From: Lachnospiraceae bacterium
GTDB lineage: Bacteria; Bacillota; Clostridia; Lachnospirales; Lachnospiraceae
NCBI GenBank assembly: GCA_900168235.1
Contig: FUZG01000002.1
Span: forward strand, 248,001-312,000
Length of the DNA stretch: 64,000 nucleotides
Direction: 5' to 3'
Within the stretch, counting starts at the first letter, position 1. Every line of letters starts with the position of its first letter. The translations under genes were made by a program, and so were the position numbers. Below are positions 1 through 64,000 of this stretch, one piece after another. The notes under the pieces were generated by a model that did not search any database, was not told the DNA's origin, and worked only from the letters and a program-made list of their open reading frames with translations.

Positions 1-1337
1 ACCGTCTTTTCCAGCTCATACTCTCTGTACTCAATGTTTCCAGTGAGATCCTTCTGTCAGGGCTTTTGATGCTCTACCTCGTGGTATCAGACCCGCTCAT
101 GTGCTTTATCGTGGGCGGTATCCTCGTGATCTGTATGGGATTATTCCGTCTCAGTACTAAGAAAAGAGTCCACGCATACGGACAGATGAACCAGAAGTAT
201 GACGGAAAGATGCATCAGGCGATAAATCAGGCGCTGGGTGCGGTAAAAGATATAAAGATACTTCACAGGGAAAAATATTTCGTGAACCAGTTCGTGACCT
301 GCGGTGAGAAAAAAATGACCGCACTCATCAACACGAATTTCTTCGGAACTATCCCGAAATACGTTATCGAGACCGTGACTGTGGCAGGTATCATGCTGGT
401 GCTCCTGATAAAGCTGAAGTCCGGTACTGATCTGAAGTCTATCCTTCCACAGCTTGCGGCATTTGCAGTGGCAGCATTTAAGCTCCTGCCCTCTGTGGGA
501 AAGATCAGTAATTACATGAACAATATCACTTTCCTTCGTCCGTCCATCGACCTTATATATCATGATCTGAAGGAAACAGAGGACATGATCCATGTAGAAA
601 TCGAGGACAAGGGCGAAAAGCTGATAGAGGATAAGAGCGTAGAAACAATAGACATTGAGAATCTGTCATACCGTTATCCTAAAACTGATGAAGACGTTCT
701 CCATGACGTGAATTTCAGCATCCCGCTTGGTGCATCTGTAGGTCTTATCGGTGAGAGCGGTGCAGGAAAATCCACGATGGCAGATGTGATACTCGGTATT
801 CTTTTCCCAAGAGAGGGACGTGTTAGATACGGAAAAATGGATGTCCATGAGTATCCTCTGGCGTGGTCTGAGAAGCTTGCCTATATCCCGCAGGCTATCT
901 ACCTCGCAGACGATACCATCAGGGCAAACATCGCATTTGGAATAGAGCCTGATAAGATATCGGAAAAAGATGTGTGGAAGGCTCTCGATGAAGCCCAGCT
1001 CAGTGATTTTGTGAGAAGCCTCCCGGAAGGTCTCGATACCATGGTAGGTGAGAGAGGCGTACGTCTCTCAGGCGGACAGCGCCAGAGAATAGGTATCGCG
1101 AGAGCACTCTACGGAGATCCTGAGATACTGGTTCTCGATGAGGCGACAAGTGCCCTTGACTCTGATACGGAGAAAGCTGTAATGGAGGCTATCGACAGCC
1201 TTCACGGCAGAAAGACTCTCCTTATCATCGCCCATCGTCTGACAACCCTTAAAAACTGCGAATATGTTTATCGTGTTGAAGGCGGAAAGGTTATTTCCGT
1301 TGATCCGGCTTCTATTCAGGCAGGAGGAACGAAATGA
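1..1337 (+). CDS. ABC exporter, permease-ATPase fusion (5' end outside window)
   Basis: The frame is open to the first base, so the N-terminal membrane part is cut off. The visible part has the last transmembrane segments (about bases 60-150 and 380-500) and then a complete nucleotide-binding domain: Walker A GESGAGKST near 750-776, signature LSGGQRQRIG near 1066-1095, Walker B ILVLDEATSALD near 1126-1161 and a switch His in IAHRL. This is the fused ABC exporter layout of the MsbA/PglK type, a homodimer that moves lipid-linked or hydrophobic cargo out across the membrane. It overlaps the next glycosyltransferase by 4 bases (ATGA), so the likely cargo is a lipid-linked glycan, but the substrate cannot be read from the sequence. 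Confidence 0.92.
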   Translation, partial: RLFQLILSVLNVSSEILLSGLLMLYLVVSDPLMCFIVGGILVICMGLFRLSTKKRVHAYGQMNQKYDGKMHQAINQALGAVKDIKILHREKYFVNQFVTCGEKKMTALINTNFFGTIPKYVIETVTVAGIMLVLLIKLKSGTDLKSILPQLAAFAVAAFKLLPSVGKISNYMNNITFLRPSIDLIYHDLKETEDMIHVEIEDKGEKLIEDKSVETIDIENLSYRYPKTDEDVLHDVNFSIPLGASVGLIGESGAGKSTMADVILGILFPREGRVRYGKMDVHEYPLAWSEKLAYIPQAIYLADDTIRANIAFGIEPDKISEKDVWKALDEAQLSDFVRSLPEGLDTMVGERGVRLSGGQRQRIGIARALYGDPEILVLDEATSALDSDTEKAVMEAIDSLHGRKTLLIIAHRLTTLKNCEYVYRVEGGKVISVDPASIQAGGTK

Positions 1338-2281
1338 GTGATCCAAAGCTTTCCGTTGTATTTATAACGTATAACCATGAGCCCTTTATCCGTAAGGCGC
1401 TTGATGGCGTTTTGATGCAGGAAACGGATTTTGATTTTGAAATAGTTGTAGGTGAAGACTGCTCTACGGACAATACCAGAGCGATCCTTTTAGAATATAA
1501 AGAGAAATATCCTGAAAAGATAAAGCTTCTTTTCAGAGAAAAAAATCTCGGCTGTCCTACGCTGAACGTGTATCAGACAGCCATGGAGTGCAGAGGCGAG
1601 TACCTTGCATTTCTCGAAGGTGACGACTACTGGACAGATCCCCATAAGCTCCAGAAACAGGTTGATTTTCTGGAATCCCACCCGGACTACATGGGAACTA
1701 CCTGCACTTTCAGTCTTATCGGTGAAAACGATGAACCCATAGAAAATGAGTCACTGACAAAGCTCTACACATGGAGCGGTGACTATACTTTTGCTGACTG
1801 GCAGAATGCAGGATCATGGCCCGGACAGACTGCCAGCAACGTTTGCAGGAATTTCTTCCATAACGGAAAAATGGATTACACCATCCTTTACCGCGCCCAT
1901 GATTTTATCGATGACGGTGTGATATTCACATTTATCCTGCTCCAGGGAAAGATATATCGCTTTGATGACGTGATGGTAGCTCACAGATACGTCGAGAAAG
2001 CAGGCGGAGAAAGCTGGAACTCACGGAAACTTAAGCGCAACTATCTCATTGAAGAATGTGCATTAAAACGTACTGTTATGGAATGGGTAGAGGAAAATGC
2101 AGGTCTTACTGACAAGGCGATAAAGAGAGCCGGAAAAGAATTTAAGACAACAGCATCCGTATTTCTGAAACACCCGTCAAAAGAGACCTGGAAGATCTTT
2201 TATCCCGGGCTTAGGTATTACCTGCACGTAAAGTTTGGACATCCTAAGATGCGTGACGGTTCGGAACCCGCAGTGAAGTAA
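1334..2281 (+). CDS. Family 2 glycosyltransferase
   Basis: A 315-residue GT-A fold glycosyltransferase. The N-terminus carries the family pattern VVFITYNHEPFIRKAL, then an acidic VVGEDCSTDNT segment that binds the nucleotide, and FLEGDDYWTD, where the acidic cluster is the metal-binding DXD equivalent. It should transfer a sugar from a nucleotide-sugar to a cell-surface glycan on the cytoplasmic face. It is translationally coupled to the upstream ABC exporter (ATGA overlap) and 12 bases before a fucosyltransferase, so the three form one polysaccharide operon. Donor and acceptor sugars are unknown. Confidence 0.9.
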   Translation: MSDPKLSVVFITYNHEPFIRKALDGVLMQETDFDFEIVVGEDCSTDNTRAILLEYKEKYPEKIKLLFREKNLGCPTLNVYQTAMECRGEYLAFLEGDDYWTDPHKLQKQVDFLESHPDYMGTTCTFSLIGENDEPIENESLTKLYTWSGDYTFADWQNAGSWPGQTASNVCRNFFHNGKMDYTILYRAHDFIDDGVIFTFILLQGKIYRFDDVMVAHRYVEKAGGESWNSRKLKRNYLIEECALKRTVMEWVEENAGLTDKAIKRAGKEFKTTASVFLKHPSKETWKIFYPGLRYYLHVKFGHPKMRDGSEPAVK

Positions 2282-2293
2282 AGGAATATAAAA

Positions 2294-3220
2294 ATGATCG
2301 TTCTTCGTTTTACCAGCGGACTTGGAAATCAGATGTTCCAATATGCTTTTTATAACTATCTTAGAAAAAAATATCCCGAAGAAAGGGTACTGGCGGATAT
2401 AAGCTGGTTCACATGGAATCAGGCTCATCAGGGCTTTGAGCTTACCAGACTGTTTGAAAGACCCGAAAATACCGCATTTAAGCTTGAAAGAGCGAGCACC
2501 TTTGACACCTGGTGCTGTTCAGGAACCGTTCCCCAGAAAAATAAGCTGATGCGCTATTTTAACCGTATCACACGGCTTTTTGCGGGCAGGCATTTTGAAA
2601 ATATCCACTACTATGAGACAGGAAGAGAAAACGAAGATTCATTAAAGGCACGTATAGATTCTCTTCCAAAGGGGAAAAACGCTTATATCACAGGATATTT
2701 CCTTAATGAAGCCTATTACAAGGACGAGCTCACTGACATCAGACGGGCGCTGTCCTTTGATCTCAGCGATATCGGAGAAGAAAATGAGAAGCTTCTCCGG
2801 GAGCTTGATAAAGAAAATTCTGTTGCTATCCATGTGCGCAGAGGCGACTATCTCGCGCCGGGTTACACAGAGAACTTCATAAATCTCGGAATGGACTACT
2901 ACCGATCCGCAGTTGAGCGGGCAAAAAAAGACATCCCGGATCCGAAGTTTTTCATTTTTTCTGATGATAAAGAATATATACAGACTGCTTTTAACTGGCT
3001 TGATAATGTTACTGTTGTAAACGGAAATACAGGAAAGAACAGCTATCTCGACATGGCGCTTATGAGTCATGCAAGGGCGCTGATAACAGCAAACTCAACG
3101 TTTTCAGAGTGGGCGGGCTTACTGAATAACCGGGAAAATGCCCTTGTTATTTACCCTAAAGCCTATCTCAAGGACCACGATTCAAATGTGTGGACCATTC
3201 CGGGATGGGTCAGAGTATAG
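2294..3220 (+). CDS. Family 11 (alpha-1,2-fucosyltransferase-like) glycosyltransferase
   Basis: A 308-residue protein with the GT11 hallmarks: N-terminal GLGNQMFQYAFYNYLRKKYP (residues 9-28) and HVRRGDY (residues 180-186), the GDP-fucose-binding motif shared with FUT1/FUT2 and bacterial WbsJ/FutC. Near the C-terminus NSTFSEWAGLL is also typical. The family transfers L-fucose from GDP-fucose, usually in alpha-1,2 linkage to galactose. It is the last gene of the polysaccharide operon. The presence of fucO near 59.5 kb shows that this cell also handles deoxysugar fermentation products, but that is not proof of a link. Family call is firm; exact acceptor is unknown. Confidence 0.93.
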   Translation: MIVLRFTSGLGNQMFQYAFYNYLRKKYPEERVLADISWFTWNQAHQGFELTRLFERPENTAFKLERASTFDTWCCSGTVPQKNKLMRYFNRITRLFAGRHFENIHYYETGRENEDSLKARIDSLPKGKNAYITGYFLNEAYYKDELTDIRRALSFDLSDIGEENEKLLRELDKENSVAIHVRRGDYLAPGYTENFINLGMDYYRSAVERAKKDIPDPKFFIFSDDKEYIQTAFNWLDNVTVVNGNTGKNSYLDMALMSHARALITANSTFSEWAGLLNNRENALVIYPKAYLKDHDSNVWTIPGWVRV

Positions 3221-3233
3221 ACTATATTCTGTA

Positions 3234-3263
3234 TTGGACTAAAAGCGATACATCATATATAAT
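3234..3263 (+). promoter_or_regulatory. Candidate sigma-A promoter for glnN
   Basis: TTGGAC (3234-3239), 18-bp spacer, TATAAT (3258-3263). The start point would be near 3270, giving a leader of about 70 nt if translation begins at 3339. No known glutamine-responsive RNA was recognised in the leader. Confidence 0.6.
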
Positions 3264-3338
3264 GAAAAATCGTGAACTAGCGACCTAAAAAATATGTCGA
3301 ACAGCAGCGGGGCAGAAAGCCTCGGAATGGGGAACATT

Positions 3339-5453
3339 ATGAGTGAAGAAAAGATCAGTATCACGGCAATTTTCGGCGAAGACGTTTTTAACGATACCGT
3401 TATGCAGGAACGTCTTCCAAAGAAGGTCTACAAGGAGCTTCGTAAGACCATCGATGAGGGAAAGGAGTTAGATCCCGTTGTCGCTGACGTTGTAGCAGAG
3501 GCAATGAAGGACTGGGCTCTTGAGAAAGGTGCAACACACTATACTCACTGGTTCCAGCCTCTTACGGGTATCACGGCTGAGAAGCACGATTCCTTCCTTG
3601 CACCTCCGAGAAAAGACGGCAAGGCAATCCTTGAATTTTCCGGAAAGGAGCTGATACGGTCTGAACCGGACGCTTCTTCATTCCCGTCCGGTGGAATACG
3701 TTCCACATTTGAAGCACGAGGATATACAGCCTGGGACTGCACAAGTCCGGCTTTTGTACGCCACGATGCGGCAGGCGCGATCCTCTGCATCCCTACTGCG
3801 TTTTGTTCTTATACAGGAGAGTCCCTGGATATGAAGACACCGCTTCTTCGTTCCATGGAAGCGCTGAATGTACAGGCGCTGAGACTCCTGAGACTTTTTG
3901 GAAATACTACTTCAAAGAAAGTAACTCCCAGCGTTGGAGCTGAGCAGGAGTATTTCCTTGTTGACCGTGACAAGTTCCTTAAGAGAAAGGATCTAATCTA
4001 CACAGGTCACACACTTTTCGGTGCTATGCCTCCTAAGGGACAGGAGCTGGATGACCAGTATTTCGGAGCTATCAGAGAAAGAGTTGCTTCATTCATGAAA
4101 GCGATCAATGAAGAGCTCTGGAAGCTTGGTGTTTCTGCAAAGACCCAGCATAACGAGGTTGCTCCGGGTCAGCATGAGCTGGCACCGATCTACAGCGACT
4201 GCAACGTGGCTGTTGATCACAATCAGCTCACAATGGAAGTCATGAAGAAGGTCGCTGAGCGTCAGGGTATGATGTGCCTCCTTCACGAGAAGCCCTTCGC
4301 AGGTGTGAATGGTTCAGGTAAGCATGATAACTGGTCTCTGGTAACAGATGATGGAATCAATCTGCTTGATCCCGGTGCAACACCTCACGAGAACATCCAG
4401 TTCCTCATGGTACTTACATGTATCCTGAAAGCTGTTGATGAGCACGCTGATCTTTTAAGAGAGTCTGCTGCAAACGTTGGTAACGATTATCGTCTGGGTG
4501 CTAACGAGGCTCCGCCGGCAGTTGTATCCGTATTCCTCGGAGAACAGCTCCAGGACGTACTTTCACAGCTTATCTCAACAGGTATGGCTACCAGCAGTAA
4601 GCAGGGTGAGAAGCTGGAAACAGGTGTAAGCACACTTCCTGATTTCATGAAGGATGCTACAGACCGTAACCGTACATCACCTTTCGCATTTACAGGAAAT
4701 AAGTTTGAGTTCCGTATGGTTGGTTCTTCTGCGTCCATCGCAGCTCCCAATATCGTACTGAACACCATTACAGCAGAAGCATTTGCAGATGCCTGCGATA
4801 TCCTTGAAAAGGCAGAAGACTTTGACATGGCTGTTCATGACCTTATCAAGGAATATGCAACAAATCACCAGAGGATCGTATTTAACGGAAACGGCTACTC
4901 TGATGAGTGGGTAGAAGAGGCAGCGAGAAGAGGACTTCCGAACCTCAAGGATATGGTTGATGCCATCCCGAGCCTTACTACTGAAAAGTCTGCAAAGCTT
5001 TTCACCAGATTCAAGATCTTTACAGAGGCAGAGCTTGAGAGCCGTGCTGAGATAAAATATGAGTTTTATGCAAAGGAAGTAAATATTGAGGCACGTACGA
5101 TGATCGATATGGCTTCAAAGTCCATCATTCCTGCCTGCATGAAGTACAGCAAGGTTCTTGCGGATACTGTTATCTCCCTTAAGGAAGCGGGAGTTACAGG
5201 AACTGCTGCAAGCGATATCCTGAATGAAGTAAACGATCTCACAAACGAAGCTCAGAAGGCACTCAGAAAGCTTATCGCAGATGATGAAAATTCTCTGGTA
5301 CTTCCGGAAGGAAAGCTCAGAGCACTCTACTGCAGAGATCATATCAAGCCTGACATGGAAGACCTCCGTGCACCTATCGACAGGCTTGAGATGATCGTTG
5401 ATAAGGAATTCTGGCCTATGCCCAGCTATGGTGACATGCTGTTTGAAGTCTAA
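3339..5453 (+). CDS. glnN: Type III glutamine synthetase
   Basis: Catalyses ATP-dependent ligation of ammonia to glutamate. At about 704 residues it is the long GSIII form found in Bacteroidetes, cyanobacteria and many Clostridia rather than the 440-470-residue GSI. Visible hallmarks are [19 protein letters not shown] (metal-ligand glutamates), [29 protein letters not shown] and [16 protein letters not shown]. The reading frame opens at 3294, but that ATG has no Shine-Dalgarno site; the ATG at 3339 is preceded by a G-rich stretch at 7-nt spacing and begins [19 protein letters not shown], as expected for the family. It stands alone after its own promoter, 16 bases before the amidase, so the two may be co-transcribed. 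Confidence 0.97.
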
Positions 5454-5468
5454 GGAAGAGAGAGAAAA

Positions 5469-6212
5469 ATGAGTGTAAAAAAATCTGTACTTATTGGTTT
5501 TGCGGCAGCGATCCTGCTTATCGTGGCTGCTTTTGCGGGTTCTGCGGTTCCTGCATATGCAGCAGAGGTTAGTGCAGTACCTGCAGGACATATCGTATGT
5601 ATAGATCCCGGACATCAGTCACGCGGAGACAACACACCTGAGCCCAACGGCCCCGGATCTTCGGTGATGAAAGCCAGGGTTACAGGAGGTACACACGGCA
5701 CTACAACAGGAGTGTATGAGTACCAGCTGACACTTAATGTAGCACTCCAGCTCCAGGCGGAGCTTCAGAAGAGAGGCTACACTGTCGTTATGACAAGAAC
5801 TACCCATGATGTAAATATCAGCAACATGGAGAGAGCACAGGCAGCGGCTGCCGCAGGAGCAGAGATCACTATCAGGCTCCACGCAGACGGCGCAGGTTCT
5901 CCGGCAGCATCAGGTGCAACAGCACTTGCTCCCTCTGCTGCAAATCCCTATGTGAGCGCTCTGGCTGCACCCAGCCAGCTCCTTTCACAGGACATCCTTG
6001 CAGGATACTGCAATGCTACAGGCATGAAAAACAGAGGTGTACAGTTAAGTGACACCATGACCGGAATAAATTGGTGCAAAATGCCGGTTACAATTCTTGA
6101 GATGGGATTCATGACAAACCCGTCAGATGACGTAAATATGGAGAATCCTGCATATCAGGCATCCATGGTCACAGGTATTGCAAACGGCGTAGACCTGTAT
6201 TTCGGCAAATAA
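5469..6212 (+). CDS. Secreted N-acetylmuramoyl-L-alanine amidase (Amidase_3)
   Basis: A 247-residue exported peptidoglycan amidase. Residues 1-32 form a signal peptide (KK, long hydrophobic core, cleavage likely after AYA). The zinc-dependent Amidase_3 fold follows directly: IDPGHQ with His49 as first zinc ligand, VYEYQLTLN with Glu84 as second, IRLHADG as third His, and ILEMGFMTNPSDD containing the catalytic Glu. It cuts the bond between MurNAc and L-Ala of the stem peptide. There is no added wall-binding domain. A purine-rich ribosome site (AAGGAAGAGAG) precedes the ATG. Confidence 0.95.
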   Translation: MSVKKSVLIGFAAAILLIVAAFAGSAVPAYAAEVSAVPAGHIVCIDPGHQSRGDNTPEPNGPGSSVMKARVTGGTHGTTTGVYEYQLTLNVALQLQAELQKRGYTVVMTRTTHDVNISNMERAQAAAAAGAEITIRLHADGAGSPAASGATALAPSAANPYVSALAAPSQLLSQDILAGYCNATGMKNRGVQLSDTMTGINWCKMPVTILEMGFMTNPSDDVNMENPAYQASMVTGIANGVDLYFGK

Positions 6213-6255
6213 GCCTTGTATTTAATACGTATAACGATTTGTGCAATTTTCGGAC

Positions 6256-6284
6256 TTCACATTTAGTATCGTTTCAAGTAGAAT
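6256..6284 (+). promoter_or_regulatory. Candidate sigma-A promoter for nrdD
   Basis: TTCACA (6256-6261), exactly 17 bp, TAGAAT (6279-6284); each box is one base from consensus. The predicted transcript starts near 6291 and has a leader of about 150 nt. Confidence 0.6.
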
Positions 6285-6285
6285 A

Positions 6286-6319
6286 ATACTAGATGTGGTA
6301 CCGATATACTGTATACAGT
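6286..6319. promoter_or_regulatory. Candidate tandem NrdR boxes
   Basis: Two related motifs, ATACTAGATGTGGT (6286-6299) and ATACTGTATACAGT (6306-6319), start 20 bp apart, about two helical turns, just after the -10 box. They match a 14-base core of the NrdR-box consensus (ACACWATATATWGTGT) at 10 and 11 positions respectively. NrdR is the known zinc/ATP-cone repressor of nrd operons and binds paired boxes on one DNA face. The second box lies in a perfect 14-bp palindrome (6307-6320). Confidence 0.45.
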
Positions 6320-6341
6320 ACAAAATGTTGTATTTACATCG

Positions 6342-6361
6342 GCCCACAGTTTTCTGTGGGC
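6342..6361 (+). other. Leader hairpin of nrdD
   Basis: GCCCACAG / CTGTGGGC with a TTTT loop: a perfect 8-bp stem in the nrdD leader. Only TGAATTT follows, so it is not a convincing terminator. It could be the end of the amidase transcript or a leader structure. Confidence 0.45.
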
Positions 6362-6439
6362 TGAATTTATGTAGAGCAGTATGCAAAGCGTGCCACAATA
6401 TAGAACGCAGTCATCGGGACTGTTTCGGGAGGGAATATC

Positions 6440-8608
6440 GTGAACATTATCAAGAGAAACGGCAAAGAAGTTGAATATGACGGATCAAAGATCATTGCTG
6501 CCGTAGAAAAGGCAAATAATGAGGTGAGAGAGGCTGACCAGCTCCTTGCAAGCCAGATCAGAGTCGTAGAAGAAAAAGTTGCCCGTAAGCTCAAGAATCT
6601 GGATCATGAAGCAGGGGTAGAAGAAATCCAGGATTACGTTATCGAGTCGATCCAGGAAGAAGGCGCATTCCATGTGGCAACAGTCTACACGGTTTACCGC
6701 TACAAGAGAGAACTTGTCAGAAAGAGCAACACAACAGATGACAAGATCCTGACTCTCGTTGAATATGACAACGAAGAAGTTAAGGAAGAAAACTCCAATA
6801 AAAATCCCATGGTAGTGTCTGTACAGCGTGACTATGTGGCAGGCGAAGTAAGCCGTGACCTCACAGACAGACTTCTGCTTCCTCAGGACGTAGTAGAAGC
6901 CCATAAAGCAGGCATCATCCATTTCCATGATTCAGATTACTATGTACAGCATATGTACAACTGCTGTCTCGTAAATCTGGAAGATATGCTTCAGAACGGT
7001 ACAGTTATCAGCGATACCATGATCGAGAAGCCGAGAAGCTTCCTTACTGCATGTAATATCGCAACACAGTGTATCGCTCAGATCGCAAGCTCACAGTACG
7101 GCGGTCAGAGTATCTCCCTTGCGCATCTTGCGCCTTTTGTAGATATCAGCCGTCAGAAGTACCGCAGGATCGTAAAGAAAGAGTTTGAAGAAAACGGAAT
7201 CCCGCTTGACGCTGAAAAGATCGATGCTATCGCAGAGCACAGAACAGCAGAAGAGATAAAGCAGGGCGTACAGACCATTCAGTATCAGGTTACAACCCTT
7301 ATGACTACTAACGGTCAGGCTCCTTTCATCACAGTATTTATGTATCTTGATGAGGCTGAGGAAGGCCAGACACGTGAAGACCTTGCGCTTGTCATCGAAG
7401 AGATGCTGAAACAGCGTATCCTCGGCGTAAAGAATGAAAAGGGTGTTTACATAACACCTGCATTCCCGAAGCTGATCTACGTTCTTGATGAGGATAACAT
7501 CACAGAGGACAGCAAATACTGGAATCTCACAATGCTCGCTGCAAAGTGTACAGCAAGGAGAATGGTACCTGACTATATCTCTGCAAAGAAGATGCGTGAG
7601 TACAAGAACGGCGATGTTTATCCCTGCATGGGATGCAGAAGCTTCCTCACACCGGACAGATTCAGTCCTGAGGGCGCAAAGCACAAGTACTACGGCAGAT
7701 TTAACCAGGGTGTTGTAACCATCAACCTTGTAGATGTGGCATGTGCTTCAAACAGAGATATGGATAAGTTCTGGCAGATCCTTGACGAGAGACTGGAGCT
7801 TTGCCATAAGGCTCTTAGATGCCGTCACGAAAGACTTCTCGGAACAACATCCGATGTGGCACCTATCCTCTGGCAGTACGGTGCTATCGCAAGACTTAAA
7901 AAGGGCGAAAAGATCGACAGACTCCTGTATGATGGATATTCCACAATCTCTCTCGGATATGCAGGTCTCTACGAGATGTGCATGTTTATGACAGGAAAGT
8001 CTCATACAGATCCTGATACAAAGCCTTTTGCTCTCAGAGTAATGCAGAAGCTTAATGATAAGTGTAATGAGTGGAAGAAGGCAGAAAACATTGACTATTC
8101 TGTTTACGGAACACCCCTTGAGAGCACTACATATAAGTTCTCAAAGATCCTGCAGAAGCGTTGGGGCAAGATCAAGGACGTAACAGACCACAACTACATC
8201 ACAAACAGCTATCATGTAAATGTACGTGAAAAGATCGATGCATTCACAAAGCTTAAGTTTGAGTCTGATTTCCAGAAGCTCTCACCGGGAGGAGCCATCA
8301 GCTACGTAGAGGTTCCGAAGATGACGGACAATATCGATGCTGTTCTTTCCGTAATGAAGTTTATATATGAAAATATCATGTATGCTGAGCTCAACACAAA
8401 GAGCGATTTCTGTCAGTGCTGCGGATACGACGGAGAGATCGAGATCGTAGAGGATGAGAACGGAAAGCTGGTATGGGAGTGCCCGAACTGCGGAAACCGT
8501 GACCAGAACAAGATGAATGTAGCGCGCCGTACTTGCGGTTACATTGGTACAAATTTCTGGAACCAGGGACGTACACAGGAAATAAGAGAAAGAGTTCTCC
8601 ATCTGTAA
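6440..8608 (+). CDS. nrdD: Anaerobic ribonucleoside-triphosphate reductase, class III
   Basis: Reduces ribonucleoside triphosphates to deoxynucleotides using a glycyl radical; active only without oxygen. The 722-residue protein has an N-terminal ATP-cone (residues 1 to about 90, beginning MNIIKRNGKEVEYD), which senses ATP/dATP; the central 10-stranded barrel; a C-terminal zinc site (CQCCGYDG ... CPNCGN); and the radical site RRTCGYIGTNFWNQG with the glycyl radical at about Gly700. Start is GTG at 6440, supported by GGGAGGG upstream. The activase gene nrdG follows 84 bases downstream. Control by NrdR is suggested by the boxes upstream. Confidence 0.98.
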   Translation: MNIIKRNGKEVEYDGSKIIAAVEKANNEVREADQLLASQIRVVEEKVARKLKNLDHEAGVEEIQDYVIESIQEEGAFHVATVYTVYRYKRELVRKSNTTDDKILTLVEYDNEEVKEENSNKNPMVVSVQRDYVAGEVSRDLTDRLLLPQDVVEAHKAGIIHFHDSDYYVQHMYNCCLVNLEDMLQNGTVISDTMIEKPRSFLTACNIATQCIAQIASSQYGGQSISLAHLAPFVDISRQKYRRIVKKEFEENGIPLDAEKIDAIAEHRTAEEIKQGVQTIQYQVTTLMTTNGQAPFITVFMYLDEAEEGQTREDLALVIEEMLKQRILGVKNEKGVYITPAFPKLIYVLDEDNITEDSKYWNLTMLAAKCTARRMVPDYISAKKMREYKNGDVYPCMGCRSFLTPDRFSPEGAKHKYYGRFNQGVVTINLVDVACASNRDMDKFWQILDERLELCHKALRCRHERLLGTTSDVAPILWQYGAIARLKKGEKIDRLLYDGYSTISLGYAGLYEMCMFMTGKSHTDPDTKPFALRVMQKLNDKCNEWKKAENIDYSVYGTPLESTTYKFSKILQKRWGKIKDVTDHNYITNSYHVNVREKIDAFTKLKFESDFQKLSPGGAISYVEVPKMTDNIDAVLSVMKFIYENIMYAELNTKSDFCQCCGYDGEIEIVEDENGKLVWECPNCGNRDQNKMNVARRTCGYIGTNFWNQGRTQEIRERVLHL

Positions 8609-8623
8609 GTTGGATTTAAGGAT

Positions 8624-8660
8624 AACAGCTCCGTGTCTGAGTGTCAGGCGCGGAGCTGTT
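8624..8660 (+). other. Intercistronic hairpin between nrdD and nrdG
   Basis: AACAGCTCCG (8624-8633) pairs perfectly with CGGAGCTGTT (8651-8660) around a 17-nt loop. The downstream TTCACTGTTAC is not a proper T-run, so it is better read as an attenuator or RNA-stability hairpin that lowers nrdG relative to nrdD than as a full terminator. Confidence 0.5.
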
Positions 8661-8692
8661 TCACTGTTACGGGAATTACCGAAAGGAAAGAG

Positions 8693-9232
8693 ATGAATTA
8701 CTGCAATATAAAATACTGCGATATAGCTAACGGGAACGGGATAAGGACGACGCTTTTTGTGTCGGGATGCACCCACCACTGCAAGGGCTGTTTCCAGCCT
8801 GAGACCTGGGACTTTAATTACGGTGAACCATTTACAGACCGCACAGCAGAGGAAATAATAGAATCACTGAGACCTGATTACGTGGATGGTCTAACCCTTC
8901 TTGGCGGAGAGCCGTGGGAGCCGTCAAATCAGGCGGCCCTCTATCCATTTTTGAAAAAAGTAAGGGAAGAGCTCCCCGGGAAATCCATATGGGCATTTTC
9001 AGGATACACCTGGGAAGAGCTTATGGATCCTGATAATTCACGGTGTCACACAGAGTTCACTGAATCAATGATGAAACTTGTCGATATACTTGTTGACGGA
9101 GAGTTTCATCTGGAAGAGAAGAATCTTATGCTGAGATTTAGGGGAAGTGAGAACCAGAGAATCATCAATGTGCACGAGTCTCTTTCAAAAAATGAGATAG
9201 TTTTGTCTGATTTTATGGAAAAAGAGAAGTAA
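8693..9232 (+). CDS. nrdG: Anaerobic ribonucleotide reductase activating enzyme
   Basis: A radical SAM enzyme of 179 residues that installs the glycyl radical on NrdD. The cluster motif CX3CX2C is seen in SGCTHHCKGCF, followed by ETWDFNYGEPF and the GGEPWEP SAM-binding segment, all typical of NrdG. The frame could extend to 8633, but the ATG at 8693 has a Shine-Dalgarno site (GAAAGGAAAGAG) and begins MNYCNIKYCDIANGNGIRT, the usual N-terminus. The longer start would fall in the intercistronic hairpin. Confidence 0.96.
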   Translation: MNYCNIKYCDIANGNGIRTTLFVSGCTHHCKGCFQPETWDFNYGEPFTDRTAEEIIESLRPDYVDGLTLLGGEPWEPSNQAALYPFLKKVREELPGKSIWAFSGYTWEELMDPDNSRCHTEFTESMMKLVDILVDGEFHLEEKNLMLRFRGSENQRIINVHESLSKNEIVLSDFMEKEK

Positions 9233-9297
9233 AAAAGCCTATAAACCACCGAATTGACGGTAATAATACCAAGTCCAAAGTTTTTTGAATTAATCTC

Positions 9298-9324
9298 TAA
9301 AGTAAATTCTTTTTAGTCCGATAC
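9298..9324 (+). promoter_or_regulatory. Sigma-28 (SigD/FliA) type promoter for the flgM operon
   Basis: TAAA (9298-9301), 15-bp spacer, TCCGATAC (9317-9324), against the flagellar sigma-28 consensus TAAA-N15-GCCGATAA. It would drive flgM, which encodes the factor that inhibits sigma-28, making an autoregulatory loop. The leader to flgM is about 65 nt. Confidence 0.7.
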
Positions 9325-9397
9325 ATAAGGTGTAAATCAAAAATGTACAGTTATTAAAACTGTATACAATATTCTTTTTGGAAAGGAGGAGTCTGTT

Positions 9398-9670
9398 ATG
9401 CGTGTAGAGGCATATACTCAGGTACAGCAAGTATACGGCTCAAGGAAAACATCCAAGATCAACGGAGCAGAGAAGGTTCGTTCCGGACGTGACGCGGTTG
9501 AAATTTCCGGACTCGGCCAGAATATTCAAGCAGTAAAGAAGGCCGTCAGCGAAAGTTCGGATATCCGCGAAGAGCTGACAGCTCCGCTGAAGGCCAAGAT
9601 CCAGAATGGCGAATATGACGTTTCAGGCGAGAGCTTCGCTGATAAGCTGATAGAAAAACTTGGAATGTAA
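9398..9670 (+). CDS. flgM: Anti-sigma-28 factor FlgM
   Basis: A 90-residue protein. It binds and holds sigma-28 until the hook-basal body is complete, then is exported. The C-terminal half (SSDIREELTAPLKAKIQNGEYDVSGESFADKLIEKLGM region) matches the sigma-binding part of the family, with the hallmark IQNGEYDVSGESFADKLI, and the N-terminal half is polar and likely disordered. A strong AAAGGAGGAG site precedes the ATG. It is the first gene of the filament-junction operon. Confidence 0.93.
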   Translation: MRVEAYTQVQQVYGSRKTSKINGAEKVRSGRDAVEISGLGQNIQAVKKAVSESSDIREELTAPLKAKIQNGEYDVSGESFADKLIEKLGM

Positions 9671-9721
9671 GTAGCGAAGATGGATGTATCCCGGACGCGG
9701 GAAGAAAGAGAGGCAGGTTAA

Positions 9722-10240
9722 GTGGCAAGCCTTATGGAAGAACTTATCCAGATCCTTAAACTGGAAGAAGAGAAATATTCCGAGCTGCTTAGTCTGTCCA
9801 GAACAAAAACACCCGTTATTGTTGCGGGTGAAGTAGCGGAACTTCAAAAAATCACGGATGAAGAACAGGTCGTATTAGATCAGGTTGCAAAATTTGATCG
9901 TGAGCGGCAGACGGTGATGGTTGACATCGCCAATGTACTTAACAGGGATGTTAAGACTTTGAAGCTTTCCTATCTGATTGACATGCTTGAGAAGAGACCA
10001 ACGGAGCGTGACGAGTTGTCGCGTGTCCATGACCGGCTCAAAGCTACGATCGGTGAGCTTATGGTGGTTAATGACCAGAACCGCGAGCTGATTCGACAAT
10101 CTTTGGACATGATCGATTTTAATCTGGCGCTGCAGCGCGAACTGCGCGAAGCACCGGAAACAGGAGAATATACAAGACACGCAGCCATTGCGGGTAATGT
10201 ATTAGGAAGTGCCCAGAGCGGCTTTGACGCCAAGCAGTGA
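9722..10240 (+). CDS. flgN: Flagellar export chaperone FlgN
   Basis: A 172-residue, almost entirely helical protein with a long coiled-coil pattern (residues 1-140). FlgN is the cytosolic chaperone that keeps FlgK and FlgL unfolded for type III export. Position between flgM and flgK is the standard order. Translation starts at GTG 9722 with AGGCAGG just upstream; an in-frame ATG lies four codons later, but too far from the ribosome site. Sequence conservation of the family is low, so the call rests on size, helix content and context together. Confidence 0.88.
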   Translation: MASLMEELIQILKLEEEKYSELLSLSRTKTPVIVAGEVAELQKITDEEQVVLDQVAKFDRERQTVMVDIANVLNRDVKTLKLSYLIDMLEKRPTERDELSRVHDRLKATIGELMVVNDQNRELIRQSLDMIDFNLALQRELREAPETGEYTRHAAIAGNVLGSAQSGFDAKQ

Positions 10241-10288
10241 AGTGGGTCCCATTTGGCGGATCTGCTTCGGAAGGACGAGGTGAACAAG

Positions 10289-11884
10289 ATGCCGCTAATG
10301 GGTGCTTTTTATGTTGGTGTATCGGGACTTCAGACAAGCCAGTACGCGCTGAATACAACGGCACACAACCTTGCAAATCTAGATACAAAAGGCTATACCA
10401 GGCAGCAGGTATATCAGGCTAACCGCACATATACCACTGTTGGCCATTCTTTTAATAATGATCTACAGGTCGGACTCGGTACGAATTATCAGGATGTCCG
10501 TGCGGTGAGAGACGCATTTTATGACAGACAGTACCGTACTGAAAACGGCCGTTCAGGATATTACTCCACAAGTTATGAAGCAATATTAGAAATTAATACG
10601 CTCTTCGGTGAAACAGAGGGTAATCAGTTTCAGGCAGCTCTGCAGAATTTCCAGCAGGCTTTCCAGAATCTGGCTACAAATCCTTCCAACGCGACTATGC
10701 AGGGAAATGTGGTAACGGTTGCTGAGCAGTTTTTGCAGAGGGCACAGCATATCTACAATGGTCTGGCCGAGTATCAGAATAATCTGAATCAGCAGATAAA
10801 GGATCAGGTGAATCAGATAAATAAGTATGCGGATCAGATCGCACTGCTGAACGATGAGATCGCAGGCATTGAAGCTGGTGGATTTGAAAATGCAAACGAT
10901 CTTCGTGATGCCAGAAACGTGATACTTGATGAGCTGTCAGCAAGAGGACGTATTGAATATAAAGAAGATCTTTTCGGGCGTGTAAATGTTCAGTTTGAAG
11001 GAGTGGATCTCGTTAAGGGTGACAGCGTTAATCATATGGAAGCTGCTATCCTTGAAGGTGACGAAGAATCAGGATTTTATACTCCGGTATGGCCCGCATA
11101 TAAAAATCAGAAAGTTTTTAGTGAGACCCAGGAGATTTCTGCTGATGCAGGAAGTGACAGTGGATCTCTTAAAGCGCTGTATTTTTCAAGAGGTAAAAAA
11201 AATGCGACATATAAGGACATGGAGCCCTCAACAGGAGTGGATAAAAACGGAAATCCTGTAAATTATACGGCTGCGGAAACCTTTGATATGATCGCAAATT
11301 CTTCCATAACCGCTATCATGACAGAATTTGATCATATGATAAACGGAATGGTGACAAAGATAAATAATCTGCTCACAGGTTATTCAGAAGATGGTTCAAC
11401 AGTAATAAATCCTAATGCAACAGGAAATCTGAAACTTTTTACCGAGATCACGCCTAACGGTGATGATACCACTATGAATCTGACGGTAAACAGTGAGCTT
11501 CTGCTGCAGCCGACTCTTTTAAATAACGGTTTTATCCTTGATGATCAGTCGGTAGATCAGGATACAGCAGACAGGCTTGCGAAGATATTCAGTGATAAGT
11601 TCAGCACACTTAATCCGGGAACAGCGACGCCGCTTACCTTTGAGGAGTACTACATAGGCATAGTTAACCAGTATGCAAATATAGGAAATACCTATAAAAA
11701 GGCAGCAGAGGCTCAGGAAGTTTCGGTTTTGTCCCTGGATAATTCAAGACAGCAGGTTATGGGCGTTTCGGATAATGAAGAATTGACAAAAATGATCCGA
11801 TTCCAGAATGCATATAACGCAAGCAGCCGATATATAAATACAGTAAATGCAATGCTGGACAATCTGTTAAGCATCGTTTCATAA
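10289..11884 (+). CDS. flgK: Flagellar hook-associated protein 1 (first copy)
   Basis: FlgK forms the first junction ring between hook and filament. The N-terminal segment GVSGLQTSQYALNTTAHNLANLDTKGYTRQQV is the axial-protein D0 signature, and the C-terminal heptad region ends in FQNAYNASSRYINTVNAMLDNLLSIV, as in all FlgK. Length about 531 residues, normal for the family. An in-frame TTG at 10253 exists, but the ATG at 10289 has GAGGTG six bases upstream and gives the usual short N-terminus. It is the first of two tandem flgK genes. Confidence 0.95.
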   Translation: MPLMGAFYVGVSGLQTSQYALNTTAHNLANLDTKGYTRQQVYQANRTYTTVGHSFNNDLQVGLGTNYQDVRAVRDAFYDRQYRTENGRSGYYSTSYEAILEINTLFGETEGNQFQAALQNFQQAFQNLATNPSNATMQGNVVTVAEQFLQRAQHIYNGLAEYQNNLNQQIKDQVNQINKYADQIALLNDEIAGIEAGGFENANDLRDARNVILDELSARGRIEYKEDLFGRVNVQFEGVDLVKGDSVNHMEAAILEGDEESGFYTPVWPAYKNQKVFSETQEISADAGSDSGSLKALYFSRGKKNATYKDMEPSTGVDKNGNPVNYTAAETFDMIANSSITAIMTEFDHMINGMVTKINNLLTGYSEDGSTVINPNATGNLKLFTEITPNGDDTTMNLTVNSELLLQPTLLNNGFILDDQSVDQDTADRLAKIFSDKFSTLNPGTATPLTFEEYYIGIVNQYANIGNTYKKAAEAQEVSVLSLDNSRQQVMGVSDNEELTKMIRFQNAYNASSRYINTVNAMLDNLLSIVS

Positions 11885-11933
11885 AGATAAGACCACGGAT
11901 GCAGGGCGTCCGGGGCAGATCGCGAGGGGTATT

Positions 11934-13988
11934 ATGACATCTCAGTTTTTTGGCTTAATGATCGGATATTCCGGTCTCACCGCATATCAGACGGCAGAAA
12001 ATACGGTAGCTAACAATGCTTCAAACATTAATACAGAGGGCTACACGAGGCAGGTTGTGGAGCAGACTGCGGCAAATGCACTCCGTACCTATACTACCTA
12101 CGGCATGGCTGGTGCGGGCGTTAATGTTACTGCGATAAAGCAGCTTCGAAATGAGTACTACGACATAAAGTTCAGGGCAAACGAAGCGGATGTAGGACGG
12201 TACGAGACCCAGAATATCTATATGGCAGAGATCGAGCAGTATTTTAAGGATTCAACTGCCCTGAAGGGCTTTACCGCGATCTATACGGAAGAATTTTATG
12301 CAGCTCTTAATGATCTGGCAGATAATCCGGGAACAACCTCCACAAGAGCATCCTTCCTTGGAAAAGCGCAGTCTCTCGCTGAGTATTTCCGGGCAATGTC
12401 TGCAAATCTCACACGCGAGCAGGAAATATTAAACAGCGAGATCAAGTCCCAGGTGGATCAGGTCAATGAATATTCAGAGCAGATCGCAGTTTTGAATAAA
12501 CAGATAAATCTCATTGAGATCCAGGGGGGAACAGCCCTTGACCTTCGTGACCAGAGAAACCTGGTAGTTGATAAGCTGTCAAAGATCGTTGATGTAACAG
12601 TCACAGAAACTCCGGTTTATAACGCAGGTGATCCGGATAACCCTACAGGTGCTCACCGTTATCAGGTAAATATCAGTAACGGATGCAGTCTTGTAGACGG
12701 ATATGAGTACAATACTCTGGAAGTCAGGGCAAGAGGCACTGATGCAAAGTACAATCAGACAGATGCAGACGGACTGTATGATCTTTACTGGTCAAATACC
12801 GGAATGGAATTTTCAGTGCTTGCAGACAATCTGTCAGGAACACTGAAGGCTCTGTTTGAACTGCGTGACGGCAACAATAATGATGGCGTTGAAGGCGAAT
12901 TTATCGAATTTACCCAGGATCCGACCCGGTTTGCACTGGATAAAGAAGGAAACAAAATCGATGACGGAAGCGGCGGATATGTAGTGGCTACAGACGTATC
13001 CATAAGTGTACCGATCGATGAAGGAGAAACACTTGAGTCAGTTATTTCAAAGCTGAATATCGCTGATGAAGGCTCTATCAGGATAAGCGGAACTCTGTAC
13101 AAGTATGACGGTTGGACAGTGGAATATCCGGTGACTGACGCAAATGGAAGGAATACAGCAGTCTTTACCTTCGGTGATATTGCATATACTGATGCAAATG
13201 GCAATGAAAAGCATGAGCCTATGTACAACGTTACTCCGGGAAAGAAGTGCGAAGTCGGAGACAACATTGATTATCAGGGAGTCCCGTATTATCAGGCTCA
13301 GATGAATCAGTGGATAAGGCAGTTCTCTTATCGCTTTAACTATACAGAAGAGCATGGCAGTCTTAATAATCTCGTAACCCAAAATGCTCAGAACCTGTAC
13401 GGCGATGACATGACCATATCCTTCTGGCAGTGGATGGATACAACCACCGGAGAACTCCGGAATTTCGGAGAATACTATACCGCAAACCCGGGAGACACTG
13501 TAAATACAGCTATTACAAAGGCAGGATCCGGAACAATAGCAGCGGATTACAGTCTGGAATCCTATTACTACAGTCTCACGGCATCAAATTTCTATGTAAA
13601 TAAAACTATCGTGACTGATCCGTCTCTCATGAGTACCACAGCGAGAGATGCTGATGTAAATGTTTCCGCAGATGATGTTGTAAAAGAGCTCCTGGAGCTT
13701 AAAGACAACAAATCAAAGATGGTCTACAGAGGATGTAATTCAACAGAATTTCTGAATATGATCCTTAGCGATATCGCCTTAAATGAGAGCAGTGCAAAAA
13801 ATTTCACAAAGAATGCAGAAAATATCAGCAGGGCTATCTCAAAGCAGAAGGAATCTGTATCAGGCGTTGATGACAACGAAGAAGCATTGGATCTTGTAAA
13901 GTTCCAGAATGCGTATAACTTAAATGCAAAGATCATCCAGACAATGACAGAGATCTACGACAGGCTGATCCTTGAAACCGGCGTATAA
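11934..13988 (+). CDS. flgK: Second, longer FlgK paralogue
   Basis: A 684-residue hook-associated protein with the same termini as FlgK: YSGLTAYQTAENTVANNASNINTEGYTRQVV at the N-terminus and VKFQNAYNLNAKIIQTMTEIYDRLI at the C-terminus. It is about 150 residues longer than the first copy; the extra length lies in the central surface-exposed part (roughly residues 290-570), which is rich in Asp, Gly, Thr and Tyr. The first 50 nt upstream hold a small hairpin (CGGATGC/GCGTCCG) and a GAGGGG ribosome site. It may form a second junction ring or replace FlgK in an alternative filament; nothing visible decides this. Confidence 0.88.
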   Translation: MTSQFFGLMIGYSGLTAYQTAENTVANNASNINTEGYTRQVVEQTAANALRTYTTYGMAGAGVNVTAIKQLRNEYYDIKFRANEADVGRYETQNIYMAEIEQYFKDSTALKGFTAIYTEEFYAALNDLADNPGTTSTRASFLGKAQSLAEYFRAMSANLTREQEILNSEIKSQVDQVNEYSEQIAVLNKQINLIEIQGGTALDLRDQRNLVVDKLSKIVDVTVTETPVYNAGDPDNPTGAHRYQVNISNGCSLVDGYEYNTLEVRARGTDAKYNQTDADGLYDLYWSNTGMEFSVLADNLSGTLKALFELRDGNNNDGVEGEFIEFTQDPTRFALDKEGNKIDDGSGGYVVATDVSISVPIDEGETLESVISKLNIADEGSIRISGTLYKYDGWTVEYPVTDANGRNTAVFTFGDIAYTDANGNEKHEPMYNVTPGKKCEVGDNIDYQGVPYYQAQMNQWIRQFSYRFNYTEEHGSLNNLVTQNAQNLYGDDMTISFWQWMDTTTGELRNFGEYYTANPGDTVNTAITKAGSGTIAADYSLESYYYSLTASNFYVNKTIVTDPSLMSTTARDADVNVSADDVVKELLELKDNKSKMVYRGCNSTEFLNMILSDIALNESSAKNFTKNAENISRAISKQKESVSGVDDNEEALDLVKFQNAYNLNAKIIQTMTEIYDRLILETGV

Positions 13989-14023
13989 GTAAGAATTGGA
14001 AGTATGGTTCCGGGAGGACGTTT

Positions 14024-15658
14024 ATGAGAATTACAAATAAGATGATCAACAACAATTCTGTATATAACATAAATAACAATATGGAATATATGGATGAGCT
14101 GAATACGCAGATGGCAACGCAGAAGAAGTTCAATAATCCGTCGGACGATCCGATAACCGCCATCAGATCCTTAAGATTCAGAGGTTCACTGGCATCTATC
14201 ACCCAGTATCTCACGAGAAATGTATCTGATGGAGTGAGTTGGGCTGAGTCTACCCAGACGGCGCTTAAAACTGCTAAGAATATAATGGAAGATTTTAAGA
14301 AAAAGTATTCGGATGCAGTAAATACTACAAAAACAAATGACGACAGAAGGATTCTTCTTCAGGGACTTCAGGCGCTTGCAAAGGAGTATTTTGCAGTTGG
14401 AAATTCCACAAATGAAGACCGTTATATCTTCACAGGCTACCGTACAAGCGACAGTTTCACTTTCACAGATAATAATTTCGATGAGAGAAAGATCACGGCT
14501 GCGGATAAGAGTCATCCCTACCAGTATGTGGGTATAGCAGAGCACTTTACACTGGATAATATTGAGAGATATTCATATACCTCATACACAAAGAACGGAA
14601 CGAATTATTCCGGAATCACGGATGAGGATATCACAGCTGTTGCTCCGGGAAACACTTCTACTGCAGATGAGACACAGGTAAAGTCATATTCGGAATTTCG
14701 TCTGAGGCTTTCTTACTCGGATATTGATGTCCCTTCTGCTGCGGGAACTGATTATGCCTACACCTATCCTAATGGTGCGACGGATGATATCACAACCTAT
14801 GAGCTGACACTGAAGACCTATGATTCATCAACTAATACCTATACGAAGACGGATGCTCTTCAGGTCAAGACCATTACAAGTGATTCAGATGCGACATTTT
14901 CAAGTCCTGATGACGAGGACACGGTTTATCTGAACACAGTCACAGGTAATCTGATATTTACGTCAAAAACCCAGCAGAAACTTGCTGCAGTTGATGATAT
15001 CGAATTTGCATACGATAAAAAGAACTGGGATGAAGGTGATGTGAAGCCTGAGCACTTCTTCTGCTGTACAGATGTGGGAGATGCAAAAAAAGGTACTATC
15101 CTGTATGACGAGTATCTCCAGGAAATGAATTATACAGTCGGCAGCAGCCAGTCAGTAAAAGTCAATACAAATGCAAGGGATGCATTTGACATTAATGTAC
15201 TAAGGGATCTTGAAGAATTGTCTGCAACGCTGGATGCTGTAGATGCTGCACAGTCAAAGGTGGATAAGCTCAAGACCATGAGCGATAATACCTCGGCATA
15301 TGCTTCCGATGATGAGCAGGCTCAGATTGCAAAGCTTCTGGCAGCGGCTGAAAAGGAACTGGATTATGCTACACAGAAGGCAACGGATATGATCTCTTCC
15401 GGCATAACCAAGTCTCAGGACTATTTTAACAGGATAAATCTTGCAGGGACCACCTGCGGAACGACCATAAACAGACTTGATGTGATCCAGAACCGATTAA
15501 CTGAAAATCAGACAACGGTAAAGGCTCAGGCATCCGATAATGAAAATGCCGATCTGTCTACTCTGGCGGTAGAAGTATCACAGGCAAATGTATATTACAA
15601 TGCTGCACTCATGGTAACAGGAAAGATTTCACAGCAGTCACTCGTTGACTATATCTGA
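14024..15658 (+). CDS. flgL: Flagellar hook-associated protein 3
   Basis: FlgL forms the second junction ring, directly below the flagellin filament. The flagellin-like N-terminus (MRITNKMINNNSVYNINNNM, then KKFNNPSDDPI) and the C-terminal helix (AVEVSQANVYYNAALMVTGKISQQSLVDYI) are diagnostic. At 544 residues it is longer than the roughly 300 residues of the Bacillus protein, because of a Thr/Ser/Asp-rich central domain. Ribosome site GGGAGGACG. It follows the second flgK by 35 bases in the same operon. Confidence 0.94.
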   Translation: MRITNKMINNNSVYNINNNMEYMDELNTQMATQKKFNNPSDDPITAIRSLRFRGSLASITQYLTRNVSDGVSWAESTQTALKTAKNIMEDFKKKYSDAVNTTKTNDDRRILLQGLQALAKEYFAVGNSTNEDRYIFTGYRTSDSFTFTDNNFDERKITAADKSHPYQYVGIAEHFTLDNIERYSYTSYTKNGTNYSGITDEDITAVAPGNTSTADETQVKSYSEFRLRLSYSDIDVPSAAGTDYAYTYPNGATDDITTYELTLKTYDSSTNTYTKTDALQVKTITSDSDATFSSPDDEDTVYLNTVTGNLIFTSKTQQKLAAVDDIEFAYDKKNWDEGDVKPEHFFCCTDVGDAKKGTILYDEYLQEMNYTVGSSQSVKVNTNARDAFDINVLRDLEELSATLDAVDAAQSKVDKLKTMSDNTSAYASDDEQAQIAKLLAAAEKELDYATQKATDMISSGITKSQDYFNRINLAGTTCGTTINRLDVIQNRLTENQTTVKAQASDNENADLSTLAVEVSQANVYYNAALMVTGKISQQSLVDYI

Positions 15659-15670
15659 TCAGATTTTTAG

Positions 15671-15700
15671 TCCGGGGGTCGGGACTCACTGACCTCCGGA
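15671..15700 (+). other. Hairpin after flgL
   Basis: TCCGGGGGTC pairs with GACCTCCGGA (10 bp, one G-U) around a 10-nt loop. It lies 13 bases after flgL and has no T-run, so it may be an mRNA processing or stability element separating flgL from fliW. Confidence 0.45.
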
Positions 15701-15818
15701 ATTATGATGGACAAAAATTTGTAAAAAAACGGCTCAAGTATCTGTTTTCAAACAATAATCTGACAATTCGTCTGTTATACTTAATTACAGGGAACAATTT
15801 GGGGAAGGGAGATAAGGT

Positions 15819-16295
15819 ATGGAAATTACAACCAGATTATTTGGCAAGATCGATCTCGATGATAATAAGATCATTGAATTTCCCGGCGGGATCGTGGGAT
15901 TTCCGGACTTGAAGAAGTTTGCGCTTATTCATGATTCGGAAAAATCAGACGGATCCGGTTTGGGATTCCTGCAGTCACTTGATGAACCTGCTTTTGATAT
16001 GCCGGTAATGAATCCGCTCATTGTGAAACCGGACTACAATCCCATGATCGAGGATGAGCTCCTGAAACCGCTTGGCGAACTGAAATCGAGTGAAACAGTC
16101 ATTCTGGTTACAGTTACTGTGCCTCACGATCTGAAGAAGATGACGGTAAATCTCATGGCACCGTTCATCATTAATGCCGAGACCCGTAAGGGTGCACAGG
16201 TTATCCTTAGTGATGATACCTGTGAGATCCGTTTCCCAATCTATGACATCCTGGCAAAGGCGAAGGAAGGTGCAGACGGAAAGGCGGTGCAGTGA
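15819..16295 (+). CDS. fliW: Flagellar assembly factor FliW
   Basis: A 158-residue FliW. It binds flagellin and CsrA in turn: when flagellin is exported, freed FliW sequesters CsrA and releases flagellin mRNA translation. Family features are the N-terminal KIDLDDNKIIEFPGGIVGFPDLKKFALI and the LVTVTVPHDLKKMTVNLMAPFIINAETRKGAQVIL core. It overlaps csrA by one base (TGATG), the classical coupled arrangement. Ribosome site GGAAGGGAG. Confidence 0.96.
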   Translation: MEITTRLFGKIDLDDNKIIEFPGGIVGFPDLKKFALIHDSEKSDGSGLGFLQSLDEPAFDMPVMNPLIVKPDYNPMIEDELLKPLGELKSSETVILVTVTVPHDLKKMTVNLMAPFIINAETRKGAQVILSDDTCEIRFPIYDILAKAKEGADGKAVQ

Positions 16296-16510
16296 TGCTT
16301 ACTTTATCCAGAAAAAAAGGAGAATCCCTGGTGATCAACAATAATATTGAGATTACCGTGCTGGATATCCGCGGAGATCAGATCAAGATCGGAATTTCTG
16401 CGCCAAAAGAAGTGCCGATCTATAGAAAAGAGATCTATCTTGAGATTCAGAAGACCAACAGCGAATCTGTTGAAGCGACTCAGATGGATGAGTTAAAGAA
16501 ACTATTTTGA
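16295..16510 (+). CDS. csrA: Translational regulator CsrA
   Basis: A 71-residue homodimeric RNA-binding protein that blocks ribosome access at GGA-containing hairpins, in Firmicutes chiefly the flagellin mRNA. The sequence MLTLSRKKGESLVI and the C-terminal ISAPKEVPIYRKEIY match the family, including the two RNA-contacting segments (Leu4/Arg6 and the Arg44 region). The ATG at 16295 shares its first base with the fliW stop; a GTG one codon earlier is possible but would give an unusual extra residue. Confidence 0.96.
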   Translation: MLTLSRKKGESLVINNNIEITVLDIRGDQIKIGISAPKEVPIYRKEIYLEIQKTNSESVEATQMDELKKLF

Positions 16511-16542
16511 TGATGAATAGTAAAAAAAATTACGTATTTTAC

Positions 16543-16570
16543 TAATTTTTTGCTGATTCTAAGCCGATAA
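16543..16570 (+). promoter_or_regulatory. Sigma-28-like promoter just after csrA
   Basis: A perfect -10 element GCCGATAA (16563-16570) with TAAT (16543-16546) 16 bp upstream. It is followed 25 bases later by a strong terminator, so its transcript should be very short unless read-through occurs. Confidence 0.5.
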
Positions 16571-16576
16571 ACTGCA

Positions 16577-16630
16577 TAGAGAGATATGCTGGCAGAATGC
16601 CGGGAGAGATCTCCCGGTATTCTTTTTTTT
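16577..16630 (+). ncRNA. Possible short sigma-28-dependent RNA (about 55 nt)
   Basis: Predicted only from a sigma-28-like promoter at 16543-16570 and the terminator ending at 16630. Almost the whole RNA would be the GC-rich terminator hairpin. No open reading frame fits. Confidence 0.25.
16595..16630 (+). terminator. Rho-independent terminator after csrA
   Basis: GAATGCCGGGAGA (16595-16607) pairs with TCTCCCGGTATTC (16610-16622), 13 bp with one G-U at the limit of a tight loop, followed by eight T residues. It ends the flgM-csrA operon. Confidence 0.88.
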
Positions 16631-16639
16631 ATTAATAGA

Positions 16640-16666
16640 CAAAAAGCCGGTCTAACTCTCCGATAC
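16640..16666 (+). promoter_or_regulatory. Sigma-28 type promoter for flaG-fliD-fliS
   Basis: CAAA (16640-16643), 15-bp spacer, TCCGATAC (16659-16666). The -10 element is identical to that in front of flgM and the spacing is the same, so both operons should be late flagellar genes. Confidence 0.65.
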
Positions 16667-16716
16667 AGCATGGACTGCTGCAAGTATCTGAAGTATTCGC
16701 ACAAGGAGGTGGAACA

Positions 16717-17121
16717 ATGGCATTGATCAATCAGATGAAAAGCACAGTTCCCTATGCGGCAGGGTCCACATCCCAAGCCGCAGAGAAGGATATTGATGTT
16801 GCCAAAGTACAGGAACCTGCATCAAAAGAGCTGATAAGAGAGCAGGTGTCAGAAGAAGTACAGGAAGACGTTTCTGTAGCACAGGGCAACAGCAAGACTG
16901 TGAATGAAGAGATCCGTAAGAAAGTCGAAGAGATCAACAAGAATATGATCTCACGATCCGAGGCAATCTTTGGTATTCACGATGAAACAAACAGAGTCAC
17001 GATAAAAATTGTGGACAAAGACAGCAAGAAGGTCATCAAGGAGATTCCTCCGGAGAAGACTCTGGATATGCTTGCACGCATTTGGGAAATGGCAGGCATT
17101 CTGGTGGACGAAAAACGATGA
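16717..17121 (+). CDS. flaG: FlaG family flagellar protein
   Basis: A 134-residue protein whose last 60 residues (SEAIFGIHDETNRVTIKIVDKDSKKVIKEIPPEKTLDML) are the FlaG domain; the N-terminal half is polar and low in complexity. FlaG affects filament length in several bacteria, and its mechanism is not settled. Its place directly before fliD and fliS is conserved. Ribosome site AAGGAGGTGG. Confidence 0.9.
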   Translation: MALINQMKSTVPYAAGSTSQAAEKDIDVAKVQEPASKELIREQVSEEVQEDVSVAQGNSKTVNEEIRKKVEEINKNMISRSEAIFGIHDETNRVTIKIVDKDSKKVIKEIPPEKTLDMLARIWEMAGILVDEKR

Positions 17122-17145
17122 CGTGAAGGAAAGTGAGGAAGTTAT

Positions 17146-18708
17146 ATGTCAGATACAATGAGAATGACCGGTCTTATTTCCGGTATGGATACATCAACGA
17201 TAGTCGGAGCGCTGGTTTCGGCGGCTAACTACAAAAAGACCAAGCTAAAGAATCAGCAGACAAAGCTCGAGTGGAAGCAGGAAGCATGGAAAACCCTCAA
17301 CTCCAAGATCTACAGTTTCTATACAGGAATGTTGTCAGATATGAGGATGCAGAACACCTTTAATACCAAGACAGCTTCCGTAGGAGACGCAGGGATCGCA
17401 TCTGTATCTGTTGACAGTGAAGCTGTTATCGGAACCCAGACCCTGGCAGTTAATTCGCTCGCAACAAGCGGATACCTGACAGGCGGAGCGGTCAGTACGA
17501 CAACAGGAGCAAAGGCAACTACAAGTTCAAAGCTTTCAGATCTTGATATCTCAGGAACATTTTCTGTTGGCGTTGCTGTTGGTGATGGTGCAGCACAGAA
17601 TTTAGAGCTTAATGGTGATATGACCATAGCTGCAGCGATCAATAAGTTTAAGGAAGCGGGAATAAATGCAAGCTTTGATGAGAAGAATCAGCGCTTCTTC
17701 CTGAGCTCAAAGGACAGCGGTGCTGACAAGAACTTTGAGATCATCGGTGACAGCGGAAATAAGGATGCGCTCCAGAAAATGGGTATGTATTATACATACA
17801 CCACGGATGCGCAGGGAAATAATATATACGATACCAGTGATTCCGGTTCATCAGCACCTGTGAAGATACAGGGAACTGATGCTGAGATCGAGCTTAACGG
17901 TGCAAAGTACACCTCAAGCTCCAACTCATTTGTAGTAAACGGAATGACCATTCAGGCAAAGTCTACAAGCGCACCCGGAACAACAACCACTATCACAACA
18001 ACCCGTGATGTGGAAGCAGTTTATGACAAGATCGTAGACTTCTTTGAAGAGTACAATTCTCTCATTAATGAGATGGACAAACTCTACAACGCAGACCGCG
18101 CAAAGGGCTATGATGTTCTTTCCGAAGACGATAAGGAAAAAATGTCCGATGATGAGGTAGAGAAGTGGGAGGCAAAGATCAAGGATTCGCTCCTCCGCAG
18201 AGATGACAGCCTGTCATCAGTTATCAGCCTCTTTAAGAATACGATGTCCGGATCCTCGGCAACGGGGGACAGCTGGTCAACATTCGGTATCGCTACTCTC
18301 GGATACTTTGAAGCTAAGGATAATGAGCGCGGTGCTTATCATATCGACGGCAACAGCGATGATGACTCCACAAAGGACAATGCAGATCAGCTGAAGAAGA
18401 TGCTTGCATCTGATCCGGATCGGGTTATGAAATTCTTCACCGAGATCACCGGAAAGCTTTATGACGGACTCGGAACCAACGGTCTCATGAAGAGCATCGA
18501 GAGCACACGAAGCGTTTACAAGGTTTACAACGATAAGCTTCTCCAGAAGGAATACGACAACCTCTCAAAGGAGATCACTGAGCAGGAAGATTACGTATCC
18601 AGAATGGAAGACTACTACTACAGCAAGTTTACGGCGATGGAGAAAGCACTTGCGAACCTTCAGAAGAGCAGCAGCGCACTTGCAGGTCTGCTCGGAACCA
18701 ATTCATAA
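17146..18708 (+). CDS. fliD: Flagellar filament cap protein FliD
   Basis: FliD (HAP2) caps the filament and helps flagellin subunits fold into place. The N-terminus MTGLISGMDTSTIVGALVSAANYKKTKLKNQQTKLEWKQEAW is the standard start, and the C-terminus ITEQEDYVSRMEDYYYSKFTAMEKALANLQKSSSALAGLL is the family coiled coil. Length 520 residues, normal. It sits between flaG and the chaperone gene fliS in an operon with a sigma-28 type promoter. Confidence 0.96.
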   Translation: MSDTMRMTGLISGMDTSTIVGALVSAANYKKTKLKNQQTKLEWKQEAWKTLNSKIYSFYTGMLSDMRMQNTFNTKTASVGDAGIASVSVDSEAVIGTQTLAVNSLATSGYLTGGAVSTTTGAKATTSSKLSDLDISGTFSVGVAVGDGAAQNLELNGDMTIAAAINKFKEAGINASFDEKNQRFFLSSKDSGADKNFEIIGDSGNKDALQKMGMYYTYTTDAQGNNIYDTSDSGSSAPVKIQGTDAEIELNGAKYTSSSNSFVVNGMTIQAKSTSAPGTTTTITTTRDVEAVYDKIVDFFEEYNSLINEMDKLYNADRAKGYDVLSEDDKEKMSDDEVEKWEAKIKDSLLRRDDSLSSVISLFKNTMSGSSATGDSWSTFGIATLGYFEAKDNERGAYHIDGNSDDDSTKDNADQLKKMLASDPDRVMKFFTEITGKLYDGLGTNGLMKSIESTRSVYKVYNDKLLQKEYDNLSKEITEQEDYVSRMEDYYYSKFTAMEKALANLQKSSSALAGLLGTNS

Positions 18709-18763
18709 ATCGGTTTCATCTGCCGGTGCCTGATGAAACAATAAATATATTGGAGGGAAAGAT

Positions 18764-19168
18764 ATGTTAGCTTCAGATGCATACGCACAGTATAACAGGA
18801 ACAAGATCCTGACCGCTTCGCCTGCGGAACTTACGCTGATGCTTTACGAGGGATGTATAAAATTCATCAATATCGCCATCAAAGCAACAGAGGACAAGGA
18901 TATCCAGAAAGCAAACCTGAATATCCAGAAGGCAGAGAAGATAATTGATGAGTTTCGGAGAACGCTTGATTTTAAGTATCCTGTGGCAAAGGACTTTGAC
19001 GTAGTTTATGAGTACGTCGGAAGGCGCCTTATTGAGGCTAATATCTCCAAAGAAAAGGAAATCCTTGAGGAATGTGCCACACACATGAGGACCATGAGGG
19101 ATGCATGGAAGGAAGTAATGAGGCTCGCACCTCATTCAGACGCCAGCGGAGCACGCAGACAGGCATGA
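18764..19168 (+). CDS. fliS: Flagellin export chaperone FliS
   Basis: A 134-residue four-helix protein that binds the C-terminus of flagellin in the cytosol. Diagnostic N-terminus: DAYAQYNRNKILTASPAELTLMLYEGCIKFI. In the family it also contacts FliW/FlhA. Ribosome site TGGAGGGAAAG. It follows fliD by 55 bases. Confidence 0.96.
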   Translation: MLASDAYAQYNRNKILTASPAELTLMLYEGCIKFINIAIKATEDKDIQKANLNIQKAEKIIDEFRRTLDFKYPVAKDFDVVYEYVGRRLIEANISKEKEILEECATHMRTMRDAWKEVMRLAPHSDASGARRQA

Positions 19169-19190
19169 TCACCGGAAGACAGGTAGGACG

Positions 19191-19676
19191 ATGAAAAACA
19201 CTTATGTGAATATTCTTATCGAAAGTCTTGAAAAAAAATCTGAGGTACTTGATGAAGTCATGGCGCGGGACGCCGAGCAGGAAATGATCCTCTCAGCCCC
19301 TGATCCTGATCTCGATGAACTGCATGACAATCAGGAAGAGATCGGGAAGCTGGCGGCAGAGCTTACACGCCTGGATGAAGGGTTTGAGAGCCTGTACGAA
19401 AAAGTGCGCAGTGACCTTCTCAATAATAAGGCTGAGTACAGTGAAGAGATCCGTGTGATGCAGGATCTGATATCCGAGATCACAGAGAAAGCTGTAAAGA
19501 TCGGTGCTGAGGAGGCAAGACATAAAGACCGCGTGACTAACCTTTTAAGAGAAAAAAGAAAGCAGTTGGGTGCACGGAGAAAGAATATAAATAAGATCAG
19601 TACTTATGCAAACCAGATGAACGGGTCTACATCAAAGCAAAATACTGAACCGTTTTTCGTCGATAACAAGAAATAA
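19191..19676 (+). CDS. Coiled-coil protein, probable FliT/FlgN-like chaperone
   Basis: A 161-residue, highly charged helical protein (coiled coil roughly residues 5-140). It lies 22 bases after fliS, where many Firmicutes carry a small FliT-like chaperone for FliD. The sequence itself has no motif I can tie to FliT with certainty; the C-terminal KNINKISTYANQMNG has the look of a short export-chaperone tail. Called from position and helix content. It is the last gene before a strong terminator. Confidence 0.6.
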   Translation: MKNTYVNILIESLEKKSEVLDEVMARDAEQEMILSAPDPDLDELHDNQEEIGKLAAELTRLDEGFESLYEKVRSDLLNNKAEYSEEIRVMQDLISEITEKAVKIGAEEARHKDRVTNLLREKRKQLGARRKNINKISTYANQMNGSTSKQNTEPFFVDNKK

Positions 19677-19730
19677 GCACAAAACAACCGGAACAGGAGG
19701 CGGAGGCGCTTCCGTCCGTTTGCGACAGGG

Positions 19731-19784
19731 CCGCCGGCAGAATCGATCTGCCGGCGGTTCTTTGTGCTTTTTTTCATTTATGGT
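19731..19784 (+). terminator. Rho-independent terminator of the flaG operon
   Basis: CCGCCGGCAG (19731-19740) pairs perfectly with CTGCCGGCGG (19748-19757), 7-nt loop, then a T-rich tract with T8. Confidence 0.88.
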
Positions 19785-19789
19785 ATACT
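19762..19789 (+). promoter_or_regulatory. Candidate promoter for the O-antigen ligase-like gene
   Basis: TTGTGC (19762-19767), 16-bp spacer, TATACT (19784-19789). The -35 box lies inside the T-rich tail of the preceding terminator. Confidence 0.5.
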
Positions 19790-19845
19790 TTTATAAGTTA
19801 TGCAGTTTTTTAGGCAATAAACATGGATTAAAGGAGACGTTCTGA

Positions 19846-21486
19846 ATGAGCAGAAAACCTAAGAAAGTAGTTCAGGAACTTATATCATTTAAGTTCGTGA
19901 AAGAGACTCTTGCGATCTATCTTTTCCTTATGTTTGTGATATATCCTCTTTTCTATGAGGATAAGTACTACAACATGGGTGACGCAAAGTGGCACTTCTT
20001 TCGAACAGTGACTTATTATATCGAAGCGCCGGGATTTTATATTCCGACCTTCCTCACGTTTTTGCTGATATTTTTTATATGGTATCAGATAGATCTGCTG
20101 AGAAAAGGTGGATTAAAGGAATTTTGGGATCTGAAGAAAGTGACTATCACAGATAAGTTTGTGTTTGCTTATCTTATTTTCTGTCTTATCTCCACTATCC
20201 TTTCTCCTTATAAGGATTTTATCCTCTGGGGTTATGACGGATGGTACATGGGACTTATCGCGCAGGTTGCGTTTGTCCTTTTGTATTTCTTTGTTTCACG
20301 TTTCTGGAGATGGGACGACATCATGCTCATGATCTACATGGGCGCATCTGCGCTGGTATTCCTTTTCGGTGTGCTGAACCGTTTCCGCGTGGATCCTCTG
20401 GAAATGTATGTGGGACTCGATGAATACTATATTCCGCAGTTTCTTTCCACTCTGGGACAGTCCACATGGTATTCAAGCTTTGTAGCCATCATGCTTCCTA
20501 TAGGTGTGTTCATTTACTGGTATGCTGAGAAAAAATGGGTGCGTACCCTTGCTTTCCTTTACAACGTGCTGGGTGCGATGACACTTATCACACAGGACTC
20601 AGACAGTGCTTTCTTTGCACTTCTCGCAGAGTTTTCCGTACTGTTTGCGGTTTCCTTCCGTGAGAACAGATATATGAAGCGTTTCCTTGAGATAGTTCTT
20701 ATCACACTCCTTTCATGGAGAGTGATCGGATTCCTTCAGATAGCATTTCCTGAGCAGGCAGTGCAGCTTGGAAGTCTCATGATCTTCGGTACACAGCACC
20801 CGATCCTCTGGATTCCGATCATTATCATTGCCGGACTTTACGCAGTACTCAGCCGGGCTGACAAGAAAGGAACATTTGATGTGACGAAGATCACATGGGT
20901 CCGTACAGCATATTTTGTACTGCTGATCGCGGGCATTGCAGGTGCGGTGATCTATATCACACTTAACAGCACAGGAGTACTTCCGGAGTCTCTCAGAAGT
21001 ACAAATAATTACCTCTTATTTGATGAGTTCTGGGGAAATAGCCGAGGACATTCCTGGACAGTAACAGTAGAATCCTTCTTTGACTGCCTTAAGGATGATC
21101 CGGTCCGTGCGATATTCGGAGCAGGTCCTGACGGATTCTACAACACTGCATATAAGTATCATTCTGCAGAGCTTTTTGAAAAATGGGGAGAAAATACGAT
21201 CCTCACATGTGCTCATAATGAATGGCTTACACAGATCATAAATATCGGTCTTCTCGGAGGTCTGGCATACCTTGGTATCTTTGTTTCTGCCATTGTGGTG
21301 TTTATGAAAAATTCTGTAAAGTGTCCGGAGCTTATCGGCGTAGTCATGGCTATCGCTTCATACATGGCACACAATTTCTTCTGCTACCAGCAGATTATAT
21401 GTACACCGATGATATTCATTGTAATGGGTGCAGGAGCAAGTATTCTTTCAACAAATGGTCTCAGACCGATTTACGAAGAAAACTGA
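19846..21486 (+). CDS. O-antigen ligase/polymerase-like membrane protein
   Basis: A 546-residue integral membrane protein with 10-12 hydrophobic segments. Between late segments it has a large extracytoplasmic loop and then GAGPDGFYN ... CAHNEWLTQIINIGLLGGLAYLGIF; the AHNEWL-x-IGLLGG pattern is the hallmark of the Wzy_C (O-antigen ligase RfaL/WaaL and Wzy polymerase) superfamily, where the His is essential. In a Gram-positive cell this class polymerises or attaches lipid-linked glycans on the outer face of the membrane. The next gene, glf, supplies UDP-galactofuranose, so a galactofuranose-containing glycan is plausible. Its own promoter is at 19762-19789. Confidence 0.82.
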   Translation: MSRKPKKVVQELISFKFVKETLAIYLFLMFVIYPLFYEDKYYNMGDAKWHFFRTVTYYIEAPGFYIPTFLTFLLIFFIWYQIDLLRKGGLKEFWDLKKVTITDKFVFAYLIFCLISTILSPYKDFILWGYDGWYMGLIAQVAFVLLYFFVSRFWRWDDIMLMIYMGASALVFLFGVLNRFRVDPLEMYVGLDEYYIPQFLSTLGQSTWYSSFVAIMLPIGVFIYWYAEKKWVRTLAFLYNVLGAMTLITQDSDSAFFALLAEFSVLFAVSFRENRYMKRFLEIVLITLLSWRVIGFLQIAFPEQAVQLGSLMIFGTQHPILWIPIIIIAGLYAVLSRADKKGTFDVTKITWVRTAYFVLLIAGIAGAVIYITLNSTGVLPESLRSTNNYLLFDEFWGNSRGHSWTVTVESFFDCLKDDPVRAIFGAGPDGFYNTAYKYHSAELFEKWGENTILTCAHNEWLTQIINIGLLGGLAYLGIFVSAIVVFMKNSVKCPELIGVVMAIASYMAHNFFCYQQIICTPMIFIVMGAGASILSTNGLRPIYEEN

Positions 21487-21505
21487 TCAGGAAAAGGAGA
21501 GTAAC

Positions 21506-22633
21506 ATGTACGATTATTTGATCGTAGGAGCAGGACTTTACGGAGCAGTCTTTGCTCACGAGGCTGCAAAGGCAGGAAAAAAATGTCTGGTGATCGATAA
21601 GAGAGATCATATCGCCGGAAACATTTATACAGAAGAAAAGTTCGGAATACAGGTTCATCGCTATGGTGCCCACATTTTCCATACCGACAATAAAGAAGTC
21701 TGGGATTATGTAAACCGTTTCGCGGAGTTCAACCGTTATACAAACTCACCTGTAGCTAAGTACAAGGATGAAATGTATAATCTTCCTTTCAATATGAATA
21801 CTTTCCATGAGCTCTGGGGAGTAAAGACACCGGAAGAAGCAAAGGCTGAGATCGCGCGCCAGACTGCAGAGGCAGCGGAAAAGATTGGGAGTGAGCCTGC
21901 AAACCTTGAAGAGCAGGCACTTCTCCTTGGCGGAAAAGATATCTATGAGAAGCTCATTAAGGGTTATACCGAAAAGCAGTGGGGAAGAAGAGCAACAGAG
22001 CTCCCGGCATTTATCATCCGCCGTCTGCCCTTCCGTTTTGTATTCGACAATAACTATTTCAACGACCGTTATCAGGGGATTCCCATCGGAGGATATACAG
22101 GTCTCGTAAAGAAGCTCCTCGGTGATACAGAGGTACGTCTCGGTGTAGATTTCTACAAGGAGAGAGAGTCACTTTCTGCAGAAGCAAAGGAGATCATCTT
22201 CACAGGTCTTATCGACGAGTTCTTTGAGTATAAGTTCGGTACGCTTGAGTACAGAAGCCTTAGATTTGAGACTGAGGAAGTAGATACAGATAACTACCAG
22301 GGCAATGCAGTTGTAAACTACACAGAGTATGAGGTTCCTTACACTCGTATAATCGAGCACAAGCATTTCGAGGAATTTGGTTCTGCACCGAAGACATCCG
22401 AGGATGGAAAGACCATCATTACAAGAGAGTATCCTGCTGCATGGGAAAAGGGCGATGAGCCGTACTATCCTGTAAACAATGAAGAGAATAATGCACTTTA
22501 TGAAAAGTATCGTGAGCTTGCGGAAAAAACAGAGGGCGTTCACTTTGGAGGACGACTTGGTAAGTACAAGTATTACGATATGGATGATGTGATCGCAGAT
22601 GCGCTTGCAGATGCGGCTGAGATCCTGAAGTAA
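21506..22633 (+). CDS. glf: UDP-galactopyranose mutase
   Basis: A flavoenzyme (375 residues) converting UDP-galactopyranose to UDP-galactofuranose in the cytosol. The FAD-binding start is MYDYLIVGAGLYGAVFAHEA, followed by HRYGAHIFHTDN, YTEKQWGR and the C-terminal GRLGKYKYYDMDDVI segment, all family hallmarks. The frame extends back to 21428 inside the preceding gene, but the ATG at 21506 has AAAGGAGA and matches the family start. It comes 19 bases after the ligase-like gene. Confidence 0.97.
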   Translation: MYDYLIVGAGLYGAVFAHEAAKAGKKCLVIDKRDHIAGNIYTEEKFGIQVHRYGAHIFHTDNKEVWDYVNRFAEFNRYTNSPVAKYKDEMYNLPFNMNTFHELWGVKTPEEAKAEIARQTAEAAEKIGSEPANLEEQALLLGGKDIYEKLIKGYTEKQWGRRATELPAFIIRRLPFRFVFDNNYFNDRYQGIPIGGYTGLVKKLLGDTEVRLGVDFYKERESLSAEAKEIIFTGLIDEFFEYKFGTLEYRSLRFETEEVDTDNYQGNAVVNYTEYEVPYTRIIEHKHFEEFGSAPKTSEDGKTIITREYPAAWEKGDEPYYPVNNEENNALYEKYRELAEKTEGVHFGGRLGKYKYYDMDDVIADALADAAEILK

Positions 22634-22640
22634 ATAAAGT

Positions 22641-22730
22641 GAAACAAGTTACGCTAGGCTCGACAAAACCTCGCCAAGCGAACTTGCATAACACGCACTA
22701 AGCTCGAAAATACCTCGCTAAGTGCTCCGA
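22641..22730 (+). repeat. Dispersed terminator-adjacent repeat, long form, copy 1
   Basis: A 90-bp element beginning GAAACAAGTTACGCTAGGCT and ending CTAAGTGCTCCGA. It is identical over all 90 bp to the reverse complement of 57881-57970. It consists of two diverged half-units (CTCGACAAAACCTCGC and CTCGAAAATACCTCGC). Its GCTCCGA end abuts an A-rich stretch that is the T-run of the minus-strand terminator at 22740-22774. Confidence 0.95.
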
Positions 22731-22739
22731 AAAATAAAA

Positions 22740-22774
22740 AGAAGTCCGTGTCACAACTGCTGACACGGACTTCT
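22740..22774 (-). terminator. Terminator of the FliD-like gene
   Basis: AGAAGTCCGTGTCA pairs perfectly with TGACACGGACTTCT (14 bp, 7-nt loop). The T-run (TTTTTATTTTT) follows on the minus strand, so it serves the leftward FliD-like gene. Confidence 0.88.
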
Positions 22775-22813
22775 AATTGCTTGAATCTATCATTAATACC
22801 TATGCCTTTCTTC

Positions 22814-24112
22814 TTAACAGAATCCTGAAAAGAGCATCCCGGTGTACATGCTTGAAATATAAGGGTTCGGGTAATTACTTCCCGGTTTTTTGTAGGCGAT
22901 GATCTTTCTGTTAGTGTACTGCATCGGATCTAAGGAGATCCGTTTGGTCTCTGACATAAGCGCATCGGTAAACTGCTGGATCGCGGAAAGCGACTTTTTG
23001 GGATCTGATTCCTTGGCGGTGGATTTAAGGAGATCATCATCTATCGCAAGTGTTCCATCTTTCTGCATATTGAGACCGACTGCATCAAGAGCTCTCGTAT
23101 ACGGTCTTGTGAGCCGTCCCATTTCCCGCATGATCTTGTCGGACTTCCCGTAATTCTCTGTATATTCGCTTGCCCTGCGGATAAAATCATTATACGCTCC
23201 TGCAAGGTTGTTTATATTTTCTGTAAGTGCATCGAGATCCGGCTTTAATCCTATCTGTACAGGAGGGCTTTCGTCGGCGCTCACGCCGGTAAGCGTCAGC
23301 TCGAAGGATCTCTGGACTGTGAAGCTGTTTGATTTCGCGGTCCGCTCTGTGCCGTTTATGGTAAATATGGCATTGGTAGGTTCGTGAGCCACAGAATTCA
23401 ATCCGAAATATTTGACTGCACCCCGCGCTTTGCTGGAATCCTCGTCGGTTATACGGAAGTTCATGTTTCCGTCGGATCTGATGCCCGTTGCAGAACTTTC
23501 GAGGCGGATGGCGCATGTGCCCTCGCCGGATATGACTGAAGCATTCAAACCTATAGAGGATCTGTTTATCAGGCGGCTTATCCTGTTTGCTACCACTTCG
23601 TTAGTATCATTGTCGGCTACCGAAAACTGGAACTCATAATCAGCATCATTGATAAAAACATCAAATGAATACAGATCGGATTTCAGACCGCATGAAGAAC
23701 CGTTTGGCAGAAACGCACCTATATTTAACTGGGGCGATGCCAGCTGCTGTACGGATATCTCGAAGGAACTCAACCCGTTCTCGGAATTATTGGAGCCGAC
23801 ATACTCTGCCTTTACAACGTCTGTATCAGAAGAAGACGCAACTTTCTTATCTAAAATACTTGAGGAGTAGTCTGAGCTTAACGAAGAAATAGAGTTTTTG
23901 AGCGAACGGGCGCCCTCTTTCAGACCAATAGCATAGAGCTGAGAAGCTCCGGTGCGGTCCGTAAGGTACACAGGAGAGTCCTCAGACTGCCTGACTATCT
24001 GGTGGTAGATAGATTTGAGCTCATCCTTTTTATGGGAATCATAGCGCGTCGATGCAACGCTCTGTTCCGAAAAGAACTGGCTGTAGATTGAGGATAAAGC
24101 CAAAGCTGACAT
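22814..24112 (-). CDS. Divergent FliD-like protein
   Basis: A 432-residue protein. It lacks the usual FliD start (SGMDTSTIV) but keeps the overall pattern: helical ends, a Ser/Asn/Asp-rich middle, AYNDFIRRASEYTENYGKSDKIMREMGRLTRPYTRALDAVGLNMQKDGTLAIDDDLL near residues 310-370, which resembles the FliD_C region (the part before the C-terminal helix), and no clear signal peptide. The C-terminal heptad helix of true FliD is missing; it ends SSMYTGMLFSGFC. Its strong ribosome site (GGGAGGGAT) supports expression. It is probably an alternative cap-like or adhesive flagellar protein; no sigma-28 element was seen upstream. Confidence 0.65.
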   Translation of the reverse strand: MSALALSSIYSQFFSEQSVASTRYDSHKKDELKSIYHQIVRQSEDSPVYLTDRTGASQLYAIGLKEGARSLKNSISSLSSDYSSSILDKKVASSSDTDVVKAEYVGSNNSENGLSSFEISVQQLASPQLNIGAFLPNGSSCGLKSDLYSFDVFINDADYEFQFSVADNDTNEVVANRISRLINRSSIGLNASVISGEGTCAIRLESSATGIRSDGNMNFRITDEDSSKARGAVKYFGLNSVAHEPTNAIFTINGTERTAKSNSFTVQRSFELTLTGVSADESPPVQIGLKPDLDALTENINNLAGAYNDFIRRASEYTENYGKSDKIMREMGRLTRPYTRALDAVGLNMQKDGTLAIDDDLLKSTAKESDPKKSLSAIQQFTDALMSETKRISLDPMQYTNRKIIAYKKPGSNYPNPYISSMYTGMLFSGFC

Positions 24113-24430
24113 AGGATCCCTCCCTTCGTTAATTTTCCTTCCGTGGAAAACGATGTCAGCATACCTGCATGTGAGTATGCGGGAAGCGCATATAAAATGT
24201 AAAAATTTACGACTTTTTATGCGTATGTGTAATGTTACAGTTCGTATTTAAAAATGTATACACTGATATAATGATAAGATAACAGATATAAGTAACAAAA
24301 ACAATATAGAAATGTGTACAAAATACAATACTTGCACAGAATTTCTATTTGTGTTATAAATTCGGAGGTAACGTTGCTGTAGGTATTGCACTGACAGTGC
24401 AGATGTGTTGCCTCAGCAGTAAAAATAGCG
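24113..24430. other. Intergenic region between the FliD-like gene and the rpmG promoter
   Basis: AT-rich from about 24190 to 24330. It contains two small inverted repeats (GCATAC/GTATGC near 24156-24178 and CGCATATAAAA/TTTTATGCG near 24188-24224), which could bind a regulator of the leftward gene. No gene or known RNA was recognised. Confidence 0.4.
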
Positions 24431-24459
24431 TTGACGGATGCACAGCCATATGGTATAGT
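24431..24459 (+). promoter_or_regulatory. Sigma-A promoter of the rpmG-secE-nusG operon
   Basis: TTGACG (24431-24436), 17-bp spacer, TATAGT (24454-24459). The transcript would begin near 24466 and carry a leader of about 115 nt. Confidence 0.75.
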
Positions 24460-24469
24460 GTTAGAGCTA

Positions 24470-24562
24470 AAGGGCCGAGGGGCCTTTTTTTGGTGTCCAA
24501 TAACGCAGCGGGAGACAGTTTTACTGTCGATGGAACCGCCAGTCGGGAGAAATCCCGCCACT
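24470..24562 (+). other. Structured leader before rpmG
   Basis: Directly after the predicted start point: an imperfect AAGGGCC/GGGGCCTT hairpin followed by seven T residues; then GACAGT-TTT-ACTGTC; then CGGGA-GAAA-TCCCG with a GNRA tetraloop. The first could act as an attenuator, the others may be a protein-binding leader. No match to a named RNA family was recognised. Confidence 0.4.
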
Positions 24563-24580
24563 AAGAATGGAGGAATTACA

Positions 24581-24730
24581 ATGCGTACAAGAATCACACT
24601 TGCTTGCACAGAGTGCAAGAATCGTAACTACAATACTACAAAGGATAAGAAGACCCATCCTGAAAGAATGGAAATCCGTAAGTATTGCAAGTTCTGCAAG
24701 ACGCATACTACACATAAAGAGACCAAATAA
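24581..24730 (+). CDS. rpmG: Ribosomal protein bL33
   Basis: A 49-residue 50S subunit protein starting [17 protein letters not shown]. Two CXXC pairs (CTEC near the start, CKFC near the end) show the zinc-binding form. Longer in-frame starts upstream lie in the leader and lack ribosome sites; the ATG at 24581 has AATGGAGGAAT. The order rpmG-secE-nusG is standard in Firmicutes. Confidence 0.97.
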
Positions 24731-24760
24731 TTTTCCGCGGATTGAAAGGCAGGGTATTTA

Positions 24761-25000
24761 ATGAGTGATTCAGTAAATGCAACAAATGCTGCTTCCAAAT
24801 CCGAGAAGAAGTCCAAAGATACGGGGAAGGGTTCTTTCTGGAAGGGAATCAAGGCTGAGTTCAGAAAAATCGTTTGGCCTGATCGCAGTACTTTGATCAA
24901 GGAATCCACAGCAGTTATTGTAGTGTCTGTGGTGGTTGGTGCAGTTATTGCAGTGATCGACAGAGCAGTTCTCTACGGGATTAATTTCCTGATAAAGTAA
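24761..25000 (+). CDS. secE: Preprotein translocase subunit SecE
   Basis: A 79-residue single-span protein. The conserved cytoplasmic amphipathic stretch GIKAEFRKIVWPDRSTLIKES precedes one transmembrane helix (VIVVSVVVGAVIAVIDRAVLYG). SecE clamps SecY in the general secretion channel. It sits between rpmG and nusG as usual. Confidence 0.96.
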   Translation: MSDSVNATNAASKSEKKSKDTGKGSFWKGIKAEFRKIVWPDRSTLIKESTAVIVVSVVVGAVIAVIDRAVLYGINFLIK

Positions 25001-25012
25001 GAAAGGATTTCT

Positions 25013-25540
25013 ATGGCTGAAGAAGCGCACTGGTACGTAGTACACACATATTCAGGATATGAAAATAAGGTAAAGGTCGATCTTGAAAAGACGATCGAGA
25101 ACCGAAACCTTCAGAACGAGATTCTTGAAGTAAGGGTCCCGACTCAGGCTGTAACAGAAGTCAGAGCCAACGGTACAAAGAAGTCTGTGGAAAGAAAGCT
25201 TTTCCCTGGCTATGTACTGATCAATATGTTCATGAATGACGATACCTGGTATGTTGTTCGTAACACCAGGGGCGTTACAGGGTTCGTAGGACCGGGAAGT
25301 AAGCCGATCCCGTTATCTGACGAGGAAATGAAGCCGCTTGGTATCCATGTTGAAAATACGGTTGTCAACTTTGATGTAGGTGATCGTGTTGCTGTAGTTG
25401 CAGGAGCATGGAAAGATACAGTAAGCGTAATTTCCAAGATGGATCTGAACAAGCAGACCGCTACTATTTCGGTTGAGCTGTTCGGAAGGGAAACACCTGT
25501 GGAGATCAGTTTTGACGAGATTTCCAAGATAGCTGATTAA
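25013..25540 (+). CDS. nusG: Transcription elongation and termination factor NusG
   Basis: A 175-residue NusG. The N-terminal RNA-polymerase-binding domain starts HWYVVHTYSGYENKVKVDLEK and includes LFPGYVLINM, and the C-terminal KOW domain is seen as VGDRVAVVAGAWKDTVSVI. It links RNA polymerase to Rho or the ribosome. It follows secE by 12 bases. Confidence 0.97.
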   Translation: MAEEAHWYVVHTYSGYENKVKVDLEKTIENRNLQNEILEVRVPTQAVTEVRANGTKKSVERKLFPGYVLINMFMNDDTWYVVRNTRGVTGFVGPGSKPIPLSDEEMKPLGIHVENTVVNFDVGDRVAVVAGAWKDTVSVISKMDLNKQTATISVELFGRETPVEISFDEISKIAD

Positions 25541-25682
25541 AGAGTATTACTCTTTTCAGATGATATATGATGTGTGGTGAATTAAAGTGCCTATGGCATT
25601 TTAAGATAGATACAGTGGGAGGGTCTTTCCTGCCCGCATTACCACAAACGGCAGAAATGCCAGTTTAATAAGGAGGCTAAAA
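25541..25682 (+). promoter_or_regulatory. nusG-rplK spacer / L11 leader
   Basis: A 142-nt spacer. Near 25585-25604, AAAGTGCC/GGCATTTT forms an 8-bp stem with a TAT loop that could partly terminate the nusG transcript. The region GTGGGAGGG ... CCTGCCCGC follows and may be the L1 autoregulatory site expected in this operon; that is inference from the known biology of rplKA. Confidence 0.35.
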
Positions 25683-26108
25683 ATGGCTAAGAAAGTCGAA
25701 GGATACATTAAGTTACAGATCCAGGCCGGCAAAGCTACACCTGCACCGCCGGTTGGTCCTGCACTTGGACAGCATGGTGTAAACATCGTTGAGTTCACAA
25801 AGCAGTTCAACGCTAAGACAGCAGATAAGGGTGATTACGTTATCCCTGTTGTTATCACAGTTTACTCAGATAGAAGTTTCACATTCATCACAAAGGAGCC
25901 GCCTGCAGCAGCACTTATCAAGAAGGCCTGCAAGCTTCAGAAGGCTTCTGGTGTTCCGAATAAGAACAAGGTTGCAACCCTTTCAAAGGCTGATCTCGAG
26001 GAAATCGCTAAGAGAAAGATGCCTGACCTCAACGCTGCTTCCCTTGAGGCTGCAATGAGCATGATCGCCGGCACCGCTAGATCCATGGGTGTCGAGGTAG
26101 AGAAGTAA
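25683..26108 (+). CDS. rplK: Ribosomal protein uL11
   Basis: A 141-residue stalk-base protein. The proline-rich N-terminus ([26 protein letters not shown]) and the C-terminal rRNA-binding part ([26 protein letters not shown]) are canonical. It contacts the GTPase centre of 23S rRNA. It is 13 bases before rplA. Confidence 0.98.
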
Positions 26109-26121
26109 GGAGGGTTCAACG

Positions 26122-26811
26122 ATGAAACACGGAAAGAAATATGTTGAAGCTGCAAAGGCTATCGAGCGTGCAAAGCTGTATGAGCCCGCTGAGGCTATGG
26201 AGCTTGTAAAGAAGGCTGCTACAGCTAAGTTTGATGAGACTATCGAAGTTCACGTTAGAACCGGTTGTGATGGACGTCACGCTGATCAGCAGGTACGTGG
26301 TGCGGTTGTACTTCCTCACGGAACAGGCCGTAGCGTAAAGGTTCTCGTATTCGCTAAGGGCGCTAAGCTTGACGAAGCTCAGGCAGCTGGTGCTGATTAT
26401 GTTGGCGGCGAGGAGCTTATCCCGAAGATCCAGAATGATGGATGGCTTGATTTCGACGTTGTAGTTGCTACACCTGATATGATGGGTGTTGTAGGACGTC
26501 TCGGTAAGGTTCTCGGACCTAAGGGTCTCATGCCGAACCCGAAGGCTGGAACAGTTACTATGGATGTAACAAAGGCTATCAACGATATCAAGGCTGGTAA
26601 GGTTGAGTACAGACTTGACAAGGCTAACATCATCCACGTTCCGGTTGGTAAGGCTTCTTTCACTTCTGAGCAGCTTACAGAGAACTTCAACGCTCTGCTT
26701 GCAGCACTTGAAAAGGCTAAGCCGTCATCTGTTAAGGGTCAGTACCTTAAGAGCATTTCTGTAGCTCCTACAATGGGCCCTGGCGTAAAGGTTATCGCTA
26801 ACAGATATTAA
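26122..26811 (+). CDS. rplA: Ribosomal protein uL1
   Basis: A 229-residue L1. Hallmarks: [51 protein letters not shown] and the C-terminal [12 protein letters not shown]. It binds the L1 stalk of 23S rRNA and, in many bacteria, its own mRNA leader. Unlike the usual layout, rplJ and rplL do not follow; a terminator and a dispersed repeat come next. Confidence 0.98.
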
Positions 26812-26860
26812 TTGAATCCGAAAAATCCGTGAAGCAATGAGCGGGTTTTGAGAATAGAAA

Positions 26861-26895
26861 CTGCCGTATGGAAGAGATTCCGTACGGCAGTTTTT
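26861..26895 (+). terminator. Rho-independent terminator after rplA
   Basis: CTGCCGTATGGAA (26861-26873) pairs with TTCCGTACGGCAG (26878-26890), 13 bp with one G-U and a GAGA tetraloop, followed by T5. Confidence 0.92.
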
Positions 26896-26901
26896 GTTGT
26901 G

Positions 26902-26945
26902 CGGAGCACTTGGCGAGGTATTCTCGAGCCTAGCGTAACCTGCTT
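26902..26945 (-). repeat. Dispersed terminator-adjacent repeat, short form, copy 2
   Basis: A 44-bp form, inverted relative to copies 1 and 3. Its reverse complement contains TTACGCTAGGCTCGA and AAGTGCTCCG; it differs from copy 3 at about 5 of 44 positions. It starts 6 bases after the T-run of the rplA terminator, and its far end supplies part of the ohrR -35 region. Confidence 0.88.
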
Positions 26946-26972
26946 GACAAAACGAGCAAAAAAGCATAATTT
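26944..26972 (+). promoter_or_regulatory. Candidate promoter of the MarR/OhrR gene
   Basis: Perfect TTGACA (26944-26949), 17-bp spacer, TAATTT (26967-26972). The -35 box begins at the very end of repeat copy 2. Confidence 0.6.
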
Positions 26973-26987
26973 AATTGTAAACAATTA
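26972..26987. promoter_or_regulatory. Candidate MarR/OhrR operator
   Basis: Inverted repeat TAATTG-TAAA-CAATTA overlapping the end of the -10 box. The AATTG/CAATT half-sites resemble known OhrR operators. Its position fits autorepression of the MarR gene and MATE pump. Confidence 0.5.
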
Positions 26988-27039
26988 TTAAGAAAAATGC
27001 TGACAACTGATTGGCAGTTTTTAAACACAGGAGTGGGAT

Positions 27040-27498
27040 ATGGGTGAATCTCGGAAATATGATTGTTTGAAGCTCGAAAACCAGATCTGTTTTCCATTAT
27101 ATGCGTGCGCAAAGGAAATAGTTCGGAAGTATAAACCATTTCTTGATAAGCTGGATCTGACTTACACCCAGTACATCACCATGATGATACTGTGGGAAAA
27201 GAAGCAGTCAAATGTTAAGGAACTGGGAAAGAAGCTTTATCTTGATTCAGGTACGCTTACTCCGTTATTAAAGAAGCTCGAGTCAAAGGGCTACATCAGC
27301 AGACAGCGTTCTGAAAGAGATGAAAGAAACTTAATAGTTACTATCACTGATGATGGAATGAAGCTCAGGGAGCGTGCACTGGAAGTTCCTTCAAAGATGG
27401 GACGGTGCGTGAGCTTAAGCGATGAGCAGGCAGAACTGCTCTATAATACACTGTATCAGATTCTCGGAAGCCTGGACGGTTCAGAGGAAAAACAGTAA
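27040..27498 (+). CDS. MarR family regulator, OhrR type
   Basis: A 152-residue winged-helix repressor. The N-terminal LKLENQICFPLYACAKEI carries the OhrR signature, with Cys17 at the position of the peroxide-reactive cysteine; the tyrosine-containing LDLTYTQYITMMILWE and the wing SERDERNLIVTIT also match. OhrR proteins sense organic hydroperoxides and normally control ohr; here the next gene, 26 bases on, is a MATE pump and no ohr is present. It probably represses itself and the pump through the palindrome at 26972-26987. Confidence 0.85.
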   Translation: MGESRKYDCLKLENQICFPLYACAKEIVRKYKPFLDKLDLTYTQYITMMILWEKKQSNVKELGKKLYLDSGTLTPLLKKLESKGYISRQRSERDERNLIVTITDDGMKLRERALEVPSKMGRCVSLSDEQAELLYNTLYQILGSLDGSEEKQ

Positions 27499-27524
27499 CA
27501 ACATCCTTAGGGATAGAGGCGAGT

Positions 27525-28889
27525 ATGACTAAGAACATGACGGCAGGAAAGCCACTGCCTTTGATCCTGCGGTTTGCATTACCGCTCCTGCTCGGAAATC
27601 TCTTCCAGCAGGCATATAATCTGGTTGATGCAGCGATCGTGGGACAAACACTGGGCACAGATGCACTGGCAGCAGTAGGTGCATCCAGCAGTGTCCAGTT
27701 TCTTGTACTGGGCTTTTGTATTGGGATATGTCTTGGCTTTTCGATTCCGGTGGCGCATCGGTTTGGAGCGGGTGATCATCATGGAATGAGGCTGTATATA
27801 TTTCATGGGATGATATGGTGCATAATAACCGCGATACTTCTCACAACGCTGAATGTTGTGCTGTGTTCGCAGATCCTGCACATTTTGGAGACCCCTTCGG
27901 ACATATTTGAAAATGCATACAGGTATCTTTTGGTTATATTTTTAGGGATACCGTTTACACTTCTCTACAATTTTTTGTCAGGTGTCCTACGGGCAGTCGG
28001 GGACAGCAGGACTCCGTTCTTATTTCTGGCTCTGTCTACCGTTTTGAATATAATCCTTGATTTCTTCTGTATCCTAAGGATGCACTGGGGATGCATGGGC
28101 GCAGGTATAGCAACTGTTGTTGCCCAGGCGGTGTCAGGAATCCTGTGTCTCATACTAATAATTAAAAAGTTTGAGATCCTGCATTTCAGGGCTGAGGATA
28201 TGAAGTGGGACACCCGTATCGGGATAAATGCCATAAAAATGGGACTTCCCACAGGGCTTCAGTATTCCATAACAGCCATAGGAAGCATGGTGATGCAGGC
28301 TGCAAATAACGGTCTTGGAACTGTGTATGTATCTGCATTTACAGCAGGTATGAAGATAAAGCAGTTTGCCATGTGTCCTTTTGATGCGCTTGCAACATCG
28401 GTGTCCACATTTGCAGGACAAAATTATGGAGCGGGAAAAATTGACCGTGTAAAGAAGGGAATCCTTCAGGGTGCGCTGACAGGTATTGTATATGGTCTGA
28501 TGATAGGACTTGTGCTGATATTCGGCGGACGCTATCTATGTATGCTTCTTGTCCATGCAGGGGAAAGTGCCGTACTGGATCAGGCGGGTAAGTACCTGAG
28601 ATATCTGGGATGCTTCTACTGGGCGCTTGGAATATTAAATGTATGCCGTATGAGTATTCAGGCTTTGGGACATTCAGGGAAGGCTGTTTTGTCCGGAGTA
28701 CTGGAAATGATCGCGAGAGTTGTGGTCAGCTTCGTATTTGTGCCGATATACGGCTTTACGGCGATCTGCCTGTCAGATCAGAGCGCATGGCTTCTTGCTT
28801 GCTGTTACGTAGCACCAATGTCCATATGGTGCATACACAGGGCAGAGCATCATATACTTGGCAAGAAAAAGAGGGAACAAAAAGTATAG
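27525..28889 (+). CDS. MATE family efflux transporter
   Basis: A 454-residue, 12-span membrane protein in two similar halves. The start PLILRFALPLLLGNLFQQAYNLVDAAIVGQTLGTDALAAVGAS is the MATE signature, and SGVLRAVGDSRTPF and the second-half ALATSVSTFAGQNYGAGK also fit. MATE pumps export cationic or polyaromatic compounds using Na+ or H+. It is co-transcribed with the OhrR-type regulator, which points to a role in exporting toxic or oxidised compounds. Confidence 0.94.
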   Translation: MTKNMTAGKPLPLILRFALPLLLGNLFQQAYNLVDAAIVGQTLGTDALAAVGASSSVQFLVLGFCIGICLGFSIPVAHRFGAGDHHGMRLYIFHGMIWCIITAILLTTLNVVLCSQILHILETPSDIFENAYRYLLVIFLGIPFTLLYNFLSGVLRAVGDSRTPFLFLALSTVLNIILDFFCILRMHWGCMGAGIATVVAQAVSGILCLILIIKKFEILHFRAEDMKWDTRIGINAIKMGLPTGLQYSITAIGSMVMQAANNGLGTVYVSAFTAGMKIKQFAMCPFDALATSVSTFAGQNYGAGKIDRVKKGILQGALTGIVYGLMIGLVLIFGGRYLCMLLVHAGESAVLDQAGKYLRYLGCFYWALGILNVCRMSIQALGHSGKAVLSGVLEMIARVVVSFVFVPIYGFTAICLSDQSAWLLACCYVAPMSIWCIHRAEHHILGKKKREQKV

Positions 28890-28925
28890 AGTATATTAGG
28901 GACGAGTATTAACGGGGGTTTAACA

Positions 28926-29630
28926 ATGATAAGAATAGCGGCTTGTGACGACGAAGACCGATGCCTGAATAATATACGTGATCTATTTGATGCGTATATA
29001 AAGGAACATCCGGAATGTGACGCTTCCATTGAATTATTCAATTCTACGCTGGATTTCATGGGAGCGAGAGAGAAGAGGCGTTTTGATGCATATATCCTGG
29101 ATATTTACATTGATGCCCAGAGCGGGATAGATCTCGCAGAGTCTATCAGAAAAGATGATGAAAAAGCTGTGATCATTTTTTTGACCACATCTGAATTTCA
29201 TTATAAAGATGCATTCCGGTTGAATGCTGCACATTACCTTGAAAAACCCATTGATCCAAAAGAGTTTGCAGATGCAATGGGACGGGTTTTGAAAGCAGGA
29301 AACGAGCGGTATTATGCAGTGAAGGATGGTGACGGTATCCACAGGATCCCGGTAAATGACATCCTGTATGTAATGAGCGAAGACCACTATAAAGACATAG
29401 TATGCAGAGACGGTGCAGCCTATCTTGTCCGCGAGACAATGGCTAATATCATGGAAGGCCTGGGTGAGGAAAACTTTTACCTGCTCAGTAATAAGCTCAT
29501 TATAAATCTGAAAAAAATACTGACTATCAGCTCTGCGGAGGTGACTATGGAGGACGGCAGGAGATTTTCTCTGCCGAGGGGCAGCTACAGGGCAGTCAGT
29601 GACCTGTTCCTGAAATATTCATTTGAATGA
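28926..29630 (+). CDS. LytTR response regulator (AgrA/VirR type)
   Basis: A 234-residue response regulator. The receiver domain (residues 1-120) has the acidic pair in ACDDED, the phospho-acceptor Asp59 in AYILDIYID, and Lys in LEKPI. The C-terminal 100 residues form a LytTR DNA-binding domain (IPVNDILYVMSEDHYKDIV ... FYLLSNKLIINLKKI ... RFSLPRGSY). LytTR proteins bind paired 9-bp direct repeats. A 21-bp-period direct repeat lies upstream of the histidine kinase gene that follows. Confidence 0.92.
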   Translation: MIRIAACDDEDRCLNNIRDLFDAYIKEHPECDASIELFNSTLDFMGAREKRRFDAYILDIYIDAQSGIDLAESIRKDDEKAVIIFLTTSEFHYKDAFRLNAAHYLEKPIDPKEFADAMGRVLKAGNERYYAVKDGDGIHRIPVNDILYVMSEDHYKDIVCRDGAAYLVRETMANIMEGLGEENFYLLSNKLIINLKKILTISSAEVTMEDGRRFSLPRGSYRAVSDLFLKYSFE

Positions 29631-29699
29631 TCTCAGGACAGAACAGCATCATATATGTGCAATGGTATATTGTATACGCATTGTATGTATAAAAAAACA

Positions 29700-29731
29700 G
29701 AACTCGACATAAAAAAACATGAACGCGACAT
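29700..29731 (+). promoter_or_regulatory. Direct repeats, candidate LytTR binding site
   Basis: GAACTCGACAT (29700-29710) and GAACGCGACAT (29721-29731) are direct repeats differing at one base, with a 21-bp period (two helical turns), the spacing typical of LytTR sites. They lie about 50 bases before the kinase ATG. Confidence 0.5.
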
Positions 29732-29781
29732 TCTTAATTTAACGTAATGAATTGATGGTATGTTATACATGAAGGACAGGT

Positions 29782-31083
29782 ATGGAAAATAGAAGGGGAC
29801 TTTTTCAGTTTATTTTATACAAATTGAAAAGAATTTTTCGTTATGGACTTCAGGAGATAAGGGAAGTAGAACAGAATCCTCTGTTTGTAGAGCATAAGAC
29901 ACATCTGTTATATAGAGGCGCCCTGGCGCTGATGCTCCTTTGCATCTTTTTTTCACTCATACCTTTGTCATACGGCGGATATCATACCGCGCTCACGTAT
30001 TTCGGACTGGTGCTTGTTTTTGCATCGGCGATGGTGGGAGTGAAAAGCCTTAACAGACCGGATCTTGCGGCTGCGTTCAGTGCATATATCTCGGTCATAA
30101 TACTTGGTATCTCGTTCTATACGAATCCTGATCCGCACAAGGTCGGATTTGATGCTTTTTGGCTCTGGATACTTATGATCCCGTTTCTTGTGGATTATTT
30201 TGCCGGACTCATCATGGGGGCGATCGCATCTCTTTCAGGTTTTTTTCTATCAGTCCTGATAATGTGGTCACCGCTCAGATCGCATTTTACACATTACGGA
30301 GATAATATTCTTACGTATTATCCGGAAGTGTATCTGATCGTTGCTTTGTGGGCATGGATGATACAGTATCAGATCTTTGGATACCAGGCAGATTCATTGA
30401 GAGCAGAGCGTGAACGGCATGCCCAGCAGGAGGAACGCATCCGTGGTGTTGAGAAACAGCAGGAAGAGCGGATCCGCAGCATGGAAAAGCAGATGGCGGC
30501 TTATGAGGAAAACCATTCACTTGTTGAGAGATATCATCATGATCTGAGGCACTATACCAGAGTTATAAAGGAATATCTGGAAAAAGGGGAAACTGAAAGA
30601 GCAATAAGTTATCTAAAAGAAATAGATGGAAATCTTGATCAGGTCGTCCATATGACTTATTGCGATAATCATCTGATAAACAGTATCCTTTCAGTTTTCA
30701 GGATGCGCCTGAACAGGCAGTCCTGTACTACCAAGATCATAGCTGCCGTTCCGGAAGATCTGAAGATAAAGGAACTGGACCTTACGGCATTGCTTTCTAA
30801 TATTTTAGAAGATGCATGTGATGCGCTTCAAAAGGTGGAAGAAAGCAAAAGGCTTATAAATGTCCGTATCGATTACAGGGATGGGAAGCTCCGCATACAG
30901 GTTGAAAATACCTGTGCGGTGCAGACACAATTTACAGAAGATGGATTACCGATCAGTACAAAGGAGGTACGAGGGGGAATCGGAACAAAAAGCGTGAGGG
31001 ACATTGCGAGGGAGTATAAGGGTGTTGCCGGTTTTAGACAGGAGGGAGATCGTTTCATTACTATGGTCGTGATCGGATGCTGA
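29782..31083 (+). CDS. GHKL sensor histidine kinase (AgrC-like)
   Basis: A 433-residue membrane kinase. Residues about 45-205 hold five or six hydrophobic spans; a charged coiled coil with a repeated EERIR-VEKQ pattern follows (205-245). The H-box YHHDLRHYTR (251-260) has the phospho-accepting histidine, and the GHKL ATPase part has N-box LSNILEDACDAL and a glycine box GGIGTKSV. Its partner is the LytTR regulator encoded just upstream. No AgrB or signal peptide gene was found nearby, so the input signal is unknown. Confidence 0.9.
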   Translation: MENRRGLFQFILYKLKRIFRYGLQEIREVEQNPLFVEHKTHLLYRGALALMLLCIFFSLIPLSYGGYHTALTYFGLVLVFASAMVGVKSLNRPDLAAAFSAYISVIILGISFYTNPDPHKVGFDAFWLWILMIPFLVDYFAGLIMGAIASLSGFFLSVLIMWSPLRSHFTHYGDNILTYYPEVYLIVALWAWMIQYQIFGYQADSLRAERERHAQQEERIRGVEKQQEERIRSMEKQMAAYEENHSLVERYHHDLRHYTRVIKEYLEKGETERAISYLKEIDGNLDQVVHMTYCDNHLINSILSVFRMRLNRQSCTTKIIAAVPEDLKIKELDLTALLSNILEDACDALQKVEESKRLINVRIDYRDGKLRIQVENTCAVQTQFTEDGLPISTKEVRGGIGTKSVRDIAREYKGVAGFRQEGDRFITMVVIGC

Positions 31084-31128
31084 GAAGTAAACTTGTGACA
31101 CGTTGTCGTTCGACGCAGGAGAGAAACT

Positions 31129-31902
31129 ATGCGTAAATACAATGAAGAGGGGTATCTGATCGTAGGTGAAAGGGATTGCTGCGAAAGATTTGAGCCGGAA
31201 GGTGGGGGCCTTCTGTGTCTCAGAGAATGTTGGCATTGTAAATGGGCTGATTTCCATAGAAACGGCACATCAAAAGATGCCAAAGAAAGCATTTGCAGAT
31301 ATGAGCGGAACCGTAAGAAGGAAACGGCTCAGGGCTCACCCATCCAGTACACCGATGATATAAGGGCAAAAATGGAGAGAGATGCTCTTACCGGTCTGCG
31401 AAACAGATTTTTCGTGCAGAGCAGTGTGGAAATAGCACTGACTAACGGATACGGTGGAGTACTGATGATCTTCGACCTTTGTGATCTGAGCGGGATGAAG
31501 GATGCAATGGGCGAAGATGCAGAGAACAGTGTGATCCTGCATTTTTCGGAAATACTGAAAAATGTGTTCCGTGGTGAGGACATAGTTGCGAGGATGGATA
31601 ACAGCAGATTCGCGGTCTTTGTCAAGGGGAACATCCCGGATCCATTGTGCAGTAAAAAGGTGGAGGAGATCAGGGAACTGTTCTATGAGAGGATCAGGGA
31701 TAAATTTTCTGAAAGTGCTGTCATACCGGTTTCTGTAGGGGCTGCGGTCCTTGTGAAAAACGGTGCATCGTTTGATGAACTGTATGAACATGCAGAAAAG
31801 GTCATGAGCAGAACTAATGGAATAAAAAACAGCAGTTGGCGGTTTTATATGGAATCCGGTGAAGAGGAACTGGATAACGTAGGTGATACCGTTCAGAGCT
31901 AA
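31129..31902 (+). CDS. Degenerate GGDEF-domain protein with Cys-rich N-terminus
   Basis: A 257-residue protein. Residues 80-245 keep the diguanylate-cyclase frame (DALTGLRNRFFVQSS at the start, and IVARMDNSRFAVFV where the catalytic GGDEF loop should be). MDNSRF replaces GGDEF, so it should not make c-di-GMP. The first 60 residues have six cysteines, including a CX3CX2C group (CLRECWHC), which could bind metal. It follows the kinase gene by 45 bases and may be in the same operon. A signalling or scaffold role is inference. Confidence 0.8.
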   Translation: MRKYNEEGYLIVGERDCCERFEPEGGGLLCLRECWHCKWADFHRNGTSKDAKESICRYERNRKKETAQGSPIQYTDDIRAKMERDALTGLRNRFFVQSSVEIALTNGYGGVLMIFDLCDLSGMKDAMGEDAENSVILHFSEILKNVFRGEDIVARMDNSRFAVFVKGNIPDPLCSKKVEEIRELFYERIRDKFSESAVIPVSVGAAVLVKNGASFDELYEHAEKVMSRTNGIKNSSWRFYMESGEEELDNVGDTVQS

Positions 31903-31932
31903 GACTAAAAAATGGGGGAGTTTTTTATAAGC

Positions 31933-31983
31933 AGAAAGAGGCAGTTGTATTCGGAATGGGGGTCCGAACAACTGCCTCTTTCT
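31933..31983 (+). terminator. Long hairpin after the degenerate GGDEF gene
   Basis: AGAAAGAGGCAGTTGT (31933-31948) pairs perfectly with 31968-31983 (16 bp), continued by TTCGGA/TCCGAA beyond a one-base bulge. T residues on either side are sparse, so it is a terminator or mRNA-end hairpin usable in both directions. Confidence 0.65.
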
Positions 31984-32098
31984 TATGTGCATTTTCCTGA
32001 CCGTTATTAACATCCGCACTTTTTTGTAAACATCGCTTATTGGAGTGATATTTCTCAAAAAGCCAGACGATAAATAAGTATATGTATACTGTATATTG

Positions 32099-32134
32099 CA
32101 CTTGTTATGTATCGAAATAAATACATGACAAGTG
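32099..32134. other. Inverted repeat upstream of the subtilase gene
   Basis: CACTTGTTATGTAT (32099-32112) and ATACATGACAAGTG (32121-32134) form a 14-bp stem (one G-U) with an 8-nt loop, 62 bases before the start codon. No T-run follows. It may be an operator or a leader hairpin. The rest of 31984-32195 holds nothing else I recognise. Confidence 0.45.
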
Positions 32135-32195
32135 ACTGCCTGGCACATTTCCGAAGATATTAAGGGGTTTATATTTTCGGAGAAAGAAGGGGAAA

Positions 32196-34130
32196 TTGAG
32201 GAGAAGCGATTTTCGAAAGGCAGCGGCAGTGGTGCTTTCAGCGGTCATGGTGTTTACCATGAGCGGAGCTGTATTTGCGGCAGAGAGCGTTTTGGTCATG
32301 GAGGACCGTCTGGATGATGCTTCGGCAAAAATGAAAGCGTCACTGAGCGAAATAGACATGCTTACAGAGGGGAACGATTATGAGTCAGAACGGGTCTTTT
32401 TTAAGGCGGGGTCTCAAAGTGAAGCCCAAATTGTGGCAGATGCGTACAATTCAAGTGTTGTGGAATTTCATGACGGTGTAGCTGTGGCGGAAACGGATGA
32501 CAGTGTCCGTGATACGCTGGAAAAAGCCATAAATGACAGGGTTTCGCCTGTGCCGGTTTATCCGGATCTTTTGCGTGAGATCGACGACCGGTCCGCAATT
32601 TATGGCACTTGTCAGGAGACTGTTGACTGGCTCGGAATGGATCCGTTCTATGCAGCGGAATATCAGTGGTTCCACGACAGTATTTTCACCCCTGATGCAT
32701 GGACTGCGTCCGAGGGTGAAGGCATAAAAGTAGCAGTCCTTGATACGGGAGCGGATATGGATCACGAAGACCTGTGGGGGTCCATCATAGGCAATTACAA
32801 TGTGCTCGATCCGGAAAGTGATGCTGATGATACGAACGGGCATGGAACGCACATCGCAGGGCTCATAGGTGCAGCTCGAAGCAACGGATACGGCGGTGTG
32901 GGAGCTGCGCCCAAAGCAGGTCTTTATATAATAAAGGTCGCGAGAACGGAAAGAGTCAGAATCTCTGATGAGATAGCAGGAATCTATCACGCGATAGATG
33001 CCGGAGTTGATGTTATAAATATGAGTTTTGGCTCGGAAAACACAAGTGAAGCAGAAGAAGACGCGATCGACGAAGCACTGGCGGCAGGGATTGTTGTGGT
33101 GGCTGCAGCGGGAGATGATGCAGATGATACAGAGCATTATCCTGCTGCATATGAAGGCGTGATCTCGGTCGCATCGTCAACAAGCTATTATACACTTTCT
33201 TCTTTCTCAGATTACGGCGACTGGGTTGACATAACAGCGCCGGGCGGAGATTTTTATACTGAGGAAGGTAAAAAAGTCGAGACCCAGCAGGAATGGAAAG
33301 CGAATGGAATTTTATCCTGCTATAAAAATAATGACTACGTATGGATGACGGGAAGCGGTCAGGCTGCGGCGCTTGTTTCTGCGGCAGCGGCACTGCTTTT
33401 AAGCTACGATCCTGCGGTCAGATCGCTTGAGGGTGAAGCACGGGGAGAAACAGTCAGGGATGCTGTTTTGGACACCGCTAACGATATTGAGTATGGACGT
33501 GATGAGATCTTCGTAGAGGGCGGATTGGATGCAGCGGAGCTTTTGGGCGTAGAAGAAAATGATGATGAGAAAGACAACGATGATGAAGAGTTTGAGGAGG
33601 AAGAAGAGGAAGAGGATCCGTCGACAGTGACCGCCGGTCAGAAGATAGATATCACATATCTCTTTGAGGGAGTAAAAACCAACGGAAAGGTGCGCTACCG
33701 TACGAATGATCTGAAGATAGCGAGGATTAACAAGAAAGGTGTTCTTTTCCCGAAAAAGACCGGATCTGTATGTGTCAGCATGGACGAAAAGATATCAGGC
33801 GTGTGGAATACCGTTAGTTCAGCAAATGTAAATGTGGAAGTTCCTGTCGTGATAAAGAAATACGAGATCGACATGGATACAGTCTCGCTGAACGGTCTCA
33901 CTGATATCAACGCGAACACCTTTGTGACAGAAACGACGAGAAAACCTTACTGGGTATCGTCCAACGATTATAAGCTCTACGTGGATAATGAAACGGGGCT
34001 TATAGAAGTCGAGCCATTTGCCCGGGGAACGGTAAAACTTTATGCGGTATTTGGTGCAAGTGATACGGATGACAGAGAAGGTACCAGAAAGAAATACAAG
34101 GTAAAGATTAAACTAAAAACAATAAACTAA
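32196..34130 (+). CDS. Secreted subtilase-fold protein lacking the catalytic serine
   Basis: A 644-residue S8-family protein. TTG start with GAAGGGG upstream; signal peptide 1-29 (cleavage near VFA-AE); propeptide-like segment to about 160. Asp183 (AVLDTGAD) and His216 (NGHGTHIAG) are in place. The serine motif GTSMA reads GSGQA at 386-390, so the nucleophile position is Gly388 (codon 33357-33359), and the oxyanion-hole Asn is Asp307 (AAGD). Without Ser and Asn it is unlikely to be a normal protease. An acidic linker (Asp/Glu-rich, 455-475) leads to a C-terminal region of about 170 residues that looks like Ig-type adhesive or sortase-free wall domains. Probably a binding or pseudo-protease protein. 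Confidence 0.85.
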   Translation: MRRSDFRKAAAVVLSAVMVFTMSGAVFAAESVLVMEDRLDDASAKMKASLSEIDMLTEGNDYESERVFFKAGSQSEAQIVADAYNSSVVEFHDGVAVAETDDSVRDTLEKAINDRVSPVPVYPDLLREIDDRSAIYGTCQETVDWLGMDPFYAAEYQWFHDSIFTPDAWTASEGEGIKVAVLDTGADMDHEDLWGSIIGNYNVLDPESDADDTNGHGTHIAGLIGAARSNGYGGVGAAPKAGLYIIKVARTERVRISDEIAGIYHAIDAGVDVINMSFGSENTSEAEEDAIDEALAAGIVVVAAAGDDADDTEHYPAAYEGVISVASSTSYYTLSSFSDYGDWVDITAPGGDFYTEEGKKVETQQEWKANGILSCYKNNDYVWMTGSGQAAALVSAAAALLLSYDPAVRSLEGEARGETVRDAVLDTANDIEYGRDEIFVEGGLDAAELLGVEENDDEKDNDDEEFEEEEEEEDPSTVTAGQKIDITYLFEGVKTNGKVRYRTNDLKIARINKKGVLFPKKTGSVCVSMDEKISGVWNTVSSANVNVEVPVVIKKYEIDMDTVSLNGLTDINANTFVTETTRKPYWVSSNDYKLYVDNETGLIEVEPFARGTVKLYAVFGASDTDDREGTRKKYKVKIKLKTIN

Positions 34131-34138
34131 CGTTTACA

Positions 34139-34187
34139 CCCTCGGGGTCTGCAGTCAGTGAGCGCTCGGATCCCGGGGGGACTTTTT
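34139..34187 (+). terminator. Terminator after the subtilase-like gene
   Basis: CCCTCGGGGTC (34139-34149) pairs with GATCCCGGGGG (34169-34179), 11 bp with two G-U pairs, followed shortly by T5. Confidence 0.75.
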
Positions 34188-34279
34188 ACCCAAAAATAGA
34201 AAAATAAAAATCAAAAAACCAGTATTTATCGGAAAATGTACGTCATTATATACAAAAAAATGTACATATAAATAAATTG

Positions 34280-34309
34280 TTACAAATATAGTCAATTATG
34301 AGGTATAAT
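34280..34309 (+). promoter_or_regulatory. Candidate promoter of the GGDEF-EAL gene
   Basis: TTACAA (34280-34285), 18-bp spacer, TATAAT (34304-34309). The leader would be about 35 nt. No c-di-GMP riboswitch was seen. Confidence 0.55.
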
Positions 34310-34349
34310 GTTTCTGATTTGATACAAAATTTCTCTGCGAGGTAAAAAA

Positions 34350-36167
34350 ATGGGGTTAAGACGAACGGAGAAAAATGAATGGGGCATTGAAAGAGCCGGT
34401 CGGGATAAACTGACTGGTCTTTTCGGTGCCTCATCTTATATAAAGACGCTGAACGAGATACAGCAGACCGGAGGGGCTTTCGGTATCATTGTTCTGGATA
34501 TCAACAGTCTTACGTGCATCAATGAAAAATTTGGTGAGAGCGTTGGAAACCAGATCCTTGTCGTTACCGCAAAAAAGCTCAAGAAGTGCATACGGGAAAC
34601 TGATATGGCATTTCGTACCGGCGATGATGAGTTCAGCATCCTTATCCGTGGTGTATGTAATTCAGAATTTTATGAAGATATAATCGATCGTATCCGTCAG
34701 TCAATGAACCGGAGGGTAGTACTGCCTGAAGCTGCCATAAAGGTTGGCATCGGTGCAGGCTATGCCAGGTATCCTGAAAACGGAAATGATGTTCAGAGCG
34801 TGATAAAGGCTGCTGACAGTGTCATGTATCAGGATAAGCGACTGCAGAAGGATGAGCAGAAGACCGAGAAGGTAAGTGCATATAATCTGTCCCACGACAG
34901 TCTTACAGGGCTCTACAATAAGCGTGGCTTTGTAGAAGCAGTCAGGATACATCTTACAGAAAATCCAAATACCAATAACATCCTTTTAATGTCTAATTTC
35001 CGTGATTTCAAAATGATAAATCAGGTTTTTGGAGTCGATAAGGGAAATGAGATCCTGATACGCATGTCAAATCTCATCCGTGAGAGATGCGGCCGCATGG
35101 GCATCTACGGAAGGATAGACAGCGATCATTTTGTACTGCTCATGGAAAAAGAGCGTTTCCGTGAAAGCGGGATGTGCGATGTCCTCGATGATTTCTTTTG
35201 TAATATCCTGGGTGCCGACTATCAGGTGCGTTTACAGATAGGCATTTATGATGTGGCTGATCCTGATATGGATGTTCTTGGAATGTGCGACCGCGCAAAT
35301 ATAGCGATCCGTTCCATAAAGCATGACAGCAAGCTTGCTATAGCCTGGTATCAGGATGATATGATGAAGGACACTCTTTTTGAAAATACCATCATAAGCA
35401 GGTTTGATTCAGCACTTAAAAACGGCGAATTTGTTCCGTGTTTTCAGCCTCAGGTGGACCCTGACGGAAAGCTCGTTGGAGCAGAAGTACTGGCACGCTG
35501 GAATTTCCCGGGACGCGGTATAATGCATCCGAAGGAATTTATCCCGGTGCTTGAAAAGGCAGGAGTTGTTGTTCAACTTGACAGGTATATATGGGAGAGA
35601 GCTGCGGAATTTCTGGAAAAATGGAAGGGAACTCCCATGGAAGAGCTCTCGCTGTCGGTCAATATCTCACCGAGGGATCTATATTATGTAAATCTGGGAG
35701 ATTATTTCCAGGATCTAATGGAACGTCATGGACTGGATCCCGGTAAACTCAAGCTTGAGATAACAGAGAGTACGGTAATGTCAGATCCTGAGCAGGGAGC
35801 AGCCCTTGTAGAGAAGCTCAGGGCGAGCGGATTCATTGTTGAAATGGATGACTTTGGCAGCGGCTATTCATCCCTTAATATGCTGAAGGATATTCACGTG
35901 GATGTCCTGAAGATAGATATGGGATTTCTTCATAGAACGGATGACAAAAAGCGTGCAAGGATAATCCTCGATTTTGTCATATCCATGGCGAAAACATTGG
36001 GAATGTCCGTCATTACCGAAGGCGTCGAGACAAGAGATCAACTGGAGTTCCTTGTAGAAATGGGATGCAGGATATTCCAGGGATACTACTTCTCAGGTCC
36101 GGTAATGCTCGAGGAATTTTTAGACAGATATTATTCCTCCGAAAAAGAAAACGAGAAAGCGGTATAA
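34350..36167 (+). CDS. GGDEF-GGDEF-EAL protein, probable c-di-GMP phosphodiesterase
   Basis: A 605-residue cytosolic protein with three domains. The first GGDEF (residues 1-170) has DKLTGLFG and a changed catalytic loop, FRTGDDEF; the second (180-330) has DSLTGLYNKRGF and IDSDHF, so neither should be a good cyclase. The C-terminal EAL domain (350-600) keeps the catalytic set: EVLARW, SVNIS, LEITEST, MDDFGSGYSSL, LKIDMGF and ITEGVET, so it should hydrolyse c-di-GMP. The GGDEF parts may bind GTP to control the EAL domain. In this cell it could link to flagellar motility control. Confidence 0.93.
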   Translation: MGLRRTEKNEWGIERAGRDKLTGLFGASSYIKTLNEIQQTGGAFGIIVLDINSLTCINEKFGESVGNQILVVTAKKLKKCIRETDMAFRTGDDEFSILIRGVCNSEFYEDIIDRIRQSMNRRVVLPEAAIKVGIGAGYARYPENGNDVQSVIKAADSVMYQDKRLQKDEQKTEKVSAYNLSHDSLTGLYNKRGFVEAVRIHLTENPNTNNILLMSNFRDFKMINQVFGVDKGNEILIRMSNLIRERCGRMGIYGRIDSDHFVLLMEKERFRESGMCDVLDDFFCNILGADYQVRLQIGIYDVADPDMDVLGMCDRANIAIRSIKHDSKLAIAWYQDDMMKDTLFENTIISRFDSALKNGEFVPCFQPQVDPDGKLVGAEVLARWNFPGRGIMHPKEFIPVLEKAGVVVQLDRYIWERAAEFLEKWKGTPMEELSLSVNISPRDLYYVNLGDYFQDLMERHGLDPGKLKLEITESTVMSDPEQGAALVEKLRASGFIVEMDDFGSGYSSLNMLKDIHVDVLKIDMGFLHRTDDKKRARIILDFVISMAKTLGMSVITEGVETRDQLEFLVEMGCRIFQGYYFSGPVMLEEFLDRYYSSEKENEKAV

Positions 36168-36212
36168 AAACAAGTTACGCTAGGCTCGACAAAACCTCGC
36201 TAAGTGCTCCGA
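36168..36212 (+). repeat. Dispersed terminator-adjacent repeat, short form, copy 3
   Basis: Same orientation as copy 1. It equals copy 1 with the segment between its two ACCTCGC direct repeats removed, as expected from recombination between the half-units. It begins immediately after the GGDEF-EAL stop codon and ends at the A-rich T-run of the hairpin at 36221-36249. Confidence 0.92.
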
Positions 36213-36220
36213 AAATAAAA

Positions 36221-36256
36221 GTGAAGGCTCCGGTGATCGGGACCTTCACTTTTTTA
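36221..36256 (+). terminator. Bidirectional terminator
   Basis: GTGAAGG (36221-36227) pairs with CCTTCAC (36243-36249), with T6 after it on the plus strand and an A-rich stretch before it (T-run for the minus strand). Confidence 0.78.
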
Positions 36257-36290
36257 TATGCAAACCTTCGCGAGATTTTATCGAAATAAA

Positions 36291-36318
36291 CAAAAAACCT
36301 CAGGCAAAACCTGAGGTT
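36291..36318 (-). terminator. Terminator of the tRNA-Gln transcript
   Basis: AACCTCAGG/CCTGAGGTT, 9-bp perfect stem with a 5-nt loop, and six T residues on the minus strand. Confidence 0.88.
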
Positions 36319-36324
36319 AAAGAG

Positions 36325-36397
36325 CTGGGCTAGAAGGATTCGAACCTTCGAAGTGACGGAGTCAGAGTCCGTTGCCTTACCGCTTGGCGATAGCCCA
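36325..36397 (-). tRNA. tRNA-Gln (anticodon CTG)
   Basis: A 73-nt tRNA on the minus strand. Acceptor arm TGGGCTA/TAGCCCA with discriminator G; D-arm GCCAAGCGGTAAGGC; anticodon stem ACGGA/TCCGT with loop CTCTGAC, so the anticodon is CTG (reads CAG, glutamine); T-arm GAAGGTTCGAATCCTTC. The U1-A72 end is typical of tRNA-Gln. CCA is not encoded. It has its own promoter (36439-36467, minus) and a terminator. Confidence 0.96.
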
Positions 36398-36438
36398 ATG
36401 TGTTGTGTTTTTGTCTGCCGCTCTTGGCGACAAAAAAT

Positions 36439-36467
36439 ATTATATACACGAGATTAAAATAATGCAA
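36439..36467 (-). promoter_or_regulatory. Promoter of tRNA-Gln
   Basis: On the minus strand: TTGCAT (36467-36462), 17-bp spacer, TATAAT (36444-36439), about 40 bases before the mature tRNA. Confidence 0.75.
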
Positions 36468-36514
36468 GCACTTTTTTAAAAAATTTTTAGAAATTTTGAT
36501 GTTTATTGTTTTGG

Positions 36515-36645
36515 CGTGGTGTGACGGAAGCGCTGACGACGAGGCAACGTACCCGCGTGTATGATAACGCTCCTGACTGTCGGCGTCCGTTGAAAACAAC
36601 GCCCTCCACTTCCGTCACTTCATAAACGCGAAACAATTCACCACG
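36515..36645. other. Structured intergenic segment of unknown function
   Basis: CGTGGTG (36515-36521) can pair with CACCACG (36639-36645), and GTGACGGAAG (36521-36530) with CTTCCGTCAC (36609-36618, perfect 10 bp). The interior holds smaller hairpins such as GTTG-AAAA-CAAC (36590-36601). GC content is well above the flanks. No gene fits, no terminator is adjacent and no known RNA family was recognised. Confidence 0.4.
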
Positions 36646-36676
36646 TTAAAGTAATCAAGCGCGACAGGGCAAAAGG

Positions 36677-36685
36677 TGATATACT
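36677..36685 (+). promoter_or_regulatory. Extended -10 promoter of the AAA+ gene
   Basis: TG-A-TATACT (36677-36685), an extended -10 element 37 bases before the ATG; no clear -35 box. Confidence 0.4.
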
Positions 36686-36722
36686 GTAGGGCGAGTAATG
36701 CGTGTGAAAAGGAGAAGCGGAT

Positions 36723-38219
36723 ATGGTTTTTGATTTCAGTGAGTCATCGGAAAAGCAGGCTGAGGAAAAGGCAGCAGGGCCTGTATGCACATATGAGACA
36801 TTTCATTCAGAAAGCAATACCTCGGATAAAGAACATCCCATAATGGTGCTGGATGCTGTGTCTGAAATGCCTCATCACCTTGCGGGTCAGTTCAGCGATC
36901 CGGATAAAAGAACAGCCTTTGAATTTTCAGAAGAAAAAGAAAAAATCTCAGCTGACGTGCTGTCCATTGACAGCCGTTTCACGGGGCTTCTTCACTGGCT
37001 TGGATCAAATTCCATAAGAGTAAGACTGTCTCTCACAAAAGTAAAAGAAGGCTATGCCGTAACTGCCATTCGTGAAGTAAACTCCGGCAGTATCGATAAG
37101 CTTTCTGCGGAAGACGGATTTTTGCAGTATATGATCGGCAGACTCCTTGAAGGACGTGCCCATGAAGATCAGATGCTTGATGAAGATCAGGACATAGACG
37201 GCGACGAAATGAAGCTCACGAGCCTTCAGAGCATCACAGACTTTCTGGAGTGCGCGGGAAGTACACTTCCTGAAAATATAAGGCTCTGGGCGCGGAGAAA
37301 CCTTGCAGTAGCCCGTTCCCGTGAGATAAGCCCGGAAGAAAAACGCCATGCACAGCGTGCACTTTCAATCATGCTCAATATCCAGTGGAAAGGTGATTAC
37401 TTTGAGCCTATCGACCCTGTTGAGGCGAGAAAGATACTGGATGAAGAGCTGTACGGTCTGGAAAATGTAAAGCAGAGGATAATCGAGACCATAATCCAGA
37501 TAAACAGGACCCATACACTTCCTGCATACGGTCTGCTCCTCATAGGCCCTGCTGGTATCGGTAAGTCGCAGATCGCCTATGCGGTGGCAAGGATACTTAA
37601 GCTCCCCTGGGCTACTCTTGATATGAGCGCTATACACGATTCAGAGCAGCTTACAGGAAGCTCCAGAGTGTACTCAAATGCAAAGCCGGGAAGCATCATG
37701 GAAGCCTTTTCCATGGCAGGAGAGTCAAATCTCGTATTTATTATTAATGAGCTTGATAAAGCCGATTCCAGAACCTCTACAGGGGGTAATCCGGCGGATG
37801 CACTGCTGACCCTTTTAGATAATCTTGGATATACGGATAACTACATGGAGTGCACTATCCCCACAACAGGAGTTTATCCAATAGCGACTGCAAACGAGCG
37901 TGACAGGATCAGTGCGCCCCTCATGTCCAGATTTGCGGTCATCAATATCCCGGACTATACAGCAGACGAGAAAAAAGTAATATTCACGAAGTTTTCACTT
38001 CCAAAAGTTCTGAAAAGAATGGGAATGGATCCGGCAGAATGTGTCGTGACACCGGAAGCCGTAGACGTGGTAGTGCGCCAGTTTTCAGGAGAATCAGGAG
38101 TTCGTGACCTGGAGCAGGCGGCAGAGCATATGGCTGCGAACGCCCTCTACAGGATCGAGACAGAGGGCGTATCAAAAGTCACATTTGATGCGGAAATGAC
38201 AGAAAAACTGCTGGGTTGA
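36723..38219 (+). CDS. Lon-like AAA+ ATPase without protease domain
   Basis: A 498-residue protein. The C-terminal half resembles the ATPase module of Lon: LDEELYGLENVKQRIIETI, Walker A GPAGIGKSQ (about 274-282), LTGSSRVYSNAKPGSIM, Walker B VFIINELDKAD with sensor region ATANERDRISAPLMSRF, and the alpha-helical small domain SGVRDLEQAAEHM. The Ser-Lys proteolytic domain of Lon is absent; the protein ends straight after the small domain. The N-terminal 230 residues show no family I recognise. It may be an unfoldase or chaperone. Ribosome site AAAGGAGAAG. Confidence 0.85.
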   Translation: MVFDFSESSEKQAEEKAAGPVCTYETFHSESNTSDKEHPIMVLDAVSEMPHHLAGQFSDPDKRTAFEFSEEKEKISADVLSIDSRFTGLLHWLGSNSIRVRLSLTKVKEGYAVTAIREVNSGSIDKLSAEDGFLQYMIGRLLEGRAHEDQMLDEDQDIDGDEMKLTSLQSITDFLECAGSTLPENIRLWARRNLAVARSREISPEEKRHAQRALSIMLNIQWKGDYFEPIDPVEARKILDEELYGLENVKQRIIETIIQINRTHTLPAYGLLLIGPAGIGKSQIAYAVARILKLPWATLDMSAIHDSEQLTGSSRVYSNAKPGSIMEAFSMAGESNLVFIINELDKADSRTSTGGNPADALLTLLDNLGYTDNYMECTIPTTGVYPIATANERDRISAPLMSRFAVINIPDYTADEKKVIFTKFSLPKVLKRMGMDPAECVVTPEAVDVVVRQFSGESGVRDLEQAAEHMAANALYRIETEGVSKVTFDAEMTEKLLG

Positions 38220-38227
38220 CGTGAGTT

Positions 38228-39016
38228 TTACATATCAAATCGCGTGAGGTCGTATTTTTCGATGATGTCACAGAGCGAGTCCACATAGGACGTATCTGTG
38301 GCGTAACCGCCCTTTTTGATGATAGAAGCAGCGGTGCGGTAGTCGGTTTCGCCCTGTATTCCTGCATAGCGGTGCCGGCTGCCTGCCATTGCTCCTAAAA
38401 GATAGGCGCTGTGGTCGATTATAGAGTCCTCGATGGTGTCATAGGAGCGGAAGTCCGCAGAAGCAGAGTAGGGGATGCCGTCAGAGTCCTCTTCGATGGT
38501 GTTGGTGCTGTAGCGGGTTCCGTCCCAGGTTCCGCCTTCCCAGTTCATATCAGACAGATCACACTTCATTCCAAAGCAGTTATTTGTATTTAATGCAAGG
38601 GACTCCTTTCCATATCCGCTTTCGTAGATAAACTGCGCTGTAAGGACAGAAGCGAGGATTCCGGTACGCTCCTGCTCCTTTGTCATTCGTGATCCCACCA
38701 TGGAGATAATGTCGTTATTATCAGTTTTAATGAGGTCGGAAGCCTGTATATTAAGGGCATCCGAAATAGAAATTATTGATGAAGCCGCGTCATATGCGTA
38801 GTCTTCGATGGAAATGTTTCCGCCCTCGCGGTAGAACTCATCCTCAATATCGATGGATGCGGTCTTTCCGTCGTTACCGCTTACGGAAGCCTGCTCCGAA
38901 GTGCGTGACATGGGATTTGAAACCGCTGATAAAAACGGGTTTTTTGAAGTTGTAAAAATATAAAAGATCAGACAGATGATGACCATGAGTCCGATCGGCT
39001 TAACAATGTCTTTCAT
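38228..39016 (-). CDS. GH73-type glucosaminidase, membrane-anchored
   Basis: A 262-residue peptidoglycan hydrolase. An N-terminal hydrophobic segment (IGLMVIICLIFYIF) anchors it; a Ser/Asp-rich linker follows; the C-terminal domain is glucosaminidase (GH73), with AQFIYESGYGKESLA carrying the catalytic Glu, then NNCFGMKC and YDTIEDSIIDHSAYLL. It cuts glycan strands on the outside. Start: the ATG at 39016 lies 7 nt after an extended -10 box (TG-A-TATAAT) with no ribosome site; a further ATG at 39025 overlaps that box, so 39016 as a leaderless start is preferred. It converges with the AAA+ gene, 8 bases apart. Confidence 0.88.
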   Translation of the reverse strand: MKDIVKPIGLMVIICLIFYIFTTSKNPFLSAVSNPMSRTSEQASVSGNDGKTASIDIEDEFYREGGNISIEDYAYDAASSIISISDALNIQASDLIKTDNNDIISMVGSRMTKEQERTGILASVLTAQFIYESGYGKESLALNTNNCFGMKCDLSDMNWEGGTWDGTRYSTNTIEEDSDGIPYSASADFRSYDTIEDSIIDHSAYLLGAMAGSRHRYAGIQGETDYRTAASIIKKGGYATDTSYVDSLCDIIEKYDLTRFDM

Positions 39017-39023
39017 GCTTTTC

Positions 39024-39032
39024 ATTATATCA
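39024..39032 (-). promoter_or_regulatory. Extended -10 promoter of the GH73 gene
   Basis: On the minus strand TG-A-TATAAT, ending 7 nt before the ATG at 39016. Confidence 0.5.
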
Positions 39033-39199
39033 GAGTATCCTCAATAGTATCCGAATCTTTCGTGAATCTTAAGAGAGTTGAAATTTGGTTATAGTATCGG
39101 ATAAAAGACATAAGTTCTAAAGTATCGGCATGTGCATCATGATATAATCAGGATAGTGAGTTTTAACGGGTTTTGTACCGGTCACAGGGGAGGAAGAAA

Positions 39200-40822
39200 A
39201 TGCCGGAGAAAAAGAAGAAAATCCCGGGGATACGTACGAGAATGGCAGTGATCCTTGCTGTAGACGAGGCGAAAAAATTTGCACATTTTGAAACGGATCT
39301 TTATGCGCTGTCGGGTTATACAAGGGATGACAATGAGGTGGAGATCTTCTGTCCTGCAAAATATCCCATAAAGCTTGAGGATCTGGCAGAGGCGCTCAAT
39401 ATAGCAAAGGATAAAAAAATGTCCGCCGGGGATTTTCTGGAAAAATGGTATGACGGAATATCAGGTAAGGTGGATGGCTTGAGGCAGAGTCTACTTGTGC
39501 CAAATGCGATGGGAGCAGACGAGCTGGGAAAGATACCGGATCTCCTTCTTCCTGTTTCCGATGAAGAAATATTCCACTGGATCGTCATGGAGCTTGACGA
39601 GATGGACCGGCAGGTGAGCCGTGACAAAACGGGATGGAACATACCGCTTTCGGATGTGCTTGATATGGACGCTATAAGTGAGCTTTTGAAAAATGCAAAG
39701 CTGAACCGCAGAAGAAAGCCCATGAACAGGAAATATCCTGATGCCGTGAAGCGGAGTTTCATCATAAAAGCAGATGACCTGGTGAATAAGGGGGCGGCTG
39801 ACGATGAAGTTATCGCGCTTTACCGTATCTATACTGATGAACTGGCGGATAAGGGAGATATCACGGCTCTGAAAATACGCGGATATGCATGTTACGGCGG
39901 AAATCCTGCTTATGAAGGAAATTGGGAGACGGCAAAGGAATCCCTGAGTCAGGTATTTGAGCTGACCCGTGATCCAGGATGCGCAAATTCCCTCGGTTAT
40001 ATCTATTTTTACGGAAGAGTGGGCGGAGAGCCCGATTACGAAAAAGCATTCCGGTATTTCACATTTGGTGCGCTGAACGGGATCTATGAGTCTACATATA
40101 AGCTGGCGGATCTCTATGCGGCAGGGCTTGGTACATGGAAAAGCCCGGAGACTGCGAAGCGCCTCATAGAAGAGATATATTACGAAAACCTGAACCGTTT
40201 TTCCTGCGGAGAATATGACGGAAAATTTGCGGACGTGGCACTCCGTATGGGAAATATCTGCGAAAACGGCATCGGAACGGTAAAGGATTCGGAAGCCGCA
40301 TATTTTTACTATCTGCAGGCAAAATACGCCATAAAGTTAAGGCGCAAAGTGTCGGATCAGTATGGGGATAATTCTGTACAGAAAAAAATAGAAGATGCGT
40401 GCCGGAGGACCTGCTCTGCGGTTGAGTCTGCAGAGTCGGATGAATTAAAAATGCTCCGTCCTTTTCCTATCCTGCAGCTCCTTATGGGTAATCATGAGGT
40501 GGAGCTCAGGTATGAAAAGCTGAAAGACGGCAGGTATAAGCTCAGTGCCAGAAGGATACGTAAGGAAAAAAATAAGGAGAATGGGAAGATACTCCTTACT
40601 TTCCCTGAATATGACTGGTGCGAGCTTGTAGATGAAGTTGTTCTCTACACAGGAACGGTATATAAAGACACCATGCCGGAAGAACGGAATATGGTATGCA
40701 TCAGCGATATTTTAAGGGATCCTGAGGATGGAGAAACAGAATTTTTTACGTTGTGGAACAGCATACTGGGGTCTATAAAAACGGATTTTTATACGATGAT
40801 AATACCGAAGCCGAATGCGTGA
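39200..40822 (+). CDS. Sel1-like repeat protein of unknown function
   Basis: A cytosolic protein of 540 residues with no signal peptide. Its middle (roughly residues 245-420) has Sel1/TPR-like helical repeats (CANSLGYIYFYGRVGGEPDYEKAFRYFTFGALNG, then YKLADLYAAGLGT and ALRMGNICENGIGTVKDSEAAYFYY). Such repeats mediate protein contacts. The N-terminal 240 and C-terminal 120 residues match nothing I recognise. The ATG at 39200 with GGGAGGAAG upstream is preferred to an in-frame TTG at 39173. Confidence 0.75.
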   Translation: MPEKKKKIPGIRTRMAVILAVDEAKKFAHFETDLYALSGYTRDDNEVEIFCPAKYPIKLEDLAEALNIAKDKKMSAGDFLEKWYDGISGKVDGLRQSLLVPNAMGADELGKIPDLLLPVSDEEIFHWIVMELDEMDRQVSRDKTGWNIPLSDVLDMDAISELLKNAKLNRRRKPMNRKYPDAVKRSFIIKADDLVNKGAADDEVIALYRIYTDELADKGDITALKIRGYACYGGNPAYEGNWETAKESLSQVFELTRDPGCANSLGYIYFYGRVGGEPDYEKAFRYFTFGALNGIYESTYKLADLYAAGLGTWKSPETAKRLIEEIYYENLNRFSCGEYDGKFADVALRMGNICENGIGTVKDSEAAYFYYLQAKYAIKLRRKVSDQYGDNSVQKKIEDACRRTCSAVESAESDELKMLRPFPILQLLMGNHEVELRYEKLKDGRYKLSARRIRKEKNKENGKILLTFPEYDWCELVDEVVLYTGTVYKDTMPEERNMVCISDILRDPEDGETEFFTLWNSILGSIKTDFYTMIIPKPNA

Positions 40823-41262
40823 GACGGCATCATTTCCTTATAAGTGTTTAAAAGGAGATGAGCCTGTAAGGGGGTAGACCTTACAGGCTCTGCTTATGAG
40901 GGGGAGATAGTGAGCGTTCTCGCTATCTGTACTTTGCATTTTAGTTGATACAAGATTAATTTTCAAGAGTATTTTAGTGAAAAATCACATGTATACATTA
41001 AGATTTTATAAACATTCGAAAATCGTTGATTTTATGCGGCTTATGACCCTTAAAATGGTGTATACACGAGATGAAAATTGGAGTAAAAATGCAAAAAAAT
41101 GCACATGATCTATTTGGGGTGCATACCAAAAATGCTTGTGTTGGATACGATTATGTGGTAGATTAAGATGTTTGCTTGTCAGGGTTATTTACATCTGATC
41201 CGAGAGGGCGGGTTGTGTAAAAAATAACGCTTACGCACGTTTGGAGAAGGAGGAATCTAACT
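40823..41262. other. 440-bp intergenic region
   Basis: Begins with two hairpins (40860-40890 and 40905-40928), then AT-rich DNA without coding signs. TTGTGT-17 bp-TAGATT near 41136-41164 may be a weak promoter for the flavoprotein. The 40980-41130 part has several ATG/TATACA-like words, but no clear operator was identified. Confidence 0.45.
40860..40890 (+). terminator. Terminator-like hairpin after the Sel1 gene
   Basis: GAGCCTGTAAGG and CCTTACAGGCTC form a perfect 12-bp stem with a 7-nt loop. No T-run follows directly; a second hairpin (AGATAGTGAG/CTCGCTATCT with a CGTT loop, 40905-40928) comes 14 bases later. Confidence 0.6.
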
Positions 41263-42636
41263 ATGAAATATGATGTTATCATCATTGGTGCCGGTCCCGG
41301 CGGAATCTATTCTGCGTATGAGCTTCTTCAGAAGAATAGCGGGTTAAAGATCGCGATCTTTGAGGAAGGTACAGAGCTTGAATCCCGTCATTGTCCTATC
41401 GACGGAGACAAGATAAAGTCCTGTATCCATTGTAAGACCTGCTCCATCATGAACGGTTTCGGCGGCGCAGGTGCTTTTTCTGACGGAAAGTATAATATCA
41501 CCAATGATTTCGGCGGAACACTTTATGAATATATAGGCAGAGACAAGGCTCTTGAGCTCATGAAGTATGTTGATGAGATCAATATGAAGCACGGCGGAGA
41601 GGGTACAAAAATGTACTCAACATCCGGTACTTCATTCAAGAAGCTCTGCATGCAGAACAGGCTCACTCTGCTGGATGCTTCCGTGCGTCACCTTGGCACG
41701 GATATAAATTACGTGGTACTTGAGAACCTTTACGCAGAAATGAAGGACAAGATCGACTTCCATTTCCGCACTCCGGTAACACGCATCGAGTCCCTTGATC
41801 CGGGATTCAGGATCCATTACGGAGAAGAGACTGCAGAGGCAGATCAGTGCATCGTTTCCGTAGGTCGAAGCGGAAGTAAGTGGATGGAAGAGGTTTGTAA
41901 GGAACTCGGCATCGAGACCAGCTCGAACCGCGTGGATATCGGTGTCCGCGTAGAGATCCCTGCGGAGATCTTCTCCCACATCACTGATGAACTTTACGAA
42001 GGAAAGATCGTTTACAGGACAAAGAAATTTGAGGACAGAGTACGTACATTCTGTATGAACCCTCATGGTATCGTCGTAAACGAGAATACAAACGGTATCG
42101 TTACAGTAAACGGTCACAGCTTTGAGGATCAGAGTAAGAAGACAGATAATACAAACTTTGCGCTTCTTGTTGCAAAGCATTTCTCTGAGCCTTTCAAGGA
42201 CAGTAACGGATATGGTGAGAGCATTGCAAGACTTTCAAATATGCTCGGCGGCGGTGTTATCGTACAACGTTTTGGTGACCTCGAGCGCGGACGCCGAAGC
42301 AATCAGAAGAGGATCGATGAAGGAACAGTACGTCCTACACTGGATGCGACTCCCGGCGATCTGAGCCTCGTGCTTCCGAAGCGTATCCTTGACGGCATCA
42401 TCGAGATGATCTATGCCCTTGACCGCATTGCGCCCGGTATGGCAAATGACGACACTCTGCTCTATGGTGTCGAGGTCAAGTTCTACAATATGGAAGTTAA
42501 GCTCGATCACAATCTTGAAACACGTTATCCGGGTCTCTATATCATCGGAGACGGCAGCGGCGTGACACATTCACTGTCCCACGCATCTGCAAGCGGTGTT
42601 TATGTAGCAGACAGGATCCTTGAAAAACTGAGCTGA
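41263..42636 (+). CDS. FAD-dependent oxidoreductase, COG2509-like
   Basis: A 457-residue flavoprotein. Rossmann FAD site MKYDVIIIGAGPGGIYSAYEL at the start; then a conserved Cys-containing patch CPIDGDKIKSCIHCKTCSIMNGFGGAGAFSDGKYN, typical of the COG2509 group of uncharacterised FAD-dependent dehydrogenases; C-terminal GDGSGVTHSLSHASASGVYVADRIL closes the FAD fold. The substrate is not known. Ribosome site GGAGAAGGAGG. It appears to be a single-gene unit. Confidence 0.87.
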   Translation: MKYDVIIIGAGPGGIYSAYELLQKNSGLKIAIFEEGTELESRHCPIDGDKIKSCIHCKTCSIMNGFGGAGAFSDGKYNITNDFGGTLYEYIGRDKALELMKYVDEINMKHGGEGTKMYSTSGTSFKKLCMQNRLTLLDASVRHLGTDINYVVLENLYAEMKDKIDFHFRTPVTRIESLDPGFRIHYGEETAEADQCIVSVGRSGSKWMEEVCKELGIETSSNRVDIGVRVEIPAEIFSHITDELYEGKIVYRTKKFEDRVRTFCMNPHGIVVNENTNGIVTVNGHSFEDQSKKTDNTNFALLVAKHFSEPFKDSNGYGESIARLSNMLGGGVIVQRFGDLERGRRSNQKRIDEGTVRPTLDATPGDLSLVLPKRILDGIIEMIYALDRIAPGMANDDTLLYGVEVKFYNMEVKLDHNLETRYPGLYIIGDGSGVTHSLSHASASGVYVADRILEKLS

Positions 42637-42747
42637 TGTAATAGTTTTTGGATATATGCCCCGGAGGCGGTGCTGAGAAAAGCATCTCCTTCGGGGCTTT
42701 TTTATCGTATATGTACTGTCCAAAATGAGGAACAGTACCGTTTGGTC

Positions 42748-42775
42748 TTGATATTGTTAAAAAATAATCTATAAT
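42748..42775 (+). promoter_or_regulatory. Promoter of the LacI-type regulator gene
   Basis: TTGATA (42748-42753), 16-bp spacer, TATAAT (42770-42775). The operator-like palindrome begins at the last base of the -10 box. Confidence 0.65.
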
Positions 42776-42788
42776 GAAAACGATTACA
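42775..42788. promoter_or_regulatory. LacI/CcpA-type operator 1
   Basis: TGAAAACGATTACA fits the LacI-family/cre consensus TGWAANCGNTNWCA. Overlapping the -10 end of the regulator's own promoter, it suggests autorepression. It is nearly the same as the site at 44804-44817. Confidence 0.65.
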
Positions 42789-42815
42789 AAATGCGTTTCA
42801 TATACAGGGGGATTT

Positions 42816-43802
42816 ATGACTATCCGTGAAGTTGCGAAACTTGCAGGGGTATCTGCGGCAGCAGTAAGCAGATATCTCAACGGGGGATCGCTGAGCGATG
42901 AAAAAAGAAACAGGATACGGAAAGCGATAGACGAGACAGGCTATCAGCCGGATTCTGCAGCAAGGCTTATGAGGACCGGAAAAATCCGTCAGATAGGTGT
43001 TATCGTTCCAAAGATTTGTTCCGATTCAGTAAGCAGGATAGTAGAAGGCGTCACTGCAATATGCAGGGAACGCGGATATATGGTGGTGCTCTGCAACACC
43101 GACGGGAACAGGGATCTTGAGAACGAATACATAAGTTTTCTGCAAAATAAAAATGCAGCGGGTCTTATCATCATGGGAGTCGCAATGACGCCTGCCATAG
43201 AGGATTCGCTGAAAAACTGCCAGGTTCCCTTTGTGATAACGGGTCAGAATTATGAAACATTTCCGTGTGTTTATAATGATGACTACCATGCAGTCCATGC
43301 TCTTATGAACATGGTGATAAATAAGGGGCGTAAAAATATTGCATATCTTGGCGTAACTGACGAAGATCTGGCGGCAGGTGCTGAGCGTCACAGAGGCGCT
43401 CTGGATGCGGTGAGAAGCGCGTCCATGTCAGAGGATGACCTGGTGATCGAAAACTGCAGTTTCTCCGCATCAAGCGGATATGAAGCCATGCAGAAGATAC
43501 TTAAAGAGTATCCTGAGACCGACGGGGTCGTTTGCGCAACAGATACCATCGCGGTTGGTGCCTGTGCAGCCATCAGAAAAGCAGGAAAAAAGATACCCGA
43601 TGATATAAGCATTGCGGGTGTCGGTGACAGCTGGGTGGACGAATTTATGGATCCGCCCCTCACTACAGCACAGCTTTTCCATCTGCAGTGCGGTACAGAT
43701 GCCGCAAAAATGCTGTTTCACATGATTGACGGCGATGATGACGGCGGTCCGATGCGTCAGACCATGCTGACATACAGGATACTTGAAAGAAGCTCGATCT
43801 GA
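42816..43802 (+). CDS. LacI family transcriptional regulator
   Basis: A 328-residue repressor. N-terminal HTH MTIREVAKLAGVSAAAVSRYLNGG and hinge (GYQPDSAARLMRTGK), then a periplasmic-binding-protein-like sugar sensor (QIGVIVPKICSDSVSRIVEG ... GVVCATDTIAVGACAAIRKAGKKIPDDISIAGVGDS). The ATG at 42816 with CAGGGGGAT is the correct start; a longer frame from 42774 overlaps the promoter. It should respond to a sugar or sugar-phosphate handled by the PTS two genes downstream, since both promoters share an operator. ScrR-like function is a fair guess from the sucrose-type PTS. Confidence 0.94.
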   Translation: MTIREVAKLAGVSAAAVSRYLNGGSLSDEKRNRIRKAIDETGYQPDSAARLMRTGKIRQIGVIVPKICSDSVSRIVEGVTAICRERGYMVVLCNTDGNRDLENEYISFLQNKNAAGLIIMGVAMTPAIEDSLKNCQVPFVITGQNYETFPCVYNDDYHAVHALMNMVINKGRKNIAYLGVTDEDLAAGAERHRGALDAVRSASMSEDDLVIENCSFSASSGYEAMQKILKEYPETDGVVCATDTIAVGACAAIRKAGKKIPDDISIAGVGDSWVDEFMDPPLTTAQLFHLQCGTDAAKMLFHMIDGDDDGGPMRQTMLTYRILERSSI

Positions 43803-43854
43803 TGATGTTGAAATTTTTGCACATCATCTTTTGAGGATAGAAAGGAAACACACC

Positions 43855-44682
43855 ATGAAACTTATTTTTCTCGATATTGACGGAACACTTACATCAGCAG
43901 GATCAAATGTACCGCCCGACAGCGCTCTCAAGGCTATCAGAGCCGCACAGGCAAAGGGCAATAAGGTATATCTCTGCACAGGCAGAAATTACGCCATGAT
44001 GAAGCCTCTTCTTAAATATGATTTTGACGGATATGTAGCAAGCTCAGGCGGATACGTTGTTGACGGAGACGAAGTCCTTTTTGACTGCCCTATGAGCGAT
44101 GAGCAGTGGAACACAGCTATCAAGGCATTTCATGATCACGATGTTTTCTGCACAGTTGAAACAAAGGATGTTACATACGGCGATGAGAATCTCGGAGAAT
44201 TTCTGAAGCAGGGCGGTGACGGAAACAGTGAGCTCCTCCGCTGGAGAAAGGCTATCGAGGAAAAGCTGGATATCGTTCCGATCTCACAGTTTGAGGAAAA
44301 GAAGCCTGTATATAAGATCGTTTTCATCTGCAAGGATGAGTCACAGCTTGCAGAGGCAAGAGAAAAGCTTGAAAAAGATTTCAATTTCGTCATCCAGAGT
44401 GCGCCTATCGATAACGCGGGAATCATCAACGGAGAGTTCATTAACCGCGCATTTGATAAGGGCCGCGGAATCATCAGGGTCGCTGAGAAAGAGGGCGTTG
44501 ATATCGCTGATACATACGGTTTCGGCGACAGCATGAACGACCTTGAAATGATTGAAACAGTCGGCACAAGTGTCGTAATGGCCAACGGAAATGAAGAGCT
44601 CAAAAAACGCGCAGACGTAGTTTGCCCTTCAGTAGAGAAAGATGGGCTTTTGAAGGCATTCCAGCAGTTAGGACTCTGCTGA
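43855..44682 (+). CDS. HAD superfamily phosphatase, Cof type
   Basis: A 275-residue HAD hydrolase: motif I FLDIDGTLT, motif II CTGRNY (Thr/Ser region), Lys before motif IV, and motif IV GFGDSMNDLEM. The C2B-type cap places it in the Cof/YidA subgroup, which dephosphorylates sugar phosphates and related compounds. Ribosome site AAAGGAAA. Position between the LacI regulator and the PTS gene suggests relief of sugar-phosphate stress or use of the imported sugar phosphate, but specificity cannot be read from the sequence. Confidence 0.92.
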   Translation: MKLIFLDIDGTLTSAGSNVPPDSALKAIRAAQAKGNKVYLCTGRNYAMMKPLLKYDFDGYVASSGGYVVDGDEVLFDCPMSDEQWNTAIKAFHDHDVFCTVETKDVTYGDENLGEFLKQGGDGNSELLRWRKAIEEKLDIVPISQFEEKKPVYKIVFICKDESQLAEAREKLEKDFNFVIQSAPIDNAGIINGEFINRAFDKGRGIIRVAEKEGVDIADTYGFGDSMNDLEMIETVGTSVVMANGNEELKKRADVVCPSVEKDGLLKAFQQLGLC

Positions 44683-44759
44683 AAATTTTCGTTCCGCGCA
44701 CAAAAAACGCAAAAATCGTTAATTATGCACAATTTTACGCCGATATATTAATGAAAAAG

Positions 44760-44777
44760 TACTGTTTACAGTATAAT
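44760..44777 (+). promoter_or_regulatory. Palindrome overlapping the PTS promoter
   Basis: TACTGTTTACAGTA (44760-44773) overlaps a TATAAT box (44772-44777). The same palindrome with one base changed, TACTGTATACAGTA, lies before nrdD. No clear -35 box was found, so the palindrome could bind an activator or repressor. Confidence 0.45.
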
Positions 44778-44803
44778 CACGTTAATATAAAATGAAACAC
44801 GAT

Positions 44804-44817
44804 TGAAAACGTTTACA
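44804..44817. promoter_or_regulatory. LacI/CcpA-type operator 2
   Basis: TGAAAACGTTTACA, 13 bases before the PTS start codon and abutting its AAAAGGAGG ribosome site. It differs from the site before the LacI gene at one base, and the next AAA is also shared. In this downstream position it could act as a roadblock. Confidence 0.7.
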
Positions 44818-44830
44818 AAAGGAGGAAGCG

Positions 44831-46705
44831 ATGGCACTTGACTATCGGAAATGCGCGGAGGAAATATTCAGTCACCTCGGCGGCAGGGAGAATATCATCA
44901 GCGCGGCACATTGCGCGACCAGACTTCGTCTGGTAATTGCGGACAACAGCAAAGTTGACGTAAAGGCACTTGAAAATGTAGAGGGAGTAAAGGGTCTCTT
45001 CAATTCTAACGGACAGCTTCAGCTCATCATCGGTACAGGAACAGTTAATCACGTATATGAGGAGTTCCTTTCCGTAACAGGCATGACAGCTGCCACAAAG
45101 GACGACGTAAAGGCTGCAGCAGCTGCAAGACAGCCGTTACCTCAGAGAATGGTGAAGACACTCGGTGACGTATTTGTTCCCATTCTGCCGGCTATCGTTG
45201 CGTCCGGTCTTCTGATGGGTCTCGTAGAGGCTCTTGCGAAGGCTAATCCTGCATTTGCAGGCTCAGACTGGTTCGCTTTTCTTGATATGGTCGCAAACAC
45301 TGCATTTGCTTATCTTCCGGTAATCGTTGCCATCAGTGCGGCACGTGTATTCGGCGGTAATATCTTCCTTGGCGGTGTTATCGGTCTTCTCATGATCCAC
45401 TCTAACCTGACAAATGCATGGTCAGCAGCAGATGGATACGGTGTATGGTATCTTTTCGGTCATGTACAGATCGGTTCCTATACACTGGGTCAGATCAACC
45501 AGCTTGGTTATCAGGGTCACGTTATCCCTGTCATCATTGCGATCTGGTGCATGTGCAAGATCGAGAAATGGCTGCATAAGGTTGTTCCGGAAGTACTGGA
45601 TCTCTTCGTTGTTCCGATCACAACAGTATTTTCAACAGCACTGCTGACATTCATGATCCTCGGACCTATCTTCTCAAGCCTTGAGACAGCAGTTCTTTCA
45701 GGAGCAAAGGTTCTCGTACAGAATCCGTTCGGTGCTCTTGTAATGGGTGCTGTTTACCCTGTAACTGTTGTAATGGGTCTTCACCACATGTACAACGTTA
45801 TCGAGGCAGGTATGCTTGCTGAGACAGGTGTTAATACATGGATGCCTATCGCATCAGCAGCTAACTTTGCACAGTTTGGTGCCTGTCTTGCAGTAGGCAT
45901 CAAGACTATCAGCGGAAAGAGAAAGGCAGTAGCTATCCCGTCATCCCTTTCTGCAGCTCTCGGTATTACAGAACCTGCTATCTTCGGTGTGAACCTCCGT
46001 CTCATGAAGCCGTTTGTATGCGGTATGATCGGTGGTGCCATCGGTGCCGTATTCGGAGCTATCATGAAGATCGGTGCTAACGCATACGGTGTTACAGGTA
46101 TTCCCGGATACCTCACAACAACAGAGAATACTGTTCCGTACACATTCCTGCTCCTGATCTCAGGCGGTATCGCATTTGCCCTTACATTCTTCTCATGGAA
46201 GGAAGATGATATCGAAGGTGAAAAGGCAGCTGCACCGGCAGCAGAGGCAGCTCCGGCTGAACCTGCTAAAAAGATCATTGTAGCTGACGGTCACGAAGTA
46301 TTCGCTACTACAAAGGGAAAGGTTATCCCTTACACAGAGATCGCTGATGAGGCATTTTCATCAGGTGCTCTTGGAACAGGTGTAGGTATTGAGCCTGAAG
46401 AGGGAATCGTACGTGCTCCGTATGATGGAACTATCTCCTCAGTAGTTGATACAAAGCACGCTGTTGGTATCAGCGGTGAGGCTGACATGGAGCTTCTGAT
46501 CCATGTAGGTGTGGACACTGTAAAGATGAACGGCGACGGCTTTGAGGCACTTGTAGCTGAGGGCGATGTCGTTAAGAAGGGCACTCCGCTTATCCGCTTC
46601 GACAGAGCAAAGATCAAGAACGCAGGATACCGTGATACAGTTGTTGTCCTCCTCACAAACAGTGATGACTACAACGATGTAAAGTTTGGTGCAGACGCTG
46701 AGTAA
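44831..46705 (+). CDS. PTS sugar transporter EIIBCA, sucrose/glucoside type
   Basis: A 624-residue fused permease that imports and phosphorylates a sugar. EIIB (1-90) has the phospho-cysteine in SAAHCATRLRLV. EIIC (110-460) has about ten spans with PILPAIVASGLLMGL and GITEPAIFGVNLR; the VANTAFAYLPVIVAISAARVFGGN stretch is closest to sucrose (ScrA/SacP) permeases. EIIA (490-624) has the phospho-histidine in LLIHVGVDTVKMNGDGF, the crr-like type. No phospho-glycosidase is adjacent, so the sugar is not certain (sucrose, trehalose or a beta-glucoside). Confidence 0.93.
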   Translation: MALDYRKCAEEIFSHLGGRENIISAAHCATRLRLVIADNSKVDVKALENVEGVKGLFNSNGQLQLIIGTGTVNHVYEEFLSVTGMTAATKDDVKAAAAARQPLPQRMVKTLGDVFVPILPAIVASGLLMGLVEALAKANPAFAGSDWFAFLDMVANTAFAYLPVIVAISAARVFGGNIFLGGVIGLLMIHSNLTNAWSAADGYGVWYLFGHVQIGSYTLGQINQLGYQGHVIPVIIAIWCMCKIEKWLHKVVPEVLDLFVVPITTVFSTALLTFMILGPIFSSLETAVLSGAKVLVQNPFGALVMGAVYPVTVVMGLHHMYNVIEAGMLAETGVNTWMPIASAANFAQFGACLAVGIKTISGKRKAVAIPSSLSAALGITEPAIFGVNLRLMKPFVCGMIGGAIGAVFGAIMKIGANAYGVTGIPGYLTTTENTVPYTFLLLISGGIAFALTFFSWKEDDIEGEKAAAPAAEAAPAEPAKKIIVADGHEVFATTKGKVIPYTEIADEAFSSGALGTGVGIEPEEGIVRAPYDGTISSVVDTKHAVGISGEADMELLIHVGVDTVKMNGDGFEALVAEGDVVKKGTPLIRFDRAKIKNAGYRDTVVVLLTNSDDYNDVKFGADAE

Positions 46706-46744
46706 AGATCGCTCAGGCCTTCGAGCCAATGAATAGAATGTTAA

Positions 46745-46782
46745 AACCTGTTCCGGGATGGTAAAATATTCCGGAGCAGGTT
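46745..46782 (+). terminator. Terminator after the PTS gene
   Basis: AACCTGTTCCGG pairs with CCGGAGCAGGTT (12 bp, one G-T mismatch pair) followed by a weak TTTAGCTGTTTT tail. Confidence 0.65.
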
Positions 46783-46815
46783 TAGCTGTTTTAAAACATA
46801 TAAAAGGGAGTCGTT

Positions 46816-47124
46816 GTGGGAACGGATAAGGATACGGAAAAGGAAAAAGATGCGTATGTGGTCTATATGCTGGAGTGCGCGGACGGAACCTATTACACAG
46901 GCATCACAACGGATCCCGAGAGACGGCTTAAAGAACACAATTTTTCAGAGAAAGGTGCAAAATATACCAGAGCGCGAAGACCCGTAAAGATGGTCTATAC
47001 AGAAAGTTTTCCGGACAGATCCTCAGCCTCGAAGAGAGAGTGGGAGATCAAGCATAAGTTTACCAGGGCAGACAAGCAAAAACTTGTATATAAAACCGCG
47101 GTGAGCGGGAAAAGCACCCCATAA
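46816..47124 (+). CDS. GIY-YIG domain protein (YhbQ/UPF0213 type)
   Basis: A 102-residue single-domain nuclease-like protein. The GIY-YIG elements are VVYMLECADGTYYTGITTDPERRLKEHN, with the catalytic Arg in the following helix, and the metal-binding Glu lies in SASKREWEIKH. Family members of this size are possible DNA-repair endonucleases and poorly characterised. GTG start at 46816 with AAAAGGGAG; the first 15 residues are charged. Confidence 0.87.
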   Translation: MGTDKDTEKEKDAYVVYMLECADGTYYTGITTDPERRLKEHNFSEKGAKYTRARRPVKMVYTESFPDRSSASKREWEIKHKFTRADKQKLVYKTAVSGKSTP

Positions 47125-47153
47125 AAAACTTTACGGAAATACGGCTTTAGCGG

Positions 47154-47159
47154 TATAAT
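47154..47159 (+). promoter_or_regulatory. -10 box of cvfB
   Basis: TATAAT ending 8 nt before the start codon at 47168. TTACGG lies 17 bp upstream as a -35 box. Transcription should begin at or within two bases of the ATG. Confidence 0.55.
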
Positions 47160-47167
47160 CAGTCCAA

Positions 47168-48034
47168 ATGATCAGATTAGGTGAATTACAAAAACTTTAT
47201 ATTGAGCGGTTTACTGATTTCGGTGCATATCTTACAGATGCAGCCGAAACAGCTTCTGATGAGAAGCACGAAGGAGACAAAAATGAGATCCTTCTCCCGA
47301 AGAAGCAGATTCCGGAATTTGCAGAAATAGGCGATCCTATCAAGGTATTTATCTACCGGGATTCTTCGGACAGACTGATCTCCACGGTGAATAAGCCGTA
47401 CCTTCTCCTGCATCAGGCCGCAGTACTGAAATGCCGCGATGTAAATAAAGTTGGGGCATTTCTTGACATGGGTCTGGAAAGAGATCTGTTGCTGCCTTAC
47501 CATGAACAGACATACAAGGTTAAGGAAGGCGATGAGGTGCTGGTTGCGATGTACATTGATAAGAGCGACCGGCTGGCAGCGACAATGAAGGTCTACGAAT
47601 ATCTTTCTACCGATCACTCCTACAAGGCAAATGATGAGGTAGAAGGTGTTGTATATCAGATAAGCAGAAATTTCGGTGCATTCGTAGCTGTTGATAATAA
47701 GTACTCAGGTCTTGTGCCTGCAAGAGAGTTTAACGGCGAAGCGAAGCCCGGAGACATAGTCCGCGCGAGAGTCACAGGTGTAAAGGAAGACGGAAAGCTC
47801 GATCTTTCTCTTAAGAAAAAGGCATATCTCCAGCTCGATGATGACGGAGAAAAGATCCTCGATCTGTTAAAGGAGAACGGCGGAGAGTTTCCTTTTACCG
47901 ATAAGGCTGATCCGGAGAAGATCCGCGAGGTATGTCAGATGAGTAAGGGCGCATTTAAGCGCGCTGTGGGTCATCTCATGAAGAGAGGGCTCGTAAGCAT
48001 TACTGAAGAGAAAATCGTTCTGCTTAAGAAGTGA
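47168..48034 (+). CDS. cvfB: S1-domain RNA-binding protein, CvfB/YitL family
   Basis: A 288-residue protein with three S1-like beta-barrels and a C-terminal winged helix (MSKGAFKRAVGHLMKRGLVSI). VGAFLDMGLERDLLLPYHEQ and NFGAFVAVDNKYSGLVPAREF are the family hallmarks. CvfB binds RNA and affects virulence-factor and ribosome-linked expression in Staphylococcus; its function elsewhere is unclear. There is no ribosome site; the ATG lies 8 nt after a TATAAT box, so the mRNA may be leaderless. Confidence 0.9.
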   Translation: MIRLGELQKLYIERFTDFGAYLTDAAETASDEKHEGDKNEILLPKKQIPEFAEIGDPIKVFIYRDSSDRLISTVNKPYLLLHQAAVLKCRDVNKVGAFLDMGLERDLLLPYHEQTYKVKEGDEVLVAMYIDKSDRLAATMKVYEYLSTDHSYKANDEVEGVVYQISRNFGAFVAVDNKYSGLVPAREFNGEAKPGDIVRARVTGVKEDGKLDLSLKKKAYLQLDDDGEKILDLLKENGGEFPFTDKADPEKIREVCQMSKGAFKRAVGHLMKRGLVSITEEKIVLLKK

Positions 48035-48080
48035 TATGAGGCAGAGCGCTTTCTAAATAAATTCCATGGAGGAAGGGTAA

Positions 48081-48461
48081 ATGAAACCTATCAGCACACC
48101 GAACGCACCTGCAGCCATTGGACCTTATTCTCAGGCAATCGACCTTGGAGATAAGGTTATCACTTCCGGTATCATCCCGGTCGTACCCGCAACAGGAGAG
48201 ATCGCAGGAGATACTGTCGAAGCTCAGACAGAGCAGGCTCTGACAAATCTCAAGGCTCTTCTTGAGGATGCAGGAAGTTCTATTGAGCACGTTGTAAAGA
48301 CCACAGTTTTCATCAAGGATATGAACGACTTTGGTAAGATCAACGAGATCTATGCGAAGTATTTCACAGGAATGCTCCCGGCACGGAGCTGCGTAGAGGT
48401 AGCCCGGCTTCCGAAGGACGTTAAGCTTGAGATCGAAGCCATCGCTATAAAAAAGAACTAA
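48081..48461 (+). CDS. ridA: RidA family imine deaminase
   Basis: A 126-residue trimeric enzyme that hydrolyses reactive enamines and imines made by PLP enzymes. The family pattern is complete: NAPAAIGPYSQAI, QTEQALTNLKALLEDAG, VVKTTVFIKDMNDF and PARSCVEVARLPKDVKLEIEAIA, including the substrate-binding Arg and the C-terminal Glu. Ribosome site TGGAGGAAGGG. Confidence 0.96.
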   Translation: MKPISTPNAPAAIGPYSQAIDLGDKVITSGIIPVVPATGEIAGDTVEAQTEQALTNLKALLEDAGSSIEHVVKTTVFIKDMNDFGKINEIYAKYFTGMLPARSCVEVARLPKDVKLEIEAIAIKKN

Positions 48462-48495
48462 TTGACCGCACAGGCGGTAAAGGGAAGGAGACTCT

Positions 48496-48729
48496 ATGAA
48501 GGTACAGAATATTACAGACATCGATAAGTTTTTCAAGGTTGTTGACAGCTGCAAGGGCAAGGTTGAGCTCGTAACAGGTGAGGGCGACAGACTTAACCTT
48601 AAGTCAAAGCTTTCACAGTATGTTTCAATGGCAAATATCTTCTCTGACGGAACTATCGCAGAGCTCGAAGTTGTAGCATATGAGCCTGAAGATATTGATG
48701 CACTCGTAAACTTCATGATGAACCAGTAA
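48496..48729 (+). CDS. Small conserved-looking protein of unknown function
   Basis: A 77-residue soluble protein with a good GGGAAGGAGA ribosome site. It is mixed alpha/beta by eye, with no known motif. It starts 34 bases after ridA, and the stop is 2 bases before the CPBP gene start, so ridA, this gene and the next look like one operon. I do not recognise its family; the codon pattern is typical of the neighbours, which supports a real gene. Confidence 0.7.
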   Translation: MKVQNITDIDKFFKVVDSCKGKVELVTGEGDRLNLKSKLSQYVSMANIFSDGTIAELEVVAYEPEDIDALVNFMMNQ

Positions 48730-48731
48730 TA

Positions 48732-49697
48732 ATGAAAGGTATGAGTCCGACAAAATCAGGCGTGCTGTTTCTTGTTATGGTACTCTGTCATATCGGAGCC
48801 TCTCTTCTGCTTACAGTATTAGCAGAGCTGAGAGGCTCCTTTGCGGTAACAGTAAGCCTGAATATTTTTTTAAGTCAGGGGCTTATCATAGCGCCGGCAT
48901 TGCTTTTTGCGGTTTTTTCCGGGGCAGATGCCCGTGAGACCTTAAGGTTCCGTCCTGTGAAGTTTACGACACTTTTATTGACAGTGTTGTATGTGATCTG
49001 TCTGGAACCACTCATAATCACACTCAATGCGTTTACCATGCTTTTTACGGATAATGAGGCGATGGAGATCACCAGTACCTTTACGGGTGAAAATTATTCA
49101 CTGCTCCGTATGATATTGATAATCGCCGTCATCGGACCTTTCTGCGAAGAGTTTGTATTCCGCGGAGTTGTGTATTCGGGACTCAGGAGGTCCGGAAGGA
49201 TTCTTACGGCAATAGTGCTCCAGGGATTAATGTTCGGATGCATGCATATGAACTTAAATCAGATGATGTATGCAACGGCGTTAGGTATCGCATTTGGCTT
49301 CCTGAGCGAAGTGACCGGAAGTATATGGCCCGGATTCCTTGGGCACTTTATGATAAATGGTTCATCCACCGTCATGGCATGGTTTTTGTCGAAAAATGAA
49401 GAGTTTACATCTATGGCTGACGGAGTGACAAAGGAAATGCTTCTTGCTTCCTGTATGTTCTATGCTGTGGTGGCAATCATCTTTACCTCTGTTGCGGGAC
49501 TTCTGCTGAAGTTTATCGCAGAAAATGAGCCCGGAGGAAAGATGCAGCTATACAGGATATTCCATCAGGTTCAGGAGCGTGAGGTCAGAAGCGATGGACG
49601 TGTCATAGTGTGCAAGAGCCCAAGAGCAGTCAGCGTCGTATCTGTGGTAGCACTCCTGATATGTGCTGTAGTAATGATGATCAATTTAATACCATAA
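48732..49697 (+). CDS. CPBP family intramembrane metalloprotease
   Basis: A 321-residue membrane protein with eight or more spans. The CPBP (Rce1/Abi) motifs are present: EE-x3-R in PFCEEFVFRGVVYSG, then GCMHMNLNQ with a His, and LGHFMINGSS with the last His. Members cleave membrane-bound or prenylated substrates, or process bacteriocins. The C-terminus has a further cytosolic tail (about 60 residues). It is coupled tightly to the small gene upstream. Confidence 0.9.
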   Translation: MKGMSPTKSGVLFLVMVLCHIGASLLLTVLAELRGSFAVTVSLNIFLSQGLIIAPALLFAVFSGADARETLRFRPVKFTTLLLTVLYVICLEPLIITLNAFTMLFTDNEAMEITSTFTGENYSLLRMILIIAVIGPFCEEFVFRGVVYSGLRRSGRILTAIVLQGLMFGCMHMNLNQMMYATALGIAFGFLSEVTGSIWPGFLGHFMINGSSTVMAWFLSKNEEFTSMADGVTKEMLLASCMFYAVVAIIFTSVAGLLLKFIAENEPGGKMQLYRIFHQVQEREVRSDGRVIVCKSPRAVSVVSVVALLICAVVMMINLIP

Positions 49698-49732
49698 AAA
49701 ATCCTGCCATTGAAAACAGTGGCAGGATTTTT
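49696..49732. terminator. Bidirectional terminator
   Basis: AAAAATCCTGCCA and TGGCAGGATTTTT form a perfect 13-bp stem; T-runs occur on both strands. It separates the CPBP gene from the leftward yjfB-like gene. Confidence 0.9.
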
Positions 49733-49755
49733 GCGTTCAATATGAAATTTAGTGT

Positions 49756-49944
49756 TCAGACTTTGATATCGATGTTTGCGCCAAGTCCGGGATTAACGGA
49801 CTGCTCCATCATCTTTACCATGGAGTCACCGGCAGCTTCTACAGTATCAAGACTCTTTGCCAGTACAGCGGTTCCGATGTCCTGAAGGCTTTTGCTCTGA
49901 GCCATGCCCATGGAAAGTGATGCAATTTCCATTGTATAATCCAC
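49756..49944 (-). CDS. YjfB-like putative motility protein
   Basis: A 62-residue protein (MDYTMEIASLSMGMAQSK ... GLGANIDIKV) matching the small YjfB family, which in motile Firmicutes is often in the sigma-D regulon and called a putative motility protein. GTG start with a strong AGAAGGAGGTG site. It lies 21 bases after the leftward GT39 gene, with no obvious promoter of its own in between. Function unknown. Confidence 0.8.
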   Translation of the reverse strand: MDYTMEIASLSMGMAQSKSLQDIGTAVLAKSLDTVEAAGDSMVKMMEQSVNPGLGANIDIKV

Positions 49945-49965
49945 GTGAGCACCTCCTTCTGTTGA

Positions 49966-51456
49966 TTACTGACTGATCGGATCCGCCCGATAGAGATCAA
50001 AGGAATACCGATCAAAGGAAATATGTTCTATATATTGCATATTGTATCCAAAGGTGTGCGCTTCCTCAAGTTCTTTTTTAAAGCCATCAACGGCGAAATA
50101 CCACACAGTTCCCTTTGTTTCGCGGGCTGACTCCCAATCATATTTTTTTAGATCAGGATAATAGTAGCGGAAGCAGTTCTCGATTTGATAACTGTTTTCG
50201 TAAATTATATATCCGTCGTCAGGACCCAGATTCTCGTCAAAAAATGCGGTCATTTCGTCAACGCCTTTTGCGTACTCAGACTTAAACTGGGAAGTGTAGG
50301 TCACTATTCCTGTTATAACGATGAGGAATATTATTATCGAAGTCATTATGGGTTTCAGGTACTTGATCTTAGGAATATTCTGCACGTCGTATGACAGAAG
50401 TACGGCAACCCCCAGCCAGAAAACTCCGAGGGACGGTACAAGGTAACGCGCCGTGAACATGCTTGAGCCCGCAAGGATAGAAACTGCATATCCGAAAAAC
50501 AGAGTGGCATAAAAAACTGCTGCGAAGATAAGTCCTGCAAGAGCAGTGCTGTTCTTTAACGCAGGCTGAGGCAGAATATTCTCTGCGAAAATATGTAACA
50601 GTCCTGAAAAGATCGCATCTGCGGCTAAAAGAAGGATGAGTGCTGACAGAACCGTAAAGTGCGTTACAAACGGGAATCTCAAGTCGCTTAAAAATGAGTG
50701 GACTGTGAGCGGAGTCATTGAAAAATAGCTGCTTGCATTTTTTATCTGATATACGGTAAGGAGCCCGCAGGGGAAGTACAGTACAAATGTACAAAAAAGT
50801 GACAGTGCCCAGGGACGTAACCTCTTAAATACTGACTCCGGCATATCCTGTTTTTTATGCATGAGTCCGGGGAATATCAGCAGTATCAGCGTGAAAAGCC
50901 AGAGCATGCCTGCGCTGACAAATGCAAAATGATGTACATATCCGGAAAGCACAGTGAAGAATGTGAACAGTGCCCAGTATTTTTTCCTGCCTGAACTTAA
51001 TGCATAGTGCGCGAAGACTGCGGCACCTGTGACGCAGAAGATTCCCCAGCTGTACATGCGGATCTCAACTGCATAGTAATAAAAATTCGGCATGGACAGG
51101 AGAAATGCCATGAAAAGTGCGGATGTGAGCGTACCGAACTGTCTGCGGACAGGGAACGCTCCGAGTATGAGGGCACCTATCATAGGGAGCACCGAGCCAA
51201 ATTTCATGACGGGAGCAGAGTATCCAAAGAGGACAGTCAGAGCTTTTCCGAAGAAGTTATAGAAGGGCGGGAGCGTATCCGCAGCGGTCCGTGACCAGAC
51301 TTCGGGCAGCGGGCACCTGATTATGGATGCGGTGAAAGCCTCGTCAACCCAGAGGTTATTGTTGAATATCAGCGAGATATACACGGCTGCACCAAGGAGT
51401 ACAGTGACTGCAAAAAATAGATCAATTTTGTTGTTAGATATTTTATTCGTATTCAT
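49966..51456 (-). CDS. GT39/ArnT-like membrane glycosyltransferase
   Basis: A 496-residue protein with 10-12 membrane spans. The first extracytoplasmic loop has the acidic motif NNNLWVDEAFT and DTLPPFYN, which is typical of the GT-C superfamily (ArnT, PMT, GT39/GT83), where the Asp-Glu pair is catalytic. These enzymes transfer a sugar from a lipid phosphate carrier on the outer face. Acceptor and donor unknown. No ribosome site; the ATG follows an extended -10 box by 7 nt (see the promoter entry), so the transcript may be leaderless. Confidence 0.87.
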   Translation of the reverse strand: MNTNKISNNKIDLFFAVTVLLGAAVYISLIFNNNLWVDEAFTASIIRCPLPEVWSRTAADTLPPFYNFFGKALTVLFGYSAPVMKFGSVLPMIGALILGAFPVRRQFGTLTSALFMAFLLSMPNFYYYAVEIRMYSWGIFCVTGAAVFAHYALSSGRKKYWALFTFFTVLSGYVHHFAFVSAGMLWLFTLILLIFPGLMHKKQDMPESVFKRLRPWALSLFCTFVLYFPCGLLTVYQIKNASSYFSMTPLTVHSFLSDLRFPFVTHFTVLSALILLLAADAIFSGLLHIFAENILPQPALKNSTALAGLIFAAVFYATLFFGYAVSILAGSSMFTARYLVPSLGVFWLGVAVLLSYDVQNIPKIKYLKPIMTSIIIFLIVITGIVTYTSQFKSEYAKGVDEMTAFFDENLGPDDGYIIYENSYQIENCFRYYYPDLKKYDWESARETKGTVWYFAVDGFKKELEEAHTFGYNMQYIEHISFDRYSFDLYRADPISQ

Positions 51457-51463
51457 AGGTGAT

Positions 51464-51472
51464 ATTATAACA
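51464..51472 (-). promoter_or_regulatory. Extended -10 promoter of the GT39 gene
   Basis: On the minus strand TG-T-TATAAT, ending 7 nt before the ATG at 51456. It is divergent from the rightward promoter at 51490-51519. Confidence 0.5.
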
Positions 51473-51489
51473 CTTGGCGGGTTATAGAT

Positions 51490-51519
51490 TTGTGTTGCAG
51501 ACTGATTTTATGGTATAAT
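51490..51519 (+). promoter_or_regulatory. Promoter of the WecG/TagA-like gene
   Basis: TTGTGT (51490-51495), 18-bp spacer, extended -10 TG-G-TATAAT (51514-51519). The leader is about 105 nt. Confidence 0.6.
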
Positions 51520-51629
51520 TCCTTAAATTGAAAATGTATCTGAAACAGGACAAAATACTGTGTTCAGAAATAAGACGGTGCGTCAGGCTCATGCGGAGGG
51601 CAGGCTGAAGCGCACAGGGCGGAGAACCT

Positions 51630-52346
51630 ATGAGAGCGATCAGTGTTCTTGGAATCAGCCTTAGGGATTATTCCGTTAGGGAAGCAATGAGAAGGGTGAC
51701 ATTGTTCCTAAATAACGGGATATGCAATACGGTTGATTTCATAACTCATGACGATCTTCTTAAAGCAACGGATTCGGCAGAACTTAAAAGGGCGCTTGAG
51801 GAAATGGATCTTACCGTATTTACGGCGGGAGATATCCTTCAGGCAGGCAACATCATCAGTCACAGCAGAGAACGGGAAATTGAAAGTAATCTTTTCCTGA
51901 AGGGGCTTTTACGTAAGCTCGCAAAGGAGAAGCGCAGGATATTTATCGTTTCTACGGAGAGTGACAAATTAAAGAAATTTGAGGACTCCCTTATCGGCTT
52001 TGAGAAGGAACTGAATATTATCGGGCGGTGTGCGGTAGACGAAACGGTCGGAGGCAGTGATGCGGTCGTGAACGAAGTGAATGACAGTCTTCCGGACGCT
52101 CTTTTCCTGAACCTCGGAACTCCTGATGCAGAGTTTTTTATCCAGTCAGGCAGGATGAAGCTCAACACTCCTCTTATCGTTGCGATGGGTGACGTATGCT
52201 TCCGCGTGACTGAAAACGGCAGTGTAAAAAAAGGTGGCATCGGAGCATTTCTTTTAAGACATTTCTTCCATTCTGCAGCAGCACGCTATACCCAGAATAT
52301 GGAAAATGAGCAGGGGCCTTCTGATGAGAATGAGGTAAAATTCTAA
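51630..52346 (+). CDS. WecG/TagA/CpsF-type glycosyltransferase
   Basis: A 238-residue GT26 family protein. The order of motifs fits: VLGISLRDYSVREAMRRV at the N-terminus, a VDFITHDDLLKAT segment, FTAGDILQAG in place of the usual ADG acidic motif, and NLGTPDAEFFIQSG with PLIVAMGDVC. The usual catalytic Asp of ADG may be changed. The family adds ManNAc or similar sugar to a lipid carrier in wall-teichoic acid or exopolysaccharide synthesis. No ribosome site of the usual kind was found; GGCGGAGAACC precedes the ATG. Confidence 0.75.
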   Translation: MRAISVLGISLRDYSVREAMRRVTLFLNNGICNTVDFITHDDLLKATDSAELKRALEEMDLTVFTAGDILQAGNIISHSREREIESNLFLKGLLRKLAKEKRRIFIVSTESDKLKKFEDSLIGFEKELNIIGRCAVDETVGGSDAVVNEVNDSLPDALFLNLGTPDAEFFIQSGRMKLNTPLIVAMGDVCFRVTENGSVKKGGIGAFLLRHFFHSAAARYTQNMENEQGPSDENEVKF

Positions 52347-52487
52347 CAGAACACCCTGATACTGCATGTTGCATAAAAAAGTTGTCTTTTCTCTTCCTAT
52401 TTTTGTCTTTTTGTATTAAAATATAATAGCATTGTGGGGAAAGTGTCAAAAGTGTGGGGGCATTTTTGCACAAAAAGGAGAAGGAAC

Positions 52488-53579
52488 ATGATTTCTAATC
52501 AGATTTTACAGAACACAGTAGATGGTTTAAAGAACATCACCAGGATCGATATGTGCGTTATGGATACGGAAGGAAAGAACCTTGCGTCTACTTTTCGTGA
52601 CTTCAGTGCGTCTGACAAGGATGTGATGAGCTTCGCATCTTCCCCGGCAGACAGCCAGGAGATCCGCGGATATCAGTTTTTTAAGATCCATGATGATGAC
52701 GGACAGTTAGAGTATATCCTTATCGCTAACGGCGGTACTGATGATGCGTATATGATCGGCAAGATCGCAGCATTCCAGATCCAGAATCTTCTCGTTGCTT
52801 ACAAGGAGCGTTTTGACAAGGATAACTTTATCAAGAACCTGCTGCTGGATAACCTTCTGCTGGTTGATATTTTCAACAGGGCAAAGAAGCTTCATATCGA
52901 GACAGATGTTAAGCGTGTAGTAATGCTCGTTGAGGCAGAGAGTGAAAATAACACAACAGCACTGGAGAGTGTAAGATCTTTCTTTGGAACTCATACAAAG
53001 GATTTTGTTACGGCTGTTGATGAAAAGAACGTTATCATCGTGAAAGAGCTCGAGGATGACGATCTTGCAGCGGAGATCACTACTGCGGCACAGAACCTTC
53101 TGGATGCTATCCGCCGTGAGAACAGATTCCGTGCGCGCATCGCATATGGAACAGTCGTATCCGAGATCAAGGATGTGAGCCGTTCCTATAAAGAAGCAAA
53201 GATGGCTCTTGATGTAGGTAAGATCTTCTTCGAGGAAAGGGATGTAGTTGCATACAGCTCCCTTGGAATCGGACGACTCATCTACCAGCTTCCTATACCT
53301 CTTTGTAAGATGTTCATTAAGGAAATCTTCGGAGGCCGTTCACCGGAAGAATTTGATGATGAGACACTTGCGACCATCAATAAGTTCTTTGAGAACTCAC
53401 TTAATGTTTCCGAGACAAGCCGTCAGCTTTATATCCACCGTAATACGCTCGTTTACCGTCTGGATAAGTTGCAGAAGACAACAGGTCTCGACCTCAGGGT
53501 ATTTGAGGATGCGATAACATTTAAGATCGCTCTTATGGTTGCAAAGTACATGAAATATATGGAAACGTATAACTTCTGA
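52488..53579 (+). CDS. CdaR/PucR-type transcriptional regulator
   Basis: A 363-residue regulator. The N-terminal domain resembles the sugar-diacid sensor of CdaR; the C-terminal 60 residues (ETSRQLYIHRNTLVYRLDKLQKTTGLDLRVFEDAITFKIALM) are the PucR-type helix-turn-helix. Members activate catabolic genes, and sugar diacid, purine or amino-acid targets are known. No target gene is obvious nearby, so it may be a global or autoregulated factor. The ATG at 52488 has AAGGAGAAGGA; a frame opening at 52434 lacks one. Confidence 0.86.
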   Translation: MISNQILQNTVDGLKNITRIDMCVMDTEGKNLASTFRDFSASDKDVMSFASSPADSQEIRGYQFFKIHDDDGQLEYILIANGGTDDAYMIGKIAAFQIQNLLVAYKERFDKDNFIKNLLLDNLLLVDIFNRAKKLHIETDVKRVVMLVEAESENNTTALESVRSFFGTHTKDFVTAVDEKNVIIVKELEDDDLAAEITTAAQNLLDAIRRENRFRARIAYGTVVSEIKDVSRSYKEAKMALDVGKIFFEERDVVAYSSLGIGRLIYQLPIPLCKMFIKEIFGGRSPEEFDDETLATINKFFENSLNVSETSRQLYIHRNTLVYRLDKLQKTTGLDLRVFEDAITFKIALMVAKYMKYMETYNF

Positions 53580-53610
53580 TAGATTTTCTGAAGATTTTAT
53601 GATTTTTTAG

Positions 53611-53657
53611 TCTGCGGGGCGAAAATGGCGGCTGGTCTGCTGATTTTGCCCCGCAGA
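53611..53657 (+). terminator. Hairpin between the CdaR-type gene and ftsE
   Basis: TCTGCGGGGC (53611-53620) pairs perfectly with GCCCCGCAGA (53648-53657); A-rich and T-rich inner flanks extend it. No T-run follows, so it is a moderate terminator or attenuator. Confidence 0.6.
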
Positions 53658-53718
53658 TATGTTATTATAAAACACGAAGAATAGAGGGGTAATACGAAAT
53701 AATAAGGGAATCGTTGAT

Positions 53719-54405
53719 ATGATTATTTTAGAAGATGTGAGCAAATCCTATTCTACAGGTGCTCCGGCGTTGGACAATATCAGTCTCCATGTCGAAAAGG
53801 GCGAATTCGTTTTTATCGTTGGCGATAGCGGATCCGGCAAGTCTACCTTGATAAAGCTTCTGCTGCGTGAGCTTACTCCCAGCAGCGGAAAGATCATCGT
53901 AAATCACACAGACGTAGCAAAACTTAAGCACAGCCGTATCCCGAAGTACCGTCGTGGTATCGGGGTCGTTTTCCAGGACTTCCGTCTGCTGAAAGACAGG
54001 AATGTTTATGAGAATGTTGCTTTTGCGCAGAGAATACTTGCAGTTCCTGTGCGTCAGATCCGTAAAAATGTTCCCAGTGTTCTTTCGCTTGTGGGACTTG
54101 CGGAGAAGTACAAGAGTAAACCTCGTGAGCTGTCCGGAGGTGAGCAGCAGAGAGTGGCGCTTGCGCGTGCCATCATAAATAAGCCGCCGATCCTCCTCGC
54201 GGATGAGCCTACCGGTAATCTCGATCCGAAAAACTCATGGGAGATCATGAAGCTCCTTGAGCAGATCAATAAAAATGGTACTACAGTACTCGTCGTTACA
54301 CATAATCGGGAGATAGTCAACGCCATGCAGAAGCGTGTTATCACCATGAAAAAGGGCGTTATTGTAAGCGATCAGAAAAAGGGCGGTTATATCGATGAGG
54401 ATTAG
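53719..54405 (+). CDS. ftsE: Cell division ATP-binding protein FtsE
   Basis: A 228-residue ABC ATPase: Walker [10 protein letters not shown], signature [14 protein letters not shown] and Walker [13 protein letters not shown]. The start [30 protein letters not shown] and [21 protein letters not shown] are FtsE-specific. With FtsX it couples cytoplasmic ATP use to peptidoglycan hydrolase activation at the septum. It overlaps ftsX by 11 bases. Confidence 0.97.
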
Positions 54406-55294
54406 TACATTCTTTTACTCTCTTGGACAGGGTATCAAAAATATCTGGAGAAACAAGATGTTTTCTCTGGCAACTATTGCAACCATTTCTGCATGTGTTT
54501 TTCTTTTCGGACTGTTCTATGCTATAGTTCTGAATTTTTCAAATATCGTGCGTCAGGCTCAGACGGGTGTTGCTGTTACAGTATTTTTCGATGAGGGCAT
54601 ATCCGATGAGCAGATACAGTCGATCGGAACCGAGATAAGCAAAAGAGCTGAGGTATCCAAGATCGTATTCGTATCAGCGGAAGAAGCCTGGAAATCCTTT
54701 AAGGAGGAGAATCTGGGCGATTATGTAGATTCTTTCGGAGATGACAATCCTCTTGCAGAAGATTCAAACTATGAGATCTACATGAATGATATCTCGATGC
54801 AGGAGAATCTGGTTGAATATCTGGAAGGACTTGACGGCGTTCGTACGGTCAGAAAATCAGCCATCGTGGCAAATATGCTGACAAGCGTAAATTCCCTTAT
54901 CGGAATAGTGTCGCTGGGCATCATCCTGATACTTCTCGCAGTATCCATATTCCTTATCAGCAACACAGTTGCTCTTGGTATCACGGTACGAAAAGAAGAG
55001 ATAGCTATCATGAAGCTTATAGGAGCAACGGATTTCGTTGTCCGTGCACCCTTCGTATTTGAGGGAATGTTACTAGGACTTGTCGGTGCTTCACTCCCGC
55101 TTGTTGCTATCTACATTATCTATCAGAAAACGGTCGTTTATCTTGTGGAACGGTTCAAGATCCTGGATTCGCTGCTGCAGTTCCTGTCCATCAACCAGAT
55201 TTTCAGTACGTTAGTACCGGTCGCTCTGATCCTTGGAGTCGGTATCGGTTTCCTGGGCAGCTTCACGACAGCAAGAAAGCATCTTCGTGTATGA
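54395..55294 (+). CDS. ftsX: Cell division protein FtsX
   Basis: A 299-residue membrane protein. Four transmembrane segments (near residues 22-44, 173-195, 220-245 and 265-290) surround a large extracellular loop (about 45-170), which in the family contacts the wall hydrolase. The N-terminal SLGQGIKNIWRNKMFSLATIATISACVFLFGL is the family signature. It is coupled to ftsE and to the M23 peptidase gene (ATGA overlap). Confidence 0.96.
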   Translation: MRISTFFYSLGQGIKNIWRNKMFSLATIATISACVFLFGLFYAIVLNFSNIVRQAQTGVAVTVFFDEGISDEQIQSIGTEISKRAEVSKIVFVSAEEAWKSFKEENLGDYVDSFGDDNPLAEDSNYEIYMNDISMQENLVEYLEGLDGVRTVRKSAIVANMLTSVNSLIGIVSLGIILILLAVSIFLISNTVALGITVRKEEIAIMKLIGATDFVVRAPFVFEGMLLGLVGASLPLVAIYIIYQKTVVYLVERFKILDSLLQFLSINQIFSTLVPVALILGVGIGFLGSFTTARKHLRV

Positions 55295-56559
55295 TAAAAA
55301 AAATATTGCTGCTATTCATGGCTTTCGCCATCATGACAACTTCAGCTTCACTTACTTTTTCAAGGGGTGAAGTCTGCGCTGCGGCTAATAAAGAGGGAGA
55401 AGAGAAGAAAAGCTCTTCTTCCTCTTCTTCACTTACGAATGAATCTATAAAAAAGAAGCAGGAGCAGGTGTCGGAGACAAAGAAGGAGAAAGATGCGCTG
55501 AAGGCAGGAAGTGCCAGCATGGAAAAAGAGGTCGATGCTCTTGAGGAAGCGCGTTCAGCTGTCGAAACAACAATAAGAGAGCTCGATGCGAAGTCAGCAG
55601 ATACGCAGGAAGCTATCGAAAAACTGGATGTCTCCATCAGTGAAAACGAAGCCGCTATAGAAAATGCGAAAAAAGAAGTCCATGAAGCTGAGAAAGAGGT
55701 AAAGAGCCAGTACGATGCCATGAAAAAGCGTATACGTTTCATGTATGAGGCAGGAAACACTACGCTTCTGGAGATAGTCATATCCAGCACGAACTTTGGC
55801 AATTTTTTGAACAATGTGGTCTATGCTGAGAAGATAGTGTCCTACGATGAAGAAAAGCTTTCAGAGTTTAAGAAATCACAGGAAAAGCTTGAAAATGCCC
55901 AGCTGAAGCTTGAGACCAAGCAGGAAGCTTTAGAAAAGAACCGTGAAGAACAGCAGGCAAAGGCTGACGAGCTGGATGCTGTCATGGCTGAGAAAGCAAC
56001 TCAGGTTCACCAGTATGAAGCTCTTATCGGTACAAAGGAACAGCAGATCCAGGAGTACAAAAATATGATCGCAGCAGCTGATGCTGAGATCAATGCGCTC
56101 GAAGCAGCTATAGCTGCGGAGAAGCAGGCTCTGGCTGCGGCAAATAAGACTGCAAGGACCTATGACGGAGGAATGTTCGCATTTCCTGCGCCGTCCTATA
56201 CACGTATTTCTGATGATTACGGTATGCGCATGCATCCGACTCTTGGAGTGGAGATGATGCATAATGGAATCGATCTCGCAGCACCTGCAGGATCACCCAT
56301 TCTTGCCGCATATGACGGAACTGTGGCGGCAGCGGCTTATTCCGCATCAATGGGAAATTATGTTATGATTGATCATGGAAGCGGTCTCATAACGATCTAC
56401 ATGCATGCTTCGTCACTAAGCGTATCAGCAGGGCAGAGTGTGACTAAGGGGCAGAAGATAGGAGCAGTCGGTTCGACCGGACGCAGTACCGGACCGCATC
56501 TGCATTTTGGCGTCCGTAAAAACGGATCATACGTCAGCCCATGGAATTATCTGGGGTGA
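55291..56559 (+). CDS. EnvC-like M23 peptidase, coiled-coil
   Basis: A 422-residue secreted or membrane-attached protein. After a signal-like hydrophobic start, residues 30-285 form a long coiled coil, as in EnvC and the clostridial/streptococcal FtsEX partners (PcsB, CwlO). The C-terminal LytM/M23 domain has zinc ligands HNGID and HLHFG and the GMRMHPTLG motif, all intact, so it may be an active endopeptidase unlike E. coli EnvC, which lacks zinc ligands. It overlaps ftsX by 4 bases, fitting activation by FtsEX. Confidence 0.93.
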   Translation: MIKKILLLFMAFAIMTTSASLTFSRGEVCAAANKEGEEKKSSSSSSSLTNESIKKKQEQVSETKKEKDALKAGSASMEKEVDALEEARSAVETTIRELDAKSADTQEAIEKLDVSISENEAAIENAKKEVHEAEKEVKSQYDAMKKRIRFMYEAGNTTLLEIVISSTNFGNFLNNVVYAEKIVSYDEEKLSEFKKSQEKLENAQLKLETKQEALEKNREEQQAKADELDAVMAEKATQVHQYEALIGTKEQQIQEYKNMIAAADAEINALEAAIAAEKQALAAANKTARTYDGGMFAFPAPSYTRISDDYGMRMHPTLGVEMMHNGIDLAAPAGSPILAAYDGTVAAAAYSASMGNYVMIDHGSGLITIYMHASSLSVSAGQSVTKGQKIGAVGSTGRSTGPHLHFGVRKNGSYVSPWNYLG

Positions 56560-56611
56560 GGGTAATATTAAGGGATTTCGATCCCGGTGAAATAAAGGCA
56601 GGATATAAAAA

Positions 56612-57835
56612 ATGAAGAAATTAGGGTTTGGCGCAGGCTGCATAACAGGGCTTTTGGCAGCTGCAGGTCTGCTGCTGTTGGTATTTTTCGGAAACGCAGG
56701 ATTTAATCTTGTTTCCGGTAAAGGATTCAAGAAAGATGAGAGCAGCCAGCTTTTATCAAGGGATGTACAGAATAAGCTGAGTTTTCTGAATGAGATAATC
56801 GATGCATATTATGTAAACTATAAAGATGATGAAGCCGGAATGACGGATGAAGAGAGGATAGAAGGTATTTACAAGGGTCTCGTTGATTCCTTAAATGATC
56901 CCTATTCCGAGTATTATACAGAGGAGGAGTATAAACAGCTTTCAGAGGCTACAAACGGTTCTTTTCAGGGTATAGGCGCGACACTGAGCCAGAATGAAGC
57001 AACAGGTGAAAATTCCATAGTTGGTTTCACGGCAGGATCGCCTGCGGAGGCTTCAGGATTAGAGGTCGGCGATATTTTTTATAAGGTTGACGGTGAGCCC
57101 GTCGGTGATATGAAGCTCACGGATCTCGTAAAAAAGGTTCGCGGTAAAGAAGGAACTCAGGTCACGCTTACCATGCTCCGAGGCGAGGATCGTCATGAAG
57201 TTGAGTTTACTGTTACCAGACAGTCTATCGATATAATGACAGTTTCATCCAACATGATCGACAAGGACACAGGATATATGATCCTTGGTCAGTTTGATGC
57301 AGTGACTCCCGGACAGTTCCATGAGGGGCTGGAGAATCTGAAGAAACAGGGCATGAAGAAGTTTATCCTGGATCTCAGAGGAAATCCCGGCGGAAATCTG
57401 GATGCCTGCGTGGAGATAGCGGACGAACTCCTTCCTGACGGCAGAATAGTTTATACACTCGATAAAGCAGGTAACGAGAAGGACTATGACGGAAACGATG
57501 GCAAGGCGCTGAATATGCCTCTCGTAGTCCTTGTTGACGGAAATTCCGCAAGTGCATCCGAGATACTTGCGGGTGCCATAAAGGATACGAAAGCAGGCGT
57601 GCTTGTGGGAAGCACCACTTTTGGAAAAGGTATCGTGCAGAATGTGTACGGCATCGGAGACGGAAGTGCCATCAAGATCACAGCCGCAAAATATTACACA
57701 CCCAACGGAGTAAATATCCAGGGAACAGGAATCGAGCCTGACGTAAAAGTGGATTTTGATTCTGAGAAATATCTGGAAAACAGATACGATAACCAGCTTG
57801 AAGAAGCAAAGAAACAGATAAAGAAGATGAAATAA
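56612..57835 (+). CDS. ctpA: S41 C-terminal processing peptidase
   Basis: A 407-residue membrane-anchored protease. One N-terminal transmembrane segment, then a PDZ domain (IVGFTAGSPAEASGLEVGDIFYKVDGEPV) and the S41 catalytic region with the Ser in DGNSASASEILAGAI and the Lys in TTFGKGIVQ. It degrades or processes extracellular proteins and often follows ftsEX-envC in Clostridia, where it may control the hydrolase level. Ribosome site near AAAGGCAGG. Confidence 0.95.
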   Translation: MKKLGFGAGCITGLLAAAGLLLLVFFGNAGFNLVSGKGFKKDESSQLLSRDVQNKLSFLNEIIDAYYVNYKDDEAGMTDEERIEGIYKGLVDSLNDPYSEYYTEEEYKQLSEATNGSFQGIGATLSQNEATGENSIVGFTAGSPAEASGLEVGDIFYKVDGEPVGDMKLTDLVKKVRGKEGTQVTLTMLRGEDRHEVEFTVTRQSIDIMTVSSNMIDKDTGYMILGQFDAVTPGQFHEGLENLKKQGMKKFILDLRGNPGGNLDACVEIADELLPDGRIVYTLDKAGNEKDYDGNDGKALNMPLVVLVDGNSASASEILAGAIKDTKAGVLVGSTTFGKGIVQNVYGIGDGSAIKITAAKYYTPNGVNIQGTGIEPDVKVDFDSEKYLENRYDNQLEEAKKQIKKMK

Positions 57836-57841
57836 GATAAT

Positions 57842-57876
57842 GGGACTGTTGAAGCAATATCAACAGTCCCGTTTTT
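57842..57876 (+). terminator. Terminator after ctpA
   Basis: GGGACTGTTGA pairs perfectly with TCAACAGTCCC (11 bp), 7-nt loop, then GTTTTTG. Confidence 0.9.
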
Positions 57877-57880
57877 GTTT

Positions 57881-57970
57881 TCGGAGCACTTAGCGAGGTA
57901 TTTTCGAGCTTAGTGCGTGTTATGCAAGTTCGCTTGGCGAGGTTTTGTCGAGCCTAGCGTAACTTGTTTC
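57881..57970 (-). repeat. Dispersed terminator-adjacent repeat, long form, copy 4
   Basis: Reverse complement identical to copy 1 (22641-22730) over all 90 bp. It begins 4 bases after the T-run of the ctpA terminator and runs into the stop codon of the leftward methyltransferase gene (57969-57971). Confidence 0.95.
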
Positions 57971-59225
57971 AGATCTCGTCTACGACCTGGAAAATATAGA
58001 ATTTTAAGTAATAGCTCGTGTCGTTTGCCCAGAGGATAGGGTGATCCGGGCCCTGCTGACGAAACTCGATCTGGCGCAGGCGCTTGTGAGCATCTCTTGC
58101 AGCTTCCTTAATGGTCTTCATAAAGAGGTCCTGCTCCATAAAGTGAGAGCAGCTGCATGTTGCGAAGTAACCGCCGTCCTTTGTGATCTTGAGACCTCTG
58201 ATATTGATCTCTCGGTATCCGGTAACAGCCTTCTTTACAGAAGCTCGGGATTTTGTGAATGCCGGAGGATCAAGGATCACAACATCAAATTTTCGTCCCT
58301 CTTCTTCGAGACGGGGAAGGATATCAAAAGCATCGCCGACTTCGTAGGAAATGATATCTTCAAAGCCGTTGAGCTTTGCATTTTCAGCAGTCTGTGCGAT
58401 TCCGAGGTCTGATGCGTCTACGGAAAGTACTGATTTTGCACCGCCTGCAGCAGCGTTCAGACCGAAAGAACCTGTATGTGTGAAGCAGTCAAAAACATCA
58501 GCGTCTTTGCAGACATTTCTGATAGCCATACGGTTAAGCTTCTGATCCAGGAAAAATCCGGTCTTCTGTCCGTTCTCTACATCAACGTTATATTTTATGC
58601 CGTTCTCGATGATCTGAACGTTGGTATCAAACTCATCGCCGATAAAGCCCTTTATAAGCTCCATACCTTCCTGCTTACGAACCTTTGCATCGCTTCGCTC
58701 GTAGATACCGCGTACCTTTATGCCGTCAGCCTGTAATACAGCCTTGCAGGCATCAAGTATCAGATCCTTCATGCGGTCGGTTCCGAGGGCAAGGGACTCG
58801 ATCACAAGGACATCTGCGAACTTGTCGATGGTGATGCCCGGAAGGAAATCAGCTTCGCCGAAGATCAGACGGCAGGAGTCGGATACGGTTCCTTCGTAGT
58901 GGAAAAGCAGGTCAGATGCATCATAGCCGTACACGTGCTTTCTGTAATCCCATGCGTTCTGTACGCGGGTACGGATGAGGTCCTCTGTAATGGTATTATC
59001 CTGCTTTCTGGACATGAGGCGGACACGGATCTTTGAAGCGTTATTTATAAAACCGTATCCCATAAAATATCCGTCGAAGTCGTGGACCTCAACGATATCG
59101 CCGTTTTCATATGTTCCCTCATAGCGGGTGATCTCATTATCAAAAACCCAGAGACCGCCGGCTTTGATGGTCCTGCCTTCGCCCTTTTTAAGGATCACCT
59201 TTGCATTGCTGATAGTAATTCCCAT
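57969..59225 (-). CDS. rlmI: Class I rRNA methyltransferase, RlmI type
   Basis: A 418-residue SAM-dependent methyltransferase. An N-terminal PUA-like domain (VILKKGEGRTIKAGGLWVFDNEI) precedes the catalytic part, with DVFDCFTHTGSFGLNAAAGGAKSVLSVDAS (SAM site) and VVILDPPAFTKSR (catalytic DPPAF). RlmI methylates C1962 of 23S rRNA in E. coli; the homologue in Firmicutes is assigned by similarity. The ATG at 59225 has AAAGGAA; a longer frame to 59255 has none. Its TGA stop is formed by the edge of repeat copy 4. Confidence 0.94.
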   Translation of the reverse strand: MGITISNAKVILKKGEGRTIKAGGLWVFDNEITRYEGTYENGDIVEVHDFDGYFMGYGFINNASKIRVRLMSRKQDNTITEDLIRTRVQNAWDYRKHVYGYDASDLLFHYEGTVSDSCRLIFGEADFLPGITIDKFADVLVIESLALGTDRMKDLILDACKAVLQADGIKVRGIYERSDAKVRKQEGMELIKGFIGDEFDTNVQIIENGIKYNVDVENGQKTGFFLDQKLNRMAIRNVCKDADVFDCFTHTGSFGLNAAAGGAKSVLSVDASDLGIAQTAENAKLNGFEDIISYEVGDAFDILPRLEEEGRKFDVVILDPPAFTKSRASVKKAVTGYREINIRGLKITKDGGYFATCSCSHFMEQDLFMKTIKEAARDAHKRLRQIEFRQQGPDHPILWANDTSYYLKFYIFQVVDEI

Positions 59226-59496
59226 ATATTCCTTTCTGTGCAGTGAGCCGCACATGTTTATTGTCGGATAAGATTAACCAAAATATTATAAATACTGCAT
59301 CTTACCCCGTCAATGTGATGTTGTTTTTGCGCTGATAAATATAAGTTGTACGTATTTCAAAACATTTTACCCATATCAAACAAATTTACGAACGCCTTAA
59401 ATCCGATTTGACGGTATAGTTATAGTATATCGTTAAAGATTTATCTATGGTCTGAACGTACATGACACATAAACTTGCGAAAGGAGACTTATATAC

Positions 59497-60645
59497 ATGT
59501 ACAAATTTACCCTTAACGAAACCTCATACCACGGAAAAGGTGCCATCGAGGCAGTTCCGCAGGAGATCAAGGATCACGGCTTTAAGAAAGCTTTCGTAGC
59601 TTCTGACCCGGATCTTGTGAAGTTTGGTGTTACAAAGAAGGTTACCGATCTGCTTGACAGGGAAGGCATCCCTTACGAGCTTTACAGCAATATTAAACCG
59701 AATCCGACTATTGAGAACGTTCAGACAGGCGTTCAGGCATTCAAGGACAGCGGTGCTGATGTGATCGTAGCTATCGGTGGCGGTTCATCCATGGACACTT
59801 CCAAGGCTATCGGTATCATCATCACAAATCCTGAATTTGCTGATGTACGCTCACTTGAGGGCGTTGCTCCTACAAAGAATAAGTGCGTTCCTATCATTGC
59901 TGTAGCTACAACAGCCGGAACAGCAGCTGAGGTTACTATCAACTACGTTATCACTGACGTTGAAAAGAAGAGAAAGTTTGTATGTGTTGATCCTAAGGAT
60001 ATTCCTATCGTAGCAGTAGTTGATCCTGATATGATGAGCTCTATGCCTAAGGGACTCACAGCTGCAACAGGAATGGACGCTCTGACACATGCCATCGAGG
60101 GATATATCACAAAGGGCGCATGGGAGCTTTCAGACATGTTCCACTTAAAGGCTATCGAGATCATTTCCCGTTCACTCCGTGACGCTGTAAATAACACTAC
60201 AGAAGGCCGTGAGGGCATGGCTCTCGGTCAGTACGTTGCAGGAATGGGCTTCTCAAATGTAGGTCTTGGTGTTGACCATTCAATGGCACACACTCTGTCA
60301 GCATGGTACGATATGCCGCATGGAAAGGCTTGCGCAACACTCCTTCCGACTGTCATGAGATTTAATGCACCTGCTACAGGCGAAAAATATCGTGAGATCG
60401 CTCGTGTAATGGGAGTAGAAGGCGTAGACAGCATGAGCCAGGATGAGTATCGTGAAGCTGCTATCAATGCAGTTCAGAAGCTTGGTGAGGATGTTGGTAT
60501 CACAATGAGCCTCAAGGGTGTAGTTCCTGAAGAGGACATCCCGCAGCTTGCAAAGGATGCAAAGGCTGATGCATGCACACCGGGCAATCCGAGAGACGTA
60601 TCTATCGAAGAGATAGAGGAGATGTACAAGAGTCTTCTGAAATAA
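59497..60645 (+). CDS. fucO: Lactaldehyde reductase (iron-containing alcohol dehydrogenase)
   Basis: A 382-residue iron-dependent ADH. It reduces L-lactaldehyde to 1,2-propanediol in anaerobic fucose or rhamnose fermentation. GGGSSMDTSKAIGIIITNPEFADVRSLEG, TTAGTAAEVTINYVITD, KKRKFVCVDPKDIP, and MALGQYVAGMGFSNVGLG match E. coli FucO closely. Iron ligands are Asp/His in MDALTHAIEGY, and the His residues in SMAHTLSAWYDMPHGKA. No other fucose genes are adjacent. Ribosome site AAAGGAGAC. Confidence 0.94.
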   Translation: MYKFTLNETSYHGKGAIEAVPQEIKDHGFKKAFVASDPDLVKFGVTKKVTDLLDREGIPYELYSNIKPNPTIENVQTGVQAFKDSGADVIVAIGGGSSMDTSKAIGIIITNPEFADVRSLEGVAPTKNKCVPIIAVATTAGTAAEVTINYVITDVEKKRKFVCVDPKDIPIVAVVDPDMMSSMPKGLTAATGMDALTHAIEGYITKGAWELSDMFHLKAIEIISRSLRDAVNNTTEGREGMALGQYVAGMGFSNVGLGVDHSMAHTLSAWYDMPHGKACATLLPTVMRFNAPATGEKYREIARVMGVEGVDSMSQDEYREAAINAVQKLGEDVGITMSLKGVVPEEDIPQLAKDAKADACTPGNPRDVSIEEIEEMYKSLLK

Positions 60646-60666
60646 ATGAAAAGACAAACAAAAAAG

Positions 60667-60703
60667 AGCTGCATCCCTTACAAACAAGGGGTGCAGCTTT
60701 TTT
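60667..60703. terminator. Bidirectional terminator after fucO
   Basis: AGCTGCATCCCTT pairs with AAGGGGTGCAGCT (13 bp, one G-T pair), with T6 to the right and A5 to the left, so it also serves the leftward GGDEF gene. Confidence 0.9.
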
Positions 60704-60708
60704 GTACG

Positions 60709-62343
60709 TTATAAAACAGCGGGCTGAACATTGTTTTTAGAAGAATGATTCTTACTTCTCCTTTTGTCAGCATACATTTCCTGATCGGCTCTCTTACGGA
60801 TGTCTTCTATGTCCTTATCGGTTGACGGATCATAGAAAGCATATCCTGCCGCCATATATAGAGGAGTATCCTTGTACATATAATTGTACTGAGACTCGAA
60901 GGTTCTAAGCCGTGAAATCTGCTTACGTATGGTTTCTTCCGATGAATTACGTGTGATGATACAAAATTCATCGCCGCCGATACGGAAGCAAAGACCGGTT
61001 TTACTGAAAACAGCGCTGATAAAGTCGGCGGAAGCACGGATTATCTTGTCTCCGTCAGCGTGACCACGGGTATCATTAATAGTCTTCAGATTGTTAAGAT
61101 CAAGTGTGATCACACACATATTTCCGCTGGCAGGTGTTGTGCGGCATGTTTTCTCGTAGCAGTTCCTGTTTGCAAGTCCGGTGAGGATATCCTTTTCCGC
61201 AAGCTGTTTATAAAGCTGGATATCATGATTTTCCACCATGATAGCGTGGCTTTCGATGCTTATCGCAAACCATGTGAACACACAGAATAGCATCATGAAC
61301 GCGATCGGTATTGTAAAGGTGCTGTCAAAAACCGTGTAATATTTTGTAAGAGTAAAGATATTTCCGGCAAAAAATATCATGAGTCCGGCGACGCTTAGCT
61401 GCATGCTGCGGGTAAGCTTATTCCCTATCGAAGCACGTATGATCGCATATATCATATATATCATTGCGAGCACGATGCCAAGATGTGTGAAAGGAAGCTG
61501 CTGTCTGAGCTCTCTGACTCCCGAAAACTGAAGCAATATGTTTATCACAGGTATCATAAGCGTGAAAATACTCAGAACCGTGAAAAGCGGAGAATTATTG
61601 AGCTTATAAAAGCGCTTTGTAAACATTATGAGCGGAAAACTTATCGCCATGAGGCAAATGTGTCCGATAAAGTAGACTGCGATATAATTCTGGACTTCAA
61701 GCAGTATGAAATCTGATACGAGCATTGTCCATATACCGATCGCAATGGAGAATATTGCGAAGTAGGGAATATAGGACCCTTTTTCCGACATACGGATGAC
61801 AAACACCCAGTTCAGGAACATGAATAAACCGATACCCGTTGCTATAAGGCTCAGGATCATCTGTGGAATAGAGCCGATAAGGATCGTATGGTAAAGATTT
61901 AGTGGAGTTCCGCATACGATCTTGATATTATGGTTGAATTTTTCGTTGTGACGGCTGGATAAATAGATCTCCAGACGATTAGAGTCAGCAGGTATGGTTA
62001 TGATATTCCAACTGCTTCCTGTAGTATTTCCGAAGATGGATCTTGATTCTGCCCTGGAATAGATACTTTCGCCGTCCGCTAAAACTGTCATTTCCCAGTG
62101 ATCTATATAGATACCGAGAGCACCGCCCTTTTTCAGGAGCTCTTTTGCACTCACGGTGTAGTAGGCACTGTTTGGTGTTCGACTCACAAGTTCAGCTGAA
62201 AGCGGTTCTGATATCACAGTTTTTTTCGCGTCAAATGGCTTCTTGTAATTAGAAAAAATACAAATTATGGATAATACAATGGCGGTCAATAACAGAAAAA
62301 GATAGATGACGCCGATACGTGATGTGAAATTTCGTGTAGACAT
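60709..62343 (-). CDS. Membrane diguanylate cyclase (7TM-GGDEF)
   Basis: A 544-residue c-di-GMP synthase. One N-terminal transmembrane segment, an extracytoplasmic sensor (about 40-160), then seven spans (about 160-380) as in 7TMR-DISM receptors, and a C-terminal GGDEF domain with DILTGLANRNCYEK and CFRIGGDEFCII, the intact catalytic loop. The RxxD inhibitory site before GGDEF is absent (SKTG there), so product feedback should be weak. It is the only GGDEF protein in the window with an intact active site. Confidence 0.92.
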   Translation of the reverse strand: MSTRNFTSRIGVIYLFLLLTAIVLSIICIFSNYKKPFDAKKTVISEPLSAELVSRTPNSAYYTVSAKELLKKGGALGIYIDHWEMTVLADGESIYSRAESRSIFGNTTGSSWNIITIPADSNRLEIYLSSRHNEKFNHNIKIVCGTPLNLYHTILIGSIPQMILSLIATGIGLFMFLNWVFVIRMSEKGSYIPYFAIFSIAIGIWTMLVSDFILLEVQNYIAVYFIGHICLMAISFPLIMFTKRFYKLNNSPLFTVLSIFTLMIPVINILLQFSGVRELRQQLPFTHLGIVLAMIYMIYAIIRASIGNKLTRSMQLSVAGLMIFFAGNIFTLTKYYTVFDSTFTIPIAFMMLFCVFTWFAISIESHAIMVENHDIQLYKQLAEKDILTGLANRNCYEKTCRTTPASGNMCVITLDLNNLKTINDTRGHADGDKIIRASADFISAVFSKTGLCFRIGGDEFCIITRNSSEETIRKQISRLRTFESQYNYMYKDTPLYMAAGYAFYDPSTDKDIEDIRKRADQEMYADKRRSKNHSSKNNVQPAVL

Positions 62344-62495
62344 ACTTTAATCCCAATCTAAATAAATCCCCTAAGTGTTGCATTGGCAATGATCATAATG
62401 TAAGACATATCTTTGCCAAGTGTCTTTTTTATTATAACAAGAAATTGTATGTATTTGTATATGTTTGAATACAAAAGACAAAAATTCAAAAAAAT

Positions 62496-62536
62496 AGGGC
62501 GCTCGCCCGGGATGAGATCATCCGGAGCGATGCCCT
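62496..62536. terminator. Bidirectional terminator
   Basis: AGGGC-GCTC pairs with GAGC-TGCCCT around a GC-rich inner stem; T6 to the right, A7 to the left, so it ends the leftward symporter gene. Confidence 0.8.
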
Positions 62537-62560
62537 GTTTTTTAACATATGAGTAAGGAA

Positions 62561-64000
62561 TTAAACTGTCACAGTTTCCTTAGGTGCGTCAGCGCCTGTA
62601 TTTTCGCCCTTTACCTTGTCGAAGGTTCTCTGAATTGATTCTGAAGGCTCAGGTGTGCAGAGAGAAACTACTACATCAACAACAAAGGCAACGATAAATG
62701 CAGGAAGAAGCTCGTAGATGCTCCAGACACCGCCCATGGGAGAAATGAGGTATTTCCAGATGAATACCATGAGTCCGCCTGCGATCATGGAAGCTGTTGC
62801 GCCCTGACGTGTGCTTCTCTTCCAGAAAAGTGCGAGGAGTACTACAGGTCCGAATGCAGCGCCGAAGCCTGCCCATGCGAATGATACTACGCGGAAGACG
62901 CTGCTTGCAGGATTCCATGCAAGAGCAACGCCGATGATAGCGATGCCTATAACTGTGAGGCGGGCTACCAGCATGGATGTCTTCTGGCTGAGCTTGATGC
63001 CGAGGAAGTCATGAAGCAGATCCTCTGACATACTGCTGGCTGCTGCGAGAAGCTGTGAATCAGCGGTAGACATTGTAGCAGCAAGGATACCTGCCATGAT
63101 GATACCTGCGATGATCGAGAACAGGATACCGTTGCTGCTCATGAGGTCAGCCATACGGATGATGATCGTCTCGGACTCTGCACTTGATGTAAGGAAAGGA
63201 ACCTTGCCTGCTGCAGATACACTGTAACCGATGATTCCGATAAATACCGCGATCGCCATGGACAGAACAACCCATACAGCTGCGATCCTTCTTGAAAGCT
63301 TGATCTCCTCAGGGTTTCTGATAGCCATGAAACGAAGGAGGATATGAGGCATACCGAAGTATCCAAGTCCCCATGCGAGAGTAGATACAACAGAGAGGAG
63401 GCTGAATGAACCTGCGCTTCCGGTTGCTGCGTCATATCCCTGAGTAAGGTTCAGGTAGCCGGGAAGTGACTGTGCGTTTGAAACAACTGCTCCGATACCG
63501 CCTGCCTGAGTGATTCCGAATACGATTACGATAAGGAGTGCGATAGACATTACAACTGACTGGATAAGGTCTGTTGTTGATACTGCGAGGAAGCCTCCGA
63601 GAACAGTGTAGCCGATGATGGCAGCGGCTCCGATAACCATTGATACGTGGTAATCCCAGCCGAAGAGACTGTTGAAGAGAGTTCCGACAGCCTTAAAGCC
63701 TGAAGCTGTATAAGGAACAAAGAATACAAGGATTACAAGAGCTGCGATGCAGGAAAGTACGTGCTTTTTGTCCTCATATCGTCTTGAGAAAAAGTCGGGA
63801 ACTGTATTAGCGCCGATAGTTGCTGAATAGATACGGATCCTCTTCGCTACCAGCAGGAAGTTAAGATAAGTACCGGCAGCAAGTCCGATAACAGTCCAGC
63901 CAACCTCGGCAACACCGCAGAGATAAGCGAGACCCGGGAGACCCATCAGCAGATAGGAACTCATGTCGGATGCCTCGGCACTCATTGCCGTAACTACGGG
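62561..64000 (-). CDS. Sodium/solute symporter, PutP-like (5' end outside window)
   Basis: At least 479 residues are visible and the frame runs off the right edge, since VVTAMSAEASDMSSYLLMGLPG continues as the typical N-terminal span of PutP rather than starting there. Members of the SSS family import proline, pantothenate or other solutes with Na+. GFKAVGTLFNSLFGWDYH and MSTADSQLLAAASSMSEDLLHDF are the hallmarks, the second being the Na+-binding span of PutP. About 12 spans are present. Proline is the likeliest substrate. Confidence 0.9.
   Translation of the reverse strand, partial: PVVTAMSAEASDMSSYLLMGLPGLAYLCGVAEVGWTVIGLAAGTYLNFLLVAKRIRIYSATIGANTVPDFFSRRYEDKKHVLSCIAALVILVFFVPYTASGFKAVGTLFNSLFGWDYHVSMVIGAAAIIGYTVLGGFLAVSTTDLIQSVVMSIALLIVIVFGITQAGGIGAVVSNAQSLPGYLNLTQGYDAATGSAGSFSLLSVVSTLAWGLGYFGMPHILLRFMAIRNPEEIKLSRRIAAVWVVLSMAIAVFIGIIGYSVSAAGKVPFLTSSAESETIIIRMADLMSSNGILFSIIAGIIMAGILAATMSTADSQLLAAASSMSEDLLHDFLGIKLSQKTSMLVARLTVIGIAIIGVALAWNPASSVFRVVSFAWAGFGAAFGPVVLLALFWKRSTRQGATASMIAGGLMVFIWKYLISPMGGVWSIYELLPAFIVAFVVDVVVSLCTPEPSESIQRTFDKVKGENTGADAPKETVTV

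Follow-up and report, generated by a model that had tools for sequence, protein, structure and literature searches.

Group IIC introns insert after the hairpins of transcription terminators. Among the IS200/IS605 elements, IS608 inserts 3' of the tetranucleotide TTAC, which is kept in the left flank, and guide sequences 5' of each of its hairpins base pair with the cleavage sites (PMC5934647, in the part of the text available). The hairpins of IS605, the action of TnpA in trans and PATE-like forms are treated in the accessible portion of PMC7290912, and REPINs and RAYTs are defined in excerpts of PMC3116915 and PMC2817692. BOX, RUP, SPRITE and other MITEs are modular short intergenic repeats, according to the sections of PMC10969869 at hand. 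No report of the elements described here was found in the literature available, in which subscription journals are thinly covered, and the word 'terminator' is absent from the accessible part of PMC6006769.

The repeats lie in a window of 64,000 nucleotides from the genome of a Lachnospiraceae bacterium (contig FUZG01000002.1, positions 248,001 to 312,000), where the initial annotation placed four copies and where all four are present. Two are long, with two hairpins, at 22643..22729 (sense strand minus) and 57882..57968 (plus); two are short, with one hairpin, at 26902..26945 (plus) and 36169..36211 (minus). The long copies are mutually inverted and identical over 90 bp. Limits drawn from the boundaries of many copies confirm this 90-bp unit as the element except that its outer three bases, two at the CAAG end and one at the T-run end, are flank. 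An intrinsic terminator hairpin at 22740..22774 (minus), with the T-run TTTTTATTTTT, adjoins the 22643..22729 copy, and terminator hairpins read by eye precede the other three at 57842..57870 (plus), 26860..26891 (plus) and 36220..36250 (minus), respectively. The copy at 26902 belongs to an older subfamily, has the left flank TTGTTGTG and is preceded by TTTTTGTTGTG, not by a pure T-run. The copy at 36169 is a hybrid in which the left part of hairpin 1 is joined to hairpin 2. Origin of the short form by recombination between ACCTCGC motifs, as had been proposed, fits the two GCGAGGT (ACCTCGC) repeats, which are spaced by 44 bp, but in other short copies the crossover lies past the loop, so the exchange point of the short forms varies.

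Read from the terminator side, the element runs T-run|CGGAGCAC TTAGC GAGG-loop-CGA GCTTAGTGC; GTGTTAT follows, and then GCAAGTTCGCTTGGC GAGG-loop-CGA GCCTAGCGTAACTTGTT|host. Element size ranges from 43 bp with one hairpin to about 87 bp with two, the two hairpins lying in direct orientation on the sense strand and one-hairpin forms having a single one. Further arrangements seen besides the one-hairpin form and two hairpins 44 bp apart are tandem runs of three or four, and two hairpins with a 50-nt insert that bears a third stem (94/95 bp). In every hairpin a tandem G.A core is followed, three positions below, by a T.T mismatch. The mismatch is kept in 41 of 42 distinct hairpins of the source genome and in 100 of 102 from elsewhere, the latter mostly fetched with a pattern that fixes these bases and so not independent. 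Stem pairs covary, being Watson-Crick in 102, 103, 98, 72 and 63 of 123 against shuffled means of 59, 61, 62, 34 and 29, in a set picked for T.T and two paired positions and with shuffles that ignore relatedness.

The copies of the source genome fall into two subfamilies: TTTT precedes the young one, TTGTG or TTATG the older one. The right end is sharply defined, with a drop in information from 1.7 to 0.33 bits past AACTTGTT (52 ends), the sequence that also closes the 22643..22729 copy. At the left end, T stands at position -4 in 59 of 61. By eye, the right end CTTGTT fits pairing with bases 5' of hairpin 2, and the right-side guide pairing would be CAAGTT/AACTTG and ATACC/GGTAT; left-side pairing is not evident in the source organism's own genus. 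The element resembles BOX, RUP, SPRITE and other MITEs in being a short modular intergenic repeat (PMC10969869, in part), but no terminal inverted repeats were seen in it, and it occupies a precise place at a terminator or promoter.

The family extends well beyond the window. A search of the source genome (3.79 Mb, 28 contigs) with the 90-mer gave at least 44 matches, at least 41 of them near full length (76–90 bp) and at least 23 with 100% identity over ≥87 bp; these counts are lower bounds, 40 of 109 first-look candidates having been scored. The loop motif occurs at 121 places (0 for the reversed control), and a longer core pattern with one mismatch allowed gave 140 matches (0 for the reversed pattern).

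The first 100 of the 121 loop-motif places, the 90-mer matches and the window copies were combined into 77 site groups, of which 72 with a proper left end were counted and five without it were dropped. At 68 of the 72, a hairpin of -8 kcal/mol or better ends 3–14 nt before the element (median -21.6 kcal/mol), compared with 99 of 389 control positions (median -3.9), which were TTTT, TTGT or TTAT positions in intergenic DNA of the window and include real terminators. The repeat had been said always to abut a terminator; this slightly overstates the link, which holds at the 68 sites, with L017 (-6.7 kcal/mol), L024, L073 and L107 as exceptions. Two cruder scores, a simple stem test and one with fixed-width windows at -8 kcal/mol, gave 63 of 72 sites vs. 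241 of 1200 controls and 47 of 72 vs. 37 of 250, respectively, the latter being affected by the window widths. The bases before CGGAG in the source genome are TTTT at 48, TGTG at 13 and TATG at five of the 72 sites. Insertion is directly 3' of a T-rich tetranucleotide (TTTT, TTGT, TTAT) at the terminator T-run, on the non-template strand. Among 31 sites scored in relatives of the same genus, 16 share the left end, a hairpin preceding the element at 15 of them; the junction at the 16 is TTAT|G at 13, TTTT|C at two and TTGT|G at one. Congeneric sites with other left ends have a preceding hairpin at 7 of 15.

Comparison of orthologous loci revealed empty sites. No copy is present at the window loci 22643, 26902 and 36169 in the compared stretches of three other genomes (G014, G031 and G009), and the terminator hairpin is kept in all three at the 22643 and 26902 loci. 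For G014, 10 of the 77 sites could be paired with the DNA compared, one of them a chance match inside a gene; the element is absent at eight of the nine comparable loci and common to both genomes at one. The terminator is present by eye at six of the eight empty loci, and the spacer of the other two is changed or holds another repeat. The shared copy follows the stop codon of a gene that we take, from its C-terminal residues, to encode EF-Tu. No target duplication is visible at these sites, where divergence blurs the exact joints and a short duplication inside the T-rich flanks could escape notice. The recent spread suggested in the initial annotation agrees both with the 23 identical copies and with the eight empty loci. 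Its other suggestion, a 3' RNA element, is not supported in the source species and its nearest congeners: the element is located past the T-run and is not part of the terminated RNA, and its presence differs from species to species.

These features suggest a small mobile element that targets transcription signals. On balance, it is probably a non-autonomous element that moves as single-stranded DNA like the IS200/IS605 elements, with a Y1 (HUH) transposase supplied in trans. Such an enzyme would bind the hairpins, with their T.T mismatch and tandem G.A core, and cleave on the 3' side of both the left flank sequence and the right end CTTGTT; the excised single strand would then be inserted at a matching site, without a visible target duplication. 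With IS608, ISDra2 and PATE-like forms the element shares a same-strand hairpin near each end, insertion 3' of a set, T-rich tetra- or pentanucleotide in the flank, the lack of a visible target duplication, and a right end that by eye fits pairing 5' of the right hairpin. It differs in being only 43–87 bp long, in that no tnpA-bearing copy was found, and in its hairpins, which by eye are unlike the ends of the resident IS200.

The resident IS200 nevertheless occupies the same niche. Five longer Y1 frames of the source genome were scanned, and they are IS200/IS605 transposases. One source-genome IS200 has a terminator followed by TTAT|GGGCTTTAGCC (TTAT|GGGC) at all five of its distinct left flanks, with hairpins of -24.5 to -31.8 kcal/mol, and the same IS200 in G014 (L326) likewise has a terminator and TTAT as its left flank. 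Its TTAT and the following G are the tetranucleotide and G found at 13 of the 16 congeneric copies of the small element, and this agreement adds weight to a Y1 transposase as the mover. In two more distant IS200s (L305 in G227 and L306 in G407), a terminator ending TTTTTGTG stands shortly before the left hairpin. Two other Y1 elements, with four copies in G033 and three in G316, have no terminator by eye, so not every Y1 element uses this niche.

Searches around Y1 genes gave no direct connection to the repeat. The core motif (≤2 substitutions) was absent from the fetched stretches, of up to 1.5 kb on each side of Y1 genes, at all 11 source-genome loci and at 30 loci in eight other genomes (from 37 matches), and no autonomous copy with the same ends and a tnpA gene was found in the DNA fetched. 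Six pairs of hairpins 130–3500 bp apart were also considered as possible autonomous copies; in the three whose longest frame was viewed, it looks by eye like an ordinary gene. Of 12 motif-rich genomes, four (G286, G168, G221 and G418) had no Y1_Tnp match at E≤0.001. Because the IS200 shares the niche, yet Y1 genes lack a nearby core and 4 of the 12 genomes lack Y1, we favour the Y1 enzyme as the putative mover in the source organism's own genus. Also weighing against it are hairpins unlike the IS200 ends, the lack of an evident left-side guide pairing, the EF-Tu copy common to G014 and the more distant congeneric copies, which show no tie to terminators.

Other movers were considered. A REP/REPIN-like element moved by a RAYT would also be very short, mostly extragenic, present in many copies and built on paired hairpins, with a logic related to that of IS200. 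We consider it very unlikely here, as the hairpins are direct and not inverted, no GTAG head was seen in them by eye, and the RAYT model scored at best 37.1 bits (cut-off 80) against the five source-genome Y1 proteins. A retroelement, either group IIC-like or driven by a retron, could have terminators as its targets, as group IIC introns do, and the position after terminator hairpins is common to both. The element is however too short for a ribozyme, and RVT_1 had no match at E≤0.001 in 4 of the 12 motif-rich genomes, namely the source genome (which has the most motif copies of 250 Lachnospiraceae genomes), G286, G418 and G227; such an origin is hardly credible. IS110 is likewise not supported as the mover, being below cut-off in 4 of the 12 genomes, the source among them, where the PF01548 match (24.8 bits, cut-off 29) falls in a 1426-aa frame.

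Since Y1, RVT_1 and above-cut-off IS110 are each missing from 4 of the 12 motif-rich genomes, the mover might instead be some enzyme other than these three. This is a lesser but appreciable prospect: where the enzyme is missing the copies may be relics, and the source genome does have Y1, with an IS200 that shares the niche. A recurrent protein was also sought near the motif at 80 loci, where the largest protein clusters resemble, by eye, widespread genes for sensors and transport.

The 90-mer at E≤0.01 is found in 14 of 61 genomes, source included, all of the same genus. The core pattern is present in 51 of the 250 Lachnospiraceae genomes, the source genome among them. An order-level search matched 8 of 147 genomes, all eight Lachnospiraceae, and none of 128 genomes of the order outside this family. 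In a named collection, the matches listed include Butyrivibrio, Hungatella, Dorea, Acetatifactor, [Clostridium] symbiosum, Robinsoniella and others, together with records titled only as bacterium, Eubacteriales or Clostridiaceae and one MAG labelled Bacteroides sp. The strict pattern had no match in viral contigs, and plasmids and phages gave none.

In some of these genomes the element sits at promoters. TATAAT lies upstream at 7 of 7 fetched sites in G286 and 7 of 8 in G112, separated from the CTTRG core by 7 or 8 nt at 13 of the 14 sites and by 19 nt at one; with G437 included, a -10 box is present at 27 of 28 sites. For the 27 first-unit -10 boxes, the best match to TTGACA comes, as a sharp peak, at 17 bp spacing (mean 3.22 of 6, with 13 of 27 at ≥4), compared with means of 0.67–2.04 at the other spacings from 8 to 27, while the 16 inner -10 boxes of tandem units have no TTGACA match above 3 at spacings 16–18. 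A start codon preceded by an RBS follows within 250 nt at 24 of the 27 promoter-class sites. One promoter has an ortholog without the element in the congener G437, which reads CATGGTAGAAT|AAAAATC; the filled form reads TATGGTATAAT|element...GGTACAAT|AAAAGC. At some of the sites in these three genomes, a near-match TATGAT 2 nt away forms a second -10-like match.

The position right after the -10 box, the nearby start codons, the core structure kept across the family and the EF-Tu copy common to G014 would suit a structured RNA or DNA element that has a function and owes its spread to gene conversion or selection, acting as a 5' hairpin at promoters and as a post-terminator hairpin elsewhere. 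We judge this rather unlikely, given that in the source organism's own genus the element lies outside the terminated transcript, is polymorphic, has recently identical copies and has exact ends. Rfam at gathering score matched only a tRNA in the whole window, and at E≤1 it had no match at the element in eight element loci.

Extending the single-strand route beyond the genus is more speculative. The repeats may belong to a superfamily of minimal ssDNA elements that spans the Lachnospiraceae and couples its insertion to transcription, an idea we put forward as an unlikely one: the enzyme would take the non-template strand where the transcription bubble exposes it, during termination (the T-run) in one species group and during initiation (the -10 box) in others, with the target set by a few bases beside the hairpins. 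If true, a mobile element would take its addresses from transcription signals, at gene ends in one lineage and at promoters in others, and this tiny-element family would be able to rewire the 5' leaders of Lachnospiraceae in gut and rumen. The family would be a test case for the choice of safe or regulatory sites by an ssDNA transposon, and as the resident IS200 has the same niche, the question is accessible to experiment.

Signal-associated positions do not account for all copies. The initial annotation's idea of a mobile, non-autonomous element with terminators as its targets holds in the source species and its nearest congeners, which have empty sites with a terminator, sharp ends and recent identical copies, but not for copies farther off in the genus and family: beyond the congeneric sites with a preceding hairpin at 7 of 15, neither a T-run nor a -10 box was found at 74 of 85 sites of the named set and at 4 of 5 in G316. 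At five named promoter-class loci there is no -35 of ≥4/6, which 195 of 1205 control TATAATs have. A number of the copies at neither signal outside the source organism's genus sit inside long inverted repeats.

The focal element also occurs directly behind a protein-coding gene. A copy with two core hairpins (L130, at about 336450 on contig C19 of the bacterium's own genome, G000) lies immediately 3' of the stop codon of a presumed EF-Tu gene, named from its C-terminal residues. This copy is common to the species and its relative G014, where the orthologue resides on contig C3 (flank identity ~95%), and locus L053 of a second relative, G009, carries the same upstream sequence as L130. In a variant of the element, a 50-nt insert within hairpin 1 gives rise to a third stem, GCAAATC..GATTTGC (L086, L090, L092, L102, L103, L111, L112, L116 and L122).

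The core hairpin is also found at the centre of ~110-bp units (L178, 119-7315; L143, L144, L146, L152 and L186), in which it is accompanied by a GAGCGAAAGCG-like side hairpin. The arms flanking these units are long, nearly perfect and locus-specific inverted repeats, extending up to ~60 bp as judged by eye; one contig holds three copies with near-identical cores and differing arms. A further, GCAYTGARYACTTRGCGAGG-like arrangement lies close to a tRNA or to gene ends and is frequently clustered (L184, L161, L202, L206 and L217).

Some loci without the focal element are occupied by a second dispersed repeat, TGATGACAGGGTCAAAAG..., as at about 6900-7100 of L258 and at sites #43 and #47 of G014. 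At the locus of window position 36169, the bacterium's own genome has the focal element where the spacers of three relatives (L256, L257 and L258) hold a hairpin repeat with GGTTTATGGACCTGCACCCC..GTCCCC.

IS200 copies also lie at terminators: in the own genome, five of five left flanks (L058, L063, L064, L065 and L067) show insertion at a terminator T-run plus TTAT, and one G014 copy (L326) is likewise inserted at a terminator T-run plus TTAT.
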